The notes under the pieces are model-generated. The model saw only the letters and a program-made list of their open reading frames with translations. It was not told the origin of the DNA and did no database searches. Shown in pieces: positions 1 to 64,000 of a DNA stretch of 64,000 nucleotides (positions are counted from its first letter, which is position 1; every line of letters begins with the position of its first letter). The stretch lies in the NCBI GenBank assembly GCA_026645735.1, contig JAPKMT010000007.1:1-64000 (forward strand). Direction: 5' to 3'. The position numbers and the translations under genes were made by a program. This stretch comes from Flexilinea sp. (lineage in GTDB: Bacteria > Chloroflexota > Anaerolineae > Anaerolineales > Anaerolineaceae).

Positions 1-26
1 ATTTACTTTTTCAATTTACAACACAA

Positions 27-70
27 TAGGACATTTCTAAATTGCTGTGATTAGGACATTTCTAAATTGC
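27..70. repeat. Direct repeat pair, probable IS edge
   Basis: The 19-bp word TAGGACATTTCTAAATTGC occurs at 27-45 and again at 52-70, a 25-bp period. Paired short direct repeats of this kind are typical of transposase-binding sites in the ends of some insertion sequences. The rest of such an element would lie left of the window. The transposase is not visible, so the IS assignment is inference. Confidence 0.4.
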
Positions 71-95
71 CTTGACACGAAAGCAGTAATTCGAC

Positions 96-218
96 CAGCG
101 ATTCGAAATATGGGGAGAATTATTTGTTGATGTGCTGTTTTTGCGCAAAACGCAAAAACAACACATCAACAAGTTTTCTCTTTTTTCTCAAAAGGCTTTT
201 TCAAATTTCGAATTTCTG
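96..218 (+). mobile_element. MITE-like palindromic element, full length, perfect 9-bp target duplication
   Basis: The element opens with CAGCGATTCGAAATATGG and ends with the complementary type CAAATTTCGAATTTCTG. Inside is a 22-bp-arm hairpin (124-145 against 151-172, one mismatch, 5-nt loop). It is flanked by a perfect direct duplication TAATTCGAC at 87-95 and 219-227. The flanks themselves read as an older copy split in two (CAG at 84-86 leading into the duplication, then GGCAATTCGAAATATGG from 228), so this is a nested insertion. Confidence 0.85.
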
Positions 219-284
219 TAATTCGACGGCAATTCGAAATATGGAAAAAACTTTCCTCCTATTCAAACAAATCAGTCCATCGAA

Positions 285-1691
285 TCAACAGGTATATTGA
301 ACTACTTTTCCAGGATTGAGAATATCATTCGGGTCAAACGCCCGCTTGATGCGGGACATGATTTGCATTACTCGTTCTCCTTCGATTTGATACTGATAAG
401 GCAGTTTGGCACTTCCGATGCCGTGTTCACCGGAGACTTTTCCGCCAATTTCTGAAGCATGAGAATATAAACGGTCAAATAGATGATCAATCCGCTCCTT
501 CCATAAGGTCTGGTCAAGCTGATCACGCAGCGCATAAATATGCAGATTGCCATCACCGGCATGACCCATAGATCGAATCCGCAAGCCGCATTCTGTTTCC
601 AAATTTTGGGCGAATTCCACAAACTCAGCAACACGATCAATTGGCACAACCACATCACACTCGTCGATTTCTGAGGTAGAGGCTTTAATAATCTCGAGAT
701 AAGAACTGCGCGGTTTCCACACAGCATCATTGCGCTCATTCGTATCGATAAGGAAAGCATCTTTCGCCCCATTTAGAATACACAATTCAGCGATTTGATC
801 GCTTTCTTTTTCAATCTCAGACAGACTGTTGCCGTCAAATGCCAGCAGCAGATAGGTATTCCCGCTGTGATCAGGAAATCGGCGCCCAAGATATTGTTCA
901 CTGCTGTTCAACATGTCCTGTGTCATAAACTCAATCGAGCGGGGAATCGTTTTCGATTTGAAAATTTCAGGGACAGTCTTGATCGCTGTTGGAAGATTAT
1001 CAAATGGGACCAGCAGACTCTGCAGAAATTTTGGTTTGGGAATCAGCCGCAGAATGATTTTTGTAACAATCGCCAGAGTTCCTTCGGAGCCTGTAATCAA
1101 CTGTACTAAAGAGTAACCGGAACTGTTTTTTGCGATTTTTCCACCAAGCATCAAAACCTCACCTTCGGCGGTGACGACTTCAAGCCCGCGTACATAATCA
1201 CGCGTAACACCATATTTCACAGCAGACATCCCTCCGGCGTTTGTGGATACATTGCCGCCAATACTGGCACTTTTTTCTCCGGGATTCGGCGGGTAATATA
1301 AACCGCGGGCTTCTACATATTCATAGATATCCATGATCAGGACACCCGGCTCAACAGTCAATGTTAAATTATTCTCATCCAATTCCAAAATGCGATTCAT
1401 TTTGGAAAGATTCAACAAAATCCCGCCATACAATGGAATTGCCCCTCCGACCAAACCAGTGCCTTGTCCACGCGGTGTCACGGCAATCTTTTTCTGATTC
1501 GCATACTTTAAAATCTGAGAAACTGCAGTGGTGTCTTGTACATAAACCATCACATCAGGAGCAGAAAACTGACCGGGCATTTCATCATGACAAAAATCCT
1601 CAAGTATGTCTTCTCTGAGGATGACCTGATCTCTCCCGCAAATATTGCATAAGAAATTGATATCTTCCTGGTCTATCTTTTTGTAATCCAT
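285..1691 (-). CDS. FAD-binding lactate/2-hydroxyacid dehydrogenase (LctD/GlcD type)
   Basis: This 468-aa flavoprotein of the GlcD/LctD family oxidises a 2-hydroxyacid such as lactate to the oxoacid. The PCMH-type FAD domain carries the glycine-rich segment PRGQGTGLVGGAI near residues 73-85. The C-terminal FAD-oxidase domain has the GHAGDGNLH and SGEHGIG motifs that shape the active site. The ATG at 1691 was chosen because a GGAG Shine-Dalgarno lies just upstream; a longer reading to 1769 would overlap etfA and lacks such a site. It is the last gene of an etfB-etfA-lctD run, the same set as LctB-LctC-LctD of Acetobacterium, in which Etf bifurcates electrons so that NAD+ can be reduced while ferredoxin is oxidised. 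The exact substrate is inferred; glycolate or 2-hydroxyglutarate is possible. Confidence 0.85.
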   Translation of the reverse strand: MDYKKIDQEDINFLCNICGRDQVILREDILEDFCHDEMPGQFSAPDVMVYVQDTTAVSQILKYANQKKIAVTPRGQGTGLVGGAIPLYGGILLNLSKMNRILELDENNLTLTVEPGVLIMDIYEYVEARGLYYPPNPGEKSASIGGNVSTNAGGMSAVKYGVTRDYVRGLEVVTAEGEVLMLGGKIAKNSSGYSLVQLITGSEGTLAIVTKIILRLIPKPKFLQSLLVPFDNLPTAIKTVPEIFKSKTIPRSIEFMTQDMLNSSEQYLGRRFPDHSGNTYLLLAFDGNSLSEIEKESDQIAELCILNGAKDAFLIDTNERNDAVWKPRSSYLEIIKASTSEIDECDVVVPIDRVAEFVEFAQNLETECGLRIRSMGHAGDGNLHIYALRDQLDQTLWKERIDHLFDRLYSHASEIGGKVSGEHGIGSAKLPYQYQIEGERVMQIMSRIKRAFDPNDILNPGKVVQYTC

Positions 1692-1701
1692 TTTCAACTC
1701 C

Positions 1702-2880
1702 TTATCCAAGTTTTTCAAGAAGTGCTGGAATGACGGAATAAAGATCGCCAATGACCGCGATATTGGCAATTTGATTCATAACAGCATCCGGATCCGTATT
1801 GATGGAGACGATCATCTCACTGGCCTTAATTCCAGCGGCAAATTGAACCGATCCGGAAACTCCGCAAGCAATTAACAATTTAGGCTTCACAGTTCGGCCG
1901 CTTAAACCGATCTGTTTCCTTGCGTCCATCCAGCCAGCCTCGATCAGCGGGCGCGTACATGCCAGATCTCCTCCCAGCCGGTCTGATAAACGGCGCAGCA
2001 ATTCGAGATCCTCTTTTTTCTTGATTCCTCTCCCTGCAACAACCAGAACATCCAAATCTTCGATGTTTTTTATTTTTGGTTTCATCCCAATTTCAAGTTG
2101 TTTGCTTCGACTCCACAAGTTTTGCGGTAGGTCACACAAAATCAGGTTTCCCGATCGAGAGAGATCAGGTTCCATCGCAGAAAAAATCTTGTAACGAACT
2201 GTCGCAAACTGCGGTCGATGATAAGGAGTACGGATGTGCGCCATAATATTTCCGCCAAAAGCAGGGCGAATCTGATCCAGATCAGAATTTGGCTGAATAT
2301 CCAACTGCGTACAGTCCGCAGTTAATCCGGTCTTTAGCCTTGCGGCAATACGTGGAGCCAATGATCGTCCTAACAGAGTCCCTCCGATCAGAATTACAGA
2401 AGGTTTCTGTTTTGAAACATAATCTTCGAGGATTCCGGTATAGCGTTCCACAATAAAATCCTCAAGAATGGGATGATCATAAAGAAATATGGCATCTGCA
2501 CCATAATGGAAAAATTCATCAAAGTTATGACTCAAATGATTACCGATTAAAAGCAGGCTGACCTTAAAACCGACTTTATCTGCTAATTCCCGCGCTTTCC
2601 CAAGCAGCTCAAAAGCAACCGGATGAACTATTTTATCCGGACCGATTTCACCATAAACGGTAATTCCCTGCCATTCCGATTTGTTGGCTGCTGAAATGAC
2701 TTCTTCACGATACTCAAAGACACCTTCCAGGCCCTTCCGAACACAAACTTTACAAAGACGGCAACCAGAATTGATCTGCACCGTATTATCCGGTAAAACC
2801 TCAATGGCTCCAAACGGGCAGAGACTTTCCAAATCCGTATATGAGATTATTTTTTCAGGATGAATAATGATTCCTGCCAT
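1702..2880 (-). CDS. etfA: Electron transfer flavoprotein alpha subunit with N-terminal [4Fe-4S] domain
   Basis: This is a 392-aa EtfA. Residues 1-60 form a half-ferredoxin domain with C21-P and the CxxCxxC group C40/C43/C46, enough for one [4Fe-4S] cluster. Residues about 75-260 are the Etf alpha/beta domain, and the C-terminal third is the FAD-binding domain (LSGRTVKPKLLIACGVSG, then SINTDPDA). The extra Fe-S domain is known from bifurcating Etf subunits such as LctC and CarE of Acetobacterium and fits a ferredoxin-linked role. It lies 10 nt downstream of etfB and just upstream of the dehydrogenase gene, so co-transcription is likely. Confidence 0.92.
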   Translation of the reverse strand: MAGIIIHPEKIISYTDLESLCPFGAIEVLPDNTVQINSGCRLCKVCVRKGLEGVFEYREEVISAANKSEWQGITVYGEIGPDKIVHPVAFELLGKARELADKVGFKVSLLLIGNHLSHNFDEFFHYGADAIFLYDHPILEDFIVERYTGILEDYVSKQKPSVILIGGTLLGRSLAPRIAARLKTGLTADCTQLDIQPNSDLDQIRPAFGGNIMAHIRTPYHRPQFATVRYKIFSAMEPDLSRSGNLILCDLPQNLWSRSKQLEIGMKPKIKNIEDLDVLVVAGRGIKKKEDLELLRRLSDRLGGDLACTRPLIEAGWMDARKQIGLSGRTVKPKLLIACGVSGSVQFAAGIKASEMIVSINTDPDAVMNQIANIAVIGDLYSVIPALLEKLG

Positions 2881-2890
2881 AGATCCTCCT

Positions 2891-3679
2891 TTAGGTCATT
2901 TTCAGCCTGGTTAACTTCATCATCAGAATTTCTGCTATTTCATCCGGGAGTCCTTGCAGGACTTCATTTTCTTTTTCATGAACTGGCGGAAAAATTCGAA
3001 CAACGCGCGTCGGGGATCCACTTAATCCATAATGATTCTTATCCTGATCCGGCATATCCGCAAAGGTTAGTATTTGTATCGGTTTATCTTTTGTACTGAT
3101 TTTCCGCTTATAGGATGGCAAACGAGGTTCGTAAATGTCTTTTTCGACGGTAATCAAACAGGGAAAATTGATTTCCATTGTTTGCGTAAAATTCCCCAAA
3201 TCACTTTTTACAATCATTGAATTTTCAGACAGATCAACAATTTCCAACACATTGGTTGCATGCGGAATATCAAGCAATTCCGCTAATTCTGCTCCAACCT
3301 GTGCTGTATCTCCATCGGTTGTCTGTTTTCCGCAAATAAGTAAATCAGGCATACCCAGCGATTTGACTGCCTGGGATAATGCATAGGAAGTTGCCAGGCA
3401 ATCCGCACCTCCAAAAATACGATCTGTCAAGAGCACGCCATGCTCAATTCCCATCGAAAATGCTTCCCTGAGAACAGCCTCGCTGTACACAGGTCCCATC
3501 GTCAAAGCAGTAGTTTCAGCGCCATAATTTACCTGAATTTGTAGCGCTGTCTCAATAGCAAACAAATCATACGGATTCATTTTGGCTGCTACGGCACTAC
3601 GTTTCAGAACGCCAGTTTTTTCATCAATATCCACTTGCGTTGTACCAGGCACCTGTTTGATACAAATCAGAATTTTCAT
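2891..3679 (-). CDS. etfB: Electron transfer flavoprotein beta subunit
   Basis: This is a 262-aa EtfB starting MKILICIKQVPGT, with the nucleotide-binding segment CGKQTTDGDTAQVG about 120 residues in, the usual EtfB signature. The ATG at 3679 is preceded by AGGGAG at good spacing; the upstream in-frame ATG at 3697 adds six residues and is less likely. It is the first gene of the etfB-etfA-lctD run. In bifurcating Etf the beta subunit holds the second flavin and the NAD(H) site; bifurcation here is inferred from the gene set, not from individual residues. Confidence 0.92.
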   Translation of the reverse strand: MKILICIKQVPGTTQVDIDEKTGVLKRSAVAAKMNPYDLFAIETALQIQVNYGAETTALTMGPVYSEAVLREAFSMGIEHGVLLTDRIFGGADCLATSYALSQAVKSLGMPDLLICGKQTTDGDTAQVGAELAELLDIPHATNVLEIVDLSENSMIVKSDLGNFTQTMEINFPCLITVEKDIYEPRLPSYKRKISTKDKPIQILTFADMPDQDKNHYGLSGSPTRVVRIFPPVHEKENEVLQGLPDEIAEILMMKLTRLKMT

Positions 3680-3723
3680 ACATTTTTCTCCCTGCAAAAA
3701 ACCGCTATGCGCAATTCATTTGG

Positions 3724-3803
3724 CAGCAATTCGAAATATGGACAATCTTATAAAATAGAGAAAGAAAATAGGTTAATGAATCGTCATTAATTCGAAATAT
3801 GTG
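3724..3803. repeat. Decayed MITE-like copy
   Basis: CAGCAATTCGAAATATGGA starts at 3724 and a second TTAATTCGAAATATG lies at 3787-3802. Both are the same terminal word in the same orientation with no hairpin between them. This is a degenerate or composite copy in the gap upstream of etfB. Confidence 0.5.
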
Positions 3804-3844
3804 TTCCCATGAATCCTGTAACGCAAATGAAATTGCCTCAATCA

Positions 3845-4498
3845 TCAAGTAATTTTTTCGTTTTTTCCATTTTTTTCCTGATGGTTCATGCTCGCAGGTT
3901 GTTCACACAAGACTAATTCTCCTTTATGGGAGAAATCCGGGATCAGCGGTCGAAATGATCCCGCCGGTACCGAGACAATCTGGGGGCGAAAAGCAGTAAT
4001 TTGGATCAGTTTTTCGCACGGTGAGCTACTTGAAAAGTCCAAATCTTTATTGGAGCGGATTGAAAAATTCGATTGCCGGCAGGCATAAGCCGCTTCATTT
4101 TGACAAAGAACCGAATGAGCGATATTGTTATTGTCATCCGTTTCGCCGAAAAGGATAACCGAAGGTTTGTAATTATCAATAAAGTGATCAAAAACTGAGT
4201 GTGCAACATCCATACTCAGATCTGTGTATATTGGATCGTCATAGACAAAAATGCGATCTGCACCGAACCGAAAAAAATCTCGTGCTTTTCTGCTGATTTG
4301 ATTTCCGATTACAACCAAAGCGACTTTTACGCTGGTTTGATCAGCCAATTCACGAGCTTTACTTAATAGTTCAAAGACGATTGGATGCAGATTCCCATCT
4401 GGCTGCTGCTCGCCATAAACAGCAATATCCAGATAATCCGTCTTACTGAATTTTCGATTTTCGCTTTCAGAACTTGCACACATTTGAGATCGAAGCAT
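3845..4498 (-). CDS. Truncated EtfA paralogue (N-terminal domain only)
   Basis: This 217-aa product aligns with the N-terminal Etf domain of the neighbouring full-length EtfA: IAVYGEQQPDGNLHPIVFEL matches the TVYGEIGPDKIVHPVAFEL region, and the end GELVLCEQP matches GNLILCDLP. It stops at the interdomain linker, so the FAD-binding domain is absent. The segment matching GRSLAPRIAARLKTGLTADC is replaced by a divergent, Asn-rich stretch. Start choice: the ATG at 4498 follows the upstream stop (4503-4505); an alternative start at 4549 would overlap the methyltransferase gene by about 47 nt. It may be a decaying duplicate or a repurposed domain. Confidence 0.75.
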   Translation of the reverse strand: MLRSQMCASSESENRKFSKTDYLDIAVYGEQQPDGNLHPIVFELLSKARELADQTSVKVALVVIGNQISRKARDFFRFGADRIFVYDDPIYTDLSMDVAHSVFDHFIDNYKPSVILFGETDDNNNIAHSVLCQNEAAYACRQSNFSIRSNKDLDFSSSSPCEKLIQITAFRPQIVSVPAGSFRPLIPDFSHKGELVLCEQPASMNHQEKNGKNEKIT

Positions 4499-4502
4499 GA
4501 TT

Positions 4503-5300
4503 TTAGCTACCTTGTTCAAATTTTTTGGATCGCTGCCGTACGATTTCAAATATTAAGATTCCGGCAGCCATCGCTGCATTTAAGGATTCGACATCGCCTG
4601 GCATTGGAATGAAGATATTTCCATCAGATAAGTCCTGCGCTGTCTGGGAAATTCCATTCGCTTCCGATCCGATGATCAGCGCAGTAGGTTTACTCAAATC
4701 ATAATCCCAGCAGGATTTTCCGTCATCCATAATCGAAGCAAGCACTTGTAAATCTGGAAAGGGTATTAATCGCGAAGCGATTTCTTCCCAACCCAACTGA
4801 ATCAAAGGAATCATAAAATGAGACCCCATGGCAGAGCGCAGCACTTTTGGTGCATATGGATCTGTACAGCCTGGTGCAAGAATCAGAAGATCAACCGCTG
4901 CAGCAGCAGCCGTCCGAATCATTGTTCCAAGATTTCCCGGATCGCGAATACTGTCGAGTATGATAATAAAATCAAGCTTTTCAGGTATTACTGGCCGGGT
5001 CATCTCCATTACAGCCAGTACGCCTTGCGGCATTTCAGTATCAGAGATTGTTTTCATCAGTTGCGGAGTGACTTCTTCTGTTTCGACTCCCTGTGTGACA
5101 AACGATTGTACAAGTGCTTCAGCTCTTGGAGAAAGGGGATCAGTATAGACCAAAAGACGGCAATTTTCCTTTTTTTTAATCGCCTCTTCGATCAGACGGA
5201 CTCCTTCCAGTACATAACAACCGGATTCATCCCGTTCTTTTTTTTGCGCGATCAACTTTCTGATCTGTTGAATTTTTGGATTTTGGCTGGAAGTAATCAT
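4503..5300 (-). CDS. TrmH/SpoU-family RNA 2'-O-methyltransferase
   Basis: This is a 265-aa SPOUT-class RNA methyltransferase. An N-terminal substrate-binding domain (SSQNPKIQQIRKLIAQKKER) precedes the SpoU domain. The family motifs are complete: SIRDPGNLGTMIRTA (motif 1, catalytic Arg), ALIIGSEANGIS (motif 2) and IPMPGDVESLNAAMAAGIL (motif 3, trefoil-knot SAM site). Such proteins methylate ribose 2'-OH groups in rRNA or tRNA; the exact nucleotide cannot be read from sequence. The downstream EtfA fragment begins within a few bases of its stop. Confidence 0.9.
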   Translation of the reverse strand: MITSSQNPKIQQIRKLIAQKKERDESGCYVLEGVRLIEEAIKKKENCRLLVYTDPLSPRAEALVQSFVTQGVETEEVTPQLMKTISDTEMPQGVLAVMEMTRPVIPEKLDFIIILDSIRDPGNLGTMIRTAAAAAVDLLILAPGCTDPYAPKVLRSAMGSHFMIPLIQLGWEEIASRLIPFPDLQVLASIMDDGKSCWDYDLSKPTALIIGSEANGISQTAQDLSDGNIFIPMPGDVESLNAAMAAGILIFEIVRQRSKKFEQGS

Positions 5301-5470
5301 ATTGAATGGCTGAAAAAATACACTTTCTTTTCATGGCATCATTAATCAATCAATGCCAAATGAGTTATGACAGGATCGAAACAAAGAACATTTCGTCCTA
5401 CAAAAGTTATCCATTTCCGATTTTAAATTTTACTGTAACTTTTTCGATTTTTCTGCATCTAAAAAAGTAA

Positions 5471-5560
5471 CTTGAAATTTGGAAGAGCCTTTTGAAAAAG
5501 GAGAAAGTTTGTTGCAGTGTTGTTTCGGGGCTTTTTATTAAAACATCACTTCAAAAAATA
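5471..5560 (-). repeat. Decayed MITE-like copy
   Basis: CTTGAAATTTGGAAGAGCC followed by TTTTGAAAAAGGAGAAA and then TTGTTGCAGTGTTGTTT matches the left part of the reverse-orientation element. The right arm and terminal repeat are lost or eroded. It occupies the gap between the methyltransferase and the rhodanese gene. Confidence 0.4.
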
Positions 5561-5633
5561 AACCTTCTCTCCTGTCAAATCGGTCCATCCAAATCAAGAA
5601 AGAAATATAAATTGAAATCTTGAGGACGTAAAG

Positions 5634-6041
5634 ATGAAACAATATCTGACAATAATTATTTTCGCTATAATTGTACTGCTTCTCGGTGCATGTATATCGA
5701 AACCATCGACATCAACTGTCGAAATTGTCCCTGGAATAAAGAAATTAAAGGCAGCTGAAGCAAAAGAGTTGTTCGCCAAGGATTCGTCATTTGTTCTGGT
5801 CGATGTGCGTGAACCCTACGAGTATGCAGAAGGACACATTCCCAATTCCATAAATATTCCTTTGTCAGGTGTTGTTAAAGGCGTGGATGAGCTGAAACTG
5901 GATAAAGAAAGTCCTGTTGTGGTTTATTGCAGATCAGGAAGACGCAGTGCAGAAGCAGCGACAGCTTTAGAAAATGCCGGTTATAAAAATATCTACGATC
6001 TCGGCGGAATTATTGACTGGCCTTATGAAACTGTCAAATAA
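5634..6041 (+). CDS. Rhodanese-domain lipoprotein
   Basis: This 135-aa protein has an N-terminal hydrophobic segment ending in the lipobox LLGAC (Cys20), so it is predicted to be an extracytoplasmic lipoprotein. A single rhodanese domain follows, with the start motif VLVDVREPYEYAEGHIPNS and the active-site loop VVYCRSGRRS carrying the catalytic Cys. It probably transfers sulfane sulfur or takes part in envelope thiol chemistry. GAGGA lies upstream of the ATG. It stands alone between two repeat-bearing gaps. Confidence 0.9.
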   Translation: MKQYLTIIIFAIIVLLLGACISKPSTSTVEIVPGIKKLKAAEAKELFAKDSSFVLVDVREPYEYAEGHIPNSINIPLSGVVKGVDELKLDKESPVVVYCRSGRRSAEAATALENAGYKNIYDLGGIIDWPYETVK

Positions 6042-6091
6042 ACCAGGAATAAACCGATTCGAAATTTCGTTCAATTCTTCGTAATTCCAGG

Positions 6092-6214
6092 CAGCAATTC
6101 GAAATATACGAAGAAGTTTATGTTGTTGTGTTGTTTTTGCGCAAAGCGCAAAAACAACACAACAACATTTTTTCTCTTTTTTCTCAAAAGGTTTTTCCAA
6201 ATTTCGAATTAATG
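6092..6214 (+). mobile_element. MITE-like palindromic element, full length
   Basis: CAGCAATTCGAAATAT at the left and CCAAATTTCGAATTAATG at the right enclose a perfect 22-bp-arm hairpin (6121-6142 against 6146-6167, loop AAA). The flanks AATTCCAGG (6083-6091) and AATACCAGC (6215-6223) match at 7 of 9 bases, a probable aged target duplication. It lies between convergent genes. Confidence 0.8.
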
Positions 6215-6219
6215 AATAC

Positions 6220-6277
6220 CAGCGATTTCAAATTTTTCCGATTGATTCGAAAAACTGGTTGATATTTCTAATTTCAG
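6220..6277. repeat. MITE-like compact copy
   Basis: The 58-bp unit CAGCGATTTCAAATTTTTCC ... GATATTTCTAATTTCAG directly follows the full-length copy. It has diverged terminal repeats and an internal TTCGAA, without the long hairpin. Confidence 0.5.
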
Positions 6278-6343
6278 TCAAAACACATAAAAAAACTCAC
6301 AGCCACGTACAATATCGGCCAGTGAGTTTTAACTTAATTTACA

Positions 6344-7105
6344 TCAGGGTTTCCACGGATACCATGGATACCATGGATAACAATTTCCGCCCGGTAACCA
6401 ATAACAATAAGGATCGTCCGGTCCGGGTCGGCCAGGTTTAGGCGGTCCAGGCCTTTTTGTCGGAGTATAATAGCCGCTTACCACAGTAAATTTGGATGTA
6501 ATTTCTCCACATTCTACACCGGTAGGACTTTTTAATACATAGGTGCTGTAGTATTGATCACCCGGCGATAACAAGGCTGTCATTCCAAGTTGAACATTCA
6601 CTGTTTCCCCGGGTGCAGTCTCTTTGCGAATATTGAAGCGGGTACTTCCGATTTGCCATCCTTTTTGAAATTCAAACTGATAATCTTTCGTCCAGGTACA
6701 TGTTCCGGTGTTTCTTACTTCCCATTCTTTATAAAAAACTTCTCCTTCTGCTACCTTTGCTCCGCTGGCAAACGTTGGTTCAGATACTACTTCCAAACCC
6801 AGGGTACAGATGGATCCATCAGGTTGTTGAACAAGGCATTGACCTTCCGGCGCTTTTTCGACAGGAAGCTGTGTAACAAAGTTGGATTGACTTTCCGGAG
6901 TTGCTGTAACGACAACATAGATGATATACGGTGTCTGGGTTGGATTTGCCAATACAATTTGATTATTTTCAGCAGGTGAAACGTTCAAATTTGGAGTTGC
7001 TGTCTGAAACGGTTTGATTTCAATCTGGGCTGTTGCTGTAAAACCAAGAATACTGAAAGCTGTCAATGAAAGCAGTATCCCGAAAATAATTTTCCTCTTT
7101 CTCAT
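6344..7105 (-). CDS. Secreted NBR1-type Ig-like domain protein with Pro/Trp/Tyr tail
   Basis: This 253-aa exported protein has a signal peptide in residues 1-27 (KRKIIFGILLSLTAFSILGF), then a Thr/Pro-rich linker. An Ig-like fold of the NBR1 (Next to BRCA1) type follows, visible as VFYKEWEVRNTGTCTWTKDY, the SPGDQYYSTYVLKSPTG strand and CGEITSKFTV. The C-terminal tail is unusual: PGPPKPGRPGPDD, then CYW...YPWYPWYPWKP, the last part encoded by a short tandem DNA repeat near 6353-6380. The start at 7105 has GGAGAGG upstream. Surface binding or cell-wall association is inference. Confidence 0.8.
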   Translation of the reverse strand: MRKRKIIFGILLSLTAFSILGFTATAQIEIKPFQTATPNLNVSPAENNQIVLANPTQTPYIIYVVVTATPESQSNFVTQLPVEKAPEGQCLVQQPDGSICTLGLEVVSEPTFASGAKVAEGEVFYKEWEVRNTGTCTWTKDYQFEFQKGWQIGSTRFNIRKETAPGETVNVQLGMTALLSPGDQYYSTYVLKSPTGVECGEITSKFTVVSGYYTPTKRPGPPKPGRPGPDDPYCYWLPGGNCYPWYPWYPWKP

Positions 7106-7242
7106 AAATTCCTCTCCTTTTTCCATTAACGATTATCACAAAAATTAGTTTCATAATCTGCTAACAGGATAACTTTTCAGAAAAACCGTTGGATAAAACC
7201 CCTTTTTGAAAGCACGCAAAAACCAGAGATTGATAATCCGGT

Positions 7243-9333
7243 TTACGGACAAACAATCCCCTCTTCCTGTAGCACTTGGGACCGGGGCACCAGTATTTGA
7301 ACTCCCTGCTCCAAGAAAGTTTCCTGCGGTTCATAATAACAGAGGGTAGGAATGGAAACCCACTTGACAAACAGATCATTTTCTTCGCTGAAATCCAAGC
7401 CTTCACCCTGGAATTTAATCCAGAGCGGTTCACTGATGATGATATCGAATCGCTGTTTTTTCAGATCTTCGATATACGGTTGAAAAAATTGGCCATTATT
7501 CGCCATTGCTTCATCCATCATCCATTTTTTTTCATAGTCCGCTATTAAGGTAATTGGGGGAACCAAACCGAAAGTCAGCATCTGTCTTTGATCCATAAAA
7601 AGGATCTCTCCATCTGTATTTGCAGCAACGAATTGCTGAATTTTTTGAACAGCGTCCATTGTCGTGTCAGGAGCTGGATACTTCTTCGGTTCAATTTGCA
7701 TGGCCTCATGGTAGACGGGAATCAGAATAGCTGGGATCAATAGAAGACTTACCCATTTTTCTGTACGCATGTTCTCTATCAGCCAGTTCCCCATTCCAGA
7801 TTCCCAGGCCAGCACAGCGATAATCAATAATCCAATCAAGAACATATCCAGGTTATGAAGATTGGACCCGCCCCCGATTTTTACGGATATCAGAATACCA
7901 ACCCCCAGAAAAGCGCCTTGCCCGAGGATTAATACGAATCGCTGCCAAAAATTTAAATTCCATTTTTCTTGAGTCGCCCAGAAAACCAGGATTAATATCA
8001 AAGGCAGAATCGCTGTGAGTAAACCAAGCAGAATTCCCGGTTGATAGGTTTCATTGGGCCAAAGACGATCCCACAGCAACGGCTGGCGTGTCAGGAAATA
8101 CTGAAACCATTCCGGAGAAAGCATTGCAGGTGCATTCCTGACAGTTGTCCCTGAAATCGATTCAATGGAATCCTGCGCTCCTTGTGCGGTCATCATTCCC
8201 ACATCAGCAATTTTTTTAAAAAATTCCAGAATAGAATCTTTTTTCAGGTAATATACAGCGCCCAATAAACCTGCAATACCCAACAGAATGGATCGGATCC
8301 AGCGTTTCCTGGGGTTAAGATCATAAGATCGCCGCTTTTCAATAAAAGCGAGCATAACAGCAAAAGCTGCCGGAGCTACTACCCAGGTTGATCGTGACAT
8401 CACGGCATAAATGCCTGCCAAAAAAGTCAATAGAACGGCAGGTATGGCCGAGAATTTTCTGCCAACAGCAACCAAAATGGCAGCAATAACGAGCGGTGTG
8501 TATATTGGACCTTGCATTAGAAATAACATCGCCCACAAACCGGCGGCAAATTGGATCTTTTTATTCAAACCATCTGTCTTCGAAAGTAGAATCCATCCTA
8601 AAATCGCATAAGGCAGCGTGAATAAAAAGTCATTCCATCCTCGCATCATCGCAATTGTAACTCGCGGCAGCAAGAAGATTGCACCCCACAAACTCTGTCT
8701 GCCGATATCAATATAGGCAGGAATCGTCTGATCCTGCGGCCAATGGTAAAGATGTTTTCCGAACAGAACTGAATAATCCCACATCCGGTTCCCCTCTGAC
8801 CAGCCCACACTGAACGGATAATTGTTTACATCACGAAATTGGCTGCATACTGCAAACAGAGTACTAAAACACAGGCTGGCAGAGACCAATGCCCCCATCG
8901 TAATTCGATTCTCGTGAGAAAGCACCCATGCACCAAGAATGATCGCAGAAGCATAAAGAAATAATCGTATCGGTTGTGCATGATAAGGTTCGCTCCAGCG
9001 ATGAAAGATATAAAGATAAATGGGGAGGAAACAAATCAAACTCGCAAGGAGACGGCGAAGGAGTGCGAATCTGGATTTCAACAAAAATACAGGCTGCAGT
9101 ATCATTGGTCGCCAAATGAGCAGTCCGAAAAAGCCAAGCATCATAATCGTAACAAGTCCAATAAATAAAAACGAAACAACAATACTGCCTTTTTGGAGAA
9201 ATTCAGCATAACGCTCATATACTGCGATACTGCTTTTCACTGCGACAAAAAGCGTGATCATACTATATATAATTTTTTTCAACAACTCTCTTTGTCTCAT
9301 GATTCTCTGGATTTCTTTAACCAGTTTTTCCAT
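7243..9333 (-). CDS. Large polytopic membrane protein of unknown function
   Basis: This 696-aa protein has a basic N-terminus and then about a dozen hydrophobic segments up to roughly residue 560. A soluble C-terminal domain of about 130 residues follows. The segment SVGWSEGNRMWDYSVLFGKHLY between early membrane segments sits where glycosyltransferases of the GT-C type place their first extracytoplasmic loop. The overall layout (multispan, then a soluble tail) resembles such lipid-linked sugar transferases, but no family was recognised with certainty. No clear Shine-Dalgarno precedes the ATG. It is a single gene flanked by repeat-rich gaps. Confidence 0.7.
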   Translation of the reverse strand: MEKLVKEIQRIMRQRELLKKIIYSMITLFVAVKSSIAVYERYAEFLQKGSIVVSFLFIGLVTIMMLGFFGLLIWRPMILQPVFLLKSRFALLRRLLASLICFLPIYLYIFHRWSEPYHAQPIRLFLYASAIILGAWVLSHENRITMGALVSASLCFSTLFAVCSQFRDVNNYPFSVGWSEGNRMWDYSVLFGKHLYHWPQDQTIPAYIDIGRQSLWGAIFLLPRVTIAMMRGWNDFLFTLPYAILGWILLSKTDGLNKKIQFAAGLWAMLFLMQGPIYTPLVIAAILVAVGRKFSAIPAVLLTFLAGIYAVMSRSTWVVAPAAFAVMLAFIEKRRSYDLNPRKRWIRSILLGIAGLLGAVYYLKKDSILEFFKKIADVGMMTAQGAQDSIESISGTTVRNAPAMLSPEWFQYFLTRQPLLWDRLWPNETYQPGILLGLLTAILPLILILVFWATQEKWNLNFWQRFVLILGQGAFLGVGILISVKIGGGSNLHNLDMFLIGLLIIAVLAWESGMGNWLIENMRTEKWVSLLLIPAILIPVYHEAMQIEPKKYPAPDTTMDAVQKIQQFVAANTDGEILFMDQRQMLTFGLVPPITLIADYEKKWMMDEAMANNGQFFQPYIEDLKKQRFDIIISEPLWIKFQGEGLDFSEENDLFVKWVSIPTLCYYEPQETFLEQGVQILVPRSQVLQEEGIVCP

Positions 9334-9690
9334 TTCTATAAAAATTTAAAAATAATCAAAAACCTTCCATAAAATTATATTCACTAAGTCATTGACACTT
9401 GCAACAATCAGCATTCTAAAATGCGAGGAGAAAAACTTATTCGAAAGCAGAAATTTGAAATTTTGAACCGTCCTTCTAATAAAAAAATCCTCTCAGGGTT
9501 TCGAATTCTTGTTCGATGATAGAATATAGCCAGCAATTTTAAATACAGGATTGCGAGACAAAAGGAAGATTTTTCCCTGAGTTCTGCAAAGTCTGTGAAG
9601 ACAAAATCAATAAACAATTTTTCTTACTCGCAATACGGTCTATCACAACTAAGATTTTAATCGCGATTGAAGATTCATGCAGCAGCAATT
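9334..9690. other. Intergenic gap with eroded repeat words only
   Basis: No gene is supported here. Scattered pieces of the dispersed element occur (GCAGAAATTTGAAATTTTG near 9446, CCAGCAATTTTAAATAC near 9530) but no complete unit. Short open frames on the minus strand lack codon character and ribosome-binding sites. Confidence 0.5.
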
Positions 9691-9743
9691 CAGAAATTCG
9701 AAATTTTGAAAAGCCTTTAATAAAAAAGAGAGATATTTTTCAG
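9691..9743 (-). repeat. MITE-like half copy abutting rnhA
   Basis: CAGAAATTCGAAATTTTGAA, then AAGCCTTTAATAAAAAAGAG, matches the left end of the reverse-orientation element. It ends directly at the rnhA start codon, so the rnhA leader is made of repeat sequence. Confidence 0.5.
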
Positions 9744-10196
9744 ATGACAGAAACCAAACCAAAAGTCATGATTTACACCGATGGGGCATGTAAAGGGAAT
9801 CCTGGTCCAGGCGGATATGGTGTGATTCTCCTCTTTAATGAAAAGAAAAAAGAAATCTCCGGTGGAGAACCTCAGACAACCAATAATCGAATGGAACTGA
9901 TGGCTGTCATCGAAGGATTGCAGGCATTGAAAAAATCATGTGAGGTAACGCTATATTCAGATTCCAAATATGTCGTTGATATGATCGAAGGAGGATATCT
10001 GAATCGTTGGAAAAAGAACAACTGGATGCGGAACAAGAAAGATCCGGTAAAAAACGTGGATTTATGGGAAAAAATTTACCAGCTCCTGAAACTCCATGAT
10101 GTAAAAATGATCTGGGTTAAAGGACACGCGGAAAATTCCTGGAATAATCGATGTGATGAACTCGCCGTTGCAGCCGCTGCCAAATACCAGAACTGA
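9744..10196 (+). CDS. rnhA: Ribonuclease HI
   Basis: This 150-aa protein is a full-length bacterial RNase HI, which cleaves the RNA strand of RNA:DNA hybrids. The catalytic acidic residues are in place: the first Asp in MIYTDGACKGNPGPGGYG, Glu in NNRMELMAVIEGL, Asp in TLYSDSKYVVD and the last Asp in NNRCDELA. The basic protrusion (LNRWKKNNWMRNKKDPVKN) is present. It precedes xseAB, grouping nucleic-acid enzymes, but a gap of about 200 bp with its own promoter signal separates them. Confidence 0.96.
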   Translation: MTETKPKVMIYTDGACKGNPGPGGYGVILLFNEKKKEISGGEPQTTNNRMELMAVIEGLQALKKSCEVTLYSDSKYVVDMIEGGYLNRWKKNNWMRNKKDPVKNVDLWEKIYQLLKLHDVKMIWVKGHAENSWNNRCDELAVAAAAKYQN

Positions 10197-10239
10197 ATGC
10201 CATCATCTCACTACGCAGAAAGAATTCAAAGTTAAGGCC

Positions 10240-10341
10240 GACCTGTCGAAAATTGAGAGAAAAATCATTGTTCTTTTATTTTTACTTGAAGAGAAAAAAC
10301 AAAAGAACAATGAATCATTCATCCTATATTTTGAATCACTG
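10240..10341 (-). repeat. Decayed MITE-like copy with intact hairpin
   Basis: A hairpin with 18-bp arms and one mismatch lies at 10266-10283 against 10295-10312 (CATTGTTCTTTT type). The end TTTTGAATCACTG at 10329-10341 is a variant of the terminal repeat. The left end is eroded. The xseA promoter lies immediately downstream. Confidence 0.5.
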
Positions 10342-10392
10342 AACGACAAAAAAAAGAATTATTAAGATTTCTGAGTGATTGCGATATGCAAA

Positions 10393-10401
10393 TGTTATAC
10401 T
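10393..10401 (+). promoter_or_regulatory. Extended -10 of xseA, candidate leaderless promoter
   Basis: TGTTATACT is an extended -10 element whose TATACT ends 7 nt before the ATG at 10409. This puts the expected transcription start at or next to the start codon. No Shine-Dalgarno is visible, so translation would be leaderless. No convincing -35 was found. Confidence 0.45.
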
Positions 10402-10408
10402 TTTTAAT

Positions 10409-11623
10409 ATGCTGAATCAAGGGCTTCTCTCGTTTGTAACACCTTCCTTATCGGTTTCAGAAATCAACCGGCAAATTAAGAATTTGCTTGAACAGGATCC
10501 GATTCTAGAAGACATTTGGATTCGCGGGGAGATATCCAACCTTTCTATTCCCGTTTCCGGACATGCCTACTTTACCCTTAAAGATGCAAAAAGCAGTTTG
10601 AAATGCGTCATCTGGCGCAGCAATCTGACTGCAGCAGCCAATGCAGCTTTGAAAAACGGAAATGATGTAGAAGCACATGGCAAAATTAGTGTGTATGAAC
10701 GGGATGGAATTTATCAATTATATGCGGATGAAATCCGGATTGCCGGACTTGGAAGGCTGTACGAGGAGTTTCTACGCTTGAAAAACCAACTGGAAAAGGA
10801 AGGCTTATTTGAACCAGCCCGAAAAAAGAAAATCCCGGAAATTCCGCAAACCATTGGCATCATCACATCCCGTACCGGCGCCGCGCTGCAGGATGTGCTG
10901 AATACGATCCGAAAACGCTGGCCGATCGCAGCGATACTCCTGTCTCCGGCCGCCGTTCAGGGGGCAGAAGCCCCGGCAGCATTGTTCAACGCATTTGAGA
11001 GACTGGAAAAAGAAAATCCGGATGTCATCATCATCGGACGAGGTGGGGGTTCCATTGAGGATTTGTGGGCTTTTAACGATGAGTTCCTGGTTCGCAGAAT
11101 TGCAGAAAGCCACATACCGGTAATCAGTGGTATCGGACATGAGACTGATTTTACATTGGTTGATTTTGTGGCTGACTTGCGAGCACCGACACCAACGGGT
11201 GCCGCAGTATCAGCAACGCCGGATATTCAGGAAATTCGCGGATACCTGGATGCGCTAAGCCTGCAATTAAATAATTACATTCGAGATAAAATTCAATCAC
11301 ACAGAAGAGATCTGCAGATTTTCTCACACCGCTTGGAGCTCCGTGCACCATTACAACAGATCCAGCAAGAAAAACAGACTGTCGATTCACTGCAGATCCG
11401 AATGACGCAGCAGATGGCTCATTTTCTGCAACAGGAAAGGCTGCGTTTAACAGGAATGGAGCAACGACTTAGCGCCGTGAATCCAGAATCCATCTTAAAA
11501 AGAGGGTATGCATTAATTGAAAAAGAAGGGCAAGGACTGATTACATCCGTAACTCAATTAAAACGGCAAGATGGTATTCGAATTCTGATGGCTGATGGCA
11601 GCGTTGATGCAACAATCCAATAG
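10409..11623 (+). CDS. xseA: Exodeoxyribonuclease VII large subunit
   Basis: This is a 404-aa XseA, the catalytic subunit of exonuclease VII, which degrades single-stranded DNA from either end. The N-terminal OB-fold is seen in VSEINRQIKNLLEQDPILED and WIRGEISNLSIPVSGHAYFT. The catalytic domain carries GIITSRTGAALQDVLNTIRKRWP, IIGRGGGSIEDLWAFNDE and ISGIGHETDFTLVDFVAD. A coiled-coil C-terminus follows. A TTG at 10379 would extend it by ten residues, but the ATG at 10409 agrees with the family start. The small subunit gene follows directly. Confidence 0.95.
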   Translation: MLNQGLLSFVTPSLSVSEINRQIKNLLEQDPILEDIWIRGEISNLSIPVSGHAYFTLKDAKSSLKCVIWRSNLTAAANAALKNGNDVEAHGKISVYERDGIYQLYADEIRIAGLGRLYEEFLRLKNQLEKEGLFEPARKKKIPEIPQTIGIITSRTGAALQDVLNTIRKRWPIAAILLSPAAVQGAEAPAALFNAFERLEKENPDVIIIGRGGGSIEDLWAFNDEFLVRRIAESHIPVISGIGHETDFTLVDFVADLRAPTPTGAAVSATPDIQEIRGYLDALSLQLNNYIRDKIQSHRRDLQIFSHRLELRAPLQQIQQEKQTVDSLQIRMTQQMAHFLQQERLRLTGMEQRLSAVNPESILKRGYALIEKEGQGLITSVTQLKRQDGIRILMADGSVDATIQ

Positions 11624-11639
11624 CAATGAAGGTAAAAAA

Positions 11640-11864
11640 ATGACTGAAAAAGAAGAAGACTTGATTCCTTTTGAAGAAGCGTTTGAGAAACTTCAGAAAA
11701 TTGTCGAAAAACTTGAAAACGAGACAGTCAATCTTGAACAGGCATTAACCTTGTTTAAAGAAGGACGAAACCTGTTGAAAATTTGCGATCGACACCTCAG
11801 TGATGCCGAAATTAAAATCCGAACTATCGATGAAATGAACCAGGATCAGAGCAATGTTTCTTGA
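11640..11864 (+). CDS. xseB: Exodeoxyribonuclease VII small subunit
   Basis: This is a 74-aa XseB with the signature PFEEAFEKLQKIVEKLEN followed by LEQALTLFKEGRNLLK, two helices that wrap around XseA. The ATG at 11640 has GAAGG upstream; an in-frame upstream ATG at 11595 would overlap xseA and is not needed. Its end overlaps the start of the next gene by 11 nt, so the three genes are translationally linked. Confidence 0.93.
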   Translation: MTEKEEDLIPFEEAFEKLQKIVEKLENETVNLEQALTLFKEGRNLLKICDRHLSDAEIKIRTIDEMNQDQSNVS

Positions 11865-12303
11865 ATTATTTCAAAATCCTGCATTAATCGCAGGTTTTTT
11901 TGCTATGTTCACAGCTCAATTGCTGAAACCCTTTGCGAATTATTTCATGGAACATGAATGGGACTGGTTCCTTTTAATTGACAGCGGCGGGATGCCCAGT
12001 TCCCATTCCGCCATGTCAACTGCGACCGCAGTCGCAATCGGATTCACTGATGGTTTTAACACCTCTGTCTTTGCTGTAGCGCTCGTTATATCCATCATCG
12101 TGACTTACGATGCAGCTAACGTACGATGGCAGTCCGGTTTACATGCGCAACGGATCAATCAATTAATTCGTGATGTTTTTAACCGGCAACAAATCAATGA
12201 AGAATTACTCAAAGAAGTGATCGGCCATACACCGCGCCAAGTATACGCAGGAGTACTTTGGGGAATTATCGTTGCATTAATTGTCGTAAGGTTGATGGCA
12301 TGA
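11854..12303 (+). CDS. Divergent PAP2 family (DUF212, YuiD-like) membrane protein
   Basis: This 149-aa membrane protein belongs to the DUF212 or divergent PAP2 group, related to acid phosphatase/vanadium haloperoxidase. The phosphatase-like motif SGGMPSSHSAMSTATAVAI is followed by hydrophobic segments and YDAANVRWQSGLHAQRIN. Length and motif order fit the family. A role in lipid phosphate metabolism is plausible but unproven. It sits between xseB (11-nt overlap) and the SGNH gene (ATGA overlap), in one operon. Confidence 0.88.
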   Translation: MFLELFQNPALIAGFFAMFTAQLLKPFANYFMEHEWDWFLLIDSGGMPSSHSAMSTATAVAIGFTDGFNTSVFAVALVISIIVTYDAANVRWQSGLHAQRINQLIRDVFNRQQINEELLKEVIGHTPRQVYAGVLWGIIVALIVVRLMA

Positions 12304-13355
12304 TGAAATATTCAAACAGGCAGCAAAAAAAAAGGAAATTCGGTATTTCAATACTCATTATGAGCGTTTTCGTCATAATGGTAGTTTTTGGTATCCTGCT
12401 TTTCTTTGTTGCAGATGGGAAAATTCAGCGTGTGCATGCTGATGAAACTTCAACAATTTCCGCACAGCAAACGCGCCTGCAATCAATGCTGGATCAGGTT
12501 GTTGTTCAAGCGAATATTTCTTCCGCTGCCACAGCGCTGCCAACGATTCAACCGACTTCCATCACGATTCAGGAACCCACTGCATCCAAATTAAAACTTG
12601 ACCCGGCAGATTGGAAGAATTGGCCCGTTTTACCACAAACAGTCAGTCAAAAAATCATCGATTTATATCGAACCGGTTTGGAAAATGGCAATAATCCGGC
12701 CGCATTCAGCAAAGTAGGTGATTCCAACAGCGTCATGCCATCTTTTCTATCCTGTTTTGATTATGGTCAAAACGGATACGCCATCGGTTCATATGCTTCA
12801 TTGGAAGAAACGATCCGGCAATTTCAGTGGTCTTTTTCACGCGAATCCAGAGCAGCCAAAAATGGAGCAACAGCGCTTGATTTAGACGGTTATCACTGGT
12901 ATGAGGATGATATCTGCTGGCCATATGAATCGGCGACAAGCTGTGAATACCGACTATGGACTCCCTCGATTGCTTTCATCGCACTCGGTACCAACGATGC
13001 TTACATGAGGATTGATATTTTCGAGACTCATCTGCGATCCTTAATTCAGAAAACACTGGATCGATTTATCGTTCCGATTTTGGTAACCAAAGCCGACAAT
13101 CTGGAGGGAGATGAAAGCTTCAATAGCGTGATCGCCCGTTTGGCTGCTGAATTTGATATTCCATGCATGAATCTCTGGCGTGCTATGGAACCGCTTCCCA
13201 ACCATGGATTGAGGGAAGGAGACGTCCATCCAACTTCGAATCAAACATCGCTCTGCAATTTTTCCAATACTGATTTGCAAAATTTTGGTTGGACAGTCCG
13301 CAATCTAACCGCGCTTCAAACGTTGGACCGGGTTTGGCAGCTGCTCAATCCTTGA
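12300..13355 (+). CDS. Membrane-anchored SGNH/GDSL-type hydrolase
   Basis: This 351-aa protein has a basic N-terminus and one membrane segment (residues about 11-35), then an extracytoplasmic Thr/Ser/Pro-rich stretch. The hydrolase-like domain shows the SGNH blocks: KVGDSNSV (block I Ser), ALGTNDAYM (block III Asn) and GDVHPTS (block V Asp and His). The predicted activity is ester hydrolysis on an envelope glycan or lipid; the substrate is unknown. The ATGATG start at 12300 overlaps the stop of the preceding gene. Confidence 0.75.
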   Translation: MMKYSNRQQKKRKFGISILIMSVFVIMVVFGILLFFVADGKIQRVHADETSTISAQQTRLQSMLDQVVVQANISSAATALPTIQPTSITIQEPTASKLKLDPADWKNWPVLPQTVSQKIIDLYRTGLENGNNPAAFSKVGDSNSVMPSFLSCFDYGQNGYAIGSYASLEETIRQFQWSFSRESRAAKNGATALDLDGYHWYEDDICWPYESATSCEYRLWTPSIAFIALGTNDAYMRIDIFETHLRSLIQKTLDRFIVPILVTKADNLEGDESFNSVIARLAAEFDIPCMNLWRAMEPLPNHGLREGDVHPTSNQTSLCNFSNTDLQNFGWTVRNLTALQTLDRVWQLLNP

Positions 13356-13412
13356 TTCAGCAAGAGTATATTTTGTTATTTTCAACCGATTCTACCGAGC
13401 ATATTTTTCAGG

Positions 13413-14552
13413 TCATTTAGAATACACAACCGATGTACCTTGTGCGCCTTCGGTAATAAAGATATTCGGTTTAATACCGGTTCTCTTCTGGTAGATTTCC
13501 GAAATATCTGATTGAAAGCATTCCGCTTTATCAGCCTGCACTAAAGCAATGGCGCAGCCGCCAAAACCGCCGCCGGTCATTCGTGCACCATAGCAACCAT
13601 CCAATTTCTGTGATTCATAAGCCATAATGTCCAATTCTGCACAGGATACTTCAAAATCATTTTGCAAACTGGCATGGCTTTCATTCATCAGACGCCCCAG
13701 TCGTTCTGGATCATTCTCTTCCATACACTTCGCCGCTTCCAGTGTCCGTAAATTTTCACTGAGAACGTGCTGACAGCGCCGCATGACCAACTCCGGGAGC
13801 TGATCTTTACGCGCAGCAAATTCATCGATTGAAACATCTCTGAGCACTTGTCGACCAAAGAATTTCGCACCTTCCATACATTGAGCCCGTCGCTCATTAT
13901 ATGCAGAAGCAACCAGCGAATGTTTTACCATTGTATCCATAACCACGATTACGGTTCCAGCAGGAAGCATGTAGGAAGAAAGATCCAGTGAGCGGCAGTC
14001 AATTAAAACAGCTTTGCCTGCTTCACCGCATCCGGAGATGAGCTGATCCATGATTCCGCAGTTCATACCCACCCATTGATTTTCAGTTTTTTGAGCCAGT
14101 AAAGCCATTTTCTTAGGGTCCCAGGAATATCCCCCCAGCAACGAAAATGCCCGGGCGACAACCATTTCTAATGCCGCGGAAGAAGATAATCCTGCACCAA
14201 TCGGCAAATCTCCCGATAATAATCCATCCCAGCCAGTCAATGAATAATTATCCTGGGACAACATAAAGGCAATACCCTGCGGATATCGTATCCAGCCTTC
14301 ACCTTTTTCCGAAAAATCAGTCAGTGAAAATACACTTTCTGCATCCAAATCCAAAGAATGTAATTTCACTTCCTGCATTCCGTTTGCTCGAATGGCCAGC
14401 CATTGCGCATATTTAATCGCCAGCGGAAATACAAAACCTTCGTTGTAATCTGTATGTTCACCGATCAGATTGATTCTTCCAGGAGATCGAAGCACAAAAT
14501 CCGGATCACAGTGATATATTTTTTGAAATGCAGCAATGATTTGTTCAAGCAT
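13413..14552 (-). CDS. galK: Galactokinase
   Basis: This 379-aa GHMP kinase phosphorylates galactose to galactose-1-phosphate in the Leloir pathway. It carries the galactokinase signature PGRINLIGEHTDYNEGFVFP near residue 25, the ATP-binding motif PIGAGLSSSAALE near residue 120 and the C-terminal GARMTGGGFGGCAIAL. GAGAGGA precedes the ATG. No galT or galE lies next to it. It converges with the SGNH gene. Confidence 0.95.
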   Translation of the reverse strand: MLEQIIAAFQKIYHCDPDFVLRSPGRINLIGEHTDYNEGFVFPLAIKYAQWLAIRANGMQEVKLHSLDLDAESVFSLTDFSEKGEGWIRYPQGIAFMLSQDNYSLTGWDGLLSGDLPIGAGLSSSAALEMVVARAFSLLGGYSWDPKKMALLAQKTENQWVGMNCGIMDQLISGCGEAGKAVLIDCRSLDLSSYMLPAGTVIVVMDTMVKHSLVASAYNERRAQCMEGAKFFGRQVLRDVSIDEFAARKDQLPELVMRRCQHVLSENLRTLEAAKCMEENDPERLGRLMNESHASLQNDFEVSCAELDIMAYESQKLDGCYGARMTGGGFGGCAIALVQADKAECFQSDISEIYQKRTGIKPNIFITEGAQGTSVVYSK

Positions 14553-14668
14553 AAGATTATCCTCTCATTCAGGGAATTGTTCTTTAAAAACACGCAATTT
14601 ATGGAATTCTTTTCCAAGACAATTCTACAGTAATTCTAAATTTAATGTCAAATAATCTGTTTTTTGAC

Positions 14669-14735
14669 CAGCAATTCAAAAGTTGGATTAACTTTTCGAA
14701 TAAACAAAGAATTCTTTTATATTTTGAATTACTTT
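14669..14735 (-). repeat. Decayed MITE-like copy
   Basis: CAGCAATTCAAAAGTTGGAT, an internal TTTCGAATAAACAAAG and the end ATATTTTGAATTAC recall the reverse-orientation element without its hairpin. It lies between galK and the Hsp70-like gene. Confidence 0.4.
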
Positions 14736-14822
14736 TTTATTAACAGCAATTTCAGAATTCAGACCATTATCGAATCGCACGAACCCAGTACTGGGCACAA
14801 GGTTTCCAGTAGAATAATAAGA

Positions 14823-16391
14823 ATGACAGAAAACAAACTGGCAATTGATTTTGGAAACTCAAACACTGTACTGGCATTATGGAATGCTCATTCAAAAATG
14901 GCAGAAACAATCGGGCTGCCGGAGTTCAGCGATGCTGCCGGATTTTTAATTCCATCGCTGATTCATTATCAATCCAACGGAAAAATGCTGGTTGGCCATC
15001 AAATCATCGCACAAAAATTGCTTTCATCCCCTCAAACGTTCCGATGGATGAAACGATATATCAGCTTGCGCAGTCCATACCAGATACAAGTGGGTGATTT
15101 CAAAATTAATGCGCAAAAAGCATCTGAAGATTTTCTGTTTGCATTGAAGCGCTCCGCGATACAGGCTTATTCCTTCCAATCTGATGAAATTACACTGAGT
15201 GTCCCCATTGAGTCCTTTGAATATTATGAAAATTGGCTGATATCCTTAACCGATCAGCTCCAAACACAGAAAATCCGTATCATCGATGAAGCTTCTGCGG
15301 CTGCGGCTGGTTACGGAGAAAAAGTACATCCGGGAGAGATATTCCTGCTCTTTGATTTTGGGGGCAGCACGATGCAGGCAGCCATAACCATCGTAGAGGA
15401 ATCTGAAAAATCCGGTAATCGTTTTTGCAGAATTTTAGGAAAAGCGGGGTGCAACATCGGTGGAACTGTCATCGATCGGTTGATTTACGAAGAAGTTTGC
15501 CTGGTAAATGGATTGTCGCCTCATCAATCTGAAGTAATACAAAACAGTTGCGCTATCTTAAGCACATGCGAACAAGTCAAACAACAATTATCCACAAAAG
15601 AATCGATTACCTATTCATTTGCACTTTCAAATGGAAGAACAATAACCAATGAACTGACACGGAATAGGCTGGAACAAATTTTAATGGAGAATCAGTTTTT
15701 TGAATCAGTTCATCGAATCGTCAAAGAAGCTGCTATTCAAGCTGCAGATCATGGATACTCGTTTGAATCGATTAAAAAAGTTATTCCGGTTGGAGGAAGC
15801 TGCCAGATTCCAATGATCCAAAAAACATTGATGGACCAATTTGGATCAGAGAAAATGGTACTCGGAGAACCAATGGGAGCTGTTGCTCGCGGGGCAGCTT
15901 GCTTTGCCGGAGGTTTGGAAATTTTTGATTTTATTCAGCATGAATATGCGGTTCGCTACCGGAATCCCGAAAATAAAGAATATACATTTCACACCATTGT
16001 CAACCGATACACACGCTATCCGACTATGGAGCCCATATCCGTAATGACTATTAAAGCAAGCTATGATCATCAGTCCTTACTCGGTCTGGCAATTTATGAA
16101 ATCAGCAATCAAAAGATATTCCCGACAGGCCACTTAGAGATCATATTTAATGAAAAAGGCGAAGTTCGGTTATTCCCGATTGAAAATGAAGAACATGAAT
16201 CCAAATTGCTCTATTGGATGAACGAACATTCCCCATCATTTCTGCCAGCCAACCCTCCTGCGATAAAAGGAGAAGCACGATTTACAGTTAAGTTTGAAAT
16301 CGACAACAACAAAATGCTGCTGATTTCTGCTTCTGATTTGAAAAGCGGTGAGGAAGTTTTTTCTCGTTTTCCGGTAGTCAGACTTACCTGA
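14823..16391 (+). CDS. Divergent Hsp70/DnaK-family protein
   Basis: This 522-aa protein has an Hsp70-type actin-fold ATPase: phosphate-1 loop LAIDFGNSNTVLALW, phosphate-2 LLFDFGGSTMQAAI and adenosine motif VIPVGGSCQIPMIQKTL. A short C-terminal beta domain follows, recalling the DnaK substrate-binding domain (ARFTVKFEIDNNKMLLISAS), with no helical lid. It is shorter than DnaK (about 610-640 aa) and is not the housekeeping copy. The ATG at 14823 has no clear Shine-Dalgarno but lies 7 nt after a TAGAAT -10-like word, as in a leaderless gene. Genes for a DUF2997 protein and a radical-SAM activase-like protein follow. Confidence 0.82.
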   Translation: MTENKLAIDFGNSNTVLALWNAHSKMAETIGLPEFSDAAGFLIPSLIHYQSNGKMLVGHQIIAQKLLSSPQTFRWMKRYISLRSPYQIQVGDFKINAQKASEDFLFALKRSAIQAYSFQSDEITLSVPIESFEYYENWLISLTDQLQTQKIRIIDEASAAAAGYGEKVHPGEIFLLFDFGGSTMQAAITIVEESEKSGNRFCRILGKAGCNIGGTVIDRLIYEEVCLVNGLSPHQSEVIQNSCAILSTCEQVKQQLSTKESITYSFALSNGRTITNELTRNRLEQILMENQFFESVHRIVKEAAIQAADHGYSFESIKKVIPVGGSCQIPMIQKTLMDQFGSEKMVLGEPMGAVARGAACFAGGLEIFDFIQHEYAVRYRNPENKEYTFHTIVNRYTRYPTMEPISVMTIKASYDHQSLLGLAIYEISNQKIFPTGHLEIIFNEKGEVRLFPIENEEHESKLLYWMNEHSPSFLPANPPAIKGEARFTVKFEIDNNKMLLISASDLKSGEEVFSRFPVVRLT

Positions 16392-16436
16392 TCCTCTGGT
16401 GCCCAAAGTATTCAACTGAGTGAAAATGAGAATAAC

Positions 16437-16560
16437 CAGCTTTTCGAAATATGGACATGCTTTTCGAATAACGAGAGAAAATATGTTGTTGTGGTATTTT
16501 TTACGCTTCGCGCAAAAACGCCACAACAACAATTATTTTTTTCCATACTTCGAATCGCTG
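16437..16560 (-). mobile_element. MITE-like palindromic element, full length
   Basis: CAGCTTTTCGAAATATGG at the left and CCATACTTCGAATCGCTG at the right are the terminal repeats. The internal imperfect hairpin runs from 16485 to 16530 (GTTGTTGTGG against CCACAACAAC). It lies between the Hsp70-like gene and the DUF2997 gene, and a TATAAT at 16588-16593 follows. Confidence 0.75.
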
Positions 16561-16679
16561 TCCAGACTGCATATTCCAGAAAACAGATATAATCGATGTA
16601 AGAAAAACTGAAGAATCAAAATAAGAGGGAAGGGAACAAGCGTCAATTAATAAAGTTGGTTTTTTTGAGGAACACTCGC

Positions 16680-16904
16680 ATGATGACAAATTTGGAAGAG
16701 ATCGAAATTGTGATTGGGAAGGATGGGAAAATCCAGATTCACGTACGCGGTATACCCGGACGGACCTGCCTGGATTCAACAGCCGAATTAGAAGCCCTTT
16801 TAGGAGAAAATATCATCAGCCGGGAAATGACGCCTGAATTTTTAGAACAACCCGTTGCAATAAAAACGCAGCAAAAAGAAAAGGTTAAAGTCGTACGAAA
16901 ATAA
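16680..16904 (+). CDS. DUF2997 family small protein
   Basis: This 74-aa protein resembles DUF2997: an N-terminal beta strand (EIEIVIGKDGKIQIHVRGIPG), a conserved Cys in GRTCLDSTAELEALLG, and a short basic tail. Members are known from cyanobacteria and other phyla, often near Fe-S or AAA proteins, with no assigned biochemical role. GAGGA precedes the ATG. Its stop codon is immediately followed by the ATG of the radical-SAM-like gene, showing tight coupling. Confidence 0.75.
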   Translation: MMTNLEEIEIVIGKDGKIQIHVRGIPGRTCLDSTAELEALLGENIISREMTPEFLEQPVAIKTQQKEKVKVVRK

Positions 16905-17471
16905 ATGGATCTGAAACTGAATTACTTCCTCAAAAGAAGCAGTGCCAACGGACCGGGAATCAGAGCTGTCATCTGGATGCAAGGCTGTCAAAGCCATTGT
17001 CCGGATTGCTGCAATCCGCAAACCCATCCAATCCATAAAGGTTATCGGATATCCGTTAAAGATCTGGTGCAGGAAATCAAGATGCTTGGCAGGGATGTCG
17101 AAGGCTTAACCATCAGCGGAGGTGAACCTTTTCTGCAGGCTGAGGGGCTAAATAATCTGCTTCAAGAGATCAAGCAAAAAACATCCTTGTCGGTGCTGAT
17201 TTTCAGCGGTTACGAGAAACCGACGCTTGATGCAGTGCCATTATACTGTGCTTGCATGGGAAACACAGATGCATTGATCTGTGGACCATATCAACGCAAT
17301 GTCCAACCCGATTTCAGCCATTTTTGTGCTTCGGGAAATCAGAAACTTTTTTTATTAAGCAGCCGTTATCAGAAAAAAGATTTTTCTGATCTGATCACCA
17401 ATGAGATTTTTATCCAGGAAGATGGAACTATTGTGATAAGCGGATTAGGCACAATCGGGGGAATACGATGA
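16905..17471 (+). CDS. Radical-SAM activase-like 4Fe-4S protein (NrdG/PflA type)
   Basis: This 188-aa protein matches the short activase class of radical-SAM enzymes. The cluster motif CxxxCxxC is seen as GCQSHCPDCCNP, and the SAM-binding GGE as LTISGGEPFLQA. The core (LSVLIFSGYEKPTL, ALICGPYQRN) resembles NrdG. No glycyl-radical enzyme is encoded nearby, so its partner may instead be the adjacent DUF2997 protein; this is inference. It abuts DUF2997 with no spacer and overlaps the next gene by ATGA. Confidence 0.85.
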   Translation: MDLKLNYFLKRSSANGPGIRAVIWMQGCQSHCPDCCNPQTHPIHKGYRISVKDLVQEIKMLGRDVEGLTISGGEPFLQAEGLNNLLQEIKQKTSLSVLIFSGYEKPTLDAVPLYCACMGNTDALICGPYQRNVQPDFSHFCASGNQKLFLLSSRYQKKDFSDLITNEIFIQEDGTIVISGLGTIGGIR

Positions 17472-18124
17472 TTCAACAGATACTTTTTTATATTTTAATT
17501 TTTATCATTGCAGCTTATTTGCTGTACAAGTTTATTGAAAAGCACCTGATCAGCGCTTATTATTATCAAAAAGTGGATCATTTTCAGAAATACCCGATCC
17601 AATCCGGAGATATCGTCTTTTTAGGAGACAGTATCACTGATTTCGGCCCCTGGGAAGAAATCTTTCCGGGATATCCGGTGAAGAACCGCGGCATCAGCGC
17701 AGATACAGTTAAAGGTGTGTATAAGCGTATAGACCAGGTTGTCCGGGGAACACCATCCACCGTTTTCTTGTTAATTGGCACAAATGATTTGATCTTATGG
17801 CTTTCCCATAATGATCAATTTATTCTCAAATATTATCGGATGATTCTTCAGACTTTCCGCGAGAAAACGCCACAGACGAAAGTTTATGTTCAGTCGATTT
17901 TTCCTCGGCACAAGAGTTTTTCCAAACGCATCATCCACCTCAATAAAAATCTGGAAGACCTTACACATTCCTATGGATATGAATTTATTGATCTGTTCTC
18001 ACACCTGGCGGATGAACAGGGGGCACTGAAGGATCATCTTTCGAATGATCGTCTGCATCTCATGGCAGAAGGGTATCTGATTTGGAGTGATGTTATACGC
18101 CCATTTCTTCCAAAAATGCAATGA
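17468..18124 (+). CDS. SGNH/GDSL-family hydrolase
   Basis: This 218-aa protein has a single N-terminal membrane anchor (ILFYILIFIIAAYLLYKFI) and an SGNH hydrolase domain. The blocks are VFLGDSITDFGPW (Ser nucleophile), KNRGISADT (block II Gly), LLIGTNDLI (block III Asn) and DRLHLMAEGY (Asp/His). It resembles platelet-activating-factor acetylhydrolase-like esterases. GGGGGA lies upstream and the start overlaps the preceding stop, so it is the last gene of the Hsp70-linked operon. Confidence 0.9.
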   Translation: MIQQILFYILIFIIAAYLLYKFIEKHLISAYYYQKVDHFQKYPIQSGDIVFLGDSITDFGPWEEIFPGYPVKNRGISADTVKGVYKRIDQVVRGTPSTVFLLIGTNDLILWLSHNDQFILKYYRMILQTFREKTPQTKVYVQSIFPRHKSFSKRIIHLNKNLEDLTHSYGYEFIDLFSHLADEQGALKDHLSNDRLHLMAEGYLIWSDVIRPFLPKMQ

Positions 18125-18206
18125 GAGAAAATAATTGTTGGTCTTTATAATTTACTCTTCACACAAAAAATAACCGACAAATGATCCCTCCTATATCTCG
18201 AAATAC

Positions 18207-18329
18207 CAGTAATTCGAAATTTGGAAAAACCTTTTGAGAAAAAAGAGAAAACCTGTTGTTGTGTTGTTTTTGCGCTCCGCGCAAAAACAACACAACAACA
18301 AATAATTCTCCCCTTATTTCGAATCGCTG
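18207..18329 (-). mobile_element. MITE-like palindromic element, full length
   Basis: CAGTAATTCGAAATTTGG at the left and TTATTTCGAATCGCTG at the right enclose a perfect 22-bp-arm hairpin (18254-18275 against 18279-18300, loop TCC). It is the reverse orientation of the copies at 96 and 6092, and is one of the best-preserved copies. The flanking 9-mers match at only 6 of 9 positions. Confidence 0.82.
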
Positions 18330-18411
18330 TATAAAAACTCTTTCTTTTGTATGTGATAAAATTGCTATTATTCGCCAATCAGCCCGAAGGTTTTGGGAGA
18401 AAGAAAGCATC

Positions 18412-19062
18412 ATGAATATAAATAAACGAATGAACCGATTATTTTTGATGTTGATATTTACTGCAGTGTTGTTCTCTGGCTGCAGAAATATTCCGCATGA
18501 TCCGACAAAAACACCGACAATGAGTGAAGCAGAGATGATGCAGGCAGCTCAAGAAACCGCATCCGTGATTCTTGCAATGACCCAAACTCAGGATGCAATA
18601 CTCCATCCATCCGCAACACCGTTACCCACCGATACTCCCACACCTGCGTTCACGGCAACCAGTGCGCTGCCCGCGATTCCTCCGACAGCCACCAAAGAAA
18701 CCTTGCCTTATTATTCTGTTGGCAATAAAAGCTGTTATGTCCAGCAAAAAGGCGGCGGTGTGCAATCCGCCTATGTCCCATTTGATCAACTCTATCTGGA
18801 AGTATGCTATGAGAATCAGGGTTCTGGCACCTGGAATCAGAATTTTTCTTGCCGTGTAACCAAAAATGACGGTGGTTCCACCTCTCCCGAGTCCGTTTTG
18901 CTTGGAAAAACGGTAACGAACGGGCAGAAAGCCTGCTTCAGCTTTAATCAGAACATGGCCGGTCACGAATTAGGCTATCATTATTCAACATTTGCTTTAA
19001 CAGATGATAGTGGAAACGTTCTAACCAATGGATACTGGAACTGTGGCTGGACTGTTCAATAA
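18412..19062 (+). CDS. NBR1-type Ig-like lipoprotein
   Basis: This 216-aa protein begins with a lipoprotein signal (LFLMLIFTAVLFSGC, acylated Cys about residue 23). A Thr/Pro-rich stalk follows, then a beta-sandwich of the NBR1 type with YLEVCYENQGSGTWNQNF and LGYHYSTFALTDDSGN. Four or more cysteines in the domain could form disulfides outside the cytoplasm. The ATG at 18412 is preceded by GGGAGAAAGAAAG. It pairs with the next gene, which encodes a similar domain. Confidence 0.8.
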   Translation: MNINKRMNRLFLMLIFTAVLFSGCRNIPHDPTKTPTMSEAEMMQAAQETASVILAMTQTQDAILHPSATPLPTDTPTPAFTATSALPAIPPTATKETLPYYSVGNKSCYVQQKGGGVQSAYVPFDQLYLEVCYENQGSGTWNQNFSCRVTKNDGGSTSPESVLLGKTVTNGQKACFSFNQNMAGHELGYHYSTFALTDDSGNVLTNGYWNCGWTVQ

Positions 19063-19080
19063 TTTTTTACGTGGAGTTTT

Positions 19081-19824
19081 ATGAAGAAGAACATTTTTTT
19101 CATCGGTATGATACTTACCGCTCTGACATTATTCGCGGCATTGGCAGCTACCACAAAACCTCAATTGTCAATCGATGAACAAAATCTGATTGTTGATTCC
19201 GTGATTCAGACCATCAATCCGCAAGGAATGATGGATTCCATCGTTGCAACTGTTGAGGCGCGAATTTTATCCCAACAGAGTAATCCGTTGAATACGGCTT
19301 CTGCAGCCAATACCCCAATACCTTCCATCGTTGCTCCAGCCGCTACGGTTGTTGCAACGGCTGCAATGCCATCCCCTACGACAGTCCCTACCAAAACAGC
19401 GATAAAAACCGGAGAAACCAACCCGGATGGCAGTTACCAAGGTGTTCATGCAAAATTTGTCAACTCGTATGCTTACACGGTTGGAGGGGATCAGGGTGAA
19501 TTAAAGACGTTTGAGACGGAATATACCCCGAATGTTCTCTTTAATATCGATGTGGTCTTTGAAAATGACGGGGATACTGTCTGGCCGGCATTAATTGAAA
19601 TGCGCAACGTGGCAACATCGGGTACGTATACCGGTCACTCCCCTAACGTAATTGTGGATACGACCTATGCTCCGATCATTCCAGGCGGGAAACGGGCATT
19701 TTCAATTGCCGCGCATGGCAGTGAGGATCTGGGGTATCATACATTTTATTTTCAGTTATATGATGGAATTTCCGGAAGCCTGATCGGAGGAGGCAGCGGT
19801 TCTTTCAGTTATCTGGCAAAATAA
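19081..19824 (+). CDS. Secreted NBR1-type Ig-like protein
   Basis: This 247-aa protein has a hydrophobic N-terminal segment (FFIGMILTALTLFAALAA), an Ala/Thr/Pro-rich linker at about residues 75-115, and a beta-sandwich with NIDVVFENDGDTVWPALIEM and DLGYHTFYFQLYDG. It lacks the lipobox Cys of its upstream neighbour. The gene follows 18 nt after it and ends before a strong terminator, so the two probably form a bicistronic unit. Ligand unknown. Confidence 0.78.
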   Translation: MKKNIFFIGMILTALTLFAALAATTKPQLSIDEQNLIVDSVIQTINPQGMMDSIVATVEARILSQQSNPLNTASAANTPIPSIVAPAATVVATAAMPSPTTVPTKTAIKTGETNPDGSYQGVHAKFVNSYAYTVGGDQGELKTFETEYTPNVLFNIDVVFENDGDTVWPALIEMRNVATSGTYTGHSPNVIVDTTYAPIIPGGKRAFSIAAHGSEDLGYHTFYFQLYDGISGSLIGGGSGSFSYLAK

Positions 19825-19894
19825 CCACGATCCAATCGAAAATTTTGATTGAAATCGACAGCCTTCTGTCATCCAATCACCTATATACACACAA

Positions 19895-19934
19895 CGAGAC
19901 GTCCGGAGTAACACCGGACGTCTCGTTTTCTTTT
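19895..19934 (+). terminator. Rho-independent terminator
   Basis: A perfect 12-bp stem CGAGACGTCCGG/CCGGACGTCTCG (19895-19906 and 19914-19925) with a 7-nt loop is followed by TTTTCTTTT. It ends the pair of Ig-like genes. Confidence 0.9.
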
Positions 19935-20119
19935 CTTCTTCAAACCAAAGATCCAGCACAGATGAATTCTCGCTTCCTAAAAATAAAACAGTAATAATCC
20001 CAAATAATCATACGAAAAACACTTTGTTTTTATACATCTATATATCTTGTATAATTAAGTCATATTTTATTACTTTTTAATTTATTTAGCAATTTTATTA
20101 TACTTTTTTCGGTTGTGTT

Positions 20120-21670
20120 ATGGACAGACATCCGGGATTTTTCCCTCTCCTTTTTTCTCTGATTGTCATCTGCAGTATCGGTTTCATTACACTGTTAATC
20201 CAAACGACAGCTCATGCTGCTGATCATCAGGAAACAACCTGGCAATTAGTCTTCTGGGCAAATCAGGAAGTGGCATGTACTTTTACAGTTTTCGGGGAGG
20301 ATCTTCCATCATCCAACGAGATTGAAGCAGCATGTGGGATCGAAATTGTTCATTTATGGTATTCCACACCAGCTTGCACCCATCCATTCTTTCATGAAAA
20401 CGGGACAGATGTCTGCAGTGGACTTTTTCTCAGAAAGACCAGCCAACAAGAGCAATCAATCCCAGAAGAAGAGAAAACAAATGAGACAAAAAACAGCCTG
20501 TTCATGATCCGTGGTTGTGAACCTGCTGACCTTTGCAATCAACTGCCTATTGTTGTTTTTCGGAATAATTCAGCCGAGAATAATCTCCCAAAACATACCC
20601 TCCGTGTCAAAATCGATACATTTGAAGGGGAGTGCTTCGATATAGAATGTGAAATGGAGCTTCCGATCACAAACAACGAGGGAAAATGGGTAGAGTTTTG
20701 GACGATGTCCGCAGATGGAGGACAGGGAATTCACAGTCGTTTTAAATATCGGGCAGCGATCGTTCCAAACACAAGCAACCTGATGTATCAGTTTGATTTA
20801 ATCAGCGATGCTTATCCGGAAACAACGCCTTTTGGTTCTGATATTTGGAAAGTTTTCCCACAGCTTTCAACAAAAAATTTAAAAATTTATGAAAAGCCAT
20901 TTTCCGCTGACTTTCTTACAACGACCTTTCATTTGAGCATTTTGGCCGGGAAAATAATTCAACATGGACTGGTTGATACCAGTTTTTGCAGTAACTATGG
21001 ACTCATGAACGATGGTTCAGCAAATGGATGCGGTGAGAAAGCCAGCGCTGAGTTGGTCTTTTTCATGCAGAACCAATACAACCGTTTGCTATTTCAATCA
21101 GGAAAAGAAAACCATGTCCCCCCGAATCTCATAAAAAGTATGATTGCACAAGAATCGCAATTCTGGCCGTATTCTGAAACTGAAAACGAGTATGGATTGG
21201 GAATGATTACGGAAAATGGCATTGATCTATTACTGCGTTGGAATATGTCCTATTATCAAAAACTTTGCAAGACTGTTTTTCAGCAAAAACCGGATGTTTG
21301 TGAGATCCAATATTCAGAAATTTCCGCAGCAGAACAACAGATATTACGCGGCTCGGCTTTGCAAAAAATTGGAACTGACGAAGAAATTGATCTGCTTGGA
21401 GCCGTACTTCGAGCCAGTGCAGCACAAGTGAATCAGATTGTTCAAAATATTACCGGATCTGATTGTGAGCATACAGTTTTATATGAAGACATGTGGAAAT
21501 TAACAATTGCAAATTACTATTCCGGCAGCGGTTGCATCCACAACGCCATGTTGATCACAGCAGCCTATAAATATGATTTAACGTGGGATCATGTCCAAAA
21601 CTTTCTCAGCGGAACTTGCACCCGAGCAAAACAATATGTGGAAAATGTATATTTATTTGGAAACACATAA
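20120..21670 (+). CDS. Secreted protein with lytic-transglycosylase-like C-terminal domain
   Basis: This 516-aa protein has a signal peptide ending near AHA-AD (residues 1-33). A Cys-rich region of about 270 residues that I do not recognise follows. The C-terminal region (from about residue 330) resembles an SLT/lysozyme fold: LIKSMIAQESQFWPYSETENEYGLGMI, with the putative catalytic Glu in AQES, and later LTIANYYSGSGCIHNAML. Peptidoglycan cleavage is inferred. A TATAAT at 20050-20055 lies upstream. No convincing Shine-Dalgarno was seen. Confidence 0.65.
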   Translation: MDRHPGFFPLLFSLIVICSIGFITLLIQTTAHAADHQETTWQLVFWANQEVACTFTVFGEDLPSSNEIEAACGIEIVHLWYSTPACTHPFFHENGTDVCSGLFLRKTSQQEQSIPEEEKTNETKNSLFMIRGCEPADLCNQLPIVVFRNNSAENNLPKHTLRVKIDTFEGECFDIECEMELPITNNEGKWVEFWTMSADGGQGIHSRFKYRAAIVPNTSNLMYQFDLISDAYPETTPFGSDIWKVFPQLSTKNLKIYEKPFSADFLTTTFHLSILAGKIIQHGLVDTSFCSNYGLMNDGSANGCGEKASAELVFFMQNQYNRLLFQSGKENHVPPNLIKSMIAQESQFWPYSETENEYGLGMITENGIDLLLRWNMSYYQKLCKTVFQQKPDVCEIQYSEISAAEQQILRGSALQKIGTDEEIDLLGAVLRASAAQVNQIVQNITGSDCEHTVLYEDMWKLTIANYYSGSGCIHNAMLITAAYKYDLTWDHVQNFLSGTCTRAKQYVENVYLFGNT

Positions 21671-21691
21671 ATTGTTGTCTTCTTAAAACCG

Positions 21692-21725
21692 ACAAAAATA
21701 AAGAGCTGATGGATATCAGCTCTTT
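21692..21725 (-). terminator. Terminator of the sugar ABC operon
   Basis: An 11-bp stem AAAGAGCTGAT/ATCAGCTCTTT (21700-21710 and 21715-21725, loop GGAT) is followed on the minus strand by TATTTTTG. This is a proper T-tract for the leftward operon ending at 21752. Confidence 0.8.
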
Positions 21726-21751
21726 GATACAAAGTAAAAGCGTTTTGCTTT

Positions 21752-22933
21752 TTATTTCGATGATCTTGTTTTTGAGAGTATATCGGATGCGACCGCAAAA
21801 ATCACGACCAGACCTTTAACTACCTGCTGCACATCCGAAGAAATTCCCATTAATGACATACCATTATTCAGGATACCCATGATTAAACCGCCTACCAGTG
21901 CCCCCATAATGGTCCCAATACCACCTGATGCGGATGCACCGCCCAGGTAACAGGAAGCAATGGCATCCATTTCGAAGTTCTGGCCTGCCAGGGGACTGGC
22001 CGAGTTTAAGCGGGATGAAAACACAATACCTGCAGCAGCACTCATGAATGCCATGTTAATAAAAATACCATAGCGAACATTACGTATTTTGATACCGGAG
22101 AGTTCAGCAGCTCTGGCATTGCCACCCAGGGCATAAATGTGACGACCAATTGTTGTATTATTCAATATGAAGGTATAAAAAACTGCAAGTACTCCTACAA
22201 TGATCAAAACAAACGGAATACCTTTATACAAAGCGAGCCGCCAGGATACCAATAATATCGCCGCGGAAATCAGAATCACTTTAAACAAAATCGTTCCAAT
22301 TCCGGAAGCCTGAAAGCCATATTTTAATTTTTGCCGTCGTGTACGCAGTTCACCAAGCAGTACCAGAATGCAAAGTAAGACGGCTACCACCATCGTTGTA
22401 ACATTCAGTGAACTTTCTCTCCCGGTAATCCTCGATATATAATCGGGTATATATCCGGATGAAATTTGGACGTAAGAATTTGGCAATGGAGCCAAGGTTT
22501 TACCTTTCAGTAAAACCAGTGTAATTCCACGGAAGATCAACATGCCGCCTAACGTGGCGATAAATGGAGGCAGGTTGACAATCGCAATCCAGAATCCTTG
22601 CCAAATACCAATGATCAAACCGCACAGAAGACAGACAATCAAAGTTAGCCAGACAGGTTGTCCCCAGCGATACATCATGATTCCCGCAATGGAACCAATA
22701 ACCGCCACAACAGAACCAACGGAGAGGTCAATGGTACCGATTAAAATCGGAAGCAGCATACCAATTGCCAAAACCAGAACGTAACCATTCTGCATGATAA
22801 TGTTGTAGACATTCATCGGTTTGACAAATTTTCCACCGGTCGTTGCATAAAAGAATATCACCAGGACCACCATGACGATGATCATTCCATATTGCCGGAT
22901 ATTTGACTTGAATGATTTACTAATTTGTTCCAT
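21752..22933 (-). CDS. Sugar ABC transporter permease (CUT2, GguB/XylH type)
   Basis: This 393-aa permease of the ribose/xylose (CUT2) class has about ten hydrophobic segments and the family motifs GTIDLSVGSVVAVIGSI, NLPPFIATLGGMLIFRG and IGRHIYALGGNARAAELSGI. It forms the membrane channel with the ATPase encoded immediately upstream (14-nt overlap). Together with the ChvE-type binding protein it makes a multiple-monosaccharide importer. Adjacent xylAB suggests xylose as a main substrate. Confidence 0.92.
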   Translation of the reverse strand: MEQISKSFKSNIRQYGMIIVMVVLVIFFYATTGGKFVKPMNVYNIIMQNGYVLVLAIGMLLPILIGTIDLSVGSVVAVIGSIAGIMMYRWGQPVWLTLIVCLLCGLIIGIWQGFWIAIVNLPPFIATLGGMLIFRGITLVLLKGKTLAPLPNSYVQISSGYIPDYISRITGRESSLNVTTMVVAVLLCILVLLGELRTRRQKLKYGFQASGIGTILFKVILISAAILLVSWRLALYKGIPFVLIIVGVLAVFYTFILNNTTIGRHIYALGGNARAAELSGIKIRNVRYGIFINMAFMSAAAGIVFSSRLNSASPLAGQNFEMDAIASCYLGGASASGGIGTIMGALVGGLIMGILNNGMSLMGISSDVQQVVKGLVVIFAVASDILSKTRSSK

Positions 22934-24485
22934 GTTCTGACCTCTCTCTGGTATCCGTTAATATTTTCTCCATAATATTTTCTTGTGAAATTTCGCTGCC
23001 TGTAAGCTCCGCAATGATATGACCGTCATTCAATACAAAAATCCGATCGCACATACCCAGCAATTCCGGCATCTCGGAAGAAATAAAGATTACCGCTTTT
23101 TCCTCTTCAACGAGTTTGTTCATAAAACTGTAAATCTCATATTTCGAACCGACATCGATGCCTCTTGTTGGCTCATCCAGTATTAACACATCCGGATTGG
23201 CGAACAATCCGCGACTCAGCATGACTTTTTGCTGATTACCTCCGGACAATGTTCCGGCTGTCTGCCAGATTCCGGTTGAGCGGATTGCCAGTCGGTCACG
23301 ATATTCTTCAGCTACTTTAATTTCCTCATTCTGATTGATCACTTGTCTGCTGCTGATGGTTTGAAGATTCGCAATTGTGATATTATGACGAATATCGTCA
23401 ATTGCATTCAATCCGGAACCTTTCCTGTCCTCAGTCAGATACATGATTCCTTTGGAAATTGCATCCGAAATGTTATCCAGTACGATTTCCTGCCCGTTTT
23501 TAATAATGGTTCCGGAAATATTTTTCCCATAAGCTTTACCAAATACACTCATTGCCAGTTCAGTGCGGCCGGAACCCATTAATCCGGCAAAACCAACAAT
23601 TTCACCTTTCCGGATATTGAAACTGGCGTTCTCGATAATTTTCTTCCCTTCAAAAAGCGGATGATCCACATTCCAGTTTATTACCTCAAAGCAAACTTCC
23701 CCAATTTTCGGAACGCGTTTGGGATAACGGTCTTTCATTTCCCGTCCAACCATCCCTTTGATGACCCTGGCTTGTGTAAATTCATCAATCCCTTTGTAGA
23801 GTGTTTCGATTGTAGTCCCATCACGGATGATCGTAATGGCATCAGCAATTTTTTCAACCTCATTCAATTTGTGAGAAATAATGATACAGGTGACACCCTT
23901 TTCTTTTAAACCGCGAATCAATTCCAGCAAATGCTCGCTGTCCTGATCGTTCAGAGAGGCAGTCGGTTCATCCAAAATGAGAAGTCGTACATTTTTTGCC
24001 ATAGCCTTGGCAATTTCAACCATCTGTTGTTTACCGACACCGATATCCTTAATCAACGTTTCGGGATTTTCATCCAAACCAACACGATTGAGCATTTCAA
24101 TTGTTTTATTGTGGCATTCGTTCCAATCGATAATTTTCAGCAAGCCTACTTTCCTGGCAGTCTCATTCCCGAGAAACATGTTTTCAGCAATGGACAAATA
24201 CGGGATTAAGCCTAATTCCTGATGGATAATAACAATGCCGACTTTTTCACTGTCTGTCAAACTGTGAAATTCGCATTCCTTCCCATCATAGATGATCTTC
24301 CCTTCATAGGTTCCAAAGCCATACCAGCCGCTTAGAATATTCATCAGCGTTGATTTTCCGGCACCATTCTCACCAACCAATGCATGAACTTCGCCTTCCC
24401 GAACCTGAAAATTGACATTATCGAGTGCGCGGACACCAGGGAAATCCTTAATGATCGATTGCATTTCCAGAAGAATCTTTTCCAT
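22920..24485 (-). CDS. Sugar ABC transporter ATP-binding protein (CUT2, GguA/XylG type)
   Basis: This 521-aa protein has two fused ATPase domains, as usual for CUT2 importers. Domain 1 has Walker A GENGAGKST, signature GVGKQQMVEIAKAM and Walker B LLILDEPTASLND. Domain 2 has the altered loop GLMGSGRTE, signature LSGGNQQKVML and Walker B VLILDEPTRGIDVG. It energises uptake through the permease gene it overlaps. It is separated from the binding-protein gene by a 234-nt spacer with a hairpin. Confidence 0.94.
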   Translation of the reverse strand: MEKILLEMQSIIKDFPGVRALDNVNFQVREGEVHALVGENGAGKSTLMNILSGWYGFGTYEGKIIYDGKECEFHSLTDSEKVGIVIIHQELGLIPYLSIAENMFLGNETARKVGLLKIIDWNECHNKTIEMLNRVGLDENPETLIKDIGVGKQQMVEIAKAMAKNVRLLILDEPTASLNDQDSEHLLELIRGLKEKGVTCIIISHKLNEVEKIADAITIIRDGTTIETLYKGIDEFTQARVIKGMVGREMKDRYPKRVPKIGEVCFEVINWNVDHPLFEGKKIIENASFNIRKGEIVGFAGLMGSGRTELAMSVFGKAYGKNISGTIIKNGQEIVLDNISDAISKGIMYLTEDRKGSGLNAIDDIRHNITIANLQTISSRQVINQNEEIKVAEEYRDRLAIRSTGIWQTAGTLSGGNQQKVMLSRGLFANPDVLILDEPTRGIDVGSKYEIYSFMNKLVEEEKAVIFISSEMPELLGMCDRIFVLNDGHIIAELTGSEISQENIMEKILTDTRERSEHGTN

Positions 24486-24666
24486 TAAGCTTTTCTCCTT
24501 TAAATTTGTGGGATTGCCTGAAAGGGTTCAGGTGTTTTTATGATTTAACAGGCTGAAATGATAATTGCAAAGGGATAATTGATATATGATTCCAGTGATT
24601 GAGATTGTTTGATTTGCAATGAATATTTCAACTTGTAAAAAATAAAATCAATTTCACGTATAAATT

Positions 24667-24697
24667 GAAGGCAGTGTGGAAAATCCACGCTGCCTTC
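24667..24697 (-). terminator. Intercistronic hairpin after the binding-protein gene
   Basis: A 14-bp arm hairpin GAAGGCAGTGTGGA/TCCACGCTGCCTTC (one mismatch, loop AAA) lies just after the binding-protein gene on the minus strand. The following sequence is only weakly T-rich, so it may act as an attenuator or RNA stabiliser that keeps the binding protein in excess. Confidence 0.65.
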
Positions 24698-24719
24698 ATA
24701 CCAATTCAAAATTGCCAGA

Positions 24720-25814
24720 TTATTTCACAGCTTCAGCGGCTTCCATAATCTTTGCATAAGCTTCCGGATTGGATGCTTCGCCATAATAGCCGGAGTCAAT
24801 CAGGAGTTCTTTGTAATTATCAACATTTGCGAATACTGGATCGCACAGGAAGGAAGGAACAACTTTGACGCCGTTGTCATAATCTTCTGTATTGTTGACT
24901 TCTACTTCGGCACCGGAAAGAATCTGACCAACCATTGTAACGGTGCGTTCTGCCAGTGTGCGGGTATCTTTGAAAACGGACATGGATTGTAAACCATTGA
25001 TAATGTTGACGGTATTCGGGATATCGCAGTCCTGACCAGTGATGATCGGCCAATTTTCTTTTGTGAAACCGGCAGCGGTCAGTGAATTTGCAATACCAAG
25101 GGCTAAGGAGTCATTCGGGGAAAGAACGATATCCAGTTTTGTTCCGCTGGTATACCAACCGTTAATCAGGGTATCCATACGAGCCTGGGCATCATCAGTA
25201 CCCCAGCCAAGAATCGCAACTGTTTCGAAATCTTTCTGGCGGGAAGGATTGACAAGTTTTCCTGCGTCAACATACGGCTGCAGAACATCAACGGCACCCT
25301 GGTAGAACAGGTGGGCATTGTTGTCGTCCGGTGATCCACCGAAATATTCAATATTGAACGGGCCGGCAGCGTTATCGAGATCAAGGGCTTCTTTAATAAA
25401 GGTACCCTGGATTGTACCTACTTTGTAGTTATCAAAGGAGGTGTAGTAATCAATAAATTCGGTACCAGTGATCAGACGATCATAAGCAATTGTCTTAATT
25501 CCGTTTTCGGAAGCGGTCTTCAGAACATCACCTAAAGCACCACCGTCGATGGATGCAATAACCAACACATCACAGCCTTCTGTAATCATGTTTTCAAGTT
25601 GGGAAATCTGCATCGCAACATCATTGTTGGCATATTGAAGATCAACTTTATAACCAGCGGCTTCCAGTTGAGCTTTCATGTTGTCACCATCCTGATTCCA
25701 GCGCTGGAGACTGTTGGTAGGCATTGCTACACCAACTAATTCACCTTCTGCGAATACAGGGGCAAAAGACATAAGGACTGCTAACGCTAACAAAACAACA
25801 ACTAACTTTTTCAT
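24720..25814 (-). CDS. Multiple-sugar binding protein (ChvE/XylF type)
   Basis: This 364-aa exported periplasmic-type binding protein has a signal peptide (KLVVVLLALAVLMSFAPVFA) and then GVAMPTNSLQRWNQDG, a hallmark of ChvE-type monosaccharide binding proteins. Further family segments are EGCDVLVIASIDGGALGDVL and IAYDRLITGTEFIDYYTSFDN. It delivers xylose or related monosaccharides to the CUT2 permease. GGAGAGG precedes the start. It is the first gene of its operon, with a palindromic operator candidate about 150 bp upstream. Confidence 0.93.
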   Translation of the reverse strand: MKKLVVVLLALAVLMSFAPVFAEGELVGVAMPTNSLQRWNQDGDNMKAQLEAAGYKVDLQYANNDVAMQISQLENMITEGCDVLVIASIDGGALGDVLKTASENGIKTIAYDRLITGTEFIDYYTSFDNYKVGTIQGTFIKEALDLDNAAGPFNIEYFGGSPDDNNAHLFYQGAVDVLQPYVDAGKLVNPSRQKDFETVAILGWGTDDAQARMDTLINGWYTSGTKLDIVLSPNDSLALGIANSLTAAGFTKENWPIITGQDCDIPNTVNIINGLQSMSVFKDTRTLAERTVTMVGQILSGAEVEVNNTEDYDNGVKVVPSFLCDPVFANVDNYKELLIDSGYYGEASNPEAYAKIMEAAEAVK

Positions 25815-26095
25815 TTATACCTCTCCTTAATTAATTTATTATCCCGGAAAACAATCCGGCATAAATTAGACAGTAATTAATTTTAATATGATTCTGCATT
25901 CCGCATAGTACCAATCATCATGTTATATTTCTTAATCTTTACATAAATTTATAGCATAACAAGAGAAACGCGTTTGATTTGAATCCATAGTCCATACGGT
26001 TTTTATCAAAAACTTGATTGGATTTCTATTGCAGATTGTTAATGTTCTATTTTAACCGAAAATGATCAAATTGACTTGAATAAAAAATCCGATCA
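25815..26095 (-). promoter_or_regulatory. Upstream region of the sugar ABC operon
   Basis: No gene is present. It contains AAACGCGTTT at 25966-25975, a perfect 10-bp palindrome with the central CG typical of LacI-family operators, and A/T-rich sequence suitable for a leftward promoter between it and the binding-protein gene. Which regulator binds is unknown. Confidence 0.4.
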
Positions 26096-26208
26096 CAGCA
26101 ATTCCAATCTTGAAAAGGAATAATAGTTTTGTTGTTGTTGCGCGAAACGCAACAACAACAAAATCTCTCTTTTTTTCTCAAAAGGCTTTTTCAAATTTCG
26201 AATTGCAG
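26096..26208 (+). mobile_element. MITE-like palindromic element
   Basis: CAGCAATTCCAATC at the left and CAAATTTCGAATTGCAG at the right flank a shorter perfect hairpin (TTTTGTTGTTGTTGCG against CGCAACAACAACAAAA, near 26127-26163). The sequence CTCAAAAGGCTTTTTC is shared with the copy at 96. It ends 6 bp from the xylB stop codon. Confidence 0.75.
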
Positions 26209-26213
26209 AAATT

Positions 26214-27737
26214 CTATAAACTGGTCAATTGACCAAATGAATCTTTCAAGTCTGCATACAGTTTTTGATACAAGGGATAAGCCCGATCATAGTAATTGGA
26301 ATTTTCCATAATCGGATCCTGCACCACGTCACTATGAATTAAAGCTTCGCAAGCCTCAGGGACTGAACGGAACAATCCTGCTCCAACACCTGCCAGGATC
26401 GCGACACCCAAAGCAGGGCCTTCCTGTGTATCGACTGTTTTAACACGGCAGTGGTAATTATCTGCCAGCATTTGTCGCCATAAGGGACTCTTACCGCCGC
26501 CACCACAAGCCATCATCTCAGAAATCTCGACATTCATCTCGCGCAGAATTCGGATGCTGTCACGCAGTGAATAACTTACACCTTCCATGACTGCACGAAT
26601 AAGATGAGGCCGCCGATGCATACCAGACAAACCAAAAAATACACCCCGGCAATTTGGATCCAGATGAGGCGTCCTTTCACCATTCAAGTACGGTAGATAG
26701 ATCAGGCGGTCAGACCCTAAAGCAATTTTCTCCGCCTCCGCTCCCATCACAACATAGGGATCCACTCCCAGTTTTTCAGCTTCAGCCATTTCCGGAATAC
26801 AAACATTATCCCGCAGCCATTTCAGGGACAAGCCGGCAGCTTGATGAACACCCATGACATGCCAGGCGCCTGGCACTGCGCAGCAAAAAGTATGAACGCG
26901 TCCTTTGGGATCAATTGTGATGTTGGATGAATGCGCAAAAACCACTCCGGAGGAACCGATCGTTGTAAAAGCCAGCCCGTCACGAACCACACCAGTCCCC
27001 ACTGCCGCAGCTGCATTGTCACCTGCTCCACCGACAACCGGAGTACCAGGTTTTAAACCTGTTTCGCCGGATGCCTTATTCGTAATGAATCCCGTAATAT
27101 CCGGCGATTCATAAACCTTCCCGAGCAGGGATCGATCGATATGCAGTTTTTCCAACACTTCTCCGGACCAGCAGCGGTTTGGAACGTCCAGCAACTGCAT
27201 GCCGGATGCGTCGGAGACCTCTGTAGCAAATTCACCGGTTAATTTGTAACGCACAAAATCTTTGGGCAGCAAGATATGAGCGCATTTTTCATAAACCGCC
27301 GGTTCGTTATTCCTGACCCAAAGGATTTTTGAAGCGGTAAAACCCGTAAGCGCCGGATTTGCAGTGATTTCAATCAGGCGTTTTGCACCGACTGCATCCG
27401 TAATCTGCTCACATTCTTTTGCAGTTCTCTGGTCGCACCAGATAATAGACCGGCGTAAAACATTTCCATCCTTGTCCAGCATAACCAGGCCGTGCATCTG
27501 TCCGGATATACCCAGCCCCTTGATATCAGCCGGATTAACGCTGCTTTGTTCAAGAACTGCTTTAATACTGTTTTTTGCGGCATTCCACCAATCTTCCGGT
27601 TCCTGTTCTGCCCAGCCATTATGTTCCTGATATAAAGGATATTCAAAGGTTACTGAACCGAGAATTTTGCCCGTTTCGTCAAACAGAACGGTCTTTGTCC
27701 CGGTTGTGCCAAGATCTACACCAAGCAAATAGGCCAT
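26214..27737 (-). CDS. xylB: Xylulokinase
   Basis: This 507-aa FGGY-family kinase phosphorylates D-xylulose to xylulose-5-phosphate. It has the N-terminal phosphate loop LLGVDLGTTGTKTVLFDE, GISGQMHGLV and CDQRTAKEC, typical of xylulokinase, and the C-terminal FGGY region with MACGGGGKSPLWRQMLAD. The ATG at 27737 follows the xylA stop by only a few bases; a TTG four codons upstream is less likely. It is co-transcribed with xylA. Confidence 0.95.
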   Translation of the reverse strand: MAYLLGVDLGTTGTKTVLFDETGKILGSVTFEYPLYQEHNGWAEQEPEDWWNAAKNSIKAVLEQSSVNPADIKGLGISGQMHGLVMLDKDGNVLRRSIIWCDQRTAKECEQITDAVGAKRLIEITANPALTGFTASKILWVRNNEPAVYEKCAHILLPKDFVRYKLTGEFATEVSDASGMQLLDVPNRCWSGEVLEKLHIDRSLLGKVYESPDITGFITNKASGETGLKPGTPVVGGAGDNAAAAVGTGVVRDGLAFTTIGSSGVVFAHSSNITIDPKGRVHTFCCAVPGAWHVMGVHQAAGLSLKWLRDNVCIPEMAEAEKLGVDPYVVMGAEAEKIALGSDRLIYLPYLNGERTPHLDPNCRGVFFGLSGMHRRPHLIRAVMEGVSYSLRDSIRILREMNVEISEMMACGGGGKSPLWRQMLADNYHCRVKTVDTQEGPALGVAILAGVGAGLFRSVPEACEALIHSDVVQDPIMENSNYYDRAYPLYQKLYADLKDSFGQLTSL

Positions 27738-27741
27738 AGGA

Positions 27742-29052
27742 TTATCCAAACATTACTTGATTAATAACGCCCTCCAGGTATTCCTGTCGACCGCTCTGAT
27801 TTGTTTTTACATCGCCCAGTTCAAGCGCATATTTTTCAAGTTCCTGAATGGTGACAGTACCATCCACAATTTTCTTTCCGATTCCGCTTGCATAACTGGC
27901 ATATCGTTCCTCAATAAATTTGTCAATGCGCCCGTCTTTGATCAGTTTGTCCGCAAAGCGCAAGCCCAGTGCCATCGAATCCATCCCCATAATATGAGAA
28001 ATGAAGACGTCTTCCGGTTTATAGGAAGCTCGCCGCGCCTTGGAATCAAAATTCAAACCGCCAGTCGTAAATCCGCCGGCTTTTATGATTTCATACAGTG
28101 CCATGGTTGTATCATACACATCGTTCGGGAATTGGTCCGTGTCCCACCCTAACAACAAATCGCCAATATTAGCGTCCACAGAGCCAAAGTAACCTTCAGT
28201 TCTGGCAACGCGCAATTCATGCTGAAAAGTATGCGTTGCGAGTGTTCCGTGATTTGCTTCCAGGTTTAATTTCATGTCCAGGTTATTTTTTCTCAGGAAA
28301 CCTATTACGGTTGCTGCATCAAAATCATACTGGTGTTTGGTGGGTTCCTTCGGTTTTGGTTCAATATAAAACGCGCCTTTAAAACCGATGCTGCGGCCAT
28401 AATCGGTCGTAAGCTTCAGAAAACGTGCCATATTGTCAACTTCTAGGCCCATATTCGTATTCAGCAAGGTATCATAGCCCTCGCGTCCGCCCCAGAATGT
28501 ATACCCAGAGGCATTCAAGCGGGTGGAGACTTCGATAGCCTTCTTCACCTGGGCAGCTGCATATGCAAATGCATCCGCATTGCAGGAAGTTCCGGCGCCA
28601 TGCATATAACGTGGATTGTTGAATAGATTGGCAGTTCCCCATAAAAGTTTTTTATCATATTCTTTCATCAGGGTTTCGAAGAGGTCTACCATGTGATCCA
28701 GATTTTTATTTGACTCGCTGAGTGTTGCCCCTTCCGGCGCAATATCACGATCATGAAAAGCAAAGAATTCAACGCCCAATTTGTCAATGATTTCAAAGAA
28801 GGCATATGCTTTTGCTTTTGCCAGATCCATCGGATCGGTATTTCCAAAGGTTTTATTCGCAGTTGCAGCACCGAACATATCCGATCCCGCTGCACAGATT
28901 GTATGCCAATAGGCTGCTGAGAATCTTAACTGGTCTTTCATTTTCTTTCCGGCAATTACTTCTTCCGGATTGTAGAATTTATATGCCAACGGATTATCAC
29001 TCGCAGCACCTTCGTATTTGATTTTCGGAACATTTGGATAATATTCTTTCAT
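27742..29052 (-). CDS. xylA: Xylose isomerase
   Basis: This is a 436-aa class II xylose isomerase, converting D-xylose to D-xylulose. The catalytic His lies in [13 protein letters not shown], metal ligands in [18 protein letters not shown] and [19 protein letters not shown], and [19 protein letters not shown] is the second metal segment. The ATG at 29052 is preceded by GGAAGGAA. It heads the xylAB operon behind a promoter overlapped by an operator-like palindrome. Confidence 0.97.
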
Positions 29053-29093
29053 GTGATTCCTTCCCAATACACAGAGCAGATTTCAATAAAGAT

Positions 29094-29107
29094 CGTGCAC
29101 GTGCACG
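29094..29107 (-). promoter_or_regulatory. Operator-like palindrome at the xylA promoter
   Basis: CGTGCACGTGCACG is a perfect 14-bp palindrome placed about +10 to +23 relative to the predicted xylA start, a classic LacI-type repression site. A near copy (12 of 14) lies at 30573-30586 upstream of the lyxose isomerase gene. The LacI regulator gene lies between the two sites. Confidence 0.7.
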
Positions 29108-29122
29108 TTATCGTAATTTTTA

Positions 29123-29150
29123 ATTCTACATATCTTCGCAATTTGGTCAA
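29123..29150 (-). promoter_or_regulatory. xylA promoter
   Basis: Reading leftward, the -35 TTGACC (29150-29145), a 16-nt spacer and the -10 TAGAAT (29128-29123) form a sigma-70-type promoter. The predicted start is near 29117, just before the palindrome. Confidence 0.6.
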
Positions 29151-29281
29151 TCCGTATTATGTAACGATTATCCTATGACTTTTTTCTCAACCGAGCGAGA
29201 TCAGTCATTTGAAACACAGTAAGATGTTCCGTTATGCTCGTTATAGATTTGAAAATCTGATGTCCATTTCAAGCGGTTAAA

Positions 29282-30307
29282 TCAGATGTTGTATCGAATT
29301 TTTACATTAAGCTCCGTATAAATATGATCTACTTCCGGCAAATGATTATTCATCAATGCATCAAATAGTATTTTTATACTTTGATAGCCTTGTTCGAACG
29401 GCTGTTGACAGATCGTCGATTGTACAATTCCTTTTTTAATACTGTCGATAACAACCGGCGTCATATCAAAAGTAAAAATCTTGAATTTATTTTCCAAACC
29501 TAACTCTCTGACTGCCCGCAAACCACCGCTGGTCCCGCCGGCATTAAAACACAAAGCATTCATTTCCTGATGTTCCAGTAACATTTTCATGGTTTTCTCA
29601 TATGCAATTTCATCGTTATCTTCTGCTTCGATGATATCTACAATCCGGCTTTCAGGATATTCTCTTTTCAAAACGCTGCGGCACCCTTCGATGCGTTTGC
29701 GATGACCTTCCAGGTTATTTGTACAGGCAATCACCCCCAATAAGGCTTTTCCGCCAGTAACAAATCCGATCATCCCGCCTAATGTTTCTCCACTTTTGAA
29801 ATAATCGCATCCGACATAAGCTATATAGTGCACTCCAGCCAGGTCCAAATTAAAACAGACAACTTTGACACCATCAGCAACCAGCGAATTCAGCTCATCG
29901 CGGATTAAAGAATCGCTGACAGGTGTAATTGCCAACGCATCCAGGCCTTCTTCAGCCAGAGACCGGATTAAATCCAGTTGCTGAGTGGGATCATAGCCTT
30001 TCATTCTTTTAACAACCACATTCACACCAAAATCAAAGATCTCATCCTTTGCGGCATTGATTCCCGCCAGAACATCATCAAAAAAAGGATTTCCTTCGCT
30101 GTTGATGACAACACCGATGATTGTGGGCTTCCGATGTGTTGCCAAGGCCTTGGCAACGACATTCGGTTTGTAGCCCATGGACTTTGCAATTTCTTTTACG
30201 CGTTTTGCAACTTCTTTATTAACCCCAGGACGGCCATTCAATGCGCGGTCGACAGTCCCGCGGGAGACATTAGCAATCCGGGCAATTTCTTTTATGGATC
30301 CAGGCAT
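29282..30307 (-). CDS. LacI-family transcriptional regulator (probable pentose regulator)
   Basis: This 341-aa regulator has an N-terminal LacI helix-turn-helix and hinge (SIKEIARIANVSRGTVDRAL, then KEVAKRVKEIAKSMGYKPN). A periplasmic-binding-protein-like sensor domain follows (VGVVINSEGNPFFDDVLAGI), more like sugar ABC binding proteins than PurR. The ATG at 30307 has GGGGGAAG upstream. It sits between xylAB and the D-lyxose isomerase gene, each of which has a matching CGTGCACGT palindrome upstream, so regulation of both is likely. Confidence 0.92.
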   Translation of the reverse strand: MPGSIKEIARIANVSRGTVDRALNGRPGVNKEVAKRVKEIAKSMGYKPNVVAKALATHRKPTIIGVVINSEGNPFFDDVLAGINAAKDEIFDFGVNVVVKRMKGYDPTQQLDLIRSLAEEGLDALAITPVSDSLIRDELNSLVADGVKVVCFNLDLAGVHYIAYVGCDYFKSGETLGGMIGFVTGGKALLGVIACTNNLEGHRKRIEGCRSVLKREYPESRIVDIIEAEDNDEIAYEKTMKMLLEHQEMNALCFNAGGTSGGLRAVRELGLENKFKIFTFDMTPVVIDSIKKGIVQSTICQQPFEQGYQSIKILFDALMNNHLPEVDHIYTELNVKIRYNI

Positions 30308-30348
30308 ACTTCTTCCCCCAATAAAACAGATCAAAACCATCTTTAAAA

Positions 30349-30468
30349 CAGTAATTCAAAATACAGAGTTACTGACCAGGTGATGTGTTATTTTTTCGCG
30401 AAGAGCAAAAACATCATATCAACAAGTTTTTATAATTGATTCGAAAGGCTATTCCATATTTCGACATG
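30349..30468 (+). mobile_element. MITE-like palindromic element, diverged
   Basis: CAGTAATTCAAAATACAG at the left and CCATATTTCGACATG at the right flank a diverged hairpin (GATGTGTTATTTTTTCGC against GCAAAAACATCATATC). The variant right half contains GATTCGAAAGGCTATTCC. It lies upstream of the LacI gene. Confidence 0.6.
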
Positions 30469-30572
30469 TTGTATTCTTAAAGAAAGAGACTATCAAAAAA
30501 GCGTTCTGATTTTTATGTGATCGAAATCAGAAATTGTTTTCTGTTAACAAGTATATATCGAATTTTCGCGAT

Positions 30573-30586
30573 CGTGCACGTTCACA
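30573..30586 (+). promoter_or_regulatory. Second operator-like site, upstream of lyxose isomerase
   Basis: CGTGCACGTTCACA matches the xylA palindrome at 12 of 14 positions, and the preceding GAT is also shared. It lies about 220 bp upstream of the isomerase gene, at the edge of the next repeat copy. Confidence 0.5.
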
Positions 30587-30587
30587 G

Positions 30588-30710
30588 CAGCGATTTAGCA
30601 CATCGATTGGATTATTTGTTGTTTTTTGATGCTTGTGCAATGCGAAAACAAGAAATATATGCCAGGTTCCTCGACCAATTCGAAAGGTTGGTTCATATTT
30701 CGAATTGCCG
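30588..30710 (+). mobile_element. MITE-like palindromic element, diverged
   Basis: CAGCGATTTAGCACAT at the left and CATATTTCGAATTGCCG at the right carry an imperfect hairpin around TTTGTTGTTTTTTGATGC/GCGAAAACAAGAAATA. The internal AATTCGAAAGGTTGGTTC matches the variant right half of the copy at 30349. Confidence 0.6.
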
Positions 30711-30804
30711 GGATTAAGCATATTGCGTTTTTTTTTCTCAGATATTATGATTTACTCAAAAATCGACAATCAACTTAGTGCGAAATCAGAAAAACAGGAG
30801 TCAC

Positions 30805-31482
30805 ATGAAACGATCAGAAATCAACACTATCATTCGTGATGCAGAAATATTTTTTAAAGAAAACCGCTACTTTTTACCCAAATGGGCTTCCTGGAGCTGG
30901 GAAGAATGGCAAAAAGCGGATAAAGGAGAGATTCACGAAATCCTGGAAAAAGAGATGGGATGGGATGTCACAGATTTTGGATTGAACGATTATCATCAGA
31001 AAGGACTTTTTCTGTTCACGGTTCGCAATGGCAGCACAGAAAAGACCGGTTATGAAAAACCATATTGCGAAAAGATCATGATTATGGAAGATCAACAAGT
31101 TTGTCTGTTCCATTTTCATTGGGACAAAGTGGAAGATATTATCAACCGTGGAGGCGGAAAATTAAAACTTCAGTTTTTTCTGGCAACTGAGGAAGATGAG
31201 TTTGACCGGGAATCTTCAGTCATCGTCTATGTGGATGGAATTCGCACCATGCTGAAAGCAGGCGGCATTCTGACGTTGGAGCCGGGACAAAGCGTGACAC
31301 TCCCGCAGAAACTGTATCACAGTTTTTGGGGTGAGGGGAAAGTGTTAGTCGGAGAAGTATCGAAAATCAACGATGATCATACGGATAACCGGTTTCATGA
31401 GTCCACACCAAGATTTCCAAGAATTGAAGAGGACGAACCAATTTATCATCCGTTAGTCGGAGATTATCGATGCCTGCGATAG
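30805..31482 (+). CDS. D-lyxose isomerase (cupin)
   Basis: This 225-aa cupin-fold protein matches the D-lyxose ketol-isomerase family, interconverting D-lyxose and D-xylulose. The N-terminus has EINTIIRDAEIFFKENRYFLP and WEEWQKADKGEI. The metal-binding cupin residues lie in YCEKIMIMEDQQVCLFHFHWDKVED and the second cupin motif in LYHSFWGEG. GGAG precedes the ATG at 30805. It overlaps the kinase gene by 13 nt and lies behind a xylA-like operator. Confidence 0.88.
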   Translation: MKRSEINTIIRDAEIFFKENRYFLPKWASWSWEEWQKADKGEIHEILEKEMGWDVTDFGLNDYHQKGLFLFTVRNGSTEKTGYEKPYCEKIMIMEDQQVCLFHFHWDKVEDIINRGGGKLKLQFFLATEEDEFDRESSVIVYVDGIRTMLKAGGILTLEPGQSVTLPQKLYHSFWGEGKVLVGEVSKINDDHTDNRFHESTPRFPRIEEDEPIYHPLVGDYRCLR

Positions 31483-32615
31483 ATAACACGAAACCACCAC
31501 GGTGTTCTGCGATTGCTGCAGGATTGGTCTGTCTGGATATCATCCCAGGCATGCAGAATATTGAAGGTTCCGATTTTGACCGCCAATTTTTACCGGGTAA
31601 GTTGATAGAAACCGATGAAACGATATTAAGTACAGGCGGATCTGTATCCAATACCGGACTTGCAATGCATCGCCTGGGTATTGATACAAAATTAATTTGC
31701 AGAATTGGAAATGACAGTTTTGCAGAAATCCTGAAGGGTTTGTATCAAAAGGTGGATCACCATTTACTGGATTCGCTGATTGTCGATGCGGATCACATGA
31801 CAGGCCATGCGTACGTAATTAATCCCAGGAACCAGGACCGCAGATTCTTTCATCATCCCGGATCAAGCGATTATTTTACTGCGGAGGATGTAGATGATGC
31901 GATTCTGAAAACTGCAGGGCTTTTCCATTTTGGTTATCCACCAATGATCCGAACGATGATCGCTGATGAAGGTTCGGAACTGCTTAAGCTTTACAAAAAA
32001 GTGAAAGCTTATGGATTAACGACATCCATGGATATGTGCATGCCGGACCCTTCCCGCTCTTCCGGACAAGCGCCCTGGAAAAAAATATTGCTCAAAACGC
32101 TTCCATTTGTAGATTTCTTTTTACCCAGTATTGAAGAACTCCTTTTCATGCTTAATCGAGCGCTTTATGAGCGATTGGCTGAAACGGGAGAATTGATCGG
32201 GCAAGTGGATGATGCGCTCCTGTTCGATTTGTCACAACAACTCTTGGAAATGGGATGTAAGGTTATACTTATCAAAATGGGATACCGGGGGGTCTATTTA
32301 AGAACTTCTGACGAGAAAAGACTCTCGTCCATGGGAACTGCCTGCCCCTCTGATCTTGCCAGTTGGGCGAATTTGTCCATAAAACAACCTTCCTTTGAGG
32401 TTGAAGTAAAGGGAACATGCGGCTCAGGTGACACCTGTATTGCCGGGTTCCTATCAGCGATTCTTCGGGATTTTTCGCCGGAAGATACTCTGAAAATTGC
32501 TGTAGGTTCTGGGGCGTGTTGTTGTGAACAGCCGGATGCATTTAGCGGGCTTTTATCCTGGGATGAATTGTGTAATCGAATCAATTCAAGCTGGAAAACA
32601 AAAACGGAGTTTTAA
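31470..32615 (+). CDS. PfkB-family carbohydrate kinase
   Basis: This 381-aa ribokinase-type sugar kinase has an N-terminal sugar-binding segment (STGGSVSNTGLAMHRLGIDT) and the C-terminal ATP/anion-hole motif VKGTCGSGDTCIAGFLSAIL with the catalytic Asp in GSGD. The overlap with the D-lyxose isomerase gene suggests that it phosphorylates a pentose or ketose from the same route; the substrate cannot be read from sequence. The protein is somewhat longer than the usual 300-330 aa. Confidence 0.88.
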   Translation: MPAIDNTKPPRCSAIAAGLVCLDIIPGMQNIEGSDFDRQFLPGKLIETDETILSTGGSVSNTGLAMHRLGIDTKLICRIGNDSFAEILKGLYQKVDHHLLDSLIVDADHMTGHAYVINPRNQDRRFFHHPGSSDYFTAEDVDDAILKTAGLFHFGYPPMIRTMIADEGSELLKLYKKVKAYGLTTSMDMCMPDPSRSSGQAPWKKILLKTLPFVDFFLPSIEELLFMLNRALYERLAETGELIGQVDDALLFDLSQQLLEMGCKVILIKMGYRGVYLRTSDEKRLSSMGTACPSDLASWANLSIKQPSFEVEVKGTCGSGDTCIAGFLSAILRDFSPEDTLKIAVGSGACCCEQPDAFSGLLSWDELCNRINSSWKTKTEF

Positions 32616-33250
32616 TGACTGAAGAGAAAGAAATTACAAGAAATAATCAAGAAATTTGTCCGAATTGTCTTGAACCTAATAACGACGATCTGGCCAACTG
32701 CGCCTTTTGTGGAATGCCGCTGCATGGAAATCCAGGTTCTGTCGAGCTTTCTTCGGAATATTCGGATGCGAAAACAGAGACGGGAGCTTTGCCCGTTCAA
32801 ACAGCATCAGCAGAAGGAACAGCTGATTCATCAGATCCTTCGAAAGCAAAGAATAAAAAAGATGAAAAAATCAATCGCGGATTTACCTATGCAATGCGCG
32901 GTATGGGGCTTTACCTGGTCATCTATTCCATCACCGAATTGCCAAGGTCATTGAAACTTGAGAATCCGCAGGATCGGAAATTAGCGGTATTTGGAGATAT
33001 TATTTATCTCGTTGCCGGCTGTCTGATGGCATGGCCTCTTCTGAAAGACTATTTGGATAAAAGAAAAAAGAAACTGGAATCTACGATTGAGGATAAATCA
33101 ATCGAGAGCCCCCAAAGTGTAGACAACATGGATGAACCGCATGAGACAGAAGTGATCGAACTGTCTGCAAATGATACGGATTTTGTTGAAGCAGAGGAAC
33201 AGAACGGAACACCTGAAACAACAGAAAATTCTGAAAAAACAGATGATTAA
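32615..33250 (+). CDS. Zinc-ribbon membrane protein
   Basis: This 211-aa protein has an N-terminal zinc ribbon (CPNCLEPNNDDLANCAFC). A low-complexity acidic linker and two hydrophobic stretches (GMGLYLVIYSITELP, FGDIIYLVAGCLMAWPLL) follow, with an acidic Glu/Thr-rich C-terminus. Its ATG overlaps the kinase stop (TAATG), so it is co-translated, but a metabolic link is not evident. Function unknown. Confidence 0.72.
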   Translation: MTEEKEITRNNQEICPNCLEPNNDDLANCAFCGMPLHGNPGSVELSSEYSDAKTETGALPVQTASAEGTADSSDPSKAKNKKDEKINRGFTYAMRGMGLYLVIYSITELPRSLKLENPQDRKLAVFGDIIYLVAGCLMAWPLLKDYLDKRKKKLESTIEDKSIESPQSVDNMDEPHETEVIELSANDTDFVEAEEQNGTPETTENSEKTDD

Positions 33251-33299
33251 GATCCTATCATAAAAGCAATGATCCTTTGCATTCGTCTGGCTTCTTTAC

Positions 33300-33376
33300 C
33301 AGTAATTCGAAATTTGCAAAAGCCTTTTGAGAAACAACACAATAACAAGTTATTCTCCCCTTATTTCGAATCGCTG
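33300..33376 (-). mobile_element. MITE-like compact element with perfect 9-bp target duplication
   Basis: This 77-bp copy, CAGTAATTCGAAATTTGC ... TTATTTCGAATCGCTG, lacks the left hairpin arm. It is flanked exactly by CTTCTTTAC at 33291-33299 and 33377-33385. The internal junction GAGAAACAACACAA resembles the compact copy at 62523, so the short form appears to be a subfamily rather than a one-off deletion. Confidence 0.85.
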
Positions 33377-33510
33377 CTTCTTTACTGATCACAACCAGGT
33401 TTTCTATGGGTGCGTATGAACGACAGATAAGTGCTATGTCATCGTCAGCAGTATCGCCAGTTTTTTACGGCGGCAGCCTGGCGTGAAAAGACTGATGAAA
33501 TAAGAACGGT

Positions 33511-33750
33511 ATGTCCAAAACCAGTAAAAAAAAGAGTGTTAAGAACACAGAAAAACAGGAAAAACCTCTCTTAAACACAAGTAGTTTCATTGGAGTTGTC
33601 TTCCTGGCTGCCGGTATTTTCAATATACCGGCCATTTTGAAAAAACCGGTGACCAATTCAGACTGGATGATGCTGGTCATTGTGGTCTTTTTCATTGTTT
33701 TAGGTCTTCTGGCAATCTTTCTGCCGAAGTTCATCCAAAAAAATAAATAA
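33511..33750 (+). CDS. Small membrane protein, unknown
   Basis: This 79-aa protein has a Lys-rich N-terminus and two predicted membrane helices (SSFIGVVFLAAGIFNIPAIL and WMMLVIVVFFIVLGLLAIFLP). No family was recognised. The coding frame is open and followed 18 nt later by the HAD gene, which supports a real gene. The ribosome-binding site is weak. Confidence 0.6.
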   Translation: MSKTSKKKSVKNTEKQEKPLLNTSSFIGVVFLAAGIFNIPAILKKPVTNSDWMMLVIVVFFIVLGLLAIFLPKFIQKNK

Positions 33751-33768
33751 CAATTTAAGGAACAGTCA

Positions 33769-34395
33769 ATGGTTTTTTTGAAAGAAAACAAGAAAGAAAT
33801 GGAAGCCGTTATTTTTGATTTAGGAAACGTTCTGCTGGATTATTCTCCGCACAGATTCTTAGGCGAAATGGGAATTCATCCTGATTTGCACGACCGGTTA
33901 GCTGCAGTGCTGTTTGAAGATACAATAACCTGGTCAAAATTGGATCGAGGAACGATTACAATTTCAGAACTGGTTGAAACGGCGTCAGAAAAAGAACCAT
34001 CCCTTCGCAAAGAAATCAAGCAATACTTACGCAAATGGCCTTATTATTTCAATGCAATTCCTCAAAATATTGCAGCAATGTATCGATTCAAGGATGCTGG
34101 TGTAAAAATCTATGTTCTTTCGAACTTTGCCAATGAAGTTTATGCGATGATTAAAAAACGAAATGCATTTTTTTCGGATTTTGACGGACAGATCCTCTCC
34201 TATGAACATAAAGTCATAAAACCGGAACCTGAAATTTATGAGTTACTTATTTGTACGTTTCAGTTGAATCCTGAAAAAGCCGTTTTTATCGACGATATAC
34301 TGGAGAATGCACAGGGTGCGGTCCAGGCGGGGCTAAATGCCATTCACCTTCCGGCTTGTGCGGAGATTGAGCCCTACTTTATTTTTAAGGAATAG
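33769..34395 (+). CDS. HAD-superfamily hydrolase
   Basis: This 208-aa HAD-family phosphatase is of the HAD-IA (YihX-like) kind. Motif I is FDLGNVLLDY, where the usual second Asp is replaced by Asn. Motif II is VLSNFA, motif III has KVIKPEPEIYEL and motif IV AVFIDDILENAQGA. The Asn in motif I (DLGNVL) is typical of the YihX/epoxide-hydrolase-N type subgroup. AAGGA precedes the ATG at 33769. Physiological substrate unknown. Confidence 0.88.
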   Translation: MVFLKENKKEMEAVIFDLGNVLLDYSPHRFLGEMGIHPDLHDRLAAVLFEDTITWSKLDRGTITISELVETASEKEPSLRKEIKQYLRKWPYYFNAIPQNIAAMYRFKDAGVKIYVLSNFANEVYAMIKKRNAFFSDFDGQILSYEHKVIKPEPEIYELLICTFQLNPEKAVFIDDILENAQGAVQAGLNAIHLPACAEIEPYFIFKE

Positions 34396-34413
34396 TGCCT
34401 TACTACAGATGAC

Positions 34414-34449
34414 AAAAAAGCGAACCAGTTATGATTCGCTTTTTTTTTT
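34414..34449 (+). terminator. Rho-independent terminator
   Basis: A stem AAAAAGCGAA/TTCGCTTTTT with a 10-nt loop is followed by a run of nine or more T, 20-30 nt after the HAD gene. Confidence 0.85.
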
Positions 34450-34470
34450 ATGGGAACCAGACTTTAGCAA

Positions 34471-34588
34471 CTGTGAATCGAACTATGGGGAGTATGATTC
34501 AATATTATATTGATTTGCATAATGCACAACACAACAAAATATTTTTTTTGAATGGATTCAAAAAGTTGGTTTCAATTTCGAGTTGCTG
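34471..34588 (+). mobile_element. MITE-like element, diverged
   Basis: CTGTGAATCGAACTATGGGGAG at the left resembles CAGCGATTCGAAATATGGGGAG, and CAATTTCGAGTTGCTG closes it. Internal GCACAACACAACAAAAT keeps the right arm of the hairpin only. TATAAT follows at 34592-34597, upstream of uppP. Confidence 0.6.
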
Positions 34589-34656
34589 GTCTATAATAGA
34601 AAACCAAAAGTAAACAAATGGGCAGGATAAAAATTTGATGATCATACGGTGACAAA

Positions 34657-35481
34657 ATGGCAATAATAGAAATTTTAAAAGCAATTGTATTTGGAATTGT
34701 TGAAGGGATCACAGAATGGCTGCCCATCAGCAGCACAGGTCACATGATTCTCCTGAATGAATTGATCCACATGAATTTGAGCGATGCATTTCAGGAAATG
34801 TTCCGTGTGGTCATACAACTGGGAGCCATTTTTGCTGTGATCCTCACTTTTTTTAAAAAACTCTATCCTTTTTCACGAAAGAAAACAGGGGATCAACAGA
34901 AAGAAATCTTTCAACTATGGTTAAAAATTATCCTGGCCTGTATCCCTGCCGGATTGATCGGTCTCTTATTCGAGGATCAAATTGATGAGTTGTTTTTCAA
35001 CTACAAAACAGTAGCAGCAACGCTGGTGATTTATGGAATTTTATTCATTTTAATTGAACACAGAAACAAGAAACGCAACTGCAGAATTAACGAATTATCA
35101 CAAATGAGTTTAACGACAGCGTTGATGATAGGAATTTTTCAAGTGTTGTCGCTGATTCCGGGAACATCTCGTTCCGGTGCGACAATCCTCGGAGCCATTT
35201 TGATTGGAACTTCCAGAAGTATTGCAGCAGAATTCTCTTTCTTCTTGTCCATACCGATTATGCTGGGAGCCAGCGGCGTCAAATTGATCAAATTTGGATT
35301 CAATTTTTCCAGTTTAGAAATCGCGGTTCTGATCGCCGGTATGATGGCGGCCTTTCTGATTTCTGCAGTAACAATCAGGTTTCTGATGGATTTCATCAAG
35401 AAACATGATTTTACAGTTTTTGGATATTATCGAATTTTTCTTGGATTGCTCGTACTGATTTTTTTTGGTCTGATCCGATAA
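34657..35481 (+). CDS. uppP: Undecaprenyl-diphosphatase
   Basis: This is a 274-aa BacA/UppP membrane phosphatase that recycles undecaprenyl pyrophosphate for cell-wall synthesis. The two hallmark motifs are present: [18 protein letters not shown] near the N-terminus and [21 protein letters not shown] near residue 170. About eight membrane segments fit the family. It is a single gene between two terminators. Confidence 0.96.
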
Positions 35482-35528
35482 TCTCGAAGGCCACATCCAA
35501 ACACAGGAGCTTGGATCGGAGCCGCAGG

Positions 35529-35575
35529 AAACTGTGTTTATATATCTTTTTTTCTGCATAAACACAGTTTTTTCT
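35529..35575 (+). terminator. Rho-independent terminator
   Basis: A 13-bp stem AAACTGTGTTTAT/ATAAACACAGTTT with a 16-nt loop and a TTTTTT tail lies 48 nt after uppP. It may serve both uppP and the convergent gene. Confidence 0.85.
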
Positions 35576-35589
35576 GGCAGCGGCATTTC

Positions 35590-36081
35590 TTATAGCAAAT
35601 TTTCTGACTGAAAAAAGCTCTCCAGGCATTGGATTATGAAAGCGTGATCTTCTTTATGAGGCAATCCGGATACAATGATGGATCCGATGACTCCTACATT
35701 TCGGATACGAACCGGAAATCCACCTCCGCAGCAGGCATACGCATAGCGATCCATCAGTTTGTCTTCCATGGTTTTCCCCGCACCCTCAAATTCAACGCAC
35801 ATTCGAAGGCTGCTCATTTCCATTTCACGGACTGTCAATTCTTTGCGTTTCATCCACGTTTCGTTATTCAGTTTGGAACCGCTGCAAAAGTATTGAAATG
35901 CGGTAACTCCGGAAAATAACCGAATACTGATCGCGATGGGCAATGCCTTCCGCATAGCCTCTTCCGTCATCCATTTGCCCAGCTTCCAGATATCTTCATT
36001 GGTGAAATGTTCAAACTGAAAGCGCTCTTCCTGTTCTTTTAAGATTTCCAGATCATTGATGCTTGTATTTTCTTGTGGCAT
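35590..36081 (-). CDS. UPF0303/GlcG-HbpS-like heme-binding-fold protein
   Basis: This 163-aa protein of the UPF0303 group (heme-degrading/HbpS-like fold) has the N-terminal segment LKEQEERFQFEHFTNEDIWKLG, then ALPIAISIRLFSGVTAFQYF. The C-terminal CCGGGFPVRIRNVGVIGSI is the conserved core. AGGAGG upstream supports the ATG at 36081, which drops 14 residues of the longest frame. Function in bacteria is not established. Confidence 0.85.
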   Translation of the reverse strand: MPQENTSINDLEILKEQEERFQFEHFTNEDIWKLGKWMTEEAMRKALPIAISIRLFSGVTAFQYFCSGSKLNNETWMKRKELTVREMEMSSLRMCVEFEGAGKTMEDKLMDRYAYACCGGGFPVRIRNVGVIGSIIVSGLPHKEDHAFIIQCLESFFQSENLL

Positions 36082-36139
36082 ACCTGAATATCCTCCTTTA
36101 TTTGATTCCATTTCATTGTACACGGATTCATACCAACAG

Positions 36140-36197
36140 CAGAAATTCGAAAATTGGAAAATCCTTTTGAGTTAAAGGAGAAAATTTCGAATTACTG
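36140..36197 (-). mobile_element. MITE-like compact element
   Basis: This 58-bp unit, CAGAAATTCGAAAATTGG, GAAAATCCTTTTGAG and then AAATTTCGAATTACTG, is the most compact recognisable form, without any hairpin arm. A further terminal-like word (CCATATTTCTAATTGCT) lies at 36203-36219, and its TTGCTT forms the -35 of the next promoter. Confidence 0.65.
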
Positions 36198-36214
36198 TCA
36201 ATCCATATTTCTAA

Positions 36215-36243
36215 TTGCTTGTTGATCACTAATCACATATAAT
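36215..36243 (+). promoter_or_regulatory. Promoter of the Panacea gene pair
   Basis: TTGCTT (36215-36220), a 17-nt spacer and TATAAT (36238-36243) form a good sigma-70-type promoter. The predicted start is near 36250. Confidence 0.6.
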
Positions 36244-36273
36244 AATAAATAAGAAATTGGATTGTATACTTTA

Positions 36274-36768
36274 ATGGAACAACGTATGAAAAGTATTTTT
36301 GATGAAAAAAAAGGGATAGAAATAATCCGCTATTTTGTGAATTGCGGATTACATGACTTATACCAGATTGGAAAAGCCATGTATTTTGCTGATCTTTATC
36401 ATTTGTCCCATTATGGTTTTTTTATTGCCGGTGATCGATATATTGCTATGGATTGCGGACCTGTTCCAAGCGGACTTTACGACTTGTTAAAAGTAATTAG
36501 GTCTAAAAAATTTGCATTTGGTATTGAAGCGTCCGGTTGTGATTTATTAAATTCTGCTCCAGCTAATTTGGAATACTTCAGTAAATCCAATATTATCGCA
36601 CTAAGACATGGCATAAATGAAGTTATCAATTTGGATTTTGGCAAAATCAAAAGCAAAAGTCATGGTACAGCCTACGATAAAACTGACTTAAACAAGGAAA
36701 TGAAATTGACGGACATCGCTGAAATGTTTGATAATTCAGCAGAAATTATCGAGTATATTCAGAGATAA
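36274..36768 (+). CDS. Panacea/DUF4065 (SocA-like) protein, probable antitoxin
   Basis: This 164-aa protein has the Panacea domain: LYQIGKAMYFADLYHLSHYGF, then GDRYIAMDCGPVPSGLYDLL. In many bacteria Panacea proteins are antitoxins to unrelated toxins, and SocA of Caulobacter is one. The next gene overlaps it by TAATG, the usual layout of a two-gene module. The start is uncertain: ATG at 36274 or 36286, both without a strong ribosome-binding site. Confidence 0.8.
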   Translation: MEQRMKSIFDEKKGIEIIRYFVNCGLHDLYQIGKAMYFADLYHLSHYGFFIAGDRYIAMDCGPVPSGLYDLLKVIRSKKFAFGIEASGCDLLNSAPANLEYFSKSNIIALRHGINEVINLDFGKIKSKSHGTAYDKTDLNKEMKLTDIAEMFDNSAEIIEYIQR

Positions 36769-37184
36769 TGGATAAAGCAGAAATATTTCTGTCTTTTACA
36801 TCACCGCCGAGAGTTTTATATTTATTTTGTGATTTTCTCAATGATAAAAAATATAAATACATTGTTTTGCTCTCTAAAGACAATACTGAAATTCTATTTT
36901 TCCTGATCAACAGTAAATCTTATACAATTTCTCAACAAGATGAAATAAAAATTACTCCACATGAATGTTCGTTTCTTCATCACGATTCCTATATCGATTG
37001 CAGGCAAGTGTTTGTGTTACCAATTGATCATTTTTCAAAAAAAATTTCAACCAATCTGTCTGGATTCGACAATGGTGCCATTGAACCAGCAATAGTAGTT
37101 AAGATATTAAGTGTTGTTGAATCTTCGGATACAATCTCTCCATTACATAAAAAGAAAATATTGGATACTTTAGGATCACAATAA
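36768..37184 (+). CDS. Probable toxin partner of the Panacea protein
   Basis: This 138-aa protein is not assigned to a family with certainty. It has a beta-rich core (KYKYIVLLSKDNTEILFFLINS) and the segments ECSFLHHDSYIDCRQVF and FDNGAIEPAIVVKILSVVE. I recall a similar SH3-like (PemK/MazF-type) layout in small proteins paired with Panacea antitoxins, but this needs a profile search. Its start overlaps the Panacea stop codon, so they are co-expressed. Confidence 0.55.
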   Translation: MDKAEIFLSFTSPPRVLYLFCDFLNDKKYKYIVLLSKDNTEILFFLINSKSYTISQQDEIKITPHECSFLHHDSYIDCRQVFVLPIDHFSKKISTNLSGFDNGAIEPAIVVKILSVVESSDTISPLHKKKILDTLGSQ

Positions 37185-37349
37185 TTCCGATAAAAATCCA
37201 TCAGTAAGTTCAATAACGATCTGTTTCTTGTTGATCTATCTTGTCAGTCTAAACGCAATCTTGTCTTTGTCAGACTTAGTGTAAATTGGTTTTTCCTTTT
37301 TTTATCTTCCCAAGTTGTATTTACTATTTCAATTCACGATTTATAAATC

Positions 37350-37473
37350 CAACAATTTCAGATAAGGAAAGGAATAATTGTTGTTGTGTAATTGTTGCAC
37401 GAAGCACATCAATTACACAACAACATGATCCCTCTTTTTTTCCTAAAAAGCTTTTCCAAATTTCGAATTACTG
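37350..37473 (+). mobile_element. MITE-like palindromic element
   Basis: CAACAATTTCAGATAAGG at the left and CCAAATTTCGAATTACTG at the right enclose a hairpin TTGTTGTTGTGTAATTG/CAATTACACAACAACA with loop GTTGCACGAAGCACAT. The flanks TTATAAATC (37341-37349) and CTCTAAATC (37474-37482) agree at 7 of 9 bases. Confidence 0.75.
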
Positions 37474-37508
37474 CTCTAAATCGAATCCCATGCACAATTA
37501 AGTTGCTA

Positions 37509-37538
37509 TTGACGCAACACCCGATCCAAGGTGATAAT
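37509..37538 (+). promoter_or_regulatory. addB promoter, candidate leaderless
   Basis: TTGACG (37509-37514), an 18-nt spacer and GATAAT (37533-37538) form a promoter. The -10 ends 7 nt before the addB ATG at 37546, so the transcript would start at or next to the start codon. Confidence 0.55.
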
Positions 37539-37545
37539 ACAACCC

Positions 37546-40500
37546 ATGACGATTGAATTAATCATGGACTGGCCTGCCTCCGGGAAAACAACTGCCTGCC
37601 TGCAAAAAATCCGCCAAATCAAATCTGCAAATCCACTGGCTGCTGTTCAAGTGTTAGTTCCTGACAGCCTCCAATTACACGCTTTTCAAAAGAGAATCGC
37701 GTATCCTTCAGGATCTCTGGGTACGAAAGTAAACACATTTTCCCAGTTTGCACGATGGATTCTTGAAAAAGATTTATCGGGAAAAATCATCATCCCCCTC
37801 TCATTAAATCGGCAAATTGTACGTGAATCGATTCACCGCGTTCAGGCAGCAGGAAAATTATTATATTACAGTGATGTCTGGAATTCAGCAGGCTTCTCCA
37901 AAGTAATCACAGAGGCTTTCTCCGTTTTAGAGAAAAATCGCATATCTCCTGATCAACTCAAAGCCGCAGTACAGTCACAGCAAGAAATCGAAATCAGTCT
38001 GGTTTATCAGGAATATCAGAAGATTTTATCGGAACGGGGATGGATCAGTCCTGCCGGAATGATCAACGCTGCTGCAGCCATCATGGAGGAAAAGCCAAAC
38101 CAGCTCGCGCACATTGCATTGCTGATCATTGACGGTTTTGATAATTTTGATCAGGATCAACTCCAATTCATCCGGATTTTTAAACGGATCACCGAAAAAA
38201 TTTGCATAACGCTTCCGGGATCTCTGAAAAGTGAAGAGAAAGACCAACTGATCAACCGTAGATTTTTGCGTTCATTAGAGATGATTCAAGAAGTGCTGAA
38301 TCCCCAGATTTCATCCGGCACGGCAGAAAGTTCCATTTACCTGCCTGATATGCTGCGGCACATTATTGAGAATATTTTTAAACAACGACCAGAGATTCGG
38401 ACTGATCAAACCTTTTCCGCTGCAAAATCACTGTTCCTATTGGAAGCCGGTACACAGGAAGATGAAGTCAGAGAAGTGTTGCGGCAAATGAAAAGCTGGA
38501 TTATTCGTGAGGAAATTCCAATTTCTGCCTGTGCGATTTTTGCTCCGCAATTGGACGCTTATACCCCTGCTTTACGCAGGATCAGCGAGGAAATGGAAAT
38601 ACCGCTTAATTTCGGCAGAAAAGAATCGCTGATCGAGAGTCCTGTCGTCAAAACACTTTTCAGCTTACTCCGTCTGCACCTGGAAGGATTGAAAACGAAT
38701 AACCTGATGAATTGTCTGCGCTTTCCATATATCAGTTCGGGTTTGACGCAGGAGCAGGTAACCTGGCTGGACACCATCACCCGCCAATTAAACATAACCG
38801 GCGGATCAGATCAATGGGAGGAAGCCTGGAATATTCTGCAGAAGAAAGACGAAAAATATAGGACGAAGGATGAAGATGGAGATCCTTTTCCGCAATTTCG
38901 AAACATCCCCGACAATGCAGAACTGCTGCTTTTGAAGAATGGATTGCAGAATTTTTTAGATGAAATCACGCCTCCTAAAGAAGAGCAGGCGGTTGTGCTT
39001 TGGATTGCCTGGTTGAAAGATGTCTGTGAGAAAATTCAGCTTCAGTCGCATATCCAGCAGGAAGAAGAATCGGATTATTTTGCATTGACCGCATGTTTCG
39101 AGGAATTGATGATGGAAGACCGCATGTTTTCCCGAAACAAAATAAATTATGCCTCATTTCTGGAGGCATTGACAGAGATTATCACAGCCGCTGAGCGAAG
39201 TGCTCCGCCCCAGTTGTCAACCAATGCCATCTTTACGGGTGAGATTACCTGGGCTCGGGGTATCCGTTTTACAGCTGTTGCCTATTTAGGTTTTGCTGAG
39301 AGTATATTCCCCGCAACGATCGCAGAAGATGTCATCCTTGAACAAGCACTTCAGGATCATTTAAGAATTCCCGTATCTGCCGATGCAGATCAAAGCGGTT
39401 TATTAATCCAGGTTCTTTCCAGAGCAGATGAAAAGTTATTAATTAGCCGTCCGTGCATCACGGAAGCAGGGGATGAATGGGAGGAATCGCTTTATTGGAA
39501 CGCCATCAAGCAGGTCGTTCCTGAAAATCTGATCCGGCGAATTCGTTCTTCAATCCTGAGGCCGCTCTCTGAAGCTGCCTCCGAGGATGAAAAGGAATTT
39601 TGGGCAGTTTTACAGGGAGACGAAACCTTGTTTGCAGATGATTCAGACAATCAGGATTCGACTGGTCGAGTTCATCAGGTTTCGGACGAAGATGATTCCA
39701 CGGTTGATTTACCGGAAGAATTCCGAAGCCAGAGGATATTCAGTTCATCCCAACTTGAAACCTGTCTGGGTTGTCCTTTTCGGTACTACGTCAGTCATAT
39801 TCTGTCTCTGGAACCGCTAAAAAAACCGACGCTGGAAATGGATCCACAGCAGTTAGGATCCATGCTGCACCGTATCCTTCAATTAACCTTTGAAAAAACC
39901 AAGGACCTGTCCGATAGAAAGATTGTATTGGAGCAACTGGAGAAAGCCTGCAGCAGAACATTTCCGACAGCCCCGATGAACTATCAATTCCGGCCCTCCG
40001 GTTTGTGGATTTTTCTACAAAACCAGATAAAAAATCAACTAAACCAAACTATCGAAAAGTTATCAGAAATCAGCGAAGGCTGGCTCATGGAAGCGGCGGA
40101 GACCAGATTCGGGATGAACGGTCTGCCATATCTACATGTGGATGTTGACGGAGAACCACTCCGTTTTCGTGGAATAATCGATCGAATCGACCGCAATCAA
40201 AATGGGAATCTGCGCATCATCGATTACAAGATAGGCGGATCTCATTTTTCTGCAAACGATTTTTATTCCGGGAGACGTGTCCAATTATTTCTTTATGCTT
40301 TGGCGGCAGCCGATGCACTCAAAATCGGTCGGATTGAAGAGGGATTTTATTGGGCAATACTTTCAGCAAAAGCCAGCACTTTAAGACTCTCCAGCTTTAT
40401 GAATCCGCAAGAAATGGATCAAACAACCACGTTTCGCACCTTGATCATGGAAAAAATTGAAAATTTTTATCATACTCTAAAAATCGCGCAATTTCCTGCC

Positions 40501-40581
40501 CGGCCTATTGACGGGAAATGCCCATCCTATTGCAGTGCGGCAGCCTGGTGCATGCATTTCAGAAGGGAAGACAGGCCATGA
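37546..40581 (+). CDS. addB: ATP-dependent helicase/nuclease subunit AddB
   Basis: This 1011-aa AddB processes double-strand breaks with AddA. A degenerate P-loop (MDWPASGKTTACLQ) opens the protein. The middle is helicase-like (CITLPG..., FTGEITWARGIRF). The C-terminal nuclease has FRGIIDRIDR...LRIIDYKIGG with the RecB-type acidic and Lys residues. The Fe-S cysteines CLGCPFRYY and CPSYCSAAAWC frame the nuclease as in AddB. The start at 37546 is supported by the promoter spacing; a GTG at 37531 is an alternative. Its stop overlaps addA by ATGA. Confidence 0.9.
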   Translation: MTIELIMDWPASGKTTACLQKIRQIKSANPLAAVQVLVPDSLQLHAFQKRIAYPSGSLGTKVNTFSQFARWILEKDLSGKIIIPLSLNRQIVRESIHRVQAAGKLLYYSDVWNSAGFSKVITEAFSVLEKNRISPDQLKAAVQSQQEIEISLVYQEYQKILSERGWISPAGMINAAAAIMEEKPNQLAHIALLIIDGFDNFDQDQLQFIRIFKRITEKICITLPGSLKSEEKDQLINRRFLRSLEMIQEVLNPQISSGTAESSIYLPDMLRHIIENIFKQRPEIRTDQTFSAAKSLFLLEAGTQEDEVREVLRQMKSWIIREEIPISACAIFAPQLDAYTPALRRISEEMEIPLNFGRKESLIESPVVKTLFSLLRLHLEGLKTNNLMNCLRFPYISSGLTQEQVTWLDTITRQLNITGGSDQWEEAWNILQKKDEKYRTKDEDGDPFPQFRNIPDNAELLLLKNGLQNFLDEITPPKEEQAVVLWIAWLKDVCEKIQLQSHIQQEEESDYFALTACFEELMMEDRMFSRNKINYASFLEALTEIITAAERSAPPQLSTNAIFTGEITWARGIRFTAVAYLGFAESIFPATIAEDVILEQALQDHLRIPVSADADQSGLLIQVLSRADEKLLISRPCITEAGDEWEESLYWNAIKQVVPENLIRRIRSSILRPLSEAASEDEKEFWAVLQGDETLFADDSDNQDSTGRVHQVSDEDDSTVDLPEEFRSQRIFSSSQLETCLGCPFRYYVSHILSLEPLKKPTLEMDPQQLGSMLHRILQLTFEKTKDLSDRKIVLEQLEKACSRTFPTAPMNYQFRPSGLWIFLQNQIKNQLNQTIEKLSEISEGWLMEAAETRFGMNGLPYLHVDVDGEPLRFRGIIDRIDRNQNGNLRIIDYKIGGSHFSANDFYSGRRVQLFLYALAAADALKIGRIEEGFYWAILSAKASTLRLSSFMNPQEMDQTTTFRTLIMEKIENFYHTLKIAQFPARPIDGKCPSYCSAAAWCMHFRREDRP

Positions 40582-43500
40582 CTGAAGTATTAATTTCACT
40601 GCTCAGTAAACTTTCAGAAAACCAAAGACTGGCTGCAACAGAGAGACAACGCAATGTAATTGTTACTGCAGGAGCCGGAAGCGGCAAAACGCATACGCTG
40701 GTGGCACGTTATTTATCATTACTGAATGATGGATATACACCAGAGGAAATCGCGGCGATCACCTTCACTGAAAAAGCCTCCCGTGAAATGAAATCCCGCG
40801 TCCGAAACAAGCTGACCGATATTGCGCAATCATGCATTGATCCGGAAGAACGAAAAAAATGGTTGGATCGTTTAACTGCCATGGATTCAGCAAGAATTGG
40901 AACCATCCATAGCCTTTGTTCACAAATTCTAAAATCCAGTTTTGCGGAGGCAGGAATTGATCCGGATTTTTCGGTCTTGGATGAAAACCATTGTGCCATG
41001 ATAAAAGCGCAGATCGTTGAGGACTGGCTCGAATCTATGGCTGAACAGGAAAAGTTTTATCCGCTTTTCCAGGCTTTCAGAATCGATGAAATTCGAAATA
41101 TTCTTATTGGTATGCTGAATCAGCGTCTGGAAGTAAAAGAGGTTTTCGAGCGAAGCTTTAATTTGAAATCCCTGATTCACGAAAAGCTGCATGGATTGTT
41201 TTCCAACGAAATTGTAAGGGTCAATTTTGAATGGATTGCAAGTTTAAGTGAAGCAGAATTGGCAGCAGACGCCGGTGATAAGCTGGCTGCGCAGCTTAAT
41301 GAATTCATCCCCCTGTGGAAACAGGCGGTTTCATTCTTGAAGCAAGGCGATCCATTTGCATCGATCACAGTATTGCAGTCTGCCTATACCGAAAAAATGA
41401 AATTATCAGCCGGAAAGGCAACATCAGAAGCAAAGCGTGCTTTAAAAATCCTGCGGGAATATCTTGAATTGAATTGGAAGGATCTTTTAGACAAAAAAAA
41501 TCAGATGCCTACTGATGAGAATGAAGAGCAATATCAGAAAATTATCAGTCTTTTTAAGGCAGCATTTCTGGGTTTGCTGGAACGCTATCAAGATAATTTG
41601 CATCAGCAGGTCGTTTTAGATTTCGATGATTTAGAAGAAAAAACACTGATCGTGTTAAGAAAAACGACGGTGAAAAAAAAATGGCAGGAAAAAATTAAAA
41701 CCGTTTTGGTGGATGAATTTCAGGACACCAATCAGCGACAACGACACCTGATCGAAATTTTAGCAGAGCCATCTGGAAGTTTTTTTGGAGTGGGAGATGC
41801 CAGGCAGAGCATCTACCGTTTCCGCGGTGCAGACGTAACCGTATTCCGTTCCGTACAACAAGTAACCAGTAGAAATGGCGGCCTGCCTGTAAATCTGGAT
41901 TCAACCTATCGCACCGATCCCGATTTGCTGGATGTAAGCGGAGATTTTCTAAGCCGCATGATGGGCACCGAAGAGCTTCCCGATAAATCCTACTGTGTTC
42001 CATATGAACCCTTAGTCTCCATGAGGAGTAGGATCGAACAACAGAATGAACCACCGCTCGAATTTTTGCTGGGATATGATCCGGCATCCGTTGACGAAGC
42101 CAGAAAAGCCACTGCTATCCAGCTTGCTGCCAGACTGCATGAGCTAAAAACGGATCAAGTCATCAAGAGCTGGGATGATGTTGCTCTGTTGTTTCGAGCA
42201 TCGAGCAGTTTTGCGATTTACGAATCCGTTCTTGAAAAAAGCAGTATTCCATTTGTAACCGTATCCGGCAGAGGATTTTATGATCGCCCTGAGATCCGGG
42301 ATATTCTGAACATGCTTTCTGCTGCGGCAAACCCGGCCGATGATCTCGCAGTGGCTGGTATGCTCTTAAGTCCGGTGTTTCGTCTCTCCAAAAATGGCCT
42401 TTTTCATCTTCGTTGGCCAGATTTCACAAATGTAAGTAATCCGGGGAAACCTGCCAGCCTCTGGGAATCGCTGCTTAAGAATCGATCGGTTTTAACCTCT
42501 CGTGACAGAAAAGCGGCCGATCGGGCATGCCTTGTGCTGCAAACATTAATCCCTCTTTCCGGCAAAGCTTCTGTCGAGATCATTCTATCGAAATTAATCC
42601 GTTTGACAAAGTATCGTTCTCTATTGGCATCCACGCCCACCGGACAATATTGGCGAAATATCGACAAACTCGTATCGGATGCCCATGACAGCGGGATGAT
42701 TTCACTGGATGATTTTCTAACCTATTTAAAAAATCTGAATGATGCAGGTGCAAGAGAAGGTGAAGCGCCATCTGACACCATTGGAGCCATCCGATTGATG
42801 ACTATTCACAAATCGAAAGGTCTGGAATTTCCGGTTGTCGTTTTAGCTGATGCAGCCCATCAAAATTATCATGCACTCGATTCCTGGATTATTTCACAAA
42901 ATTTTGGATTCCAAATTAGCACAGAAATCGAATCTTTGGGTTATATCCTCGCCGCAAAAGATGAAAAAGATCAGAATGAAGCGGAATTAAAACGGCTCTT
43001 ATATGTCGCGTTTACGCGGGCAAAAGACAGACTGATCATCAGCGGACACTTCACAGAGAAACGATTAAACGGTTGGATTGGTGAATTGCTTGATCCCTGG
43101 AAAGATGATCTTCCCGATATCCAGCAACAATCTCAGAGAATGATGAAAACATGCGACGGAAATCCTTTCCTGATTAAAATAGCGACATCGAATCAGCAAG
43201 AAATTGAAACTAAAAAAATGCAAGGAAACAATCATCGCCTCTTAAAAAATGAACCAAAACACCTGTCTATTTCATTATTGCCGGAATTTTTTCAAACCCC
43301 GACGGAAGAATTTGCATCAGAACTGCCTGAAACGCAGGAACGCATCCTGGGAAAGAAAGTTGGAATACTGGTTCATAAGGCTTTAGAAATCGGGACTTTC
43401 CCGCAAGAAACCAAATTTGACCTGCTAATGGAACAGCAATTGTTGGAATTAAATGATTTAACCGAATCGCAAAGAAAACATGCCCTTCAGCGAACAAAAC

Positions 43501-43883
43501 AATTGTTGTCAGCTTTTCAAGAATCTGTAATTTGGCAGGAAATCCAAACAGCAGAAGTTTGCTACCACGAACTGCCTTATGACATTCCTGGAATTTCATA
43601 TTCGGAACATGGCGTAATCGATCTTTTGTACTGCATAGAAAGTCAATGGAAATTTCTGGATTTTAAGACGGATATGATTCGAAATCCGGATGAGAGATTG
43701 ATTCTGGAACAACTGTATGCCAGACAAATCAGACGTTACGAACGTGCTGCCAGAATGTTGTTAAACTGCCCGGTCAGTGGAGCTGTTTGTTTTCTGGACG
43801 ATTGCGGGAAAACGAGTGTTTTCTGGAATCATCAAAATCCGAAGTATCATCAAAAAACGTTCGATTCGCGGCTTTTTCCATAA
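40578..43883 (+). CDS. addA: ATP-dependent helicase/nuclease subunit AddA
   Basis: This 1101-aa UvrD/Rep-type helicase has a C-terminal RecB-like nuclease. Motifs: Walker A VTAGAGSGKTHTLVARY near residue 30, Ia AITFTEKASREMKSRV, II VLVDEFQDTNQRQ, III GVGDARQSIYRFRGADV, IV LDSTYRT, V MTIHKSKGLEFPVV and VI LLYVAFTRAKDRLIISG. The nuclease motif is near the end (GVIDLLYC...WKFLDFKTDM). Together with AddB it does the RecBCD job in homologous recombination. The ATG overlaps the addB stop. Confidence 0.96.
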   Translation: MTEVLISLLSKLSENQRLAATERQRNVIVTAGAGSGKTHTLVARYLSLLNDGYTPEEIAAITFTEKASREMKSRVRNKLTDIAQSCIDPEERKKWLDRLTAMDSARIGTIHSLCSQILKSSFAEAGIDPDFSVLDENHCAMIKAQIVEDWLESMAEQEKFYPLFQAFRIDEIRNILIGMLNQRLEVKEVFERSFNLKSLIHEKLHGLFSNEIVRVNFEWIASLSEAELAADAGDKLAAQLNEFIPLWKQAVSFLKQGDPFASITVLQSAYTEKMKLSAGKATSEAKRALKILREYLELNWKDLLDKKNQMPTDENEEQYQKIISLFKAAFLGLLERYQDNLHQQVVLDFDDLEEKTLIVLRKTTVKKKWQEKIKTVLVDEFQDTNQRQRHLIEILAEPSGSFFGVGDARQSIYRFRGADVTVFRSVQQVTSRNGGLPVNLDSTYRTDPDLLDVSGDFLSRMMGTEELPDKSYCVPYEPLVSMRSRIEQQNEPPLEFLLGYDPASVDEARKATAIQLAARLHELKTDQVIKSWDDVALLFRASSSFAIYESVLEKSSIPFVTVSGRGFYDRPEIRDILNMLSAAANPADDLAVAGMLLSPVFRLSKNGLFHLRWPDFTNVSNPGKPASLWESLLKNRSVLTSRDRKAADRACLVLQTLIPLSGKASVEIILSKLIRLTKYRSLLASTPTGQYWRNIDKLVSDAHDSGMISLDDFLTYLKNLNDAGAREGEAPSDTIGAIRLMTIHKSKGLEFPVVVLADAAHQNYHALDSWIISQNFGFQISTEIESLGYILAAKDEKDQNEAELKRLLYVAFTRAKDRLIISGHFTEKRLNGWIGELLDPWKDDLPDIQQQSQRMMKTCDGNPFLIKIATSNQQEIETKKMQGNNHRLLKNEPKHLSISLLPEFFQTPTEEFASELPETQERILGKKVGILVHKALEIGTFPQETKFDLLMEQQLLELNDLTESQRKHALQRTKQLLSAFQESVIWQEIQTAEVCYHELPYDIPGISYSEHGVIDLLYCIESQWKFLDFKTDMIRNPDERLILEQLYARQIRRYERAARMLLNCPVSGAVCFLDDCGKTSVFWNHQNPKYHQKTFDSRLFP

Positions 43884-43907
43884 AGGATCAAATAACCTTT
43901 CGTATTT

Positions 43908-43942
43908 AAAAAGGCGATTCAAATTATTGAATCGCCTTTTTA
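43908..43942. terminator. Bidirectional terminator
   Basis: AAAAGGCGATTCAA/TTGAATCGCCTTTT with a 4-nt loop has T-runs on both strands. It lies between addA and the convergent EamA gene. Confidence 0.85.
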
Positions 43943-43962
43943 AATTAACCAAATAAGATGTC

Positions 43963-44037
43963 ATTCTGTTGTTTTAATGTGAAGTGCAAAACCTGCACAA
44001 CAACCAATATTTCTCTCCAAATTCCAAATTTCTCAGG
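43963..44037. repeat. Decayed MITE-like copy
   Basis: TTCTGTTGTTTTAATGTG with CCTGCACAACAACC is a diverged hairpin pair. CCAAATTCCAAATTTCTCAG resembles a terminal end. The left terminal repeat is not recognisable. Confidence 0.35.
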
Positions 44038-44052
44038 ATGAAAAAATGAAAA

Positions 44053-44925
44053 TCAATTTTTTGCAAAGGCATCCCGATTAAATAACAGCATACCCGACAA
44101 AATAACAGTTCCCCCGAGAATGGTGGAAAGATCCAAATTTTCTCCGGCAATCAATATTCCGGCAATGGCTGTACAAAGCGGAACAAAGAACATGTAGATT
44201 GTTGCCTGAGAGGTTTTTGGTGCAAGTGCAATTGCGTTCGTCCAGCAGACATATGCAATTGCACTGGGGATGATACCCAGTAACAGAATATTGAAGATTT
44301 GATCAGGCGGAGCAGCTTTCAGCTCGCGAAATGCCTGTTTTGAGAAAACAGACAACATCACCGTACCGATCAAAATACTATAAGCTGTAATCTGCAGGGC
44401 TGAATAGTTTTTGGTCAGCTTTTTTTGAAGTAAATTATAAATAGCCAGCATTATCGCGCAGGCAAGCAAGAGCAATACACCAGTGTTCGAAGAAAAACGA
44501 TCTCCAATTAACGTGAGAATCACAATACCGGCAAATTCCAGAAAAACTGCAACCCATTGGTAGGTCTTCAGTTTTTCTTTCAGGAGAATCCAGGCCAGTA
44601 TCGCAGTAAAAATCGGAGCTGTTGCAATAACGATACTGCTGGTAGCTGCAGTTACTTGCGACATTCCGATATTAAAAACAATCATGTACAATGAGAATCC
44701 TGTAGTAGCCGATGCCAGAAACCACAGAAAATCTTTTTTTTGCGGAGGTTTAACTTTTCCAACAATCAGAAAAACCGCCAGAATGATCGATGCGATGACA
44801 TATCGCAGGAATCCCACGGACATGGGAGAATAGTATTTCAAAGATAGTTTGGTATAAACATAAGCCAACGTCCAGCCAAGAATTGCTATAATTGCAAAGA
44901 GGTGATAATTGTTTTTTATCTTCAT
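44053..44925 (-). CDS. EamA-family (drug/metabolite) transporter
   Basis: This 290-aa protein has ten hydrophobic segments arranged as two EamA repeats (from AIIAILGWTLAYVYTKLSLKY, and again near GVLLLLACAIMLAIYNLLQKK). The PM..GFLRYVIA and AAT..SIVIATAPIFTAILAW segments fit the 10-TMS DMT group. It probably exports a small metabolite; the substrate is unknown. It converges with addA. Confidence 0.88.
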   Translation of the reverse strand: MKIKNNYHLFAIIAILGWTLAYVYTKLSLKYYSPMSVGFLRYVIASIILAVFLIVGKVKPPQKKDFLWFLASATTGFSLYMIVFNIGMSQVTAATSSIVIATAPIFTAILAWILLKEKLKTYQWVAVFLEFAGIVILTLIGDRFSSNTGVLLLLACAIMLAIYNLLQKKLTKNYSALQITAYSILIGTVMLSVFSKQAFRELKAAPPDQIFNILLLGIIPSAIAYVCWTNAIALAPKTSQATIYMFFVPLCTAIAGILIAGENLDLSTILGGTVILSGMLLFNRDAFAKN

Positions 44926-45027
44926 TATAAATCCTTAAAGACATAAGAGAGATGGGTATCCCGAAAAAAAGGGTGAGTCAAATTATAATCATCTTCATGA
45001 TCAGCGTTCGCTTGATCATGACGTGAA

Positions 45028-45116
45028 CATTATTTCGAAATTTGGAACAACCTTTCGAAAAAAGAGAGAAAGGTACGCTCTTGATTCGAAATGGCGATAT
45101 AAATTTCGAATTGCTG
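45028..45116. mobile_element. MITE-like element, composite ends
   Basis: CATTATTTCGAAATTTGGAA at the left and AATTTCGAATTGCTG at the right surround two further TTCGAA words and GAAAAAAGAGAGAAAGG. No long hairpin remains. It ends 58 nt before the arsR start. Confidence 0.6.
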
Positions 45117-45173
45117 TAACACCAACAATTGAACGAAAACGGAAATGAACAGAAGCTTCACCAGAAGGTAAAA

Positions 45174-45473
45174 ATGATTGAAGAGATTTATATTGAAAAA
45201 TCAAAAATACTAAAAGCAATCGCTGATCCTAAAAGACTGAAGATTATCACCATGCTTTCCGATGGTGAATTATGCGCCTGCAAGATTCTGGAAGAATTTC
45301 AGGTTACGCAACCCACACTCTCCCATGATATGAAAGTGCTTTGCGATGCGGGCGTTGTCCATGTGCGAAAAGAAGGAAAATGGATGCACTATTCATTGAA
45401 TACGGATTGTATCTATGATTTTAAGAATTATTTGAATTCAATCATCTGCTCCGATAATGAAAGTGAGTGCTAA
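45174..45473 (+). CDS. arsR: ArsR/SmtB-family metalloregulator
   Basis: This 99-aa winged-helix repressor has the helix-turn-helix region (EFQVTQPTLSHDMKVLCDAGVV). In helix alpha-3 the pair ELCACKIL provides the Cys residues used for As(III) sensing in classical ArsR. The wing is VRKEGKWMHYSLN. The ATG at 45174 is preceded by AGAAGG; a TTG at 45129 is a less likely start. It faces the minus-strand arsenic genes across a terminator and probably controls them. Confidence 0.9.
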   Translation: MIEEIYIEKSKILKAIADPKRLKIITMLSDGELCACKILEEFQVTQPTLSHDMKVLCDAGVVHVRKEGKWMHYSLNTDCIYDFKNYLNSIICSDNESEC

Positions 45474-45537
45474 TAAACGAATTGGTGGTCTATGATCATG
45501 AGTTCCTGCCCGATTAGCAGTGAGCCACGTAGAGGCG

Positions 45538-45582
45538 AGGCAATCCACCGTCATGTGAGAAAAGATTGCTTCGTCGGGTTGA
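45538..45582. repeat. Possible remnant of a REP-type palindrome
   Basis: The words GAGGCAATC and GATTGCTTCGTCGG form opposing arms. GATTGCTTCGTCGG recalls a widespread bacterial intergenic palindrome, here eroded. It lies between arsR and its terminator. Confidence 0.3.
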
Positions 45583-45608
45583 TTTATTTAAGTTTGAAGA
45601 GTAAAAAT

Positions 45609-45650
45609 AAAAAAGAGTCTGCTTCTTTTGATAGGGCAGACTCTTTTTTA
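45609..45650. terminator. Terminator between arsR and ACR3
   Basis: AAAAAGAGTCTGC/GCAGACTCTTTTTT with a 13-nt loop has A- and T-runs on the two sides, so it can act in both directions for the convergent arsR and ACR3 genes. Confidence 0.85.
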
Positions 45651-45716
45651 TTAAGGTTGATTTTTTATGGATTACTCTGATTGACAGCGTTGTCTCCTGA
45701 AACAATCTATTAAATG

Positions 45717-46775
45717 TTATCCAGCGATATGAAAGTATTTTCGCTTGAAATACAGAGCAGCATTTACCAGCCCGATCATGACCGGTACTTCGATCAATGG
45801 CCCGATTACTGCGGTAAATGCAACATCTGATGAGATCCCGAAAATCGCCACAGCCACCGCGATGGCCAGTTCAAAATTATTGCTGGCAGCAGTGAATGCC
45901 AGTGTTACGGACTGTTCATAATTGATTTTGTTTTTGTATGCCATGTAGAAACTGACAAAAAACATGACCGCGAAGTAAATCAGCAAAGGAATGGCGATAC
46001 GGATTACATCAATCGGATTGCGAATAATCTGTTCCCCCTTTGTGATAAACATAATGATAATCGTGTAAAGCAACGCGATCAGAGCAAGCGGCGAAATCTT
46101 AGGGATGAATACATTTTCATACCAGGGCTTCGATTTGGTACGGATCAAAACAAATCTGGACAGAAATCCAACTGCGAACGGAATACCGAGATAAATCAAC
46201 ACACTTTTTGCTACTTCCAGCATGGACACGTTGACGACCTGTCCTCCCCAGGACAATCCCAGCCATTTGGGCAGCAGTGTGACAAAAATATAGATATAGA
46301 CGGTATAAAGTAGAATCTGGAAAATGGAATTCAGGGCAACCAGCGCAGCACAGTACTCGTTGTCTCCCTTTGCCAGTGTATTCCAAACGATAACCATCGC
46401 AATACACCGTGCCAGACCGATGATGATTAAACCGATGGCAAATCCGGGTTTATCCCCAAGAAACAGGATAGCGAGAAAGAACATTAACAGCGGTCCGACG
46501 ATCCAGTTTTGAATCAGGGAAAGTTTAAACACCTGTTTGTTTTGTGCCACTTTGCCAATTTCTTCATACTTTACTTTGGCCAGCGGCGGGTACATCATAA
46601 CAATCAAGCCAATCGCAATCGGCCAGGAAATGGTTCCAGTGCTCATCCGACTGATGGAATCAGCCAATCGCGGAAATAAATACCCTGCAAGAACGCCAAT
46701 CGCCATAGCGATAAAAATCCATAATGTTAAAAACCGGTCAAGAAATGACAATTTACTCTGTTTTCCTTTTTCCAT
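45717..46775 (-). CDS. acr3: ACR3-family arsenite efflux permease
   Basis: This 352-aa membrane protein has about ten hydrophobic segments and is an ACR3-type As(III) exporter. It carries the conserved segment [20 protein letters not shown] with the functionally important Cys, the opening [22 protein letters not shown], and [18 protein letters not shown]. The ATG at 46775 has GGAGAG upstream; eight more residues are possible. It follows in the same direction as the redox and methyltransferase genes of the arsenic island. Confidence 0.93.
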
Positions 46776-46934
46776 AAATCTCTCCTCTTCAACACGCAAG
46801 ATAAAACCTTATCGCTCAGTATTCATGCGAAATTCTATCATTCATATAGAATATTATCAATCTATGAATATCCATTTTTAAACAGGATATGGATAATTCC
46901 TTTCAATTGAAACAGTCAGAATAAGTTGCGGATT

Positions 46935-47057
46935 CAGTGAATTAAAAAATGGGAAAGATTTCTCTTTGTTGTATCGATTTCGCATGGAGCGCAAATACAA
47001 CACAAAAACATATTTTCTTGCTCTATTCGAAAAATAAATCTGAATTTCGAATTGCGG
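46935..47057 (+). mobile_element. MITE-like palindromic element, diverged
   Basis: CAGTGAATTAAAAAATGGG at the left and TGAATTTCGAATTGCGG at the right flank an imperfect hairpin (TTTGTTGTATCGATTTCGC against GCGCAAATACAACACAAA). It lies between ACR3 and the CcdA-like gene. Confidence 0.65.
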
Positions 47058-47072
47058 GTCGACTGAGGTTTT

Positions 47073-47750
47073 TCAGGCAATCCACAGGAAGTAAATGCCG
47101 ACGCCGATCATAACAATCCCACCAACTTTTTCAACAATGCCGGACCAGCGTCCAAAAGCGCGAAACGTTTTCAGAAAACCGGTAAATGTTCCGGCCAGGA
47201 TAATAGGGATTCCTCTCCCGAGTGCATAGACGAACAATAAAATGGCTCCATAAAGCAATCCGCTTTTCTGCACCATCACATAGGTCAGAATGGCTCCAAG
47301 AACGGGTGTCGCACATTGCGATGAAACCAGCCCGGAGACCAGGCCAAGCAACAACGCTCCTGAGATACCTTTCTGCTGGATTTTTTCACGGATATTTCCA
47401 AATCTGGACGGGAAGGAGAGATGAAGGAGACCAAACATTTGAAAACCGATCAGGATACAGACAAATGCGACCAGATAATACCAGATACGGGAACTGCCGC
47501 CAATTAAACCCCCTACCAGGGCAGCGACAACACCCATCCCGGTAAAGGTTATAGCCAATCCCAGTGCAAAAAAAGTTGAAATCGTAAAGGATCGCAGGCG
47601 GGAAGAATCTTTGCTACCGCTGACAATTCCCATAATCAATGGAATCATCGCCACATTGCAAGGTTCAATCGATGTCACAACTCCGCCCAGAAAGACCAGG
47701 ATGTATCCCAGGATGGAGGTTGGCTTTAAAATGGATGGATCAATATTCAT
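47073..47750 (-). CDS. CcdA/DsbD-type thiol-disulfide membrane transporter
   Basis: This 225-aa, six-helix CcdA-like protein passes electrons from cytoplasmic thioredoxin across the membrane. The paired redox cysteines lie in the repeated helices: GGVVTSIEPCNVAMIPLIMG and LVSGLVSSQCATPVLGAIL, each with the family's Pro/Cys surroundings. It is encoded one base after the membrane-anchored thioredoxin-like gene, its probable partner. Such pairs occur in arsenic and mercury islands. Confidence 0.9.
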   Translation of the reverse strand: MNIDPSILKPTSILGYILVFLGGVVTSIEPCNVAMIPLIMGIVSGSKDSSRLRSFTISTFFALGLAITFTGMGVVAALVGGLIGGSSRIWYYLVAFVCILIGFQMFGLLHLSFPSRFGNIREKIQQKGISGALLLGLVSGLVSSQCATPVLGAILTYVMVQKSGLLYGAILLFVYALGRGIPIILAGTFTGFLKTFRAFGRWSGIVEKVGGIVMIGVGIYFLWIA

Positions 47751-47751
47751 A

Positions 47752-48276
47752 TCAATCCGTTTCGATCAATAACTGAAGTTGATTCTGAAATTGTTCAGCT
47801 TCCATAACACCTACTGCAAAACTGCCCTGACCGGTTTGATCGATAAAAACAAGCGTTGGAACAGCTTGGATATGGGCTCGTTTCATCAGTGAATTGTTTT
47901 GCGGATCAAAGACATCCACTTCAAGAAACTCAATTTTTCCTTCAAATTCAGGAAAAACCTGATCAACAATCCCTTCCATTTCGACACACGCTTCACAACT
48001 GTCAGAACGGAAGAACATAAAGATCGGTTTTCCTGCCTGTATCAGTCGATCATACCGTTCTTCTGTTGTTTCATTTGCAGGTAGTGTTTCTAATGCATCA
48101 GCATCTGATGAAGGAGTCAACGCAGCAGAAGTAACGGCTGCATCCGAAGCGGTTTTGCTGAGCAGTACATTTTTATTTTTCAGTAAATATACAACAACGA
48201 TCAAAAGCAGGATGCCGAGAATCAGCAGAATCGTACGGAATTTATTCTTTTTATTAGCGTTTTGGTCGGTGTCCAT
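47752..48276 (-). CDS. Membrane-anchored thioredoxin-like protein
   Basis: This 174-aa protein has one N-terminal membrane helix (FRTILLILGILLLIVVVYLL) and an extracytoplasmic thioredoxin fold. The active site is the CxxC in FFRSDSCEACVEME, and the cis-Pro is in IQAVPTLVFIDQTG. It would receive electrons from the CcdA-like protein encoded next to it. GGGGAG supports the start at 48276. Confidence 0.9.
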   Translation of the reverse strand: MDTDQNANKKNKFRTILLILGILLLIVVVYLLKNKNVLLSKTASDAAVTSAALTPSSDADALETLPANETTEERYDRLIQAGKPIFMFFRSDSCEACVEMEGIVDQVFPEFEGKIEFLEVDVFDPQNNSLMKRAHIQAVPTLVFIDQTGQGSFAVGVMEAEQFQNQLQLLIETD

Positions 48277-48474
48277 AATTCTCCCCTGTTTCAATTTCGA
48301 AATATTAATATATCAGAAAGCAGGAATAAAAAATCTGCAAGGCAAAGAATTCATACAATAACCTGCAATTCGAATTATTGACCGGCTTTTCGAATAACAA
48401 GAGACAAATTATTGTTCAATTAGCTGCACATTTCCAAAAAAATGGCAGATTATTCTTAGAAAGTAAGGCTGAGA

Positions 48475-48714
48475 TCAGACATTTTGCAGCCAGGTCTTGA
48501 TCTCATCCAGCGAAGGAATTCGTCCGGAACAAACCACCTTTTCGTTAATTACCAGGCCGGGTGTAGCCAGAATGTTGTAATCAAGAATCTGGTTGTAATC
48601 CGTAACCTTGACCACATCTGCCTGCATTTTCAACACATCAACAGCCTGACGCGCAAGTGCTTCCACGCGTTTACAGTTAGGACAACCGGAACCTAGAACT
48701 TTTATCGTTATCAT
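48475..48714 (-). CDS. Small redox-active thioredoxin-like protein
   Basis: This 79-aa glutaredoxin-sized thioredoxin-fold protein has the active site GSGCPNCKRVE near the N-terminus and the cis-Pro in LATPGLVINEKVV. Proteins of this type (redox-active disulfide protein 2) commonly sit beside ArsP/DUF318 permeases, as here. It may reduce As or metal substrates or regulate the permease; this is inferred from context. Confidence 0.9.
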   Translation of the reverse strand: MITIKVLGSGCPNCKRVEALARQAVDVLKMQADVVKVTDYNQILDYNILATPGLVINEKVVCSGRIPSLDEIKTWLQNV

Positions 48715-48789
48715 ATTTACCTCATTGAATTGATTATTTACTCAAATTTTTTCTAAAGAATGAGATGGTCTACTCCACCTGACAACTGC

Positions 48790-48833
48790 TATGATCTGAG
48801 CTGCTGTGTTTTATTGCAGCAGCTCAGATCATA
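48790..48833. terminator. Strong intercistronic hairpin
   Basis: A perfect 17-bp stem TATGATCTGAGCTGCTG/CAGCAGCTCAGATCATA with a 10-nt loop lies directly after the permease gene. There is no T-tract on either strand, so it may be a processing or stability element rather than a terminator. Confidence 0.6.
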
Positions 48834-48841
48834 AAGAGATC

Positions 48842-50323
48842 TTAATCCGAAGAAACCGATGCAGAACGGATCCTTTTTTTGTTACGGTGGTCAAACCAGA
48901 CGAGTAAACTGATCAGAGAAGCCAAAAAGATTGTAAGGATGATCAGGAGTAAAAACAGACTGGTTCCATCCACCCAGGCTCCATAAAGCAAACCAGCCAA
49001 GGTGCTGAATAACGCTACCCAGAAAACATACACCCAGGCCTTCAGCTTACCAATAATTGTCGCAGTAATCAAAATACTTTGCAAGCTCAATTCCGGGTCA
49101 GCCATCAGATAAGCCAGGAGCGGACCGCGATGCATTCCGAGCCCAAGGAACATATTGGCAATCGGCACTTCCACCAATGTCGGAAAATACATGAATACAC
49201 CGAAAATGACACCAGCCAGATTCCCAAGCAGTGTGTTGCTGCCGGCCAACGCTTCGATCCATTCCGGTCGTATTAAAACGCGGATGATACCAACTGTGAA
49301 AACGCCGATGATCAGCAACGGGAAGATTTGTTTCATGAAATGCCAGGATTCCCAAATAAAATCCCGCTGTTCGTCTTCACTCAGATGTTTGCGCAGAATC
49401 CATCCTAAAATCAACAGCGCCAAAAATTCAGCGAAAAATTTCCCCGTAAAAAGAATATCAAACCCGTTGGAATGCGGTCGAACACCCAGCGCTGCTGTGA
49501 GCAGTGTCAATCCAACCAGGATAAATGCAAACCAGGTCCATCGATTGAAGCCTTCATGGATTTTCTCAAATCCTTTCCAGGCGGATAACCCGATGAGGAT
49601 GAGTAAAACGATCAAAAACGCGCCCTGAGCCGTGATGCCTTCCTCACCCTTCGAAGCATCAAACGGTACTAATTGATACAGGAAATCCTGAAAGCGATCG
49701 ACTCCGGAAACTGGCAGGGTGATCTGAGCATAAGCATCCGTTAGCAGATTGACTTTTAGCGTTCCGGAAAGCAGTAAGGCTACTAAAATCAGCAAAAATG
49801 CCGCCACAATTTTTCGCATACCTTTATTTTGTTTTCCAGCAAATCCCTCATCCGCAGCTTTGTCATGGGCAACGTCAGAACGACTGAAAATTAACGCCAT
49901 GATCAACCCGATTCCAATTCCAAATGCGAGTGAGAGGAATAGTCGGGCAAAAGCCAGATCCGGACCAATAACGCCGCCAGTATACACCAATGCCAATATA
50001 TTCGCAGCCGGAGCAAAAAACAGGAAGGTAATGGCAGGACCAAGTCCGGCTCCTTTCTTATAAATACCGGCAAACAGGGGCACAATTGTGCAGGAACAAA
50101 CTGCCAGAACCGAACCAGCCAGCGCAGCAGCCGGATAAGATATAAATTTTGGCGTATTGCGGCCTAAAAAGCGTGTTACACTCTCTTTCGGGATCAGCGC
50201 AGTCATAGCGCCGGCAATAAAAAAAGCCGGAACCAGGCACAACAATACATGTGCTGCCAGGTAAGAAGCAAGGTTTCCCAGCCCTCCCTGAAGCAATTTC
50301 AATAAAAACGAAGTAATTTCCAT
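48842..50323 (-). CDS. ArsP/DUF318-family permease
   Basis: This 493-aa permease has about ten membrane segments. The first half has AVCSCTIVPLFAGIYKKGAG and FLFFAPAANILALVYTGGVIG, the core of the DUF318/ArsP family. The second half repeats the pattern (FGVFMYFPTLVEVPIANMFLG, GPLLAYLMADPELS). Family members export methylated trivalent arsenicals or act in metal handling. The neighbouring ArsM fusion supports an organoarsenical efflux role, which is inference. Confidence 0.85.
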   Translation of the reverse strand: MEITSFLLKLLQGGLGNLASYLAAHVLLCLVPAFFIAGAMTALIPKESVTRFLGRNTPKFISYPAAALAGSVLAVCSCTIVPLFAGIYKKGAGLGPAITFLFFAPAANILALVYTGGVIGPDLAFARLFLSLAFGIGIGLIMALIFSRSDVAHDKAADEGFAGKQNKGMRKIVAAFLLILVALLLSGTLKVNLLTDAYAQITLPVSGVDRFQDFLYQLVPFDASKGEEGITAQGAFLIVLLILIGLSAWKGFEKIHEGFNRWTWFAFILVGLTLLTAALGVRPHSNGFDILFTGKFFAEFLALLILGWILRKHLSEDEQRDFIWESWHFMKQIFPLLIIGVFTVGIIRVLIRPEWIEALAGSNTLLGNLAGVIFGVFMYFPTLVEVPIANMFLGLGMHRGPLLAYLMADPELSLQSILITATIIGKLKAWVYVFWVALFSTLAGLLYGAWVDGTSLFLLLIILTIFLASLISLLVWFDHRNKKRIRSASVSSD

Positions 50324-50347
50324 AAGAACACCTATAAGGTTTTTTCC

Positions 50348-50469
50348 TGTTATCCGAAATATGATATGAATTTCTTATTGTTCTTGTGGTTTTGCGCTTA
50401 GCGCAAAACCACAAGAACAATAATTCTCTTCCTTTATTCGAAAGTTCAATCCAAAATTAGAATTGCTAA
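50348..50469 (+). mobile_element. MITE-like palindromic element with perfect hairpin
   Basis: A perfect 23-bp-arm hairpin (50376-50398 against 50402-50424, loop TTA) is the longest perfect stem in the window. The left end TATCCGAAATATGAT and right end CCAAAATTAGAATTGCT are diverged terminal repeats. It separates the permease gene from the ArsM-fusion gene. Both arms have changed together (TTCTTGTGG/CCACAAGAA) relative to other copies. Confidence 0.75.
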
Positions 50470-50482
50470 ATCTTAATTTTTT

Positions 50483-51916
50483 TTACTGACAGCAGCAATT
50501 TTCCTGATTCACCGGTTTTACTGCTGAAACAATCACGGAATAAACATCTACATCCTCTACAAAACCCGCACTGGTGCTTCGGTTTGTTTTGATATCTGTG
50601 AAACCAGCTTGCCGAATCTGATCCAGATATTCGCTTTCCGGCAAGGCGCCGGATACACAACCGGACCAATTCGCTGCCTGAATATGAGCCGGCAGCGCCT
50701 TACTGCTGACCATATCACTGACTTCCAGCCGTCCATTTGGTTTTAAAACTCGAAAAGCCTCTTGAAAAACCTGTCCTTTATCATCACACAGATTGATCAC
50801 ACAGTTCGAAATGACCACATCAACTTGATCGTTTTCAAGAGGCAACGATTCTGCGTGTCCTAAGCGAAATTCAACGTTGGAATATCCATTTTTCTGAGCA
50901 GACGCCCTGGCTTTCTCCAGCATGGCAGGTGTCATATCAACACCAATCACCTTTCCTGACAGACCAACTTTTCGGGCAGCCAAGAAGGAGTCGATGCCTC
51001 CGCCTGATCCGATATCCAATACGACTTCACCGGGTTTCAACGATGCCATCGCCGTCGGATTTCCACATCCTAAAGACAATTCCTCAGATTCTTTTGGAAT
51101 TGCAGCTTTTTCTTCCTGGTTATAACCGGTAGAAAAGTTCACAGGGGATTGAAAGATATCCGAGTGCGCTGTGCAGCAGCATTGGTTTGAGGAAATCGAA
51201 TCACAACAACCCGTTGTTGTTTCAGCAATGACACGATAAGTATTCTTCACTTCTTTCTGTCTGGTTTGCCTTCGTGTTCCGGTTGCAATAAAGATACTGA
51301 TCTTCGCATTTCGATCCGATTCCTCTTTTGCTTCGCATTGAGATTGAGCGCAGCAATCCTGTCCGGTACAAGCAATTGTGACATTAACAAGGTCCGCTGC
51401 TTTCAACCAGTCATAAATCTGATTGCGTTGGAATCCCATCCAGACATCCGACATCTCATCTTTTAACCAGGTAAATGGATGAACATCCATATCCGTGATG
51501 ATGATCCTGCCGCCTGGTTTGAGTATGCGAACCATTTCCTGAATTGAAAGCAAAGGATCCATGCAGTGATGCAGGTACATGTTCGCAAAAACCACATCCA
51601 CAGCGGCATCCGGAAGCGGAATTTGTCTTCCATCCGCCTCATGATAATGAATATTTGGAAAAGAAGAGAGTTTCTTTTGAGCGATTTCAATCATAGACGG
51701 CGATTGGTCGACCAGATGAACTTCACGAACAAATGGAGCTATCCCGGCAGTCATAAAACCCGTTCCGCCACCAATATCCGCTGCTGCCATTTCAGGGCGC
51801 AGCCATGCCTTTGCAATCGATGCCTCTCGAACCGCTTCGCTAAAAAAAGCAGCCCGCATACTGTCCCATTCAGGGGCATTATCATTGAAATACTTCAAGG
51901 AAGACTCTGATGCCAT
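50483..51916 (-). CDS. Methyltransferase-ArsM fusion (arsenite methyltransferase)
   Basis: This 477-aa protein has two class I SAM methyltransferase domains. Domain 1 (about 1-215) has motif [18 protein letters not shown] and ends in a Cys-rich segment ([12 protein letters not shown]). The linker around 235-255 carries [12 protein letters not shown]. Domain 2 (about 265-477) is Ars[40 protein letters not shown] and [11 protein letters not shown] supply the As-binding cysteines. The tail ends CCCQ. It would methylate As(III), with the permease and ACR3 exporting products. The role of domain 1 is unknown. Confidence 0.88.
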
Positions 51917-52135
51917 GTTACTGCCATCCTTTACATATAGAATATTTTCAATATGTAAATATACAACTCACATCCAAAAAAGTCAATGTGAAATCCGGAA
52001 TTTTAATGAAATTCGATGACAAAACATCCATTCAAAAAATCGGAATGATAAATTGTTGCAGTGTTGGTTTTCAGCGCAAGATAAAGACCGTAGAACAATT
52101 GATAATCCACATCCTGTTTCGGAAAACGGATTATT

Positions 52136-53326
52136 TCAGGCTTTTTTCTTTTGAATCAGGAGTAGTGTTAACAGGAGCAGGATGATACCCATCAGCCCGA
52201 CAATGAATAAGACAACCGGTACTATCGAAATACCCATCCGATTAAAAAGAAAGGTCATCAGGAAAGGAATGGTCAGTACACCCATGCCGGAACCGGTCAT
52301 AAAGCGGCTGGCAACCGAACCGGTTACCGGAAACAGCGAACCGGCGAAGACCATCATCGTTGGATAAACGGTTGCCAGAAATAAGCCGAGGAGAACCGTG
52401 CCAATCCACAATGCTGCCGGATTTCCTCTGAAAAGCATCATGAAGGTCAAAACTAAGGCAGAACCACCAAAGTCACTGATCAGCAATGTTTTTGGTTTGA
52501 TTTTACGGGACAAAAAAACTGCAATCAGTCTGCCCAGTGTGAATGACCCCCAATAAACTGAATTCAGATACGCAGCCGAAATATCGGACATCATTTTGGA
52601 TTCACTGGCATAGGTGAAGATCCAATTTGAAAAGGTGATGGCAACCCCCGTGTATGTAAAGAATAACATCGCAAACAAGACGACAACCTGATTTTGCAGT
52701 TTTCGTCCGCTTTCTTCCACTTTTAAAGCAGGGATCACCGTCGGGCTTGGAAGCAGCAGAAATCCGACCATCGATGGGAGGAAGAAGGAAGCAATCACCC
52801 AATAGGTCATTTGCAGACTGTTGCTGGCGGTCATGAAGTGCGCAGTGATGAGCGGCGCAAACAGGCAGCCAACCCCAAACATAGAATGCAGGGCATTCAT
52901 ATAGGGAGGCAGATTGTCCTGAAACATCCGCATAATCAGGAGATTGCCGCCGATATCGATCAAACCTTCTACAAATCCCAATAAGGTTACAAAGGAAAGT
53001 GCAATCACAAAACTTCGGGCAAAAGGGATCATCAGCATTCCAAAAGACATGAATGCAATACTGATGGCCATGATGATATGCCCTTTGAATCGGTCAAACA
53101 ATCTCGATCCTACAATCGTTCCCGCTGTATATCCCAGTGCTTTGATCGCGATAAAGGTTGTCACTGCAGCCAGAGAGCTGCCTGTTGCAACCGAAATCTG
53201 TTTCATGGTCGGGCCTAAGGTGGCCGATTCAAGTCCAATCGCCAAAAAACTGAGCAGGTAAATAACGGCGTAGAAAATTCGATTTTTTTGGAGCTTCGAT
53301 TCCTGTATAACCGGTGTGTGAATCAT
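52136..53326 (-). CDS. MFS transporter (second tandem copy)
   Basis: This 396-aa major facilitator has about twelve membrane segments. It shares IYLLSFLAIGLESATLGPTMKQ and VYPTMMVFAGSLFPVTGSVASRFMTG with the gene upstream, so the pair arose by duplication. The layout recalls the FucP/BtpA-type sugar permeases. It starts by ATGA overlap with its paralogue's stop. The substrate is unknown; proximity to the arsenic island may be accidental. Confidence 0.85.
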   Translation of the reverse strand: MIHTPVIQESKLQKNRIFYAVIYLLSFLAIGLESATLGPTMKQISVATGSSLAAVTTFIAIKALGYTAGTIVGSRLFDRFKGHIIMAISIAFMSFGMLMIPFARSFVIALSFVTLLGFVEGLIDIGGNLLIMRMFQDNLPPYMNALHSMFGVGCLFAPLITAHFMTASNSLQMTYWVIASFFLPSMVGFLLLPSPTVIPALKVEESGRKLQNQVVVLFAMLFFTYTGVAITFSNWIFTYASESKMMSDISAAYLNSVYWGSFTLGRLIAVFLSRKIKPKTLLISDFGGSALVLTFMMLFRGNPAALWIGTVLLGLFLATVYPTMMVFAGSLFPVTGSVASRFMTGSGMGVLTIPFLMTFLFNRMGISIVPVVLFIVGLMGIILLLLTLLLIQKKKA

Positions 53327-54528
53327 AGATTTTTTAGCGGTTCCTTATTCATTTTTTCTGCAAAAAACAGCATGACCATCAAATTGATCAATCCGACCAG
53401 GCTGACAATCCATAATACGATAGGGACAACCTGAATACCCAGTTTACCAAAGAGATAAGTCATGGCAAACGGGATCAGCAAAACCCCCATACCGGAACCG
53501 GCCATAAACCAGCGTGTAATCGCGCCAGTAACTGTAAACAGACTCCCGGCATAAACCATCAGTGTCGGATAGGAAGTAGCCAGGAAAAAGCCCAGCAAAA
53601 TGGATCCGACCCATAAAATTATGGAACTGTTCCTAAACAGGACCAATAACAGCAGACAAACAGCGGTTCCAGAAAAGTTGATCAATAGCATTTTCTTCGC
53701 ATTGATCTTTTTGGATATGAAAATCCCGATCAGCCTGCCGGCTGTAAAAGAGCCCCAAAAAGTCGAATTTAGAAAAGCCGCCTGAAGGTCTGTCGCCAGC
53801 CTGGATTCACTGGCATAGGTGAAGATCCAGTTTCCAAAAGTGATTTCGACGCCCACATAAGCAAAAAATAAAAATGAAAAGATAACAATCATCCGCGTCT
53901 GCCGACTTTTTTCTTCTTTCAGCGTGACACTCTCTATTCTTTTGGGGCTCGGCAGCAGAGACAATCCAATCATCGATGGGAGGAAAAGCAGTGCAATCAC
54001 CCAATAGGTCAGCTGCAGGCTGTTTTCAAATGATAAAAAACTGGCCGTGATAATAGGGGCCAGCAAAGATCCAAAACCAAACATAAAATGCAGCGCATTC
54101 ATATACGGTGCAAGATTATCCTTGAAAACCCAGATGATCATCAGATTGCCACCGATATCGGTGACTCCTTCAGCAAAACCCAGCAGGAACATGGGGACAA
54201 CCGCTGCAATAAAACTGCCAGCAAACGGAATGAATAACATGATAGCGGTCATGGTCGCAATGCTGAGCGTCATCACCTGGTGACCGCGAAAGCGATCATA
54301 AAATTTTGCGCCGATAAAAGATCCGGTCATATAGCCGAAAGATTTAATAGTCACAAAGACGGTTACAGCAGCCAGTGTGCTGCCGGTCGAAGCTGCCAGT
54401 TGTTTCATCGTCGGGCCTAAAGCTGCAGACTCCAGTCCGATCGTCAGAAAACTGAGCAGATAAATAATGGCAAAAACTTTTCGGTTTTCTGCCAGTCTGT
54501 TTTTTTTCGCATTCCAATTTTGAATCAT
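53323..54528 (-). CDS. MFS transporter (first tandem copy)
   Basis: This 401-aa major facilitator is highly similar throughout to the next gene (IYLLSFLTIGLESAALGPTMKQ; SYPTLMVYAGSLFTVTGAITRWFMAG). The start at 54528 (MIQNWN) is chosen because it aligns with the paralogue's start and has GGAAGG upstream, although the spacing is long; a longer frame begins at 54561. Two overlapping MFS genes may form a heteromeric pair or represent recent duplication. Confidence 0.85.
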   Translation of the reverse strand: MIQNWNAKKNRLAENRKVFAIIYLLSFLTIGLESAALGPTMKQLAASTGSTLAAVTVFVTIKSFGYMTGSFIGAKFYDRFRGHQVMTLSIATMTAIMLFIPFAGSFIAAVVPMFLLGFAEGVTDIGGNLMIIWVFKDNLAPYMNALHFMFGFGSLLAPIITASFLSFENSLQLTYWVIALLFLPSMIGLSLLPSPKRIESVTLKEEKSRQTRMIVIFSFLFFAYVGVEITFGNWIFTYASESRLATDLQAAFLNSTFWGSFTAGRLIGIFISKKINAKKMLLINFSGTAVCLLLLVLFRNSSIILWVGSILLGFFLATSYPTLMVYAGSLFTVTGAITRWFMAGSGMGVLLIPFAMTYLFGKLGIQVVPIVLWIVSLVGLINLMVMLFFAEKMNKEPLKNL

Positions 54529-54594
54529 GGTATCGGGTAATCCTTCCACATTATTATACATAAAGTAAAGAATTCAATATAGAAACCAGTATTC

Positions 54595-54672
54595 CAGCGA
54601 TTCGAAATATGGGGAGAATTCTTTGTTGTTCTAATGTTTTTCCAAATAGCAAGTCTGTATTTCGAATTGCTA
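54595..54672 (+). mobile_element. MITE-like element, left-arm form
   Basis: This 78-bp unit, CAGCGATTCGAAATATGG then GGAGAATTCTTTGTTGTT, jumps to TCCAAATAGCAAGTC and ATTTCGAATTGCTA. It lacks the right hairpin arm. The same rearranged interior occurs in the copy at 61003, so these two form a subtype. Confidence 0.7.
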
Positions 54673-55020
54673 TAAGGACTAACCAGCGAATTAATCGCGA
54701 GGAAATATGTTTGAGATCTCAAATTAAATAGCTTTCTACAAATAAATAAACCCTCTTGACAACTAAATATTTAAGATAAATTAATTGCTCAAATTCATAT
54801 TCTATTTATTACATTTGATACTAACTCTTATACTCGATTACCATGTATCATTCTAATAATTCTCAACAATGAGTTAAAAGGCTCTCTTTACAAGAAGAGG
54901 GGATTAACAAATACCAAAATACTGCTTAATTATTTACTATATATAAAAGTACCTATAGAATTTTCTTTGTTAGTCAGTATGGAAAAATGTCCATACTTAA
55001 AAAATTTTTGGAGGAAAAAG
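54673..55020 (+). promoter_or_regulatory. Leader of the CUT1 sugar operon
   Basis: This gap has no gene. It holds a promoter-like TTGACA (54756-54761) followed by A/T-rich sequence with TAAATT, though the spacing is short. A hairpin AGTATGGA/TCCATACT (54976-54983 and 54990-54997, loop AAAATG) lies just before the GGAGG ribosome-binding site. The hairpin may be an operator or mRNA 5' structure. Confidence 0.4.
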
Positions 55021-56256
55021 ATGAAAAAATATATTGTTGTGATTCTTGCTCTTGTGATGGTGTTGTCCTTTAGTACAATAGCCATGGCTGAAGCTGTCGA
55101 AATCTCCTTCTGGACTTTAAACTCACGTCAGGATGGCGTTGAGCCAATCGTTGCAGCTTTCAACGAATCCCAGGATGAGGTAAAAGTTACGGTATCTTTC
55201 TTTGATACGGATGGAATTAAAGATGCATGTAAAATTGCCGCCTCTTCCAATACACTTCCGAACATATGGTTCAACTGGGGTGGGAGTCTTGGCGGTTTCT
55301 ACGCCGATAACGGCCTGACCTATAATTTTAATGACTATGCCGCTGCAAATAACTGGGACAAAAAATTCAGCTCAAGCGCTCTGAGTCTTTGCACCTTCGA
55401 TGGTAAATTATCCGGTTACCCAACCAGCTATAATGTATTAGGTGTTTATTATCGTAAGGATATCTTTGAAAAGTACGGAATTCAAGTTCCGACAACCTTT
55501 GAAGAATTCGAACAAGTATGCGCCACATTGAAAGAAAATGGGATCACCCCGATCTCAACAGCCGGTTTATATGGCTGGCACGTAATGCGCTTAGTTGAAT
55601 TGTTGATCGAACACTATGCAGGTGCAGAAGCACATGATTCAATGAATACGTTCCAGACCAGCTACGATAATGAAGCTGTGATAAAAGCTTTAACAAAATA
55701 CCAGGAATTCGTTGAAAAAGGCTACTTACCCGATGGATTTGTAACAGCTGATCCGAATGATACGAATATGGCAGTTTTCTCAGGTACTGCAGCCATGGAT
55801 ATTCAGGGTCAATGGTATGATGGCACGATTGTTCAAAATGAACAGGATATGAGTAAATTTGGCGTTTTCGCTTTCCCATCGGGTGGAACGAACCGCATGT
55901 CAGCTTTCGCTGAAATGGTCGAGTTCAATGTCAACAATACGGAAGCACAAATCGATGCTGGTTTGAAATTCCTTGATTATTATCACAGTGCAGAGAATAT
56001 TGAGAAATACGGTGCGTATTACAATCTTCCGCTTCCTGTGGTAGACCCAGTATATCCGGAGGGATTGCCGAATGTGCCGATTATGATTGGTTTGGCCGAA
56101 GCCAACGGTACCTTCACTATTACAGATCAGGCATTTCCGACAGAAATTGCGGATGCATTGTTCAATGTTCAGGATGCAATTGCCAACGGTGAAATGCAAC
56201 CGGCGGAAGGCGCAACAAAAATCCAGGCAGCAATCGAAGCTTATCATAGCAAATAA
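55021..56256 (+). CDS. CUT1 sugar ABC transporter substrate-binding protein
   Basis: This 411-aa extracellular binding protein is of the family 1 (maltose/oligosaccharide) type. The signal peptide is KYIVVILALVMVLSFSTIAMA. The start of the mature part is VEISFWTLNSRQDGVEPIVAAFNES, and GVYYRKDIFEKYGIQVPTTFEEFE is the typical second segment. GGAGG precedes the ATG at 55021. The two permease genes follow after a hairpin spacer. The ligand is probably a plant-derived sugar given the linked glycoside hydrolase. Confidence 0.93.
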   Translation: MKKYIVVILALVMVLSFSTIAMAEAVEISFWTLNSRQDGVEPIVAAFNESQDEVKVTVSFFDTDGIKDACKIAASSNTLPNIWFNWGGSLGGFYADNGLTYNFNDYAAANNWDKKFSSSALSLCTFDGKLSGYPTSYNVLGVYYRKDIFEKYGIQVPTTFEEFEQVCATLKENGITPISTAGLYGWHVMRLVELLIEHYAGAEAHDSMNTFQTSYDNEAVIKALTKYQEFVEKGYLPDGFVTADPNDTNMAVFSGTAAMDIQGQWYDGTIVQNEQDMSKFGVFAFPSGGTNRMSAFAEMVEFNVNNTEAQIDAGLKFLDYYHSAENIEKYGAYYNLPLPVVDPVYPEGLPNVPIMIGLAEANGTFTITDQAFPTEIADALFNVQDAIANGEMQPAEGATKIQAAIEAYHSK

Positions 56257-56295
56257 CCAGATATTTCTGAAATTCGGTTAATAAATTATTGAATA

Positions 56296-56326
56296 TGGGA
56301 AAGCGAGAATTTTTTTCGCTTTCCCA
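56296..56326 (+). terminator. Intercistronic hairpin after the binding-protein gene
   Basis: A perfect 11-bp stem TGGGAAAGCGA/TCGCTTTCCCA with a 9-nt loop lies 40 nt after the binding-protein gene. The trailing sequence is A-rich, so it probably stabilises the upstream mRNA rather than ending all transcription. Confidence 0.6.
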
Positions 56327-56363
56327 AAAACTTTATCATCATCAATGAGATTTGGGAACAGAA

Positions 56364-57236
56364 ATGAAAGCGAAAACTAAGATTGATTGGGGTGCATATC
56401 TTTTCTTAGTCCCCGCATTAATAATTTATCTGTCTGTGATCATATTACCGATTTGCTATTCATTTTTTATCAGCCTGACGAAATGGAATGGAATCGGCGA
56501 TATGAATTTTGTATGGCTTGAGAATTACAAAACATTATTTACGAAGGATCCGATCTTTTTAACATCCTTAAAAAATAATTTGATTTGGACAGCATTGACC
56601 ATCTGTATCACGATGCCAGTCTCCCTGGGATTTGCGGTAATGCTAAACAATCGATTTAAAGGGCGAACTTTCTTCCGGGGATTCTTCTATTTTCCGTGTG
56701 TCATTGCCCCCATCGCGGTTTCGATTATCTGGAGATGGATATACAATCCAAATGTTGGATTTATCAATCAATTTTTCAAAGCAATAGGATCCGATTTCAG
56801 CCAAACCTGGATTTCTGATCCTCAGGTCAGTTTGTACGCAATATTTTTCGCGGCCTTATGGGCAGGAGTCGGACAACCAATGATTCTTTTCCTCGCAGGG
56901 CTTCAGACGCTTCCAGTCGAAGTGCTGGAAGCAGCGACGATCGATGGCGCGAGTGGTATTAAACGATTCTTTTCGATAACTGTTCCATTACTCAAAGAAA
57001 CCTTTGTCATTGTCCTCGCAACATTAATTATTGCTGCCTTAAAAGTCTTTGATATTGTACAGGGACTTACCAGTGGTGGTCCCAACAATGCAACCCAGAT
57101 GCTTTCCACATACATGTATTCGCAGACTTTTAAGTACAGCAATGTGGGAACCGGTACGGCGATTTCCTGTGTTATGGTGCTTGTAATGTTGATCGTTATC
57201 GTTCCTTATGTCATATTTACTGCAAAAGAAGATTAA
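56364..57236 (+). CDS. CUT1 sugar ABC transporter permease 1 (MalF type)
   Basis: This 290-aa inner-membrane permease has six hydrophobic segments and the EAA loop EVLEAATIDGASGIKRFFSI that docks the ATPase. LFLVPALIIYLSVIILPICYSFFISLTKW is the usual first helix. The ATG at 56364 is preferred over the TTG at 56352. It pairs with the next gene, 9 nt away. Confidence 0.93.
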   Translation: MKAKTKIDWGAYLFLVPALIIYLSVIILPICYSFFISLTKWNGIGDMNFVWLENYKTLFTKDPIFLTSLKNNLIWTALTICITMPVSLGFAVMLNNRFKGRTFFRGFFYFPCVIAPIAVSIIWRWIYNPNVGFINQFFKAIGSDFSQTWISDPQVSLYAIFFAALWAGVGQPMILFLAGLQTLPVEVLEAATIDGASGIKRFFSITVPLLKETFVIVLATLIIAALKVFDIVQGLTSGGPNNATQMLSTYMYSQTFKYSNVGTGTAISCVMVLVMLIVIVPYVIFTAKED

Positions 57237-57245
57237 GAGCTGAAA

Positions 57246-58085
57246 ATGAATGCTTCACAGAAAAAAAAATTCAATAGATTTCTTTTTTATGCGCTCCTGA
57301 TAATAATTGCAGTCTTGTGGATTGTTCCAATGTATACGCTGGTCGCAACTGCTATTAAAAGCAAACAGGATTTCTTCAGCGGAATCAGTTTGTTCAGTAT
57401 GCCAGACACGATTGCATGGAGCAATTTCTCGAATGCTGTCACCAAAGGCCGGCTGGCGCTTTATATGCGGAATGGGTTGATCGTATGTATTCTAAAAGTT
57501 CCGCTTGGTATCTTCATTGAAGCGCTCGCTGCCTTCGCAATGACACGATTAAATATTAAACATAAAACCGGAGTATTTATCTTCTTCCTGATTGGTATGA
57601 TGTTGCCGATGCAAACTGCATTAGTCCCGATCAATGTGATTTTCAGCAGACTGAAATTAACGAACACTTATTTTGGATTGTTTTATGTCTATCTTGGTTT
57701 TGGCCTTTCCTACGGAATTCTGATCTTACGCGGTTTTTTTAGAAGCATTCCCAAGGATCTGGATGAAGCAGCATTCATCGATGGATGCAGCAAATGGAAC
57801 CTTTTTTGGAAAGTAATTCTCCCCATCGCCAAACCGGCAGTCGCAACATTGGTCATTATGGATTTTTTGGCGACATGGAATGAATATCTGCTGGCAAGTG
57901 TCATTATTAATGAAAACGCCAAGAAGACAGTGCCGGTCGGTATCATGACATTTGTCGGCGAACATGGAACCGATTACGGTTATTTATGTGCCGGTGTACT
58001 CTTGTCAATTATCCCTGTTATTACTGTATATCTGATTTTCCAGCGGTACTTTGTCGAAGGAATGTCGGGAGCTATCAAATCCTGA
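57246..58085 (+). CDS. CUT1 sugar ABC transporter permease 2 (MalG type)
   Basis: This 279-aa permease has six membrane segments. The EAA loop is DLDEAAFIDGCSKWNLFWKV, followed by ILPIAKPAVATLVI. The C-terminal ending YFVEGMSGAIKS is typical of MalG-like permeases. No ATPase gene lies in this operon, so a shared MsmX-type ATPase encoded elsewhere is probably used. Confidence 0.93.
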   Translation: MNASQKKKFNRFLFYALLIIIAVLWIVPMYTLVATAIKSKQDFFSGISLFSMPDTIAWSNFSNAVTKGRLALYMRNGLIVCILKVPLGIFIEALAAFAMTRLNIKHKTGVFIFFLIGMMLPMQTALVPINVIFSRLKLTNTYFGLFYVYLGFGLSYGILILRGFFRSIPKDLDEAAFIDGCSKWNLFWKVILPIAKPAVATLVIMDFLATWNEYLLASVIINENAKKTVPVGIMTFVGEHGTDYGYLCAGVLLSIIPVITVYLIFQRYFVEGMSGAIKS

Positions 58086-58123
58086 CATCGTATGCCAAAA
58101 CGCAGCTCTGAGGAGGAGCATCA

Positions 58124-59659
58124 ATGAGCCCTTTTGTTTACGCAAAACAAGTTGAACGATGGGATGTGTTCGAAATTTCCTGTCCGGGTTATTCAGATAA
58201 AAATCCTTTTACAGACTACGAAATTCATGGTTTATTCCGTAGCAAGAGTCAGACTGTAAGCGTTGACGGCTTCTATGATGGCGATGGACTTTATAAAGTC
58301 CGTTTTATGCCCTCTTTTGAAGAAGAATATACTTTCGAAGTCGCAGGTAGTTTTTCAGATGAACGCTGCAGCGGTAGCTTCACCGTAACTCCTGCTTCAG
58401 AAAACAATCATGGTCCCGTCAGAGTAGCCAATACCTATCATTTCGCATATGAAGACGGAACACCGTATTATTCGATCGGCACAACCTGCTATGTCTGGGA
58501 ACTGCAATCAGAAGAACTTCAAGAGAAAACGCTTCAAACCTTGAAAAACAGTGCGTTTAATAAAATTCGTTTCTGCATTTTTCCAAAGCATTACGACTAT
58601 AACCTGAAAGAGCCTCGTTCCTATCCTTACATCGGGATACCATGTGACAGTTCTGTGCTGACAAAAGAAAATTTCCTCGAATTTAACGGCGCAGCGGAAG
58701 GGAATCATTGGAATTTCGAAGCGTTTAATGTAGAGCATTTTCAACATATTGAAAATTCGATCAAAGCACTTCGTAACTTGTCCATAGAGGCTGATTTGAT
58801 TGTCATGCATCCCTATGACCGTTGGGGATTCAGCCTGATGAATGCTGAATGTGATGATCTCTATTGGAAATACATCATAGCACGCTTTTCTGCATATCGT
58901 AACGTATGGTGGTCTCTGGCGAACGAATATGATCTGATGCCGCAGAAAACAATTGCAGACTGGGAGCGTTATGCAAAAATAATTTGTGATCACGATCCAT
59001 ATGGACATCTCCGCTCCATCCATAATTGCAAATCGTTCTATGATTATTCCCGACCGTGGATCACACACTGCAGCATACAAAGGCAGGACTTGTACAAATC
59101 AGCAGAGTTTGTTACCGAATGGCGCGAAAGGTATCGGAAACCTGTAGTACTGGACGAGATCGCGTATGAAGGAAATATCCAGCATGGATGGGGAAATATC
59201 AGCGGAAAAGAATTGGTGCGCAGATTCTGGGAAGCCTCTTGCCGAGGGGGATATGCAGGACATGGTGAAACTTTTTTAAATCCCGATAATATTCTATGGT
59301 GGTCACATGGCGGAGCACTGCATGGTGAGAGCCCTGAACGATTAAATTTTCTATATAAGATACTCAGTGAAACACCGGGAATAGGATTAATGCCCGTTCA
59401 AGAATCATGGGACACCGTTACAGCGGTTGTGGAATCGATGGCAGGAATGGGCAGTCCCGTGAAGGGTTACTATTTGCATTATTTTGGATTTATGCGCCCG
59501 TCTTTTCGAGATTTCCATTATGATGATAACTGTCAATTTGAAGTTGAGGTTATTGATACCTGGGAAATGACAATTTCAAAAGCCGGTATATTTACCGGTA
59601 AGTTTACTGTTCAATTACCAGGGAAAGAGTACATGGCAATCCGCATTCGGAAACGCTAG
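58124..59659 (+). CDS. DUF5060/DUF4038/DUF5605 glycoside hydrolase-like protein
   Basis: This 511-aa cytoplasmic protein (no signal peptide) has three parts. Residues about 10-90 are the DUF5060 beta-sandwich (VERWDVFEISCPG...PFTDYEIHGLF). About 100-400 is a TIM-barrel of the DUF4038/apiosidase-like type, with the candidate acid/base in WWSLANEYD and nucleophile in PVVLDEIAYEG. The C-terminal beta domain is DUF5605-like. It probably cleaves the glycoside imported by the preceding ABC transporter. GAGGAGGAG precedes the ATG. Confidence 0.85.
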   Translation: MSPFVYAKQVERWDVFEISCPGYSDKNPFTDYEIHGLFRSKSQTVSVDGFYDGDGLYKVRFMPSFEEEYTFEVAGSFSDERCSGSFTVTPASENNHGPVRVANTYHFAYEDGTPYYSIGTTCYVWELQSEELQEKTLQTLKNSAFNKIRFCIFPKHYDYNLKEPRSYPYIGIPCDSSVLTKENFLEFNGAAEGNHWNFEAFNVEHFQHIENSIKALRNLSIEADLIVMHPYDRWGFSLMNAECDDLYWKYIIARFSAYRNVWWSLANEYDLMPQKTIADWERYAKIICDHDPYGHLRSIHNCKSFYDYSRPWITHCSIQRQDLYKSAEFVTEWRERYRKPVVLDEIAYEGNIQHGWGNISGKELVRRFWEASCRGGYAGHGETFLNPDNILWWSHGGALHGESPERLNFLYKILSETPGIGLMPVQESWDTVTAVVESMAGMGSPVKGYYLHYFGFMRPSFRDFHYDDNCQFEVEVIDTWEMTISKAGIFTGKFTVQLPGKEYMAIRIRKR

Positions 59660-59698
59660 TCATTTTACAGTTTCAAATGACCTGCATTGGATCATCAA

Positions 59699-59776
59699 CC
59701 AATAATTCGAAATATAGACTTGCGATTCGAATCAAGAGGGAAAAATTAGTTGATCATGTAAAACTACAAAAAAAAT
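59699..59776. repeat. Decayed MITE-like copy
   Basis: CCAATAATTCGAAATATAGA starts the unit, and a second GCGATTCGAATCAAGAGGG follows. No hairpin arm is complete. It directly precedes the next copy. Confidence 0.4.
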
Positions 59777-59845
59777 CAGCAATTCGAAATAGAAACTTAT
59801 CTTTCGAATAAACAGGGAAAAAGCCTCTCCGTATTTCAATTGCTG
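59777..59845 (-). mobile_element. MITE-like compact element
   Basis: This 69-bp unit, CAGCAATTCGAAATAG to CCGTATTTCAATTGCTG, has internal CTTTCGAATAAACAGGG. The flanking 9-mers AAAAAAAAT and AAAAAAAAC match at 8 of 9 bases, but are low-complexity. It ends 33 bp before the LacI start. Confidence 0.6.
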
Positions 59846-59878
59846 AAAAAAAACCAGACAAGGATTTCAGGGGTTAAA

Positions 59879-60907
59879 TTGGGAAAAATTCGAATTCGGG
59901 ATATAGCCAGGAAAGCAGATGTATCCGAAGCAACGGTATCTAACGCTCTCAACGGACGCAAAGGTGTTTCACCTGAAATTGCACAGAAAGTAAAAGAAAT
60001 TGCTGAGACTCTGGGTTATGAAAAAACCCGGATTGGATCTAACCAGCGTGAATATATTCGTTTAATTGTATTCAAATGTCATGGATTGGTGGTTATGGAC
60101 ACCCAATTTTTCGCGGAACTGAGCGAGGCAATTGAAAACGAATGTCATCATAAAAATATTGATTTGATGGTTACACACATTGATATGAGTCAAGATACGA
60201 ATTATCTCGAACGAATAAAAGCGATTTCCAATGAAAAATGTGCCGGAATACTATTGCTGGCGACAGAAATGTCGGAAAAAGAAATCGGATTATTTGAAAA
60301 AGTTCAATCAAACCTTTTAATTTTGGATAGTATTGCACCGAATCTTTCACATAATGCAGTTGTTATGAACAATCGAGAAGCCGGTTATTTGGCAACTGAA
60401 AAATTGATATCTTCCGGACACAAGCGGATCGGTCATATCACCAGTTCTCCGGATTTTTATAATATGAAGTATCGACGGGAAGGTTTTCTGACCAGCATGG
60501 CTTCCCACAATTTACCAGTGGATAAAAATGACATCGTAGCACTCACGCCGACGCTTGATGGTTCCTATGCCGATATGTGTAAATGGCTGGAAAGTAATAA
60601 GAAAGTGCTTCCAACTGCCTTCTTCGCCGCCAATGATATTCTCGCAGTCGGAGTTGTTCGTGCCTTGCAAGAAAAAAATATCAGGATTCCACAGGATATA
60701 TCCATCATCGGGATGGATGATATGCAAATTTGCCTGATTACCAATCCTCAGCTTTCAACGATCAAGGTTCCAAGGATAGATATTGCAAAAGTAGCTGTTC
60801 GCCGGTTACTGGAAATGAGAGATGAGGATGCACCAAAATCGATCTTGAAAACAGAAGTCGGTGTAACGCTGATCAATCGGCAGAGTGTTTTAATAATCGT
60901 TCCGTAG
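59879..60907 (+). CDS. LacI-family transcriptional regulator
   Basis: This 342-aa regulator has the LacI HTH and hinge IRIRDIARKADVSEATVSNALNGRKGVSPEIAQKVKEI, followed by a sugar-sensing domain (LILDSIAPNLSHNAVVMNN; ALQEKNIRIPQDISIIGMDDM). A TTG start at 59879 is chosen because AGGGG lies upstream and no ATG is near. Located after the CUT1 and glycosidase genes, it is their likely local regulator; its operator was not identified. Confidence 0.88.
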   Translation: MGKIRIRDIARKADVSEATVSNALNGRKGVSPEIAQKVKEIAETLGYEKTRIGSNQREYIRLIVFKCHGLVVMDTQFFAELSEAIENECHHKNIDLMVTHIDMSQDTNYLERIKAISNEKCAGILLLATEMSEKEIGLFEKVQSNLLILDSIAPNLSHNAVVMNNREAGYLATEKLISSGHKRIGHITSSPDFYNMKYRREGFLTSMASHNLPVDKNDIVALTPTLDGSYADMCKWLESNKKVLPTAFFAANDILAVGVVRALQEKNIRIPQDISIIGMDDMQICLITNPQLSTIKVPRIDIAKVAVRRLLEMRDEDAPKSILKTEVGVTLINRQSVLIIVP

Positions 60908-61002
60908 TGGTATATAACCAAAATAATCATGTTCTAAGCTACAACTTCTAATTTAAGTTGCGATGAGCAGACTGTTTTATTAAACCTTTTTTAATAATCA
61001 AT

Positions 61003-61091
61003 CAGCAATTCGAAATATGGGGAGGACTCTTTGTTGTTGTGATGTTTTTCCCGATTGATTCGAATAGCAAGTCGATATTTTAAATTACATG
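61003..61091 (+). mobile_element. MITE-like element, left-arm form
   Basis: CAGCAATTCGAAATATGG then GGAGGACTCTTTGTTGTTG, followed by GATTCGAATAGCAAGTCG and ATTTTAAATTACATG. It shares the rearranged interior of the copy at 54595. It lies in the leader of msrAB. Confidence 0.65.
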
Positions 61092-61183
61092 TTAACAATT
61101 GTTCATCTAAATAAAGTGTATGATTTAGATGAGAGAATGAAATTTATGAATACAAATCGATTGACATATATCTGGGAGGAACC

Positions 61184-62122
61184 ATGGAAATCATATTTCT
61201 TGCAGGCGGATGTTTTTGGGGTGTAGAAGCCTATTTTGCCCAAATTGATGGAATCGTCGACATCACAGTTGGATATGCGAACGGAAAAACAGAGAATCCA
61301 AGCTATGAAGATCTGATATACAATGATTCAGGCCATGCGGAAACGGTGAAGCTTGAATACGATCCAGAAATCATCAGTCTGAATGCAATCTTGCAGCATT
61401 ATTTTCGGATCATCGATCCAACCAGCATCAACAAGCAGGGCAATGACATCGGATCACAATACCGAACTGGTATTTACTATGTGAATGAAGCGGACAAAGC
61501 CATCATTGATGCGCAAATCGCCCGCATCCAATCGAAGAATAAAAAGAAAATCGCTGTGGAAGTGATGCCGCTGATCCGGTTTGATCCCGCAGAGGAATAT
61601 CACCAGGATTATCTGGAGAAGAATCCCGGCGGGTATTGTCACATCGATCTGGGACTAGCCAAAAAGCCTCTGATCGATCCGGATCTGTATCCCAAACCGG
61701 ACGAAAGCACCTTGGAAAAGCGTTTGACACCGATTCAATTGGATGTAACACAGAACAGCGGAACAGAAGCTCCCTTTACCAATCCGTACTGGAACACTTT
61801 TGAAGAAGGGATTTATGTCGATATCGTTACCGGAGAACCGCTGTTTACATCCAAAGATAAATTTGCCTCTGACTGTGGATGGCCAAGTTTTTCCAAACCG
61901 ATAACGGATGAAGTGATGACCTATGAACAGGATAATCGGTTCAACATGTCCAGAGTTGAAGTCCGCAGCCGCAGCGGTGATTCCCATTTAGGGCATCTCT
62001 TTCAGGACGGTCCTCAGGAACTCGGAGGATTGCGTTATTGCATTAACAGTGCGGCACTTCGTTTCATCCCCCAAAAAGAGATGGAAGCAGAAGGATATGG
62101 TTATTTGTTAAATCTATTCTGA
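61184..62122 (+). CDS. msrAB: Bifunctional methionine sulfoxide reductase MsrA-MsrB
   Basis: This 312-aa fusion repairs both epimers of methionine sulfoxide. The N-terminal MsrA domain (about 1-160) has the catalytic Cys in [13 protein letters not shown]. The C-terminal MsrB domain (about 180-312) has [22 protein letters not shown] and the catalytic Cys in [13 protein letters not shown]. The usual Zn CxxC pairs of MsrB are absent. GGGAGGAA precedes the ATG. No signal peptide, so cytoplasmic. Confidence 0.96.
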
Positions 62123-62151
62123 AATGTCGTTAACGGACTGATATAAAAACG

Positions 62152-62198
62152 ATGGATGCTCATTGAAAAGCGTGGCACTGATTCCTGTGAGCATCCAT
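62152..62198 (+). terminator. Hairpin after msrAB
   Basis: An 11-bp perfect stem ATGGATGCTCA/TGAGCATCCAT encloses a 25-nt loop. No T-run follows (TGTATTAACC), so termination strength is doubtful. Confidence 0.5.
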
Positions 62199-62522
62199 TG
62201 TATTAACCGCCGGCAATTCTAACGAAAGGAAGTTTATTTGTGATTCGATTGATTCGAAAAGCTGATTCAAATTTCAAATTACTGGTTAGCCGTAAATAAA
62301 TTGAAATGCAAAACTCAAAAACGGATTCGATTTCGATTATTTTAAGTACAAAGCCAATGCGCATAAAATCATCAAAATATATGACAAACTTCTTTTGCCT
62401 CTGGCTGTCGATTATTTACAAATCGAAAATAGTATATACTTTAAAAAATCCGTTTATATGATTTACAGAATCAATTGATCTTGCGAAAATTATTAAAATG
62501 ATCAGAGCCTCATCTTTATTTG
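62199..62522. other. Gap with one eroded repeat and no gene
   Basis: A short unit GATTCGATTGATTCGAAAAGC ... CAAATTTCAAATTACTGG near 62242-62284 is an eroded right half of the dispersed element. The rest is A/T-rich, with promoter-like words (TATACTTTAAAAA near 62433), and has no supported coding frame. Confidence 0.4.
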
Positions 62523-62601
62523 CAGCAATTCGAAAATTGGAAAAGCTCTTTGAGAAAAACGACACAACAACAAATAATCCTTCTCATAATTCGAATCGCT
62601 G
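62523..62601 (-). mobile_element. MITE-like compact element
   Basis: This 79-bp unit runs from CAGCAATTCGAAAATTGG to ATAATTCGAATCGCTG, with the interior GAGAAAAACGACACAACAACA. It has nearly the same left-arm deletion as the copy at 33300. Flanking 9-mers CTTTATTTG and ATCTGTTTG share 6 of 9 bases. Confidence 0.75.
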
Positions 62602-62670
62602 ATCTGTTTGTTCTTCAAAAGACAGAAAAAAAAGCTCAATACAGGATCATCTTTTTTTTTCTGATCAGAA

Positions 62671-62682
62671 GTAAACGTTTAC
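62671..62682. promoter_or_regulatory. LacI-type operator candidate
   Basis: GTAAACGTTTAC is a perfect 12-bp palindrome with a central CG, typical of LacI/PurR-family operators. It lies 89 bp upstream of the sugar ATPase gene and would control that operon. The cognate regulator may be the LacI at 59879 or one outside the window. Confidence 0.5.
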
Positions 62683-62771
62683 AAATCGATGAAGACGATA
62701 AATTTTCTTCATTTTCAAACAGGTATACGAAAAAGAACTCAATAAAAAAATAGGAAAGGCGGTTTTTCGCT

Positions 62772-64000
62772 ATGGGAGATTTCTTAGCCGAACTGATTGA
62801 TATCTCGAAATCTTTCCCCGGTGTTAAAGCATTAGACCATGTAAACTTCGATCTGAAAGCGGGCGAAGTACATGCACTGGTAGGTGAAAATGGATCAGGC
62901 AAATCCACTTTGATGAAAATTCTTTCCGGTGTATATACAAAAGACGAAGGGAAAATCATTGTCAACGGGCAGGAAGTGGAATTTCAAAATCCCAGACAGG
63001 CTCAGGACAAGGGTATCTGCATCATTCATCAAGAATTAAACCTTTGCAGACACCTGTCGATTGCAGAAAACATTTATTTGGGAAGGGAACCCAATCGCAG
63101 TTTTCTGGTCAATCAAAAAAAACAGATTGAAGATGCCCGAAAAATATTAAAACGACTGGATGTCGACCTGGATCCAACTACAAGAGTCAGTGAATTGACG
63201 GTCTCCAAACAGCAAATGGTGGAAATCGGCAAAGCTATTTCTACCAATGCGAAAATTATTATTATGGATGAACCGACATCCGCGCTTACAATCAAAGAGA
63301 TCGACGAATTATTTAAGATCATTCATGTTCTGAAACAGGAAGGCCACGGCATTATCTACATCTCCCACCGTCTGGACGAATTGGCTTCCGTTGCGGACAG
63401 AGTGACCGTGATCCGTGATGGCCAGCATATTATCACCATGGATTATAAGGATACAACCCAGGAAAATATTATTCGATATATGGTCGGCCGGGAATTGAAA
63501 GAAAAATTTCCGCGGATCAAAACGCATATCGGCGAAACCATCTTTGAAGTAAAAAACCTGACAGCCGGAAAAGCAGTCAAGAACGTGAGTTTTCAGGTAC
63601 GGGAAGGGGAAATTCTGGGAATCGCCGGATTAATGGGTGCCGGGAGAACCGAAACGGTACGGGCAATCTTTGGTGCTGACAAAAAAGAAAGTGGAAAGTT
63701 GTTTTTGCACGGAGAAGAGATTCACATTCATAAACCCGTTGATGCAATCGAAGCCGGTGTTTTCTGTGTTCCGGAGGATCGAAAGCGAGACGGCTTGTGC
63801 ATTTCTATGCCGGTATATCAGAATGCCACCCTTCCGAACATGGAAAAAGTTACAGTCAATGGGATTGTTAATACCAAAAAGGAAATCGCCATTGCGGAAG
63901 AAATGATTGAAGAGCTGACCATCAAAACTCCGACTGTCAGCCAGACCGTAAAAAATCTCAGCGGCGGGAATCAGCAAAAAGTAGTAGTCGGCAAATGGCT
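62772..64000 (+). CDS. Sugar ABC transporter ATP-binding protein (CUT2, RbsA type), partial
   Basis: The first 409 residues of an RbsA-type double ATPase run off the right edge. Domain 1 has Walker A VGENGSGKSTLMKILSG, signature LTVSKQQMVEIGKA and Walker B IIIMDEPTSALT. Domain 2 has GLMGAGRTETVRAIFGAD and, at the very end, the signature LSGGNQQKVVVGKW. It would drive uptake of ribose, galactose or another monosaccharide. GGAAAGGCGG lies upstream. It resembles the ATPase at 22920, but is a distinct paralogue. Confidence 0.93.
   Translation, partial: MGDFLAELIDISKSFPGVKALDHVNFDLKAGEVHALVGENGSGKSTLMKILSGVYTKDEGKIIVNGQEVEFQNPRQAQDKGICIIHQELNLCRHLSIAENIYLGREPNRSFLVNQKKQIEDARKILKRLDVDLDPTTRVSELTVSKQQMVEIGKAISTNAKIIIMDEPTSALTIKEIDELFKIIHVLKQEGHGIIYISHRLDELASVADRVTVIRDGQHIITMDYKDTTQENIIRYMVGRELKEKFPRIKTHIGETIFEVKNLTAGKAVKNVSFQVREGEILGIAGLMGAGRTETVRAIFGADKKESGKLFLHGEEIHIHKPVDAIEAGVFCVPEDRKRDGLCISMPVYQNATLPNMEKVTVNGIVNTKKEIAIAEEMIEELTIKTPTVSQTVKNLSGGNQQKVVVGKW

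Follow-up and report, generated by a model that had tools for sequence, protein, structure and literature searches.

A dense MITE family in Flexilinea with an insertion-sequence partner and a central palindrome that may be rewritten by template switching

The window analysed here comprises the first 64,000 nucleotides (positions 1 to 64,000, forward strand) of contig JAPKMT010000007.1 of Flexilinea sp. (GCA_026645735.1), with Flexilinea flocculi as the sister species for comparison. Many of the gaps between its genes contain copies of a short repeat, the full-length form of which is 123 bp long and lacks coding capacity. The ends are inverted repeats of about 18 bp, and the better-kept copies have a central palindrome with 22-bp arms that could fold as a hairpin. 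The copies are as follows, with the agreement of the flanking target-site duplication (TSD) given out of nine positions.

96-218, plus strand: full-length copy with the perfect 9-bp duplication TAATTCGAC on either side
3724-3777, minus: partial copy, positions 70-123 of the model (profile, E 5e-5)
5466-5581, minus: degraded copy, TSD 7/9; a copy also lies in the orthologous F. flocculi gap
6092-6214, plus: full-length copy, TSD 7/9; F. flocculi gap without a profile match
10223-10341, minus: old copy, TSD 2/9; F. flocculi gap without a profile match
14669-14715, minus: partial copy (profile)
16437-16560, minus: full-length copy, TSD 1/9; a copy also lies in the F. flocculi gap
18120-18202, minus: old degraded copy adjoining a younger one (profile)
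18207-18329, minus: full-length copy of a young subfamily, TSD 6/9 (profile)
26096-26208, plus: full-length copy with shortened arms (profile)
30349-30470, plus: old full-length copy (profile)
30589-30709, plus: old full-length copy (profile)
33300-33376, minus: 77-bp derivative with one of the palindrome arms missing, flanked by the perfect TSD CTTCTTTAC
34473-34588, plus: old copy; F. flocculi gap without a profile match
36140-36197, minus: 58-bp derivative without the palindrome (profile match 36140-36187)
37350-37473, plus: full-length copy, TSD 7/9, in the same 1,364-bp stretch as the 36140 copy
43914-44032, minus: old copy; a copy also lies in the F. flocculi gap
45029-45072, minus: partial copy (profile)
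46935-47056, plus: old copy, aligning over its whole length with an F. flocculi copy (same insertion)
48364-48423, minus: partial copy (profile)
50347-50468, plus: copy with eroded ends, TSD 3/9, palindrome paired at 21/21 (profile, alignment)
52026-52123, minus: old partial copy (profile)
54595-54672, plus: deletion derivative that has lost one arm (profile)
59701-59755, minus: partial copy (profile)
61003-61091, plus: deletion derivative that has lost one arm, TSD 6/9 (profile)
62523-62601, minus: 79-bp deletion derivative (two partial profile matches, the weaker at E 0.0099)

A profile trained partly on window copies has 26 matches at E<1e-3 in the window (29 at E<0.01), 165 in 817 kb of the same genome and 221 in 800 kb of F. 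flocculi, while the reversed control has none. The initial annotation had described about 20 units at roughly one copy per 3 kb. The family is real and dense, but both figures were too low, as the window holds one copy per 2.2-2.5 kb. All 12 coordinates given there for clear copies lie at least partly under a profile match (62523 under two partial ones, the weaker at E 0.0099), though the items of 58-89 bp (33300, 36140, 54595, 61003 and 62523) are deletion derivatives, and the arm sequence reported, GTTGTTGTG, is present but belongs to only one among several subfamilies. The window contains 27 occurrences of the motif ATTCGAAAT where 2.7 are expected, and 0 of 100 shuffles reach that number. 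A genome-wide scan, which had been proposed as a check, finds the ends conserved: at up to two mismatches, CAGNNATTCGAAATNTGG gives 469 and 417 end matches in the same genome and its reversed-pattern control gives 0. An Rfam scan of the window returned no gathering-score matches.

The TSD is exactly 9 bp, with a mean flank match of 0.570 at this length compared to 0.28-0.315 at lengths of 5-8 and 10-13. Flanks are equal at 8-9 of 9 positions in 73 of 265 full-length copies, where the chance value is 0.0008. Among the 15 window copies that are covered end to end, only 96-218 reaches 8-9 of 9; three others agree at 7 positions and the remaining ones at 1-6. The TSDs are thus mostly worn, which indicates that most copies in the window are old.

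Comparison with F. flocculi used one contig (C2) for synteny; another (C1) gave no long syntenic match. An RpoB comparison left out G002 (no rpoB match) and G008 (a fragment), and some of its rpoB proteins have masked residues. Of 59 orthologous gaps with a profile match in either species, 25 are filled in both, 22 in F. flocculi only and 12 in the window's genome only, so that 34 are filled in a single species. Empty sites, which had been named as a check, exist and are exact to the base at 2 of the 12 one-sided gaps aligned. At the 50347-50468 locus, F. flocculi has 7 bp in place of 142. The copy at 36140-36197 lies inside a stretch of 1,364 bp for which F. flocculi has 30 bp, and the absence of the 37350-37473 copy from that species may reflect some wider change, since the whole stretch is absent. 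At 46935-47056, the hairpin is decayed in both species. The earlier statement that no copy interrupts a gene agrees with the larger sample: of 388 copies (E≤1e-3), a single one has over half of its length within a predicted gene, though 81-88% of the sequence is coding. These genes were predicted with a home-made gene caller.

These units are almost certainly copies of one family of miniature inverted-repeat transposable elements (MITEs), as judged from their sequences: they are short, non-coding and multicopy, with conserved inverted ends, a fixed TSD and empty sites, and they have ends and TSD in common with an autonomous element described below. The MITE reading of the initial annotation is borne out. 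A static structural repeat, never mobile and inherited vertically, would account for the 25 gaps with a copy in both species, of which at least one (46935) clearly holds the same insertion; the precise empty sites, 9-bp duplications and 34 one-species gaps refute it, and its probability is negligible. REP/REPIN elements lack a TSD and are moved by a single-strand (Y1) transposase, TnpA-REP. Such an identity would fit the high copy number, the palindrome and the intergenic location, but it is highly improbable and is refuted by the 9-bp TSD, the terminal inverted repeats and the DDE-fold partner.

This partner was reached through a PF13808 search of four genomes. In F. flocculi TC1 (NZ_DF968179.1, locus L045, positions 2873-4504) there is one intact copy of an insertion sequence (IS) of 1,632 bp, with a perfect 9-bp duplication and ends that agree with those of the MITE except at a few positions. 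By eye, the two have only the terminal 18 bp or so in common and not the subterminal sequence, and the IS lacks the central 22-bp palindrome. The search for an autonomous transposase with the same ends, suggested at the outset, thus has a positive answer in the sister species. The IS encodes a predicted Tn5-like transposase of 446 aa. Its predicted structure (pLDDT 89.9) finds Tn5 transposase or its inhibitor as the top six Foldseek matches in the PDB (E 1.6e-9 to 3.2e-5, TM 0.39-0.55), which assigns the model to the Tn5-like DDE fold (IS4 superfamily/Tn5 fold). D128, D216, D217 and E344 are invariant across 43 transposase sequences and are putatively the catalytic residues. Searching solved structures by sequence yielded no informative match.

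By sequence, the transposase belongs to a widespread and poorly named group. The domains PF13808 and PF01609, which we take to be those of the ISAs1 family, stay under cut-off (20.6 bits compared to 32.3, and 19.2 compared to 23), so that assignment to this family is not supported; at E≤0.01 the two models recover 14 and 12 of the 43 relatives. The IS4 model matches 13 of the 43 weakly and the query itself not at all, and at E≤0.01 the query has no NCBIfam match. A plasmid homologue bears the annotation “ISNCY family transposase”, and the IS may belong to the ISDol1 subgroup of ISNCY. Relatives occur in records titled Chloroflexi, cyanobacteria, several proteobacterial groups and archaea, and 23 of 80 loci have CAGCAATTC-type ends with a 9-bp TSD. 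Under the strict pattern, these 80 loci yielded 23 pairs with a matching TSD, all of IS size and none of MITE size. The initial annotation knew of no described family with these ends; a limited search of the literature on Flexilinea and Anaerolineae transposons or MITEs showed no description of the MITE, and the IS falls in the poorly named group just described.

It is very probable that the MITE was mobilised by an IS of the type found in F. flocculi. The transposase has no match in the window's own assembly (92% complete), so present mobility in that genome is left without support. A truncated IS1634-type transposase at a contig end, the sole PF01609 match in the same genome, was rejected as a partner, because both end matches there belong to one MITE copy beside the gene and not around it.

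The arms of the central palindrome change together. The main covariation set contains 68 copies for which TSD and length were the sole selection criteria (of 73 with a TSD of at least 8, five were dropped by length); it replaces an earlier count that was limited to copies with at least 17 of 21 pairs and therefore biased. In this set, 94.8% of cells are paired (77 of 1481 are unpaired) and 19 of 22 pairs are altered on both sides. Doubly changed cells number 161 compared to 42.3 in shuffles, a count that includes changes inherited by related copies. The arm covariation score is 0.345; shuffling gives 0.113, with none of 500 shuffles reaching the observed score, and sliding the arms gives no more than 0.084. 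Among 31 nearest-neighbour pairs, there are 35 compensated changes where 2.3 are expected and shifted controls give 0-1; the uncompensated ones comprise 54 single-sided and 5 doubly changed, unpaired cells. In a homogeneous 30-copy subfamily, 17 changes are uncompensated and 12 compensated.

In that subfamily, variation peaks in the 3-base loop, with a heterozygosity of 0.656 compared to 0.058 in the arms, 0.099 in the ends and 0.095 in the spacers. The loops of the 30 copies are 15 RRA, 13 of the complement TYY and 2 others, so that the two orientations are about equal. In a wider set of 95 copies, 80 loops are RRA or TYY (38 and 42), but some of its subfamilies are of uncertain orientation, and the 1:1 ratio therefore rests mainly on the 30-copy subfamily. 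Neither covarying arms nor an inverting loop were among the observations of the initial annotation.

Replication template switching produces arm homogenisation and spacer inversion (PMC8604942). Because this published signature is the pattern seen here, template switching is favoured, and on the strength of the sequences we lean towards it as the likeliest origin of what the arms and the loop show. Mutations of this kind have been described for short inverted repeats in yeast genes and rRNA genes (PMC8604942, PMC8794818), where, as in the MITE, arms are homogenised and the loop or spacer is inverted; here they would extend to many copies of a single mobile element, with loops at about 1:1.

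Selection at the RNA level is a less probable cause, in which transcribed copies would keep the hairpin as a terminator or 3′-end stabiliser useful to the host or the element. In positions 1-19,000 of the window, there are 31 terminator-like sites compared to 18.4 in shuffles, and the hairpins at 6092 and 18207, among six long profile matches, top the list. Moreover, 89 of 136 copies in tandem gaps lie closer to the upstream 3′ end than to the downstream start, and some eroded copies retain perfect arms. However, orientation in tandem gaps is unbiased (67:69) and divergent gaps (117 copies in 51.8 kb) are as dense as convergent ones (47 in 22.1 kb), so that neither orientation nor gap type supports a terminator function. 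Selection for pairing also sits poorly with the 161 doubly changed cells, which exceed the 33 single-side changes that preserve a standard pair, and with the one-species gaps. About half of the loops are inverted, whereas inversions are few in rRNA genes, which the authors ascribe to conserved loops (PMC8794818).

The palindrome could instead be required in cis for transposition, with well-paired sources propagating and compensation selected in source lineages. This is improbable, although copies with a TSD of at least 8/9 have the best hairpins (mean 19.05 compared to 16.2 of 21 pairs) and every subfamily seen in alignment A2 keeps the stem. By eye, the autonomous IS lacks such a stem, and 18 remnants of 57-93 bp without the full palindrome have a TSD of at least 8/9, though the loss may postdate insertion. 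A cis requirement does not predict loop inversion. Near-perfect arms (at least 20 of 21 pairs) in 12 of 64 eroded copies, where 0.02 are expected, also speak against it. In gaps filled in both species, hairpins tend to be worse (mean 16.3 compared to about 18 of 21, p 0.09). Since only those 12 of the 64 eroded copies keep the stem and the copies in both species tend to be worse, upkeep of the stem in place appears to be partial.

Taken as a whole, an IS-mobilised MITE with a palindrome rewritten by template switching is a likely explanation. The Tn5-fold DDE transposase of the 1.6-kb IS would bind the ends of about 18 bp, excise the element and join it to a 9-bp staggered cut, with the F. flocculi-type enzyme as the probable mover. 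Copies would have dispersed both before and after the split of the two species, and selection would have removed insertions in genes. Independently of transposition, the 22-bp palindrome would form hairpins where the replication fork exposes single-stranded DNA. There, the nascent strand may switch template within the palindrome and copy one arm onto the other, so that the arms drift in sequence yet stay complementary; the same switch would invert the loop, and occasional deletion of the palindrome would leave the 57-93-bp remnants.

Correia elements, ERIC and Chunjie differ from this MITE in sequence and partners. They resemble it in being short, with inverted ends, direct repeats and tens to hundreds of copies, and ERIC reaches up to 711 copies in Photorhabdus luminescens; the review of bacterial MITEs that describes them never uses the word “hairpin” in its main text (PMC10969869). 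Dense MITEs are already known, and here one is found together with its partner IS, TSD, empty sites in a sister species and hundreds of copies. Because its loop inverts freely, the family can separate RNA selection from DNA-level template switching as the cause of compensatory hairpin change. In addition, rates of loop inversion and arm correction would become measurable in nature, strain by strain.

Template switching alone does not explain the preference for RRA/TYY loops. In 61 of the 95 copies of the wider set, the loop reads GNA on one of the two strands and is closed by GC pairs. A GC-closed GNA loop, as in d(GCGAAGC), forms an extremely stable DNA mini-hairpin, and GC-closed GAA or GGA loops also occupy the centre of many MITE copies; the mini-hairpins described are synthetic oligonucleotides, whereas the hairpin here is known from sequence alone (PMC4686876). 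It is plausible, at a little under even odds, and we propose it tentatively, that the centre undergoes rewriting in place, through interstrand template switching or because the hairpin tip is nicked and repaired, at a frequency that brings loop orientation to equilibrium, while RRA/TYY triplets turn over and the arms evolve in concert, with stable loops settled on as those that promote or survive the process. On this reading, every one of the hundreds of copies would serve as its own natural record of template switching at a bacterial replication fork. In the 30-copy subfamily, GNA/TNC loops account for just 13 of 30.

The repeated units of the window are a transposon family of the MITE type. 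Each copy is about 123 bp long, with inverted ends of about 18 bp, a 9-bp target site duplication (TSD) and a central 22-bp palindrome with a 3-base loop. The end motif occurs far more often than expected by chance in both the window and its own genome, a 3.35-Mb draft in 86 contigs. The main genome for comparison is Flexilinea flocculi TC1 (Chloroflexota, Anaerolineaceae), which belongs to the same genus, shares 95.8% RpoB identity and is the sister of the own genome in an RpoB tree of 14 sequences. The window aligns to one F. flocculi contig (C2) with matches averaging 82% DNA identity.

The initial annotation had proposed a profile scan of the genome and its relatives. For this, 63 copies with paired ends were used to build a profile. 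At E<1e-3 it detects 26 copies in the window; 817 kb of the own genome contain 165 (2.0% of bases), 800 kb of F. flocculi contain 221 (2.9% of bases), and reversed sequences give 0 matches. Extrapolated whole-genome totals are about 680 and 970 copies, respectively. At one mismatch, the end pattern is matched 516 times in the own genome and 439 times in F. flocculi. Two other genomes of the genus, G003 and G008, give 102 and 7 matches; the ten remaining genus genomes and 47 more distant ones give 0–2 each, and the reversed pattern gives 0–1 per genome. Of 61 genomes, five match the full element, one of them (G049) over 52 bases only (E 1.2e-4).

The TSD was assessed in 265 copies covered end to end by the profile (146 from F. 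flocculi, 100 from the own genome and 19 from G003). Flank matching is specific to exactly 9 bp, with a mean of 0.570 compared to 0.28–0.315 at other lengths from 5 to 13. The duplication is perfect in 27 copies, and 8 or 9 positions are alike in 73, compared to 0.08% of random pairings; in the remaining 192 it is weaker or unrecognisable. Profile matches occur in one or both species at 59 orthologous gaps: both species carry one at 25, F. flocculi alone at 22 and the own genome alone at 12. A copy decayed beyond recognition by the profile scores as absent here, and “both” need not mean the same insertion. With gaps over 1 kb left out (n=54), the counts are 22, 22 and 10, and inside the window (n=28) they are 16, 7 and 5. 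Alignment of 12 of the one-sided gaps revealed, at two own-genome positions (G000 C44:65602 and C11:193950), empty sites that are exact to the base and show the 9-bp target; F. flocculi carries the element there. Conversely, 7 bp stand in F. flocculi in place of window copy 50347–50468. The suggested comparison of orthologous gaps thus yielded 34 of 59 one-sided cases, and the transposon reading is borne out by TSD, empty sites and a partner insertion sequence (IS). At window positions 84–241, end-like motifs lie on both flanks of the TSD of copy 96–218, which seems to have inserted into or beside remnants of other copies.

It had also been claimed that no copy interrupts a gene. This holds almost without exception: by the ORF-based gene calls of this analysis, a single copy among 388 (E<=1e-3) has over half of its length within a predicted gene, despite 81–88% of the sequence being coding. 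For each kb of remaining intergenic DNA, tandem gaps hold 1.7 copies, divergent gaps 2.3 and convergent gaps 2.1. In tandem gaps orientation shows no preference (67:69), and 89 of 136 copies are closer to the upstream 3′ end than to the downstream start. This placement fits the purging of harmful insertions, and copies may have a role at the 3′ ends of genes.

An autonomous transposase with the same ends, also sought in the initial annotation, is found in F. flocculi. A PF13808 search of four genomes gave one weak match there, a 446-aa ORF (on NZ_DF968179.1) within a 1,632-bp element, flanked by the ends CAGCAATTCGAAATATGA and CAGTAATTCGAAAAATGA and with GCATTCTGT duplicated on both outer sides. 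Among 101 genomes, transposase matches occur in four (F. flocculi at 100%, two at 40–42% and one fragment), with none in the own assembly, which is 92% complete. Transposase relatives are encoded in 151 genome-contig stretches; the best 80 show 36–44% identity, F. flocculi itself excepted, and in 23 of these 80 loci the IS is complete and bounded by CAGCAATTC-type ends, with a 9-bp TSD that is perfect in 22 and 8/9 in one. Invariant residues among 43 sequences include D128, D216, D217 and E344. An AlphaFold model (pLDDT 89.9, 43 sequences) has Tn5 transposase as its top structural match (E 1.6e-9, TM 0.49), which suggests a Tn5-like fold. Scores against PF13808 and PF01609 both fall below cut-off, NCBIfam has no family for the query, and an IS4 model matches 13 of the 43 relatives weakly. 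The MITE family is new, and its partner belongs to a poorly named IS group. Directly upstream of the partner IS (locus L040, 58–1376), there are overlapping ORFs in which CHCEEGVSPTKQS-like motifs recur, reflecting a DNA-level repeat. In the own genome, a truncated IS1634-family transposase (NCBIfam, 234.5 bits) occupies 2–1057 of locus L031 at the start of contig C83, and a MITE copy lies downstream of it at a distance of about 300 bp.

The palindrome arms were analysed in 68 copies picked on TSD (>=8/9) and length (118–128) alone. The 22-bp stem is 94.8% paired while nearly every pair varies, and 19 of 22 pairs show change on both sides. Doubly changed cells number 161 compared to 42.3 in shuffles; since cells include inherited changes, the shuffle count is not a probability. 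Pairing survives a one-sided change in 33 cells, and 77 are unpaired. Covariation collapses in slid controls. Across 31 nearest-neighbour copy pairs there are 35 compensated changes, compared to 2.3 predicted under independent change, alongside 54 single-sided changes and 5 double but unpaired ones. Eroded ends and TSD mark 64 of 235 copies examined, and 12 of these 64 keep at least 20 of 21 stem pairs (0.02 expected from end divergence), counted at the best centre, at which shuffled elements average 11.2 and reach 14 at most. Stems have decayed in the other 52, and copies in gaps occupied in both species tend to have worse stems (p 0.09). In 18 remnants of 57–93 bp with TSD of at least 8/9, the palindrome is wholly or partly lost and internal sequence mostly differs.

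Selection on RNA could account for such arms, but it leaves a freely inverting loop without explanation. The loop was examined in a homogeneous subfamily, using its 30 best copies with ends in one fixed orientation. Heterozygosity there is 0.656 in the three loop bases compared to 0.058 in arms, 0.099 in ends and 0.095 in spacers, the highest value outside the loop being 0.46. Loop triplets are RRA in 15, its reverse complement TYY in 13 and other in 2; GNA or its complement accounts for 13 of 30. In a wider set (95 of 265 copies with at least 19 pairs and a usable centre), where orientation is less certain, 80 loops are RRA or TYY (38 and 42), and 61 carry GNA on one strand compared to one eighth by chance. 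The subfamily's GCGC tips, which flank the loop, carry 15 substitutions, every one C-to-T or G-to-A. Deamination of cytosines where a hairpin tip is exposed, or a methylated site, would be expected to leave this pattern.

A DNA-level process at the replication fork, which would shape both arms and loop, is favoured over selection on RNA because template switching by DNA polymerase yields arm homogenisation and spacer inversion, according to PMC8604942, and GNA loops with at least two closing G-C pairs form extraordinarily stable DNA mini-hairpins, as PMC4686876 describes. Covarying arms and both loop orientations are the counterparts in the MITE. In rRNA genes, PMC8794818 reports few loop inversions (69 clusters of loop inversion only), yet more than simulated, and its authors link the scarcity to loop conservation. 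As a guess, RRA might be kept through DNA hairpin stability or through cytosine deamination at the exposed tip. Among the papers listed in a literature search, judged on titles and abstract openings, none describes a MITE with a hairpin or palindrome and template switching. The apparently self-correcting, inverting hairpin sets this family apart and is worth following.

Two further observations concern the genomes compared. On the window's contig, the 1,455-bp segment C77:73403–74857 lies off the syntenic diagonal and has 93.7% identity to F. flocculi C2 (stretch position 72404–73858), above the 82% average; it is possibly DNA that was shared recently. An extra divergent RpoB-like ORF of 1313–1332 aa occurs in several genus members (G006 C3, G007 C18 as a 520-aa piece, G012 C2 and C38, and G013 C23), scoring about 1100 bits compared to about 1500 for housekeeping RpoB.
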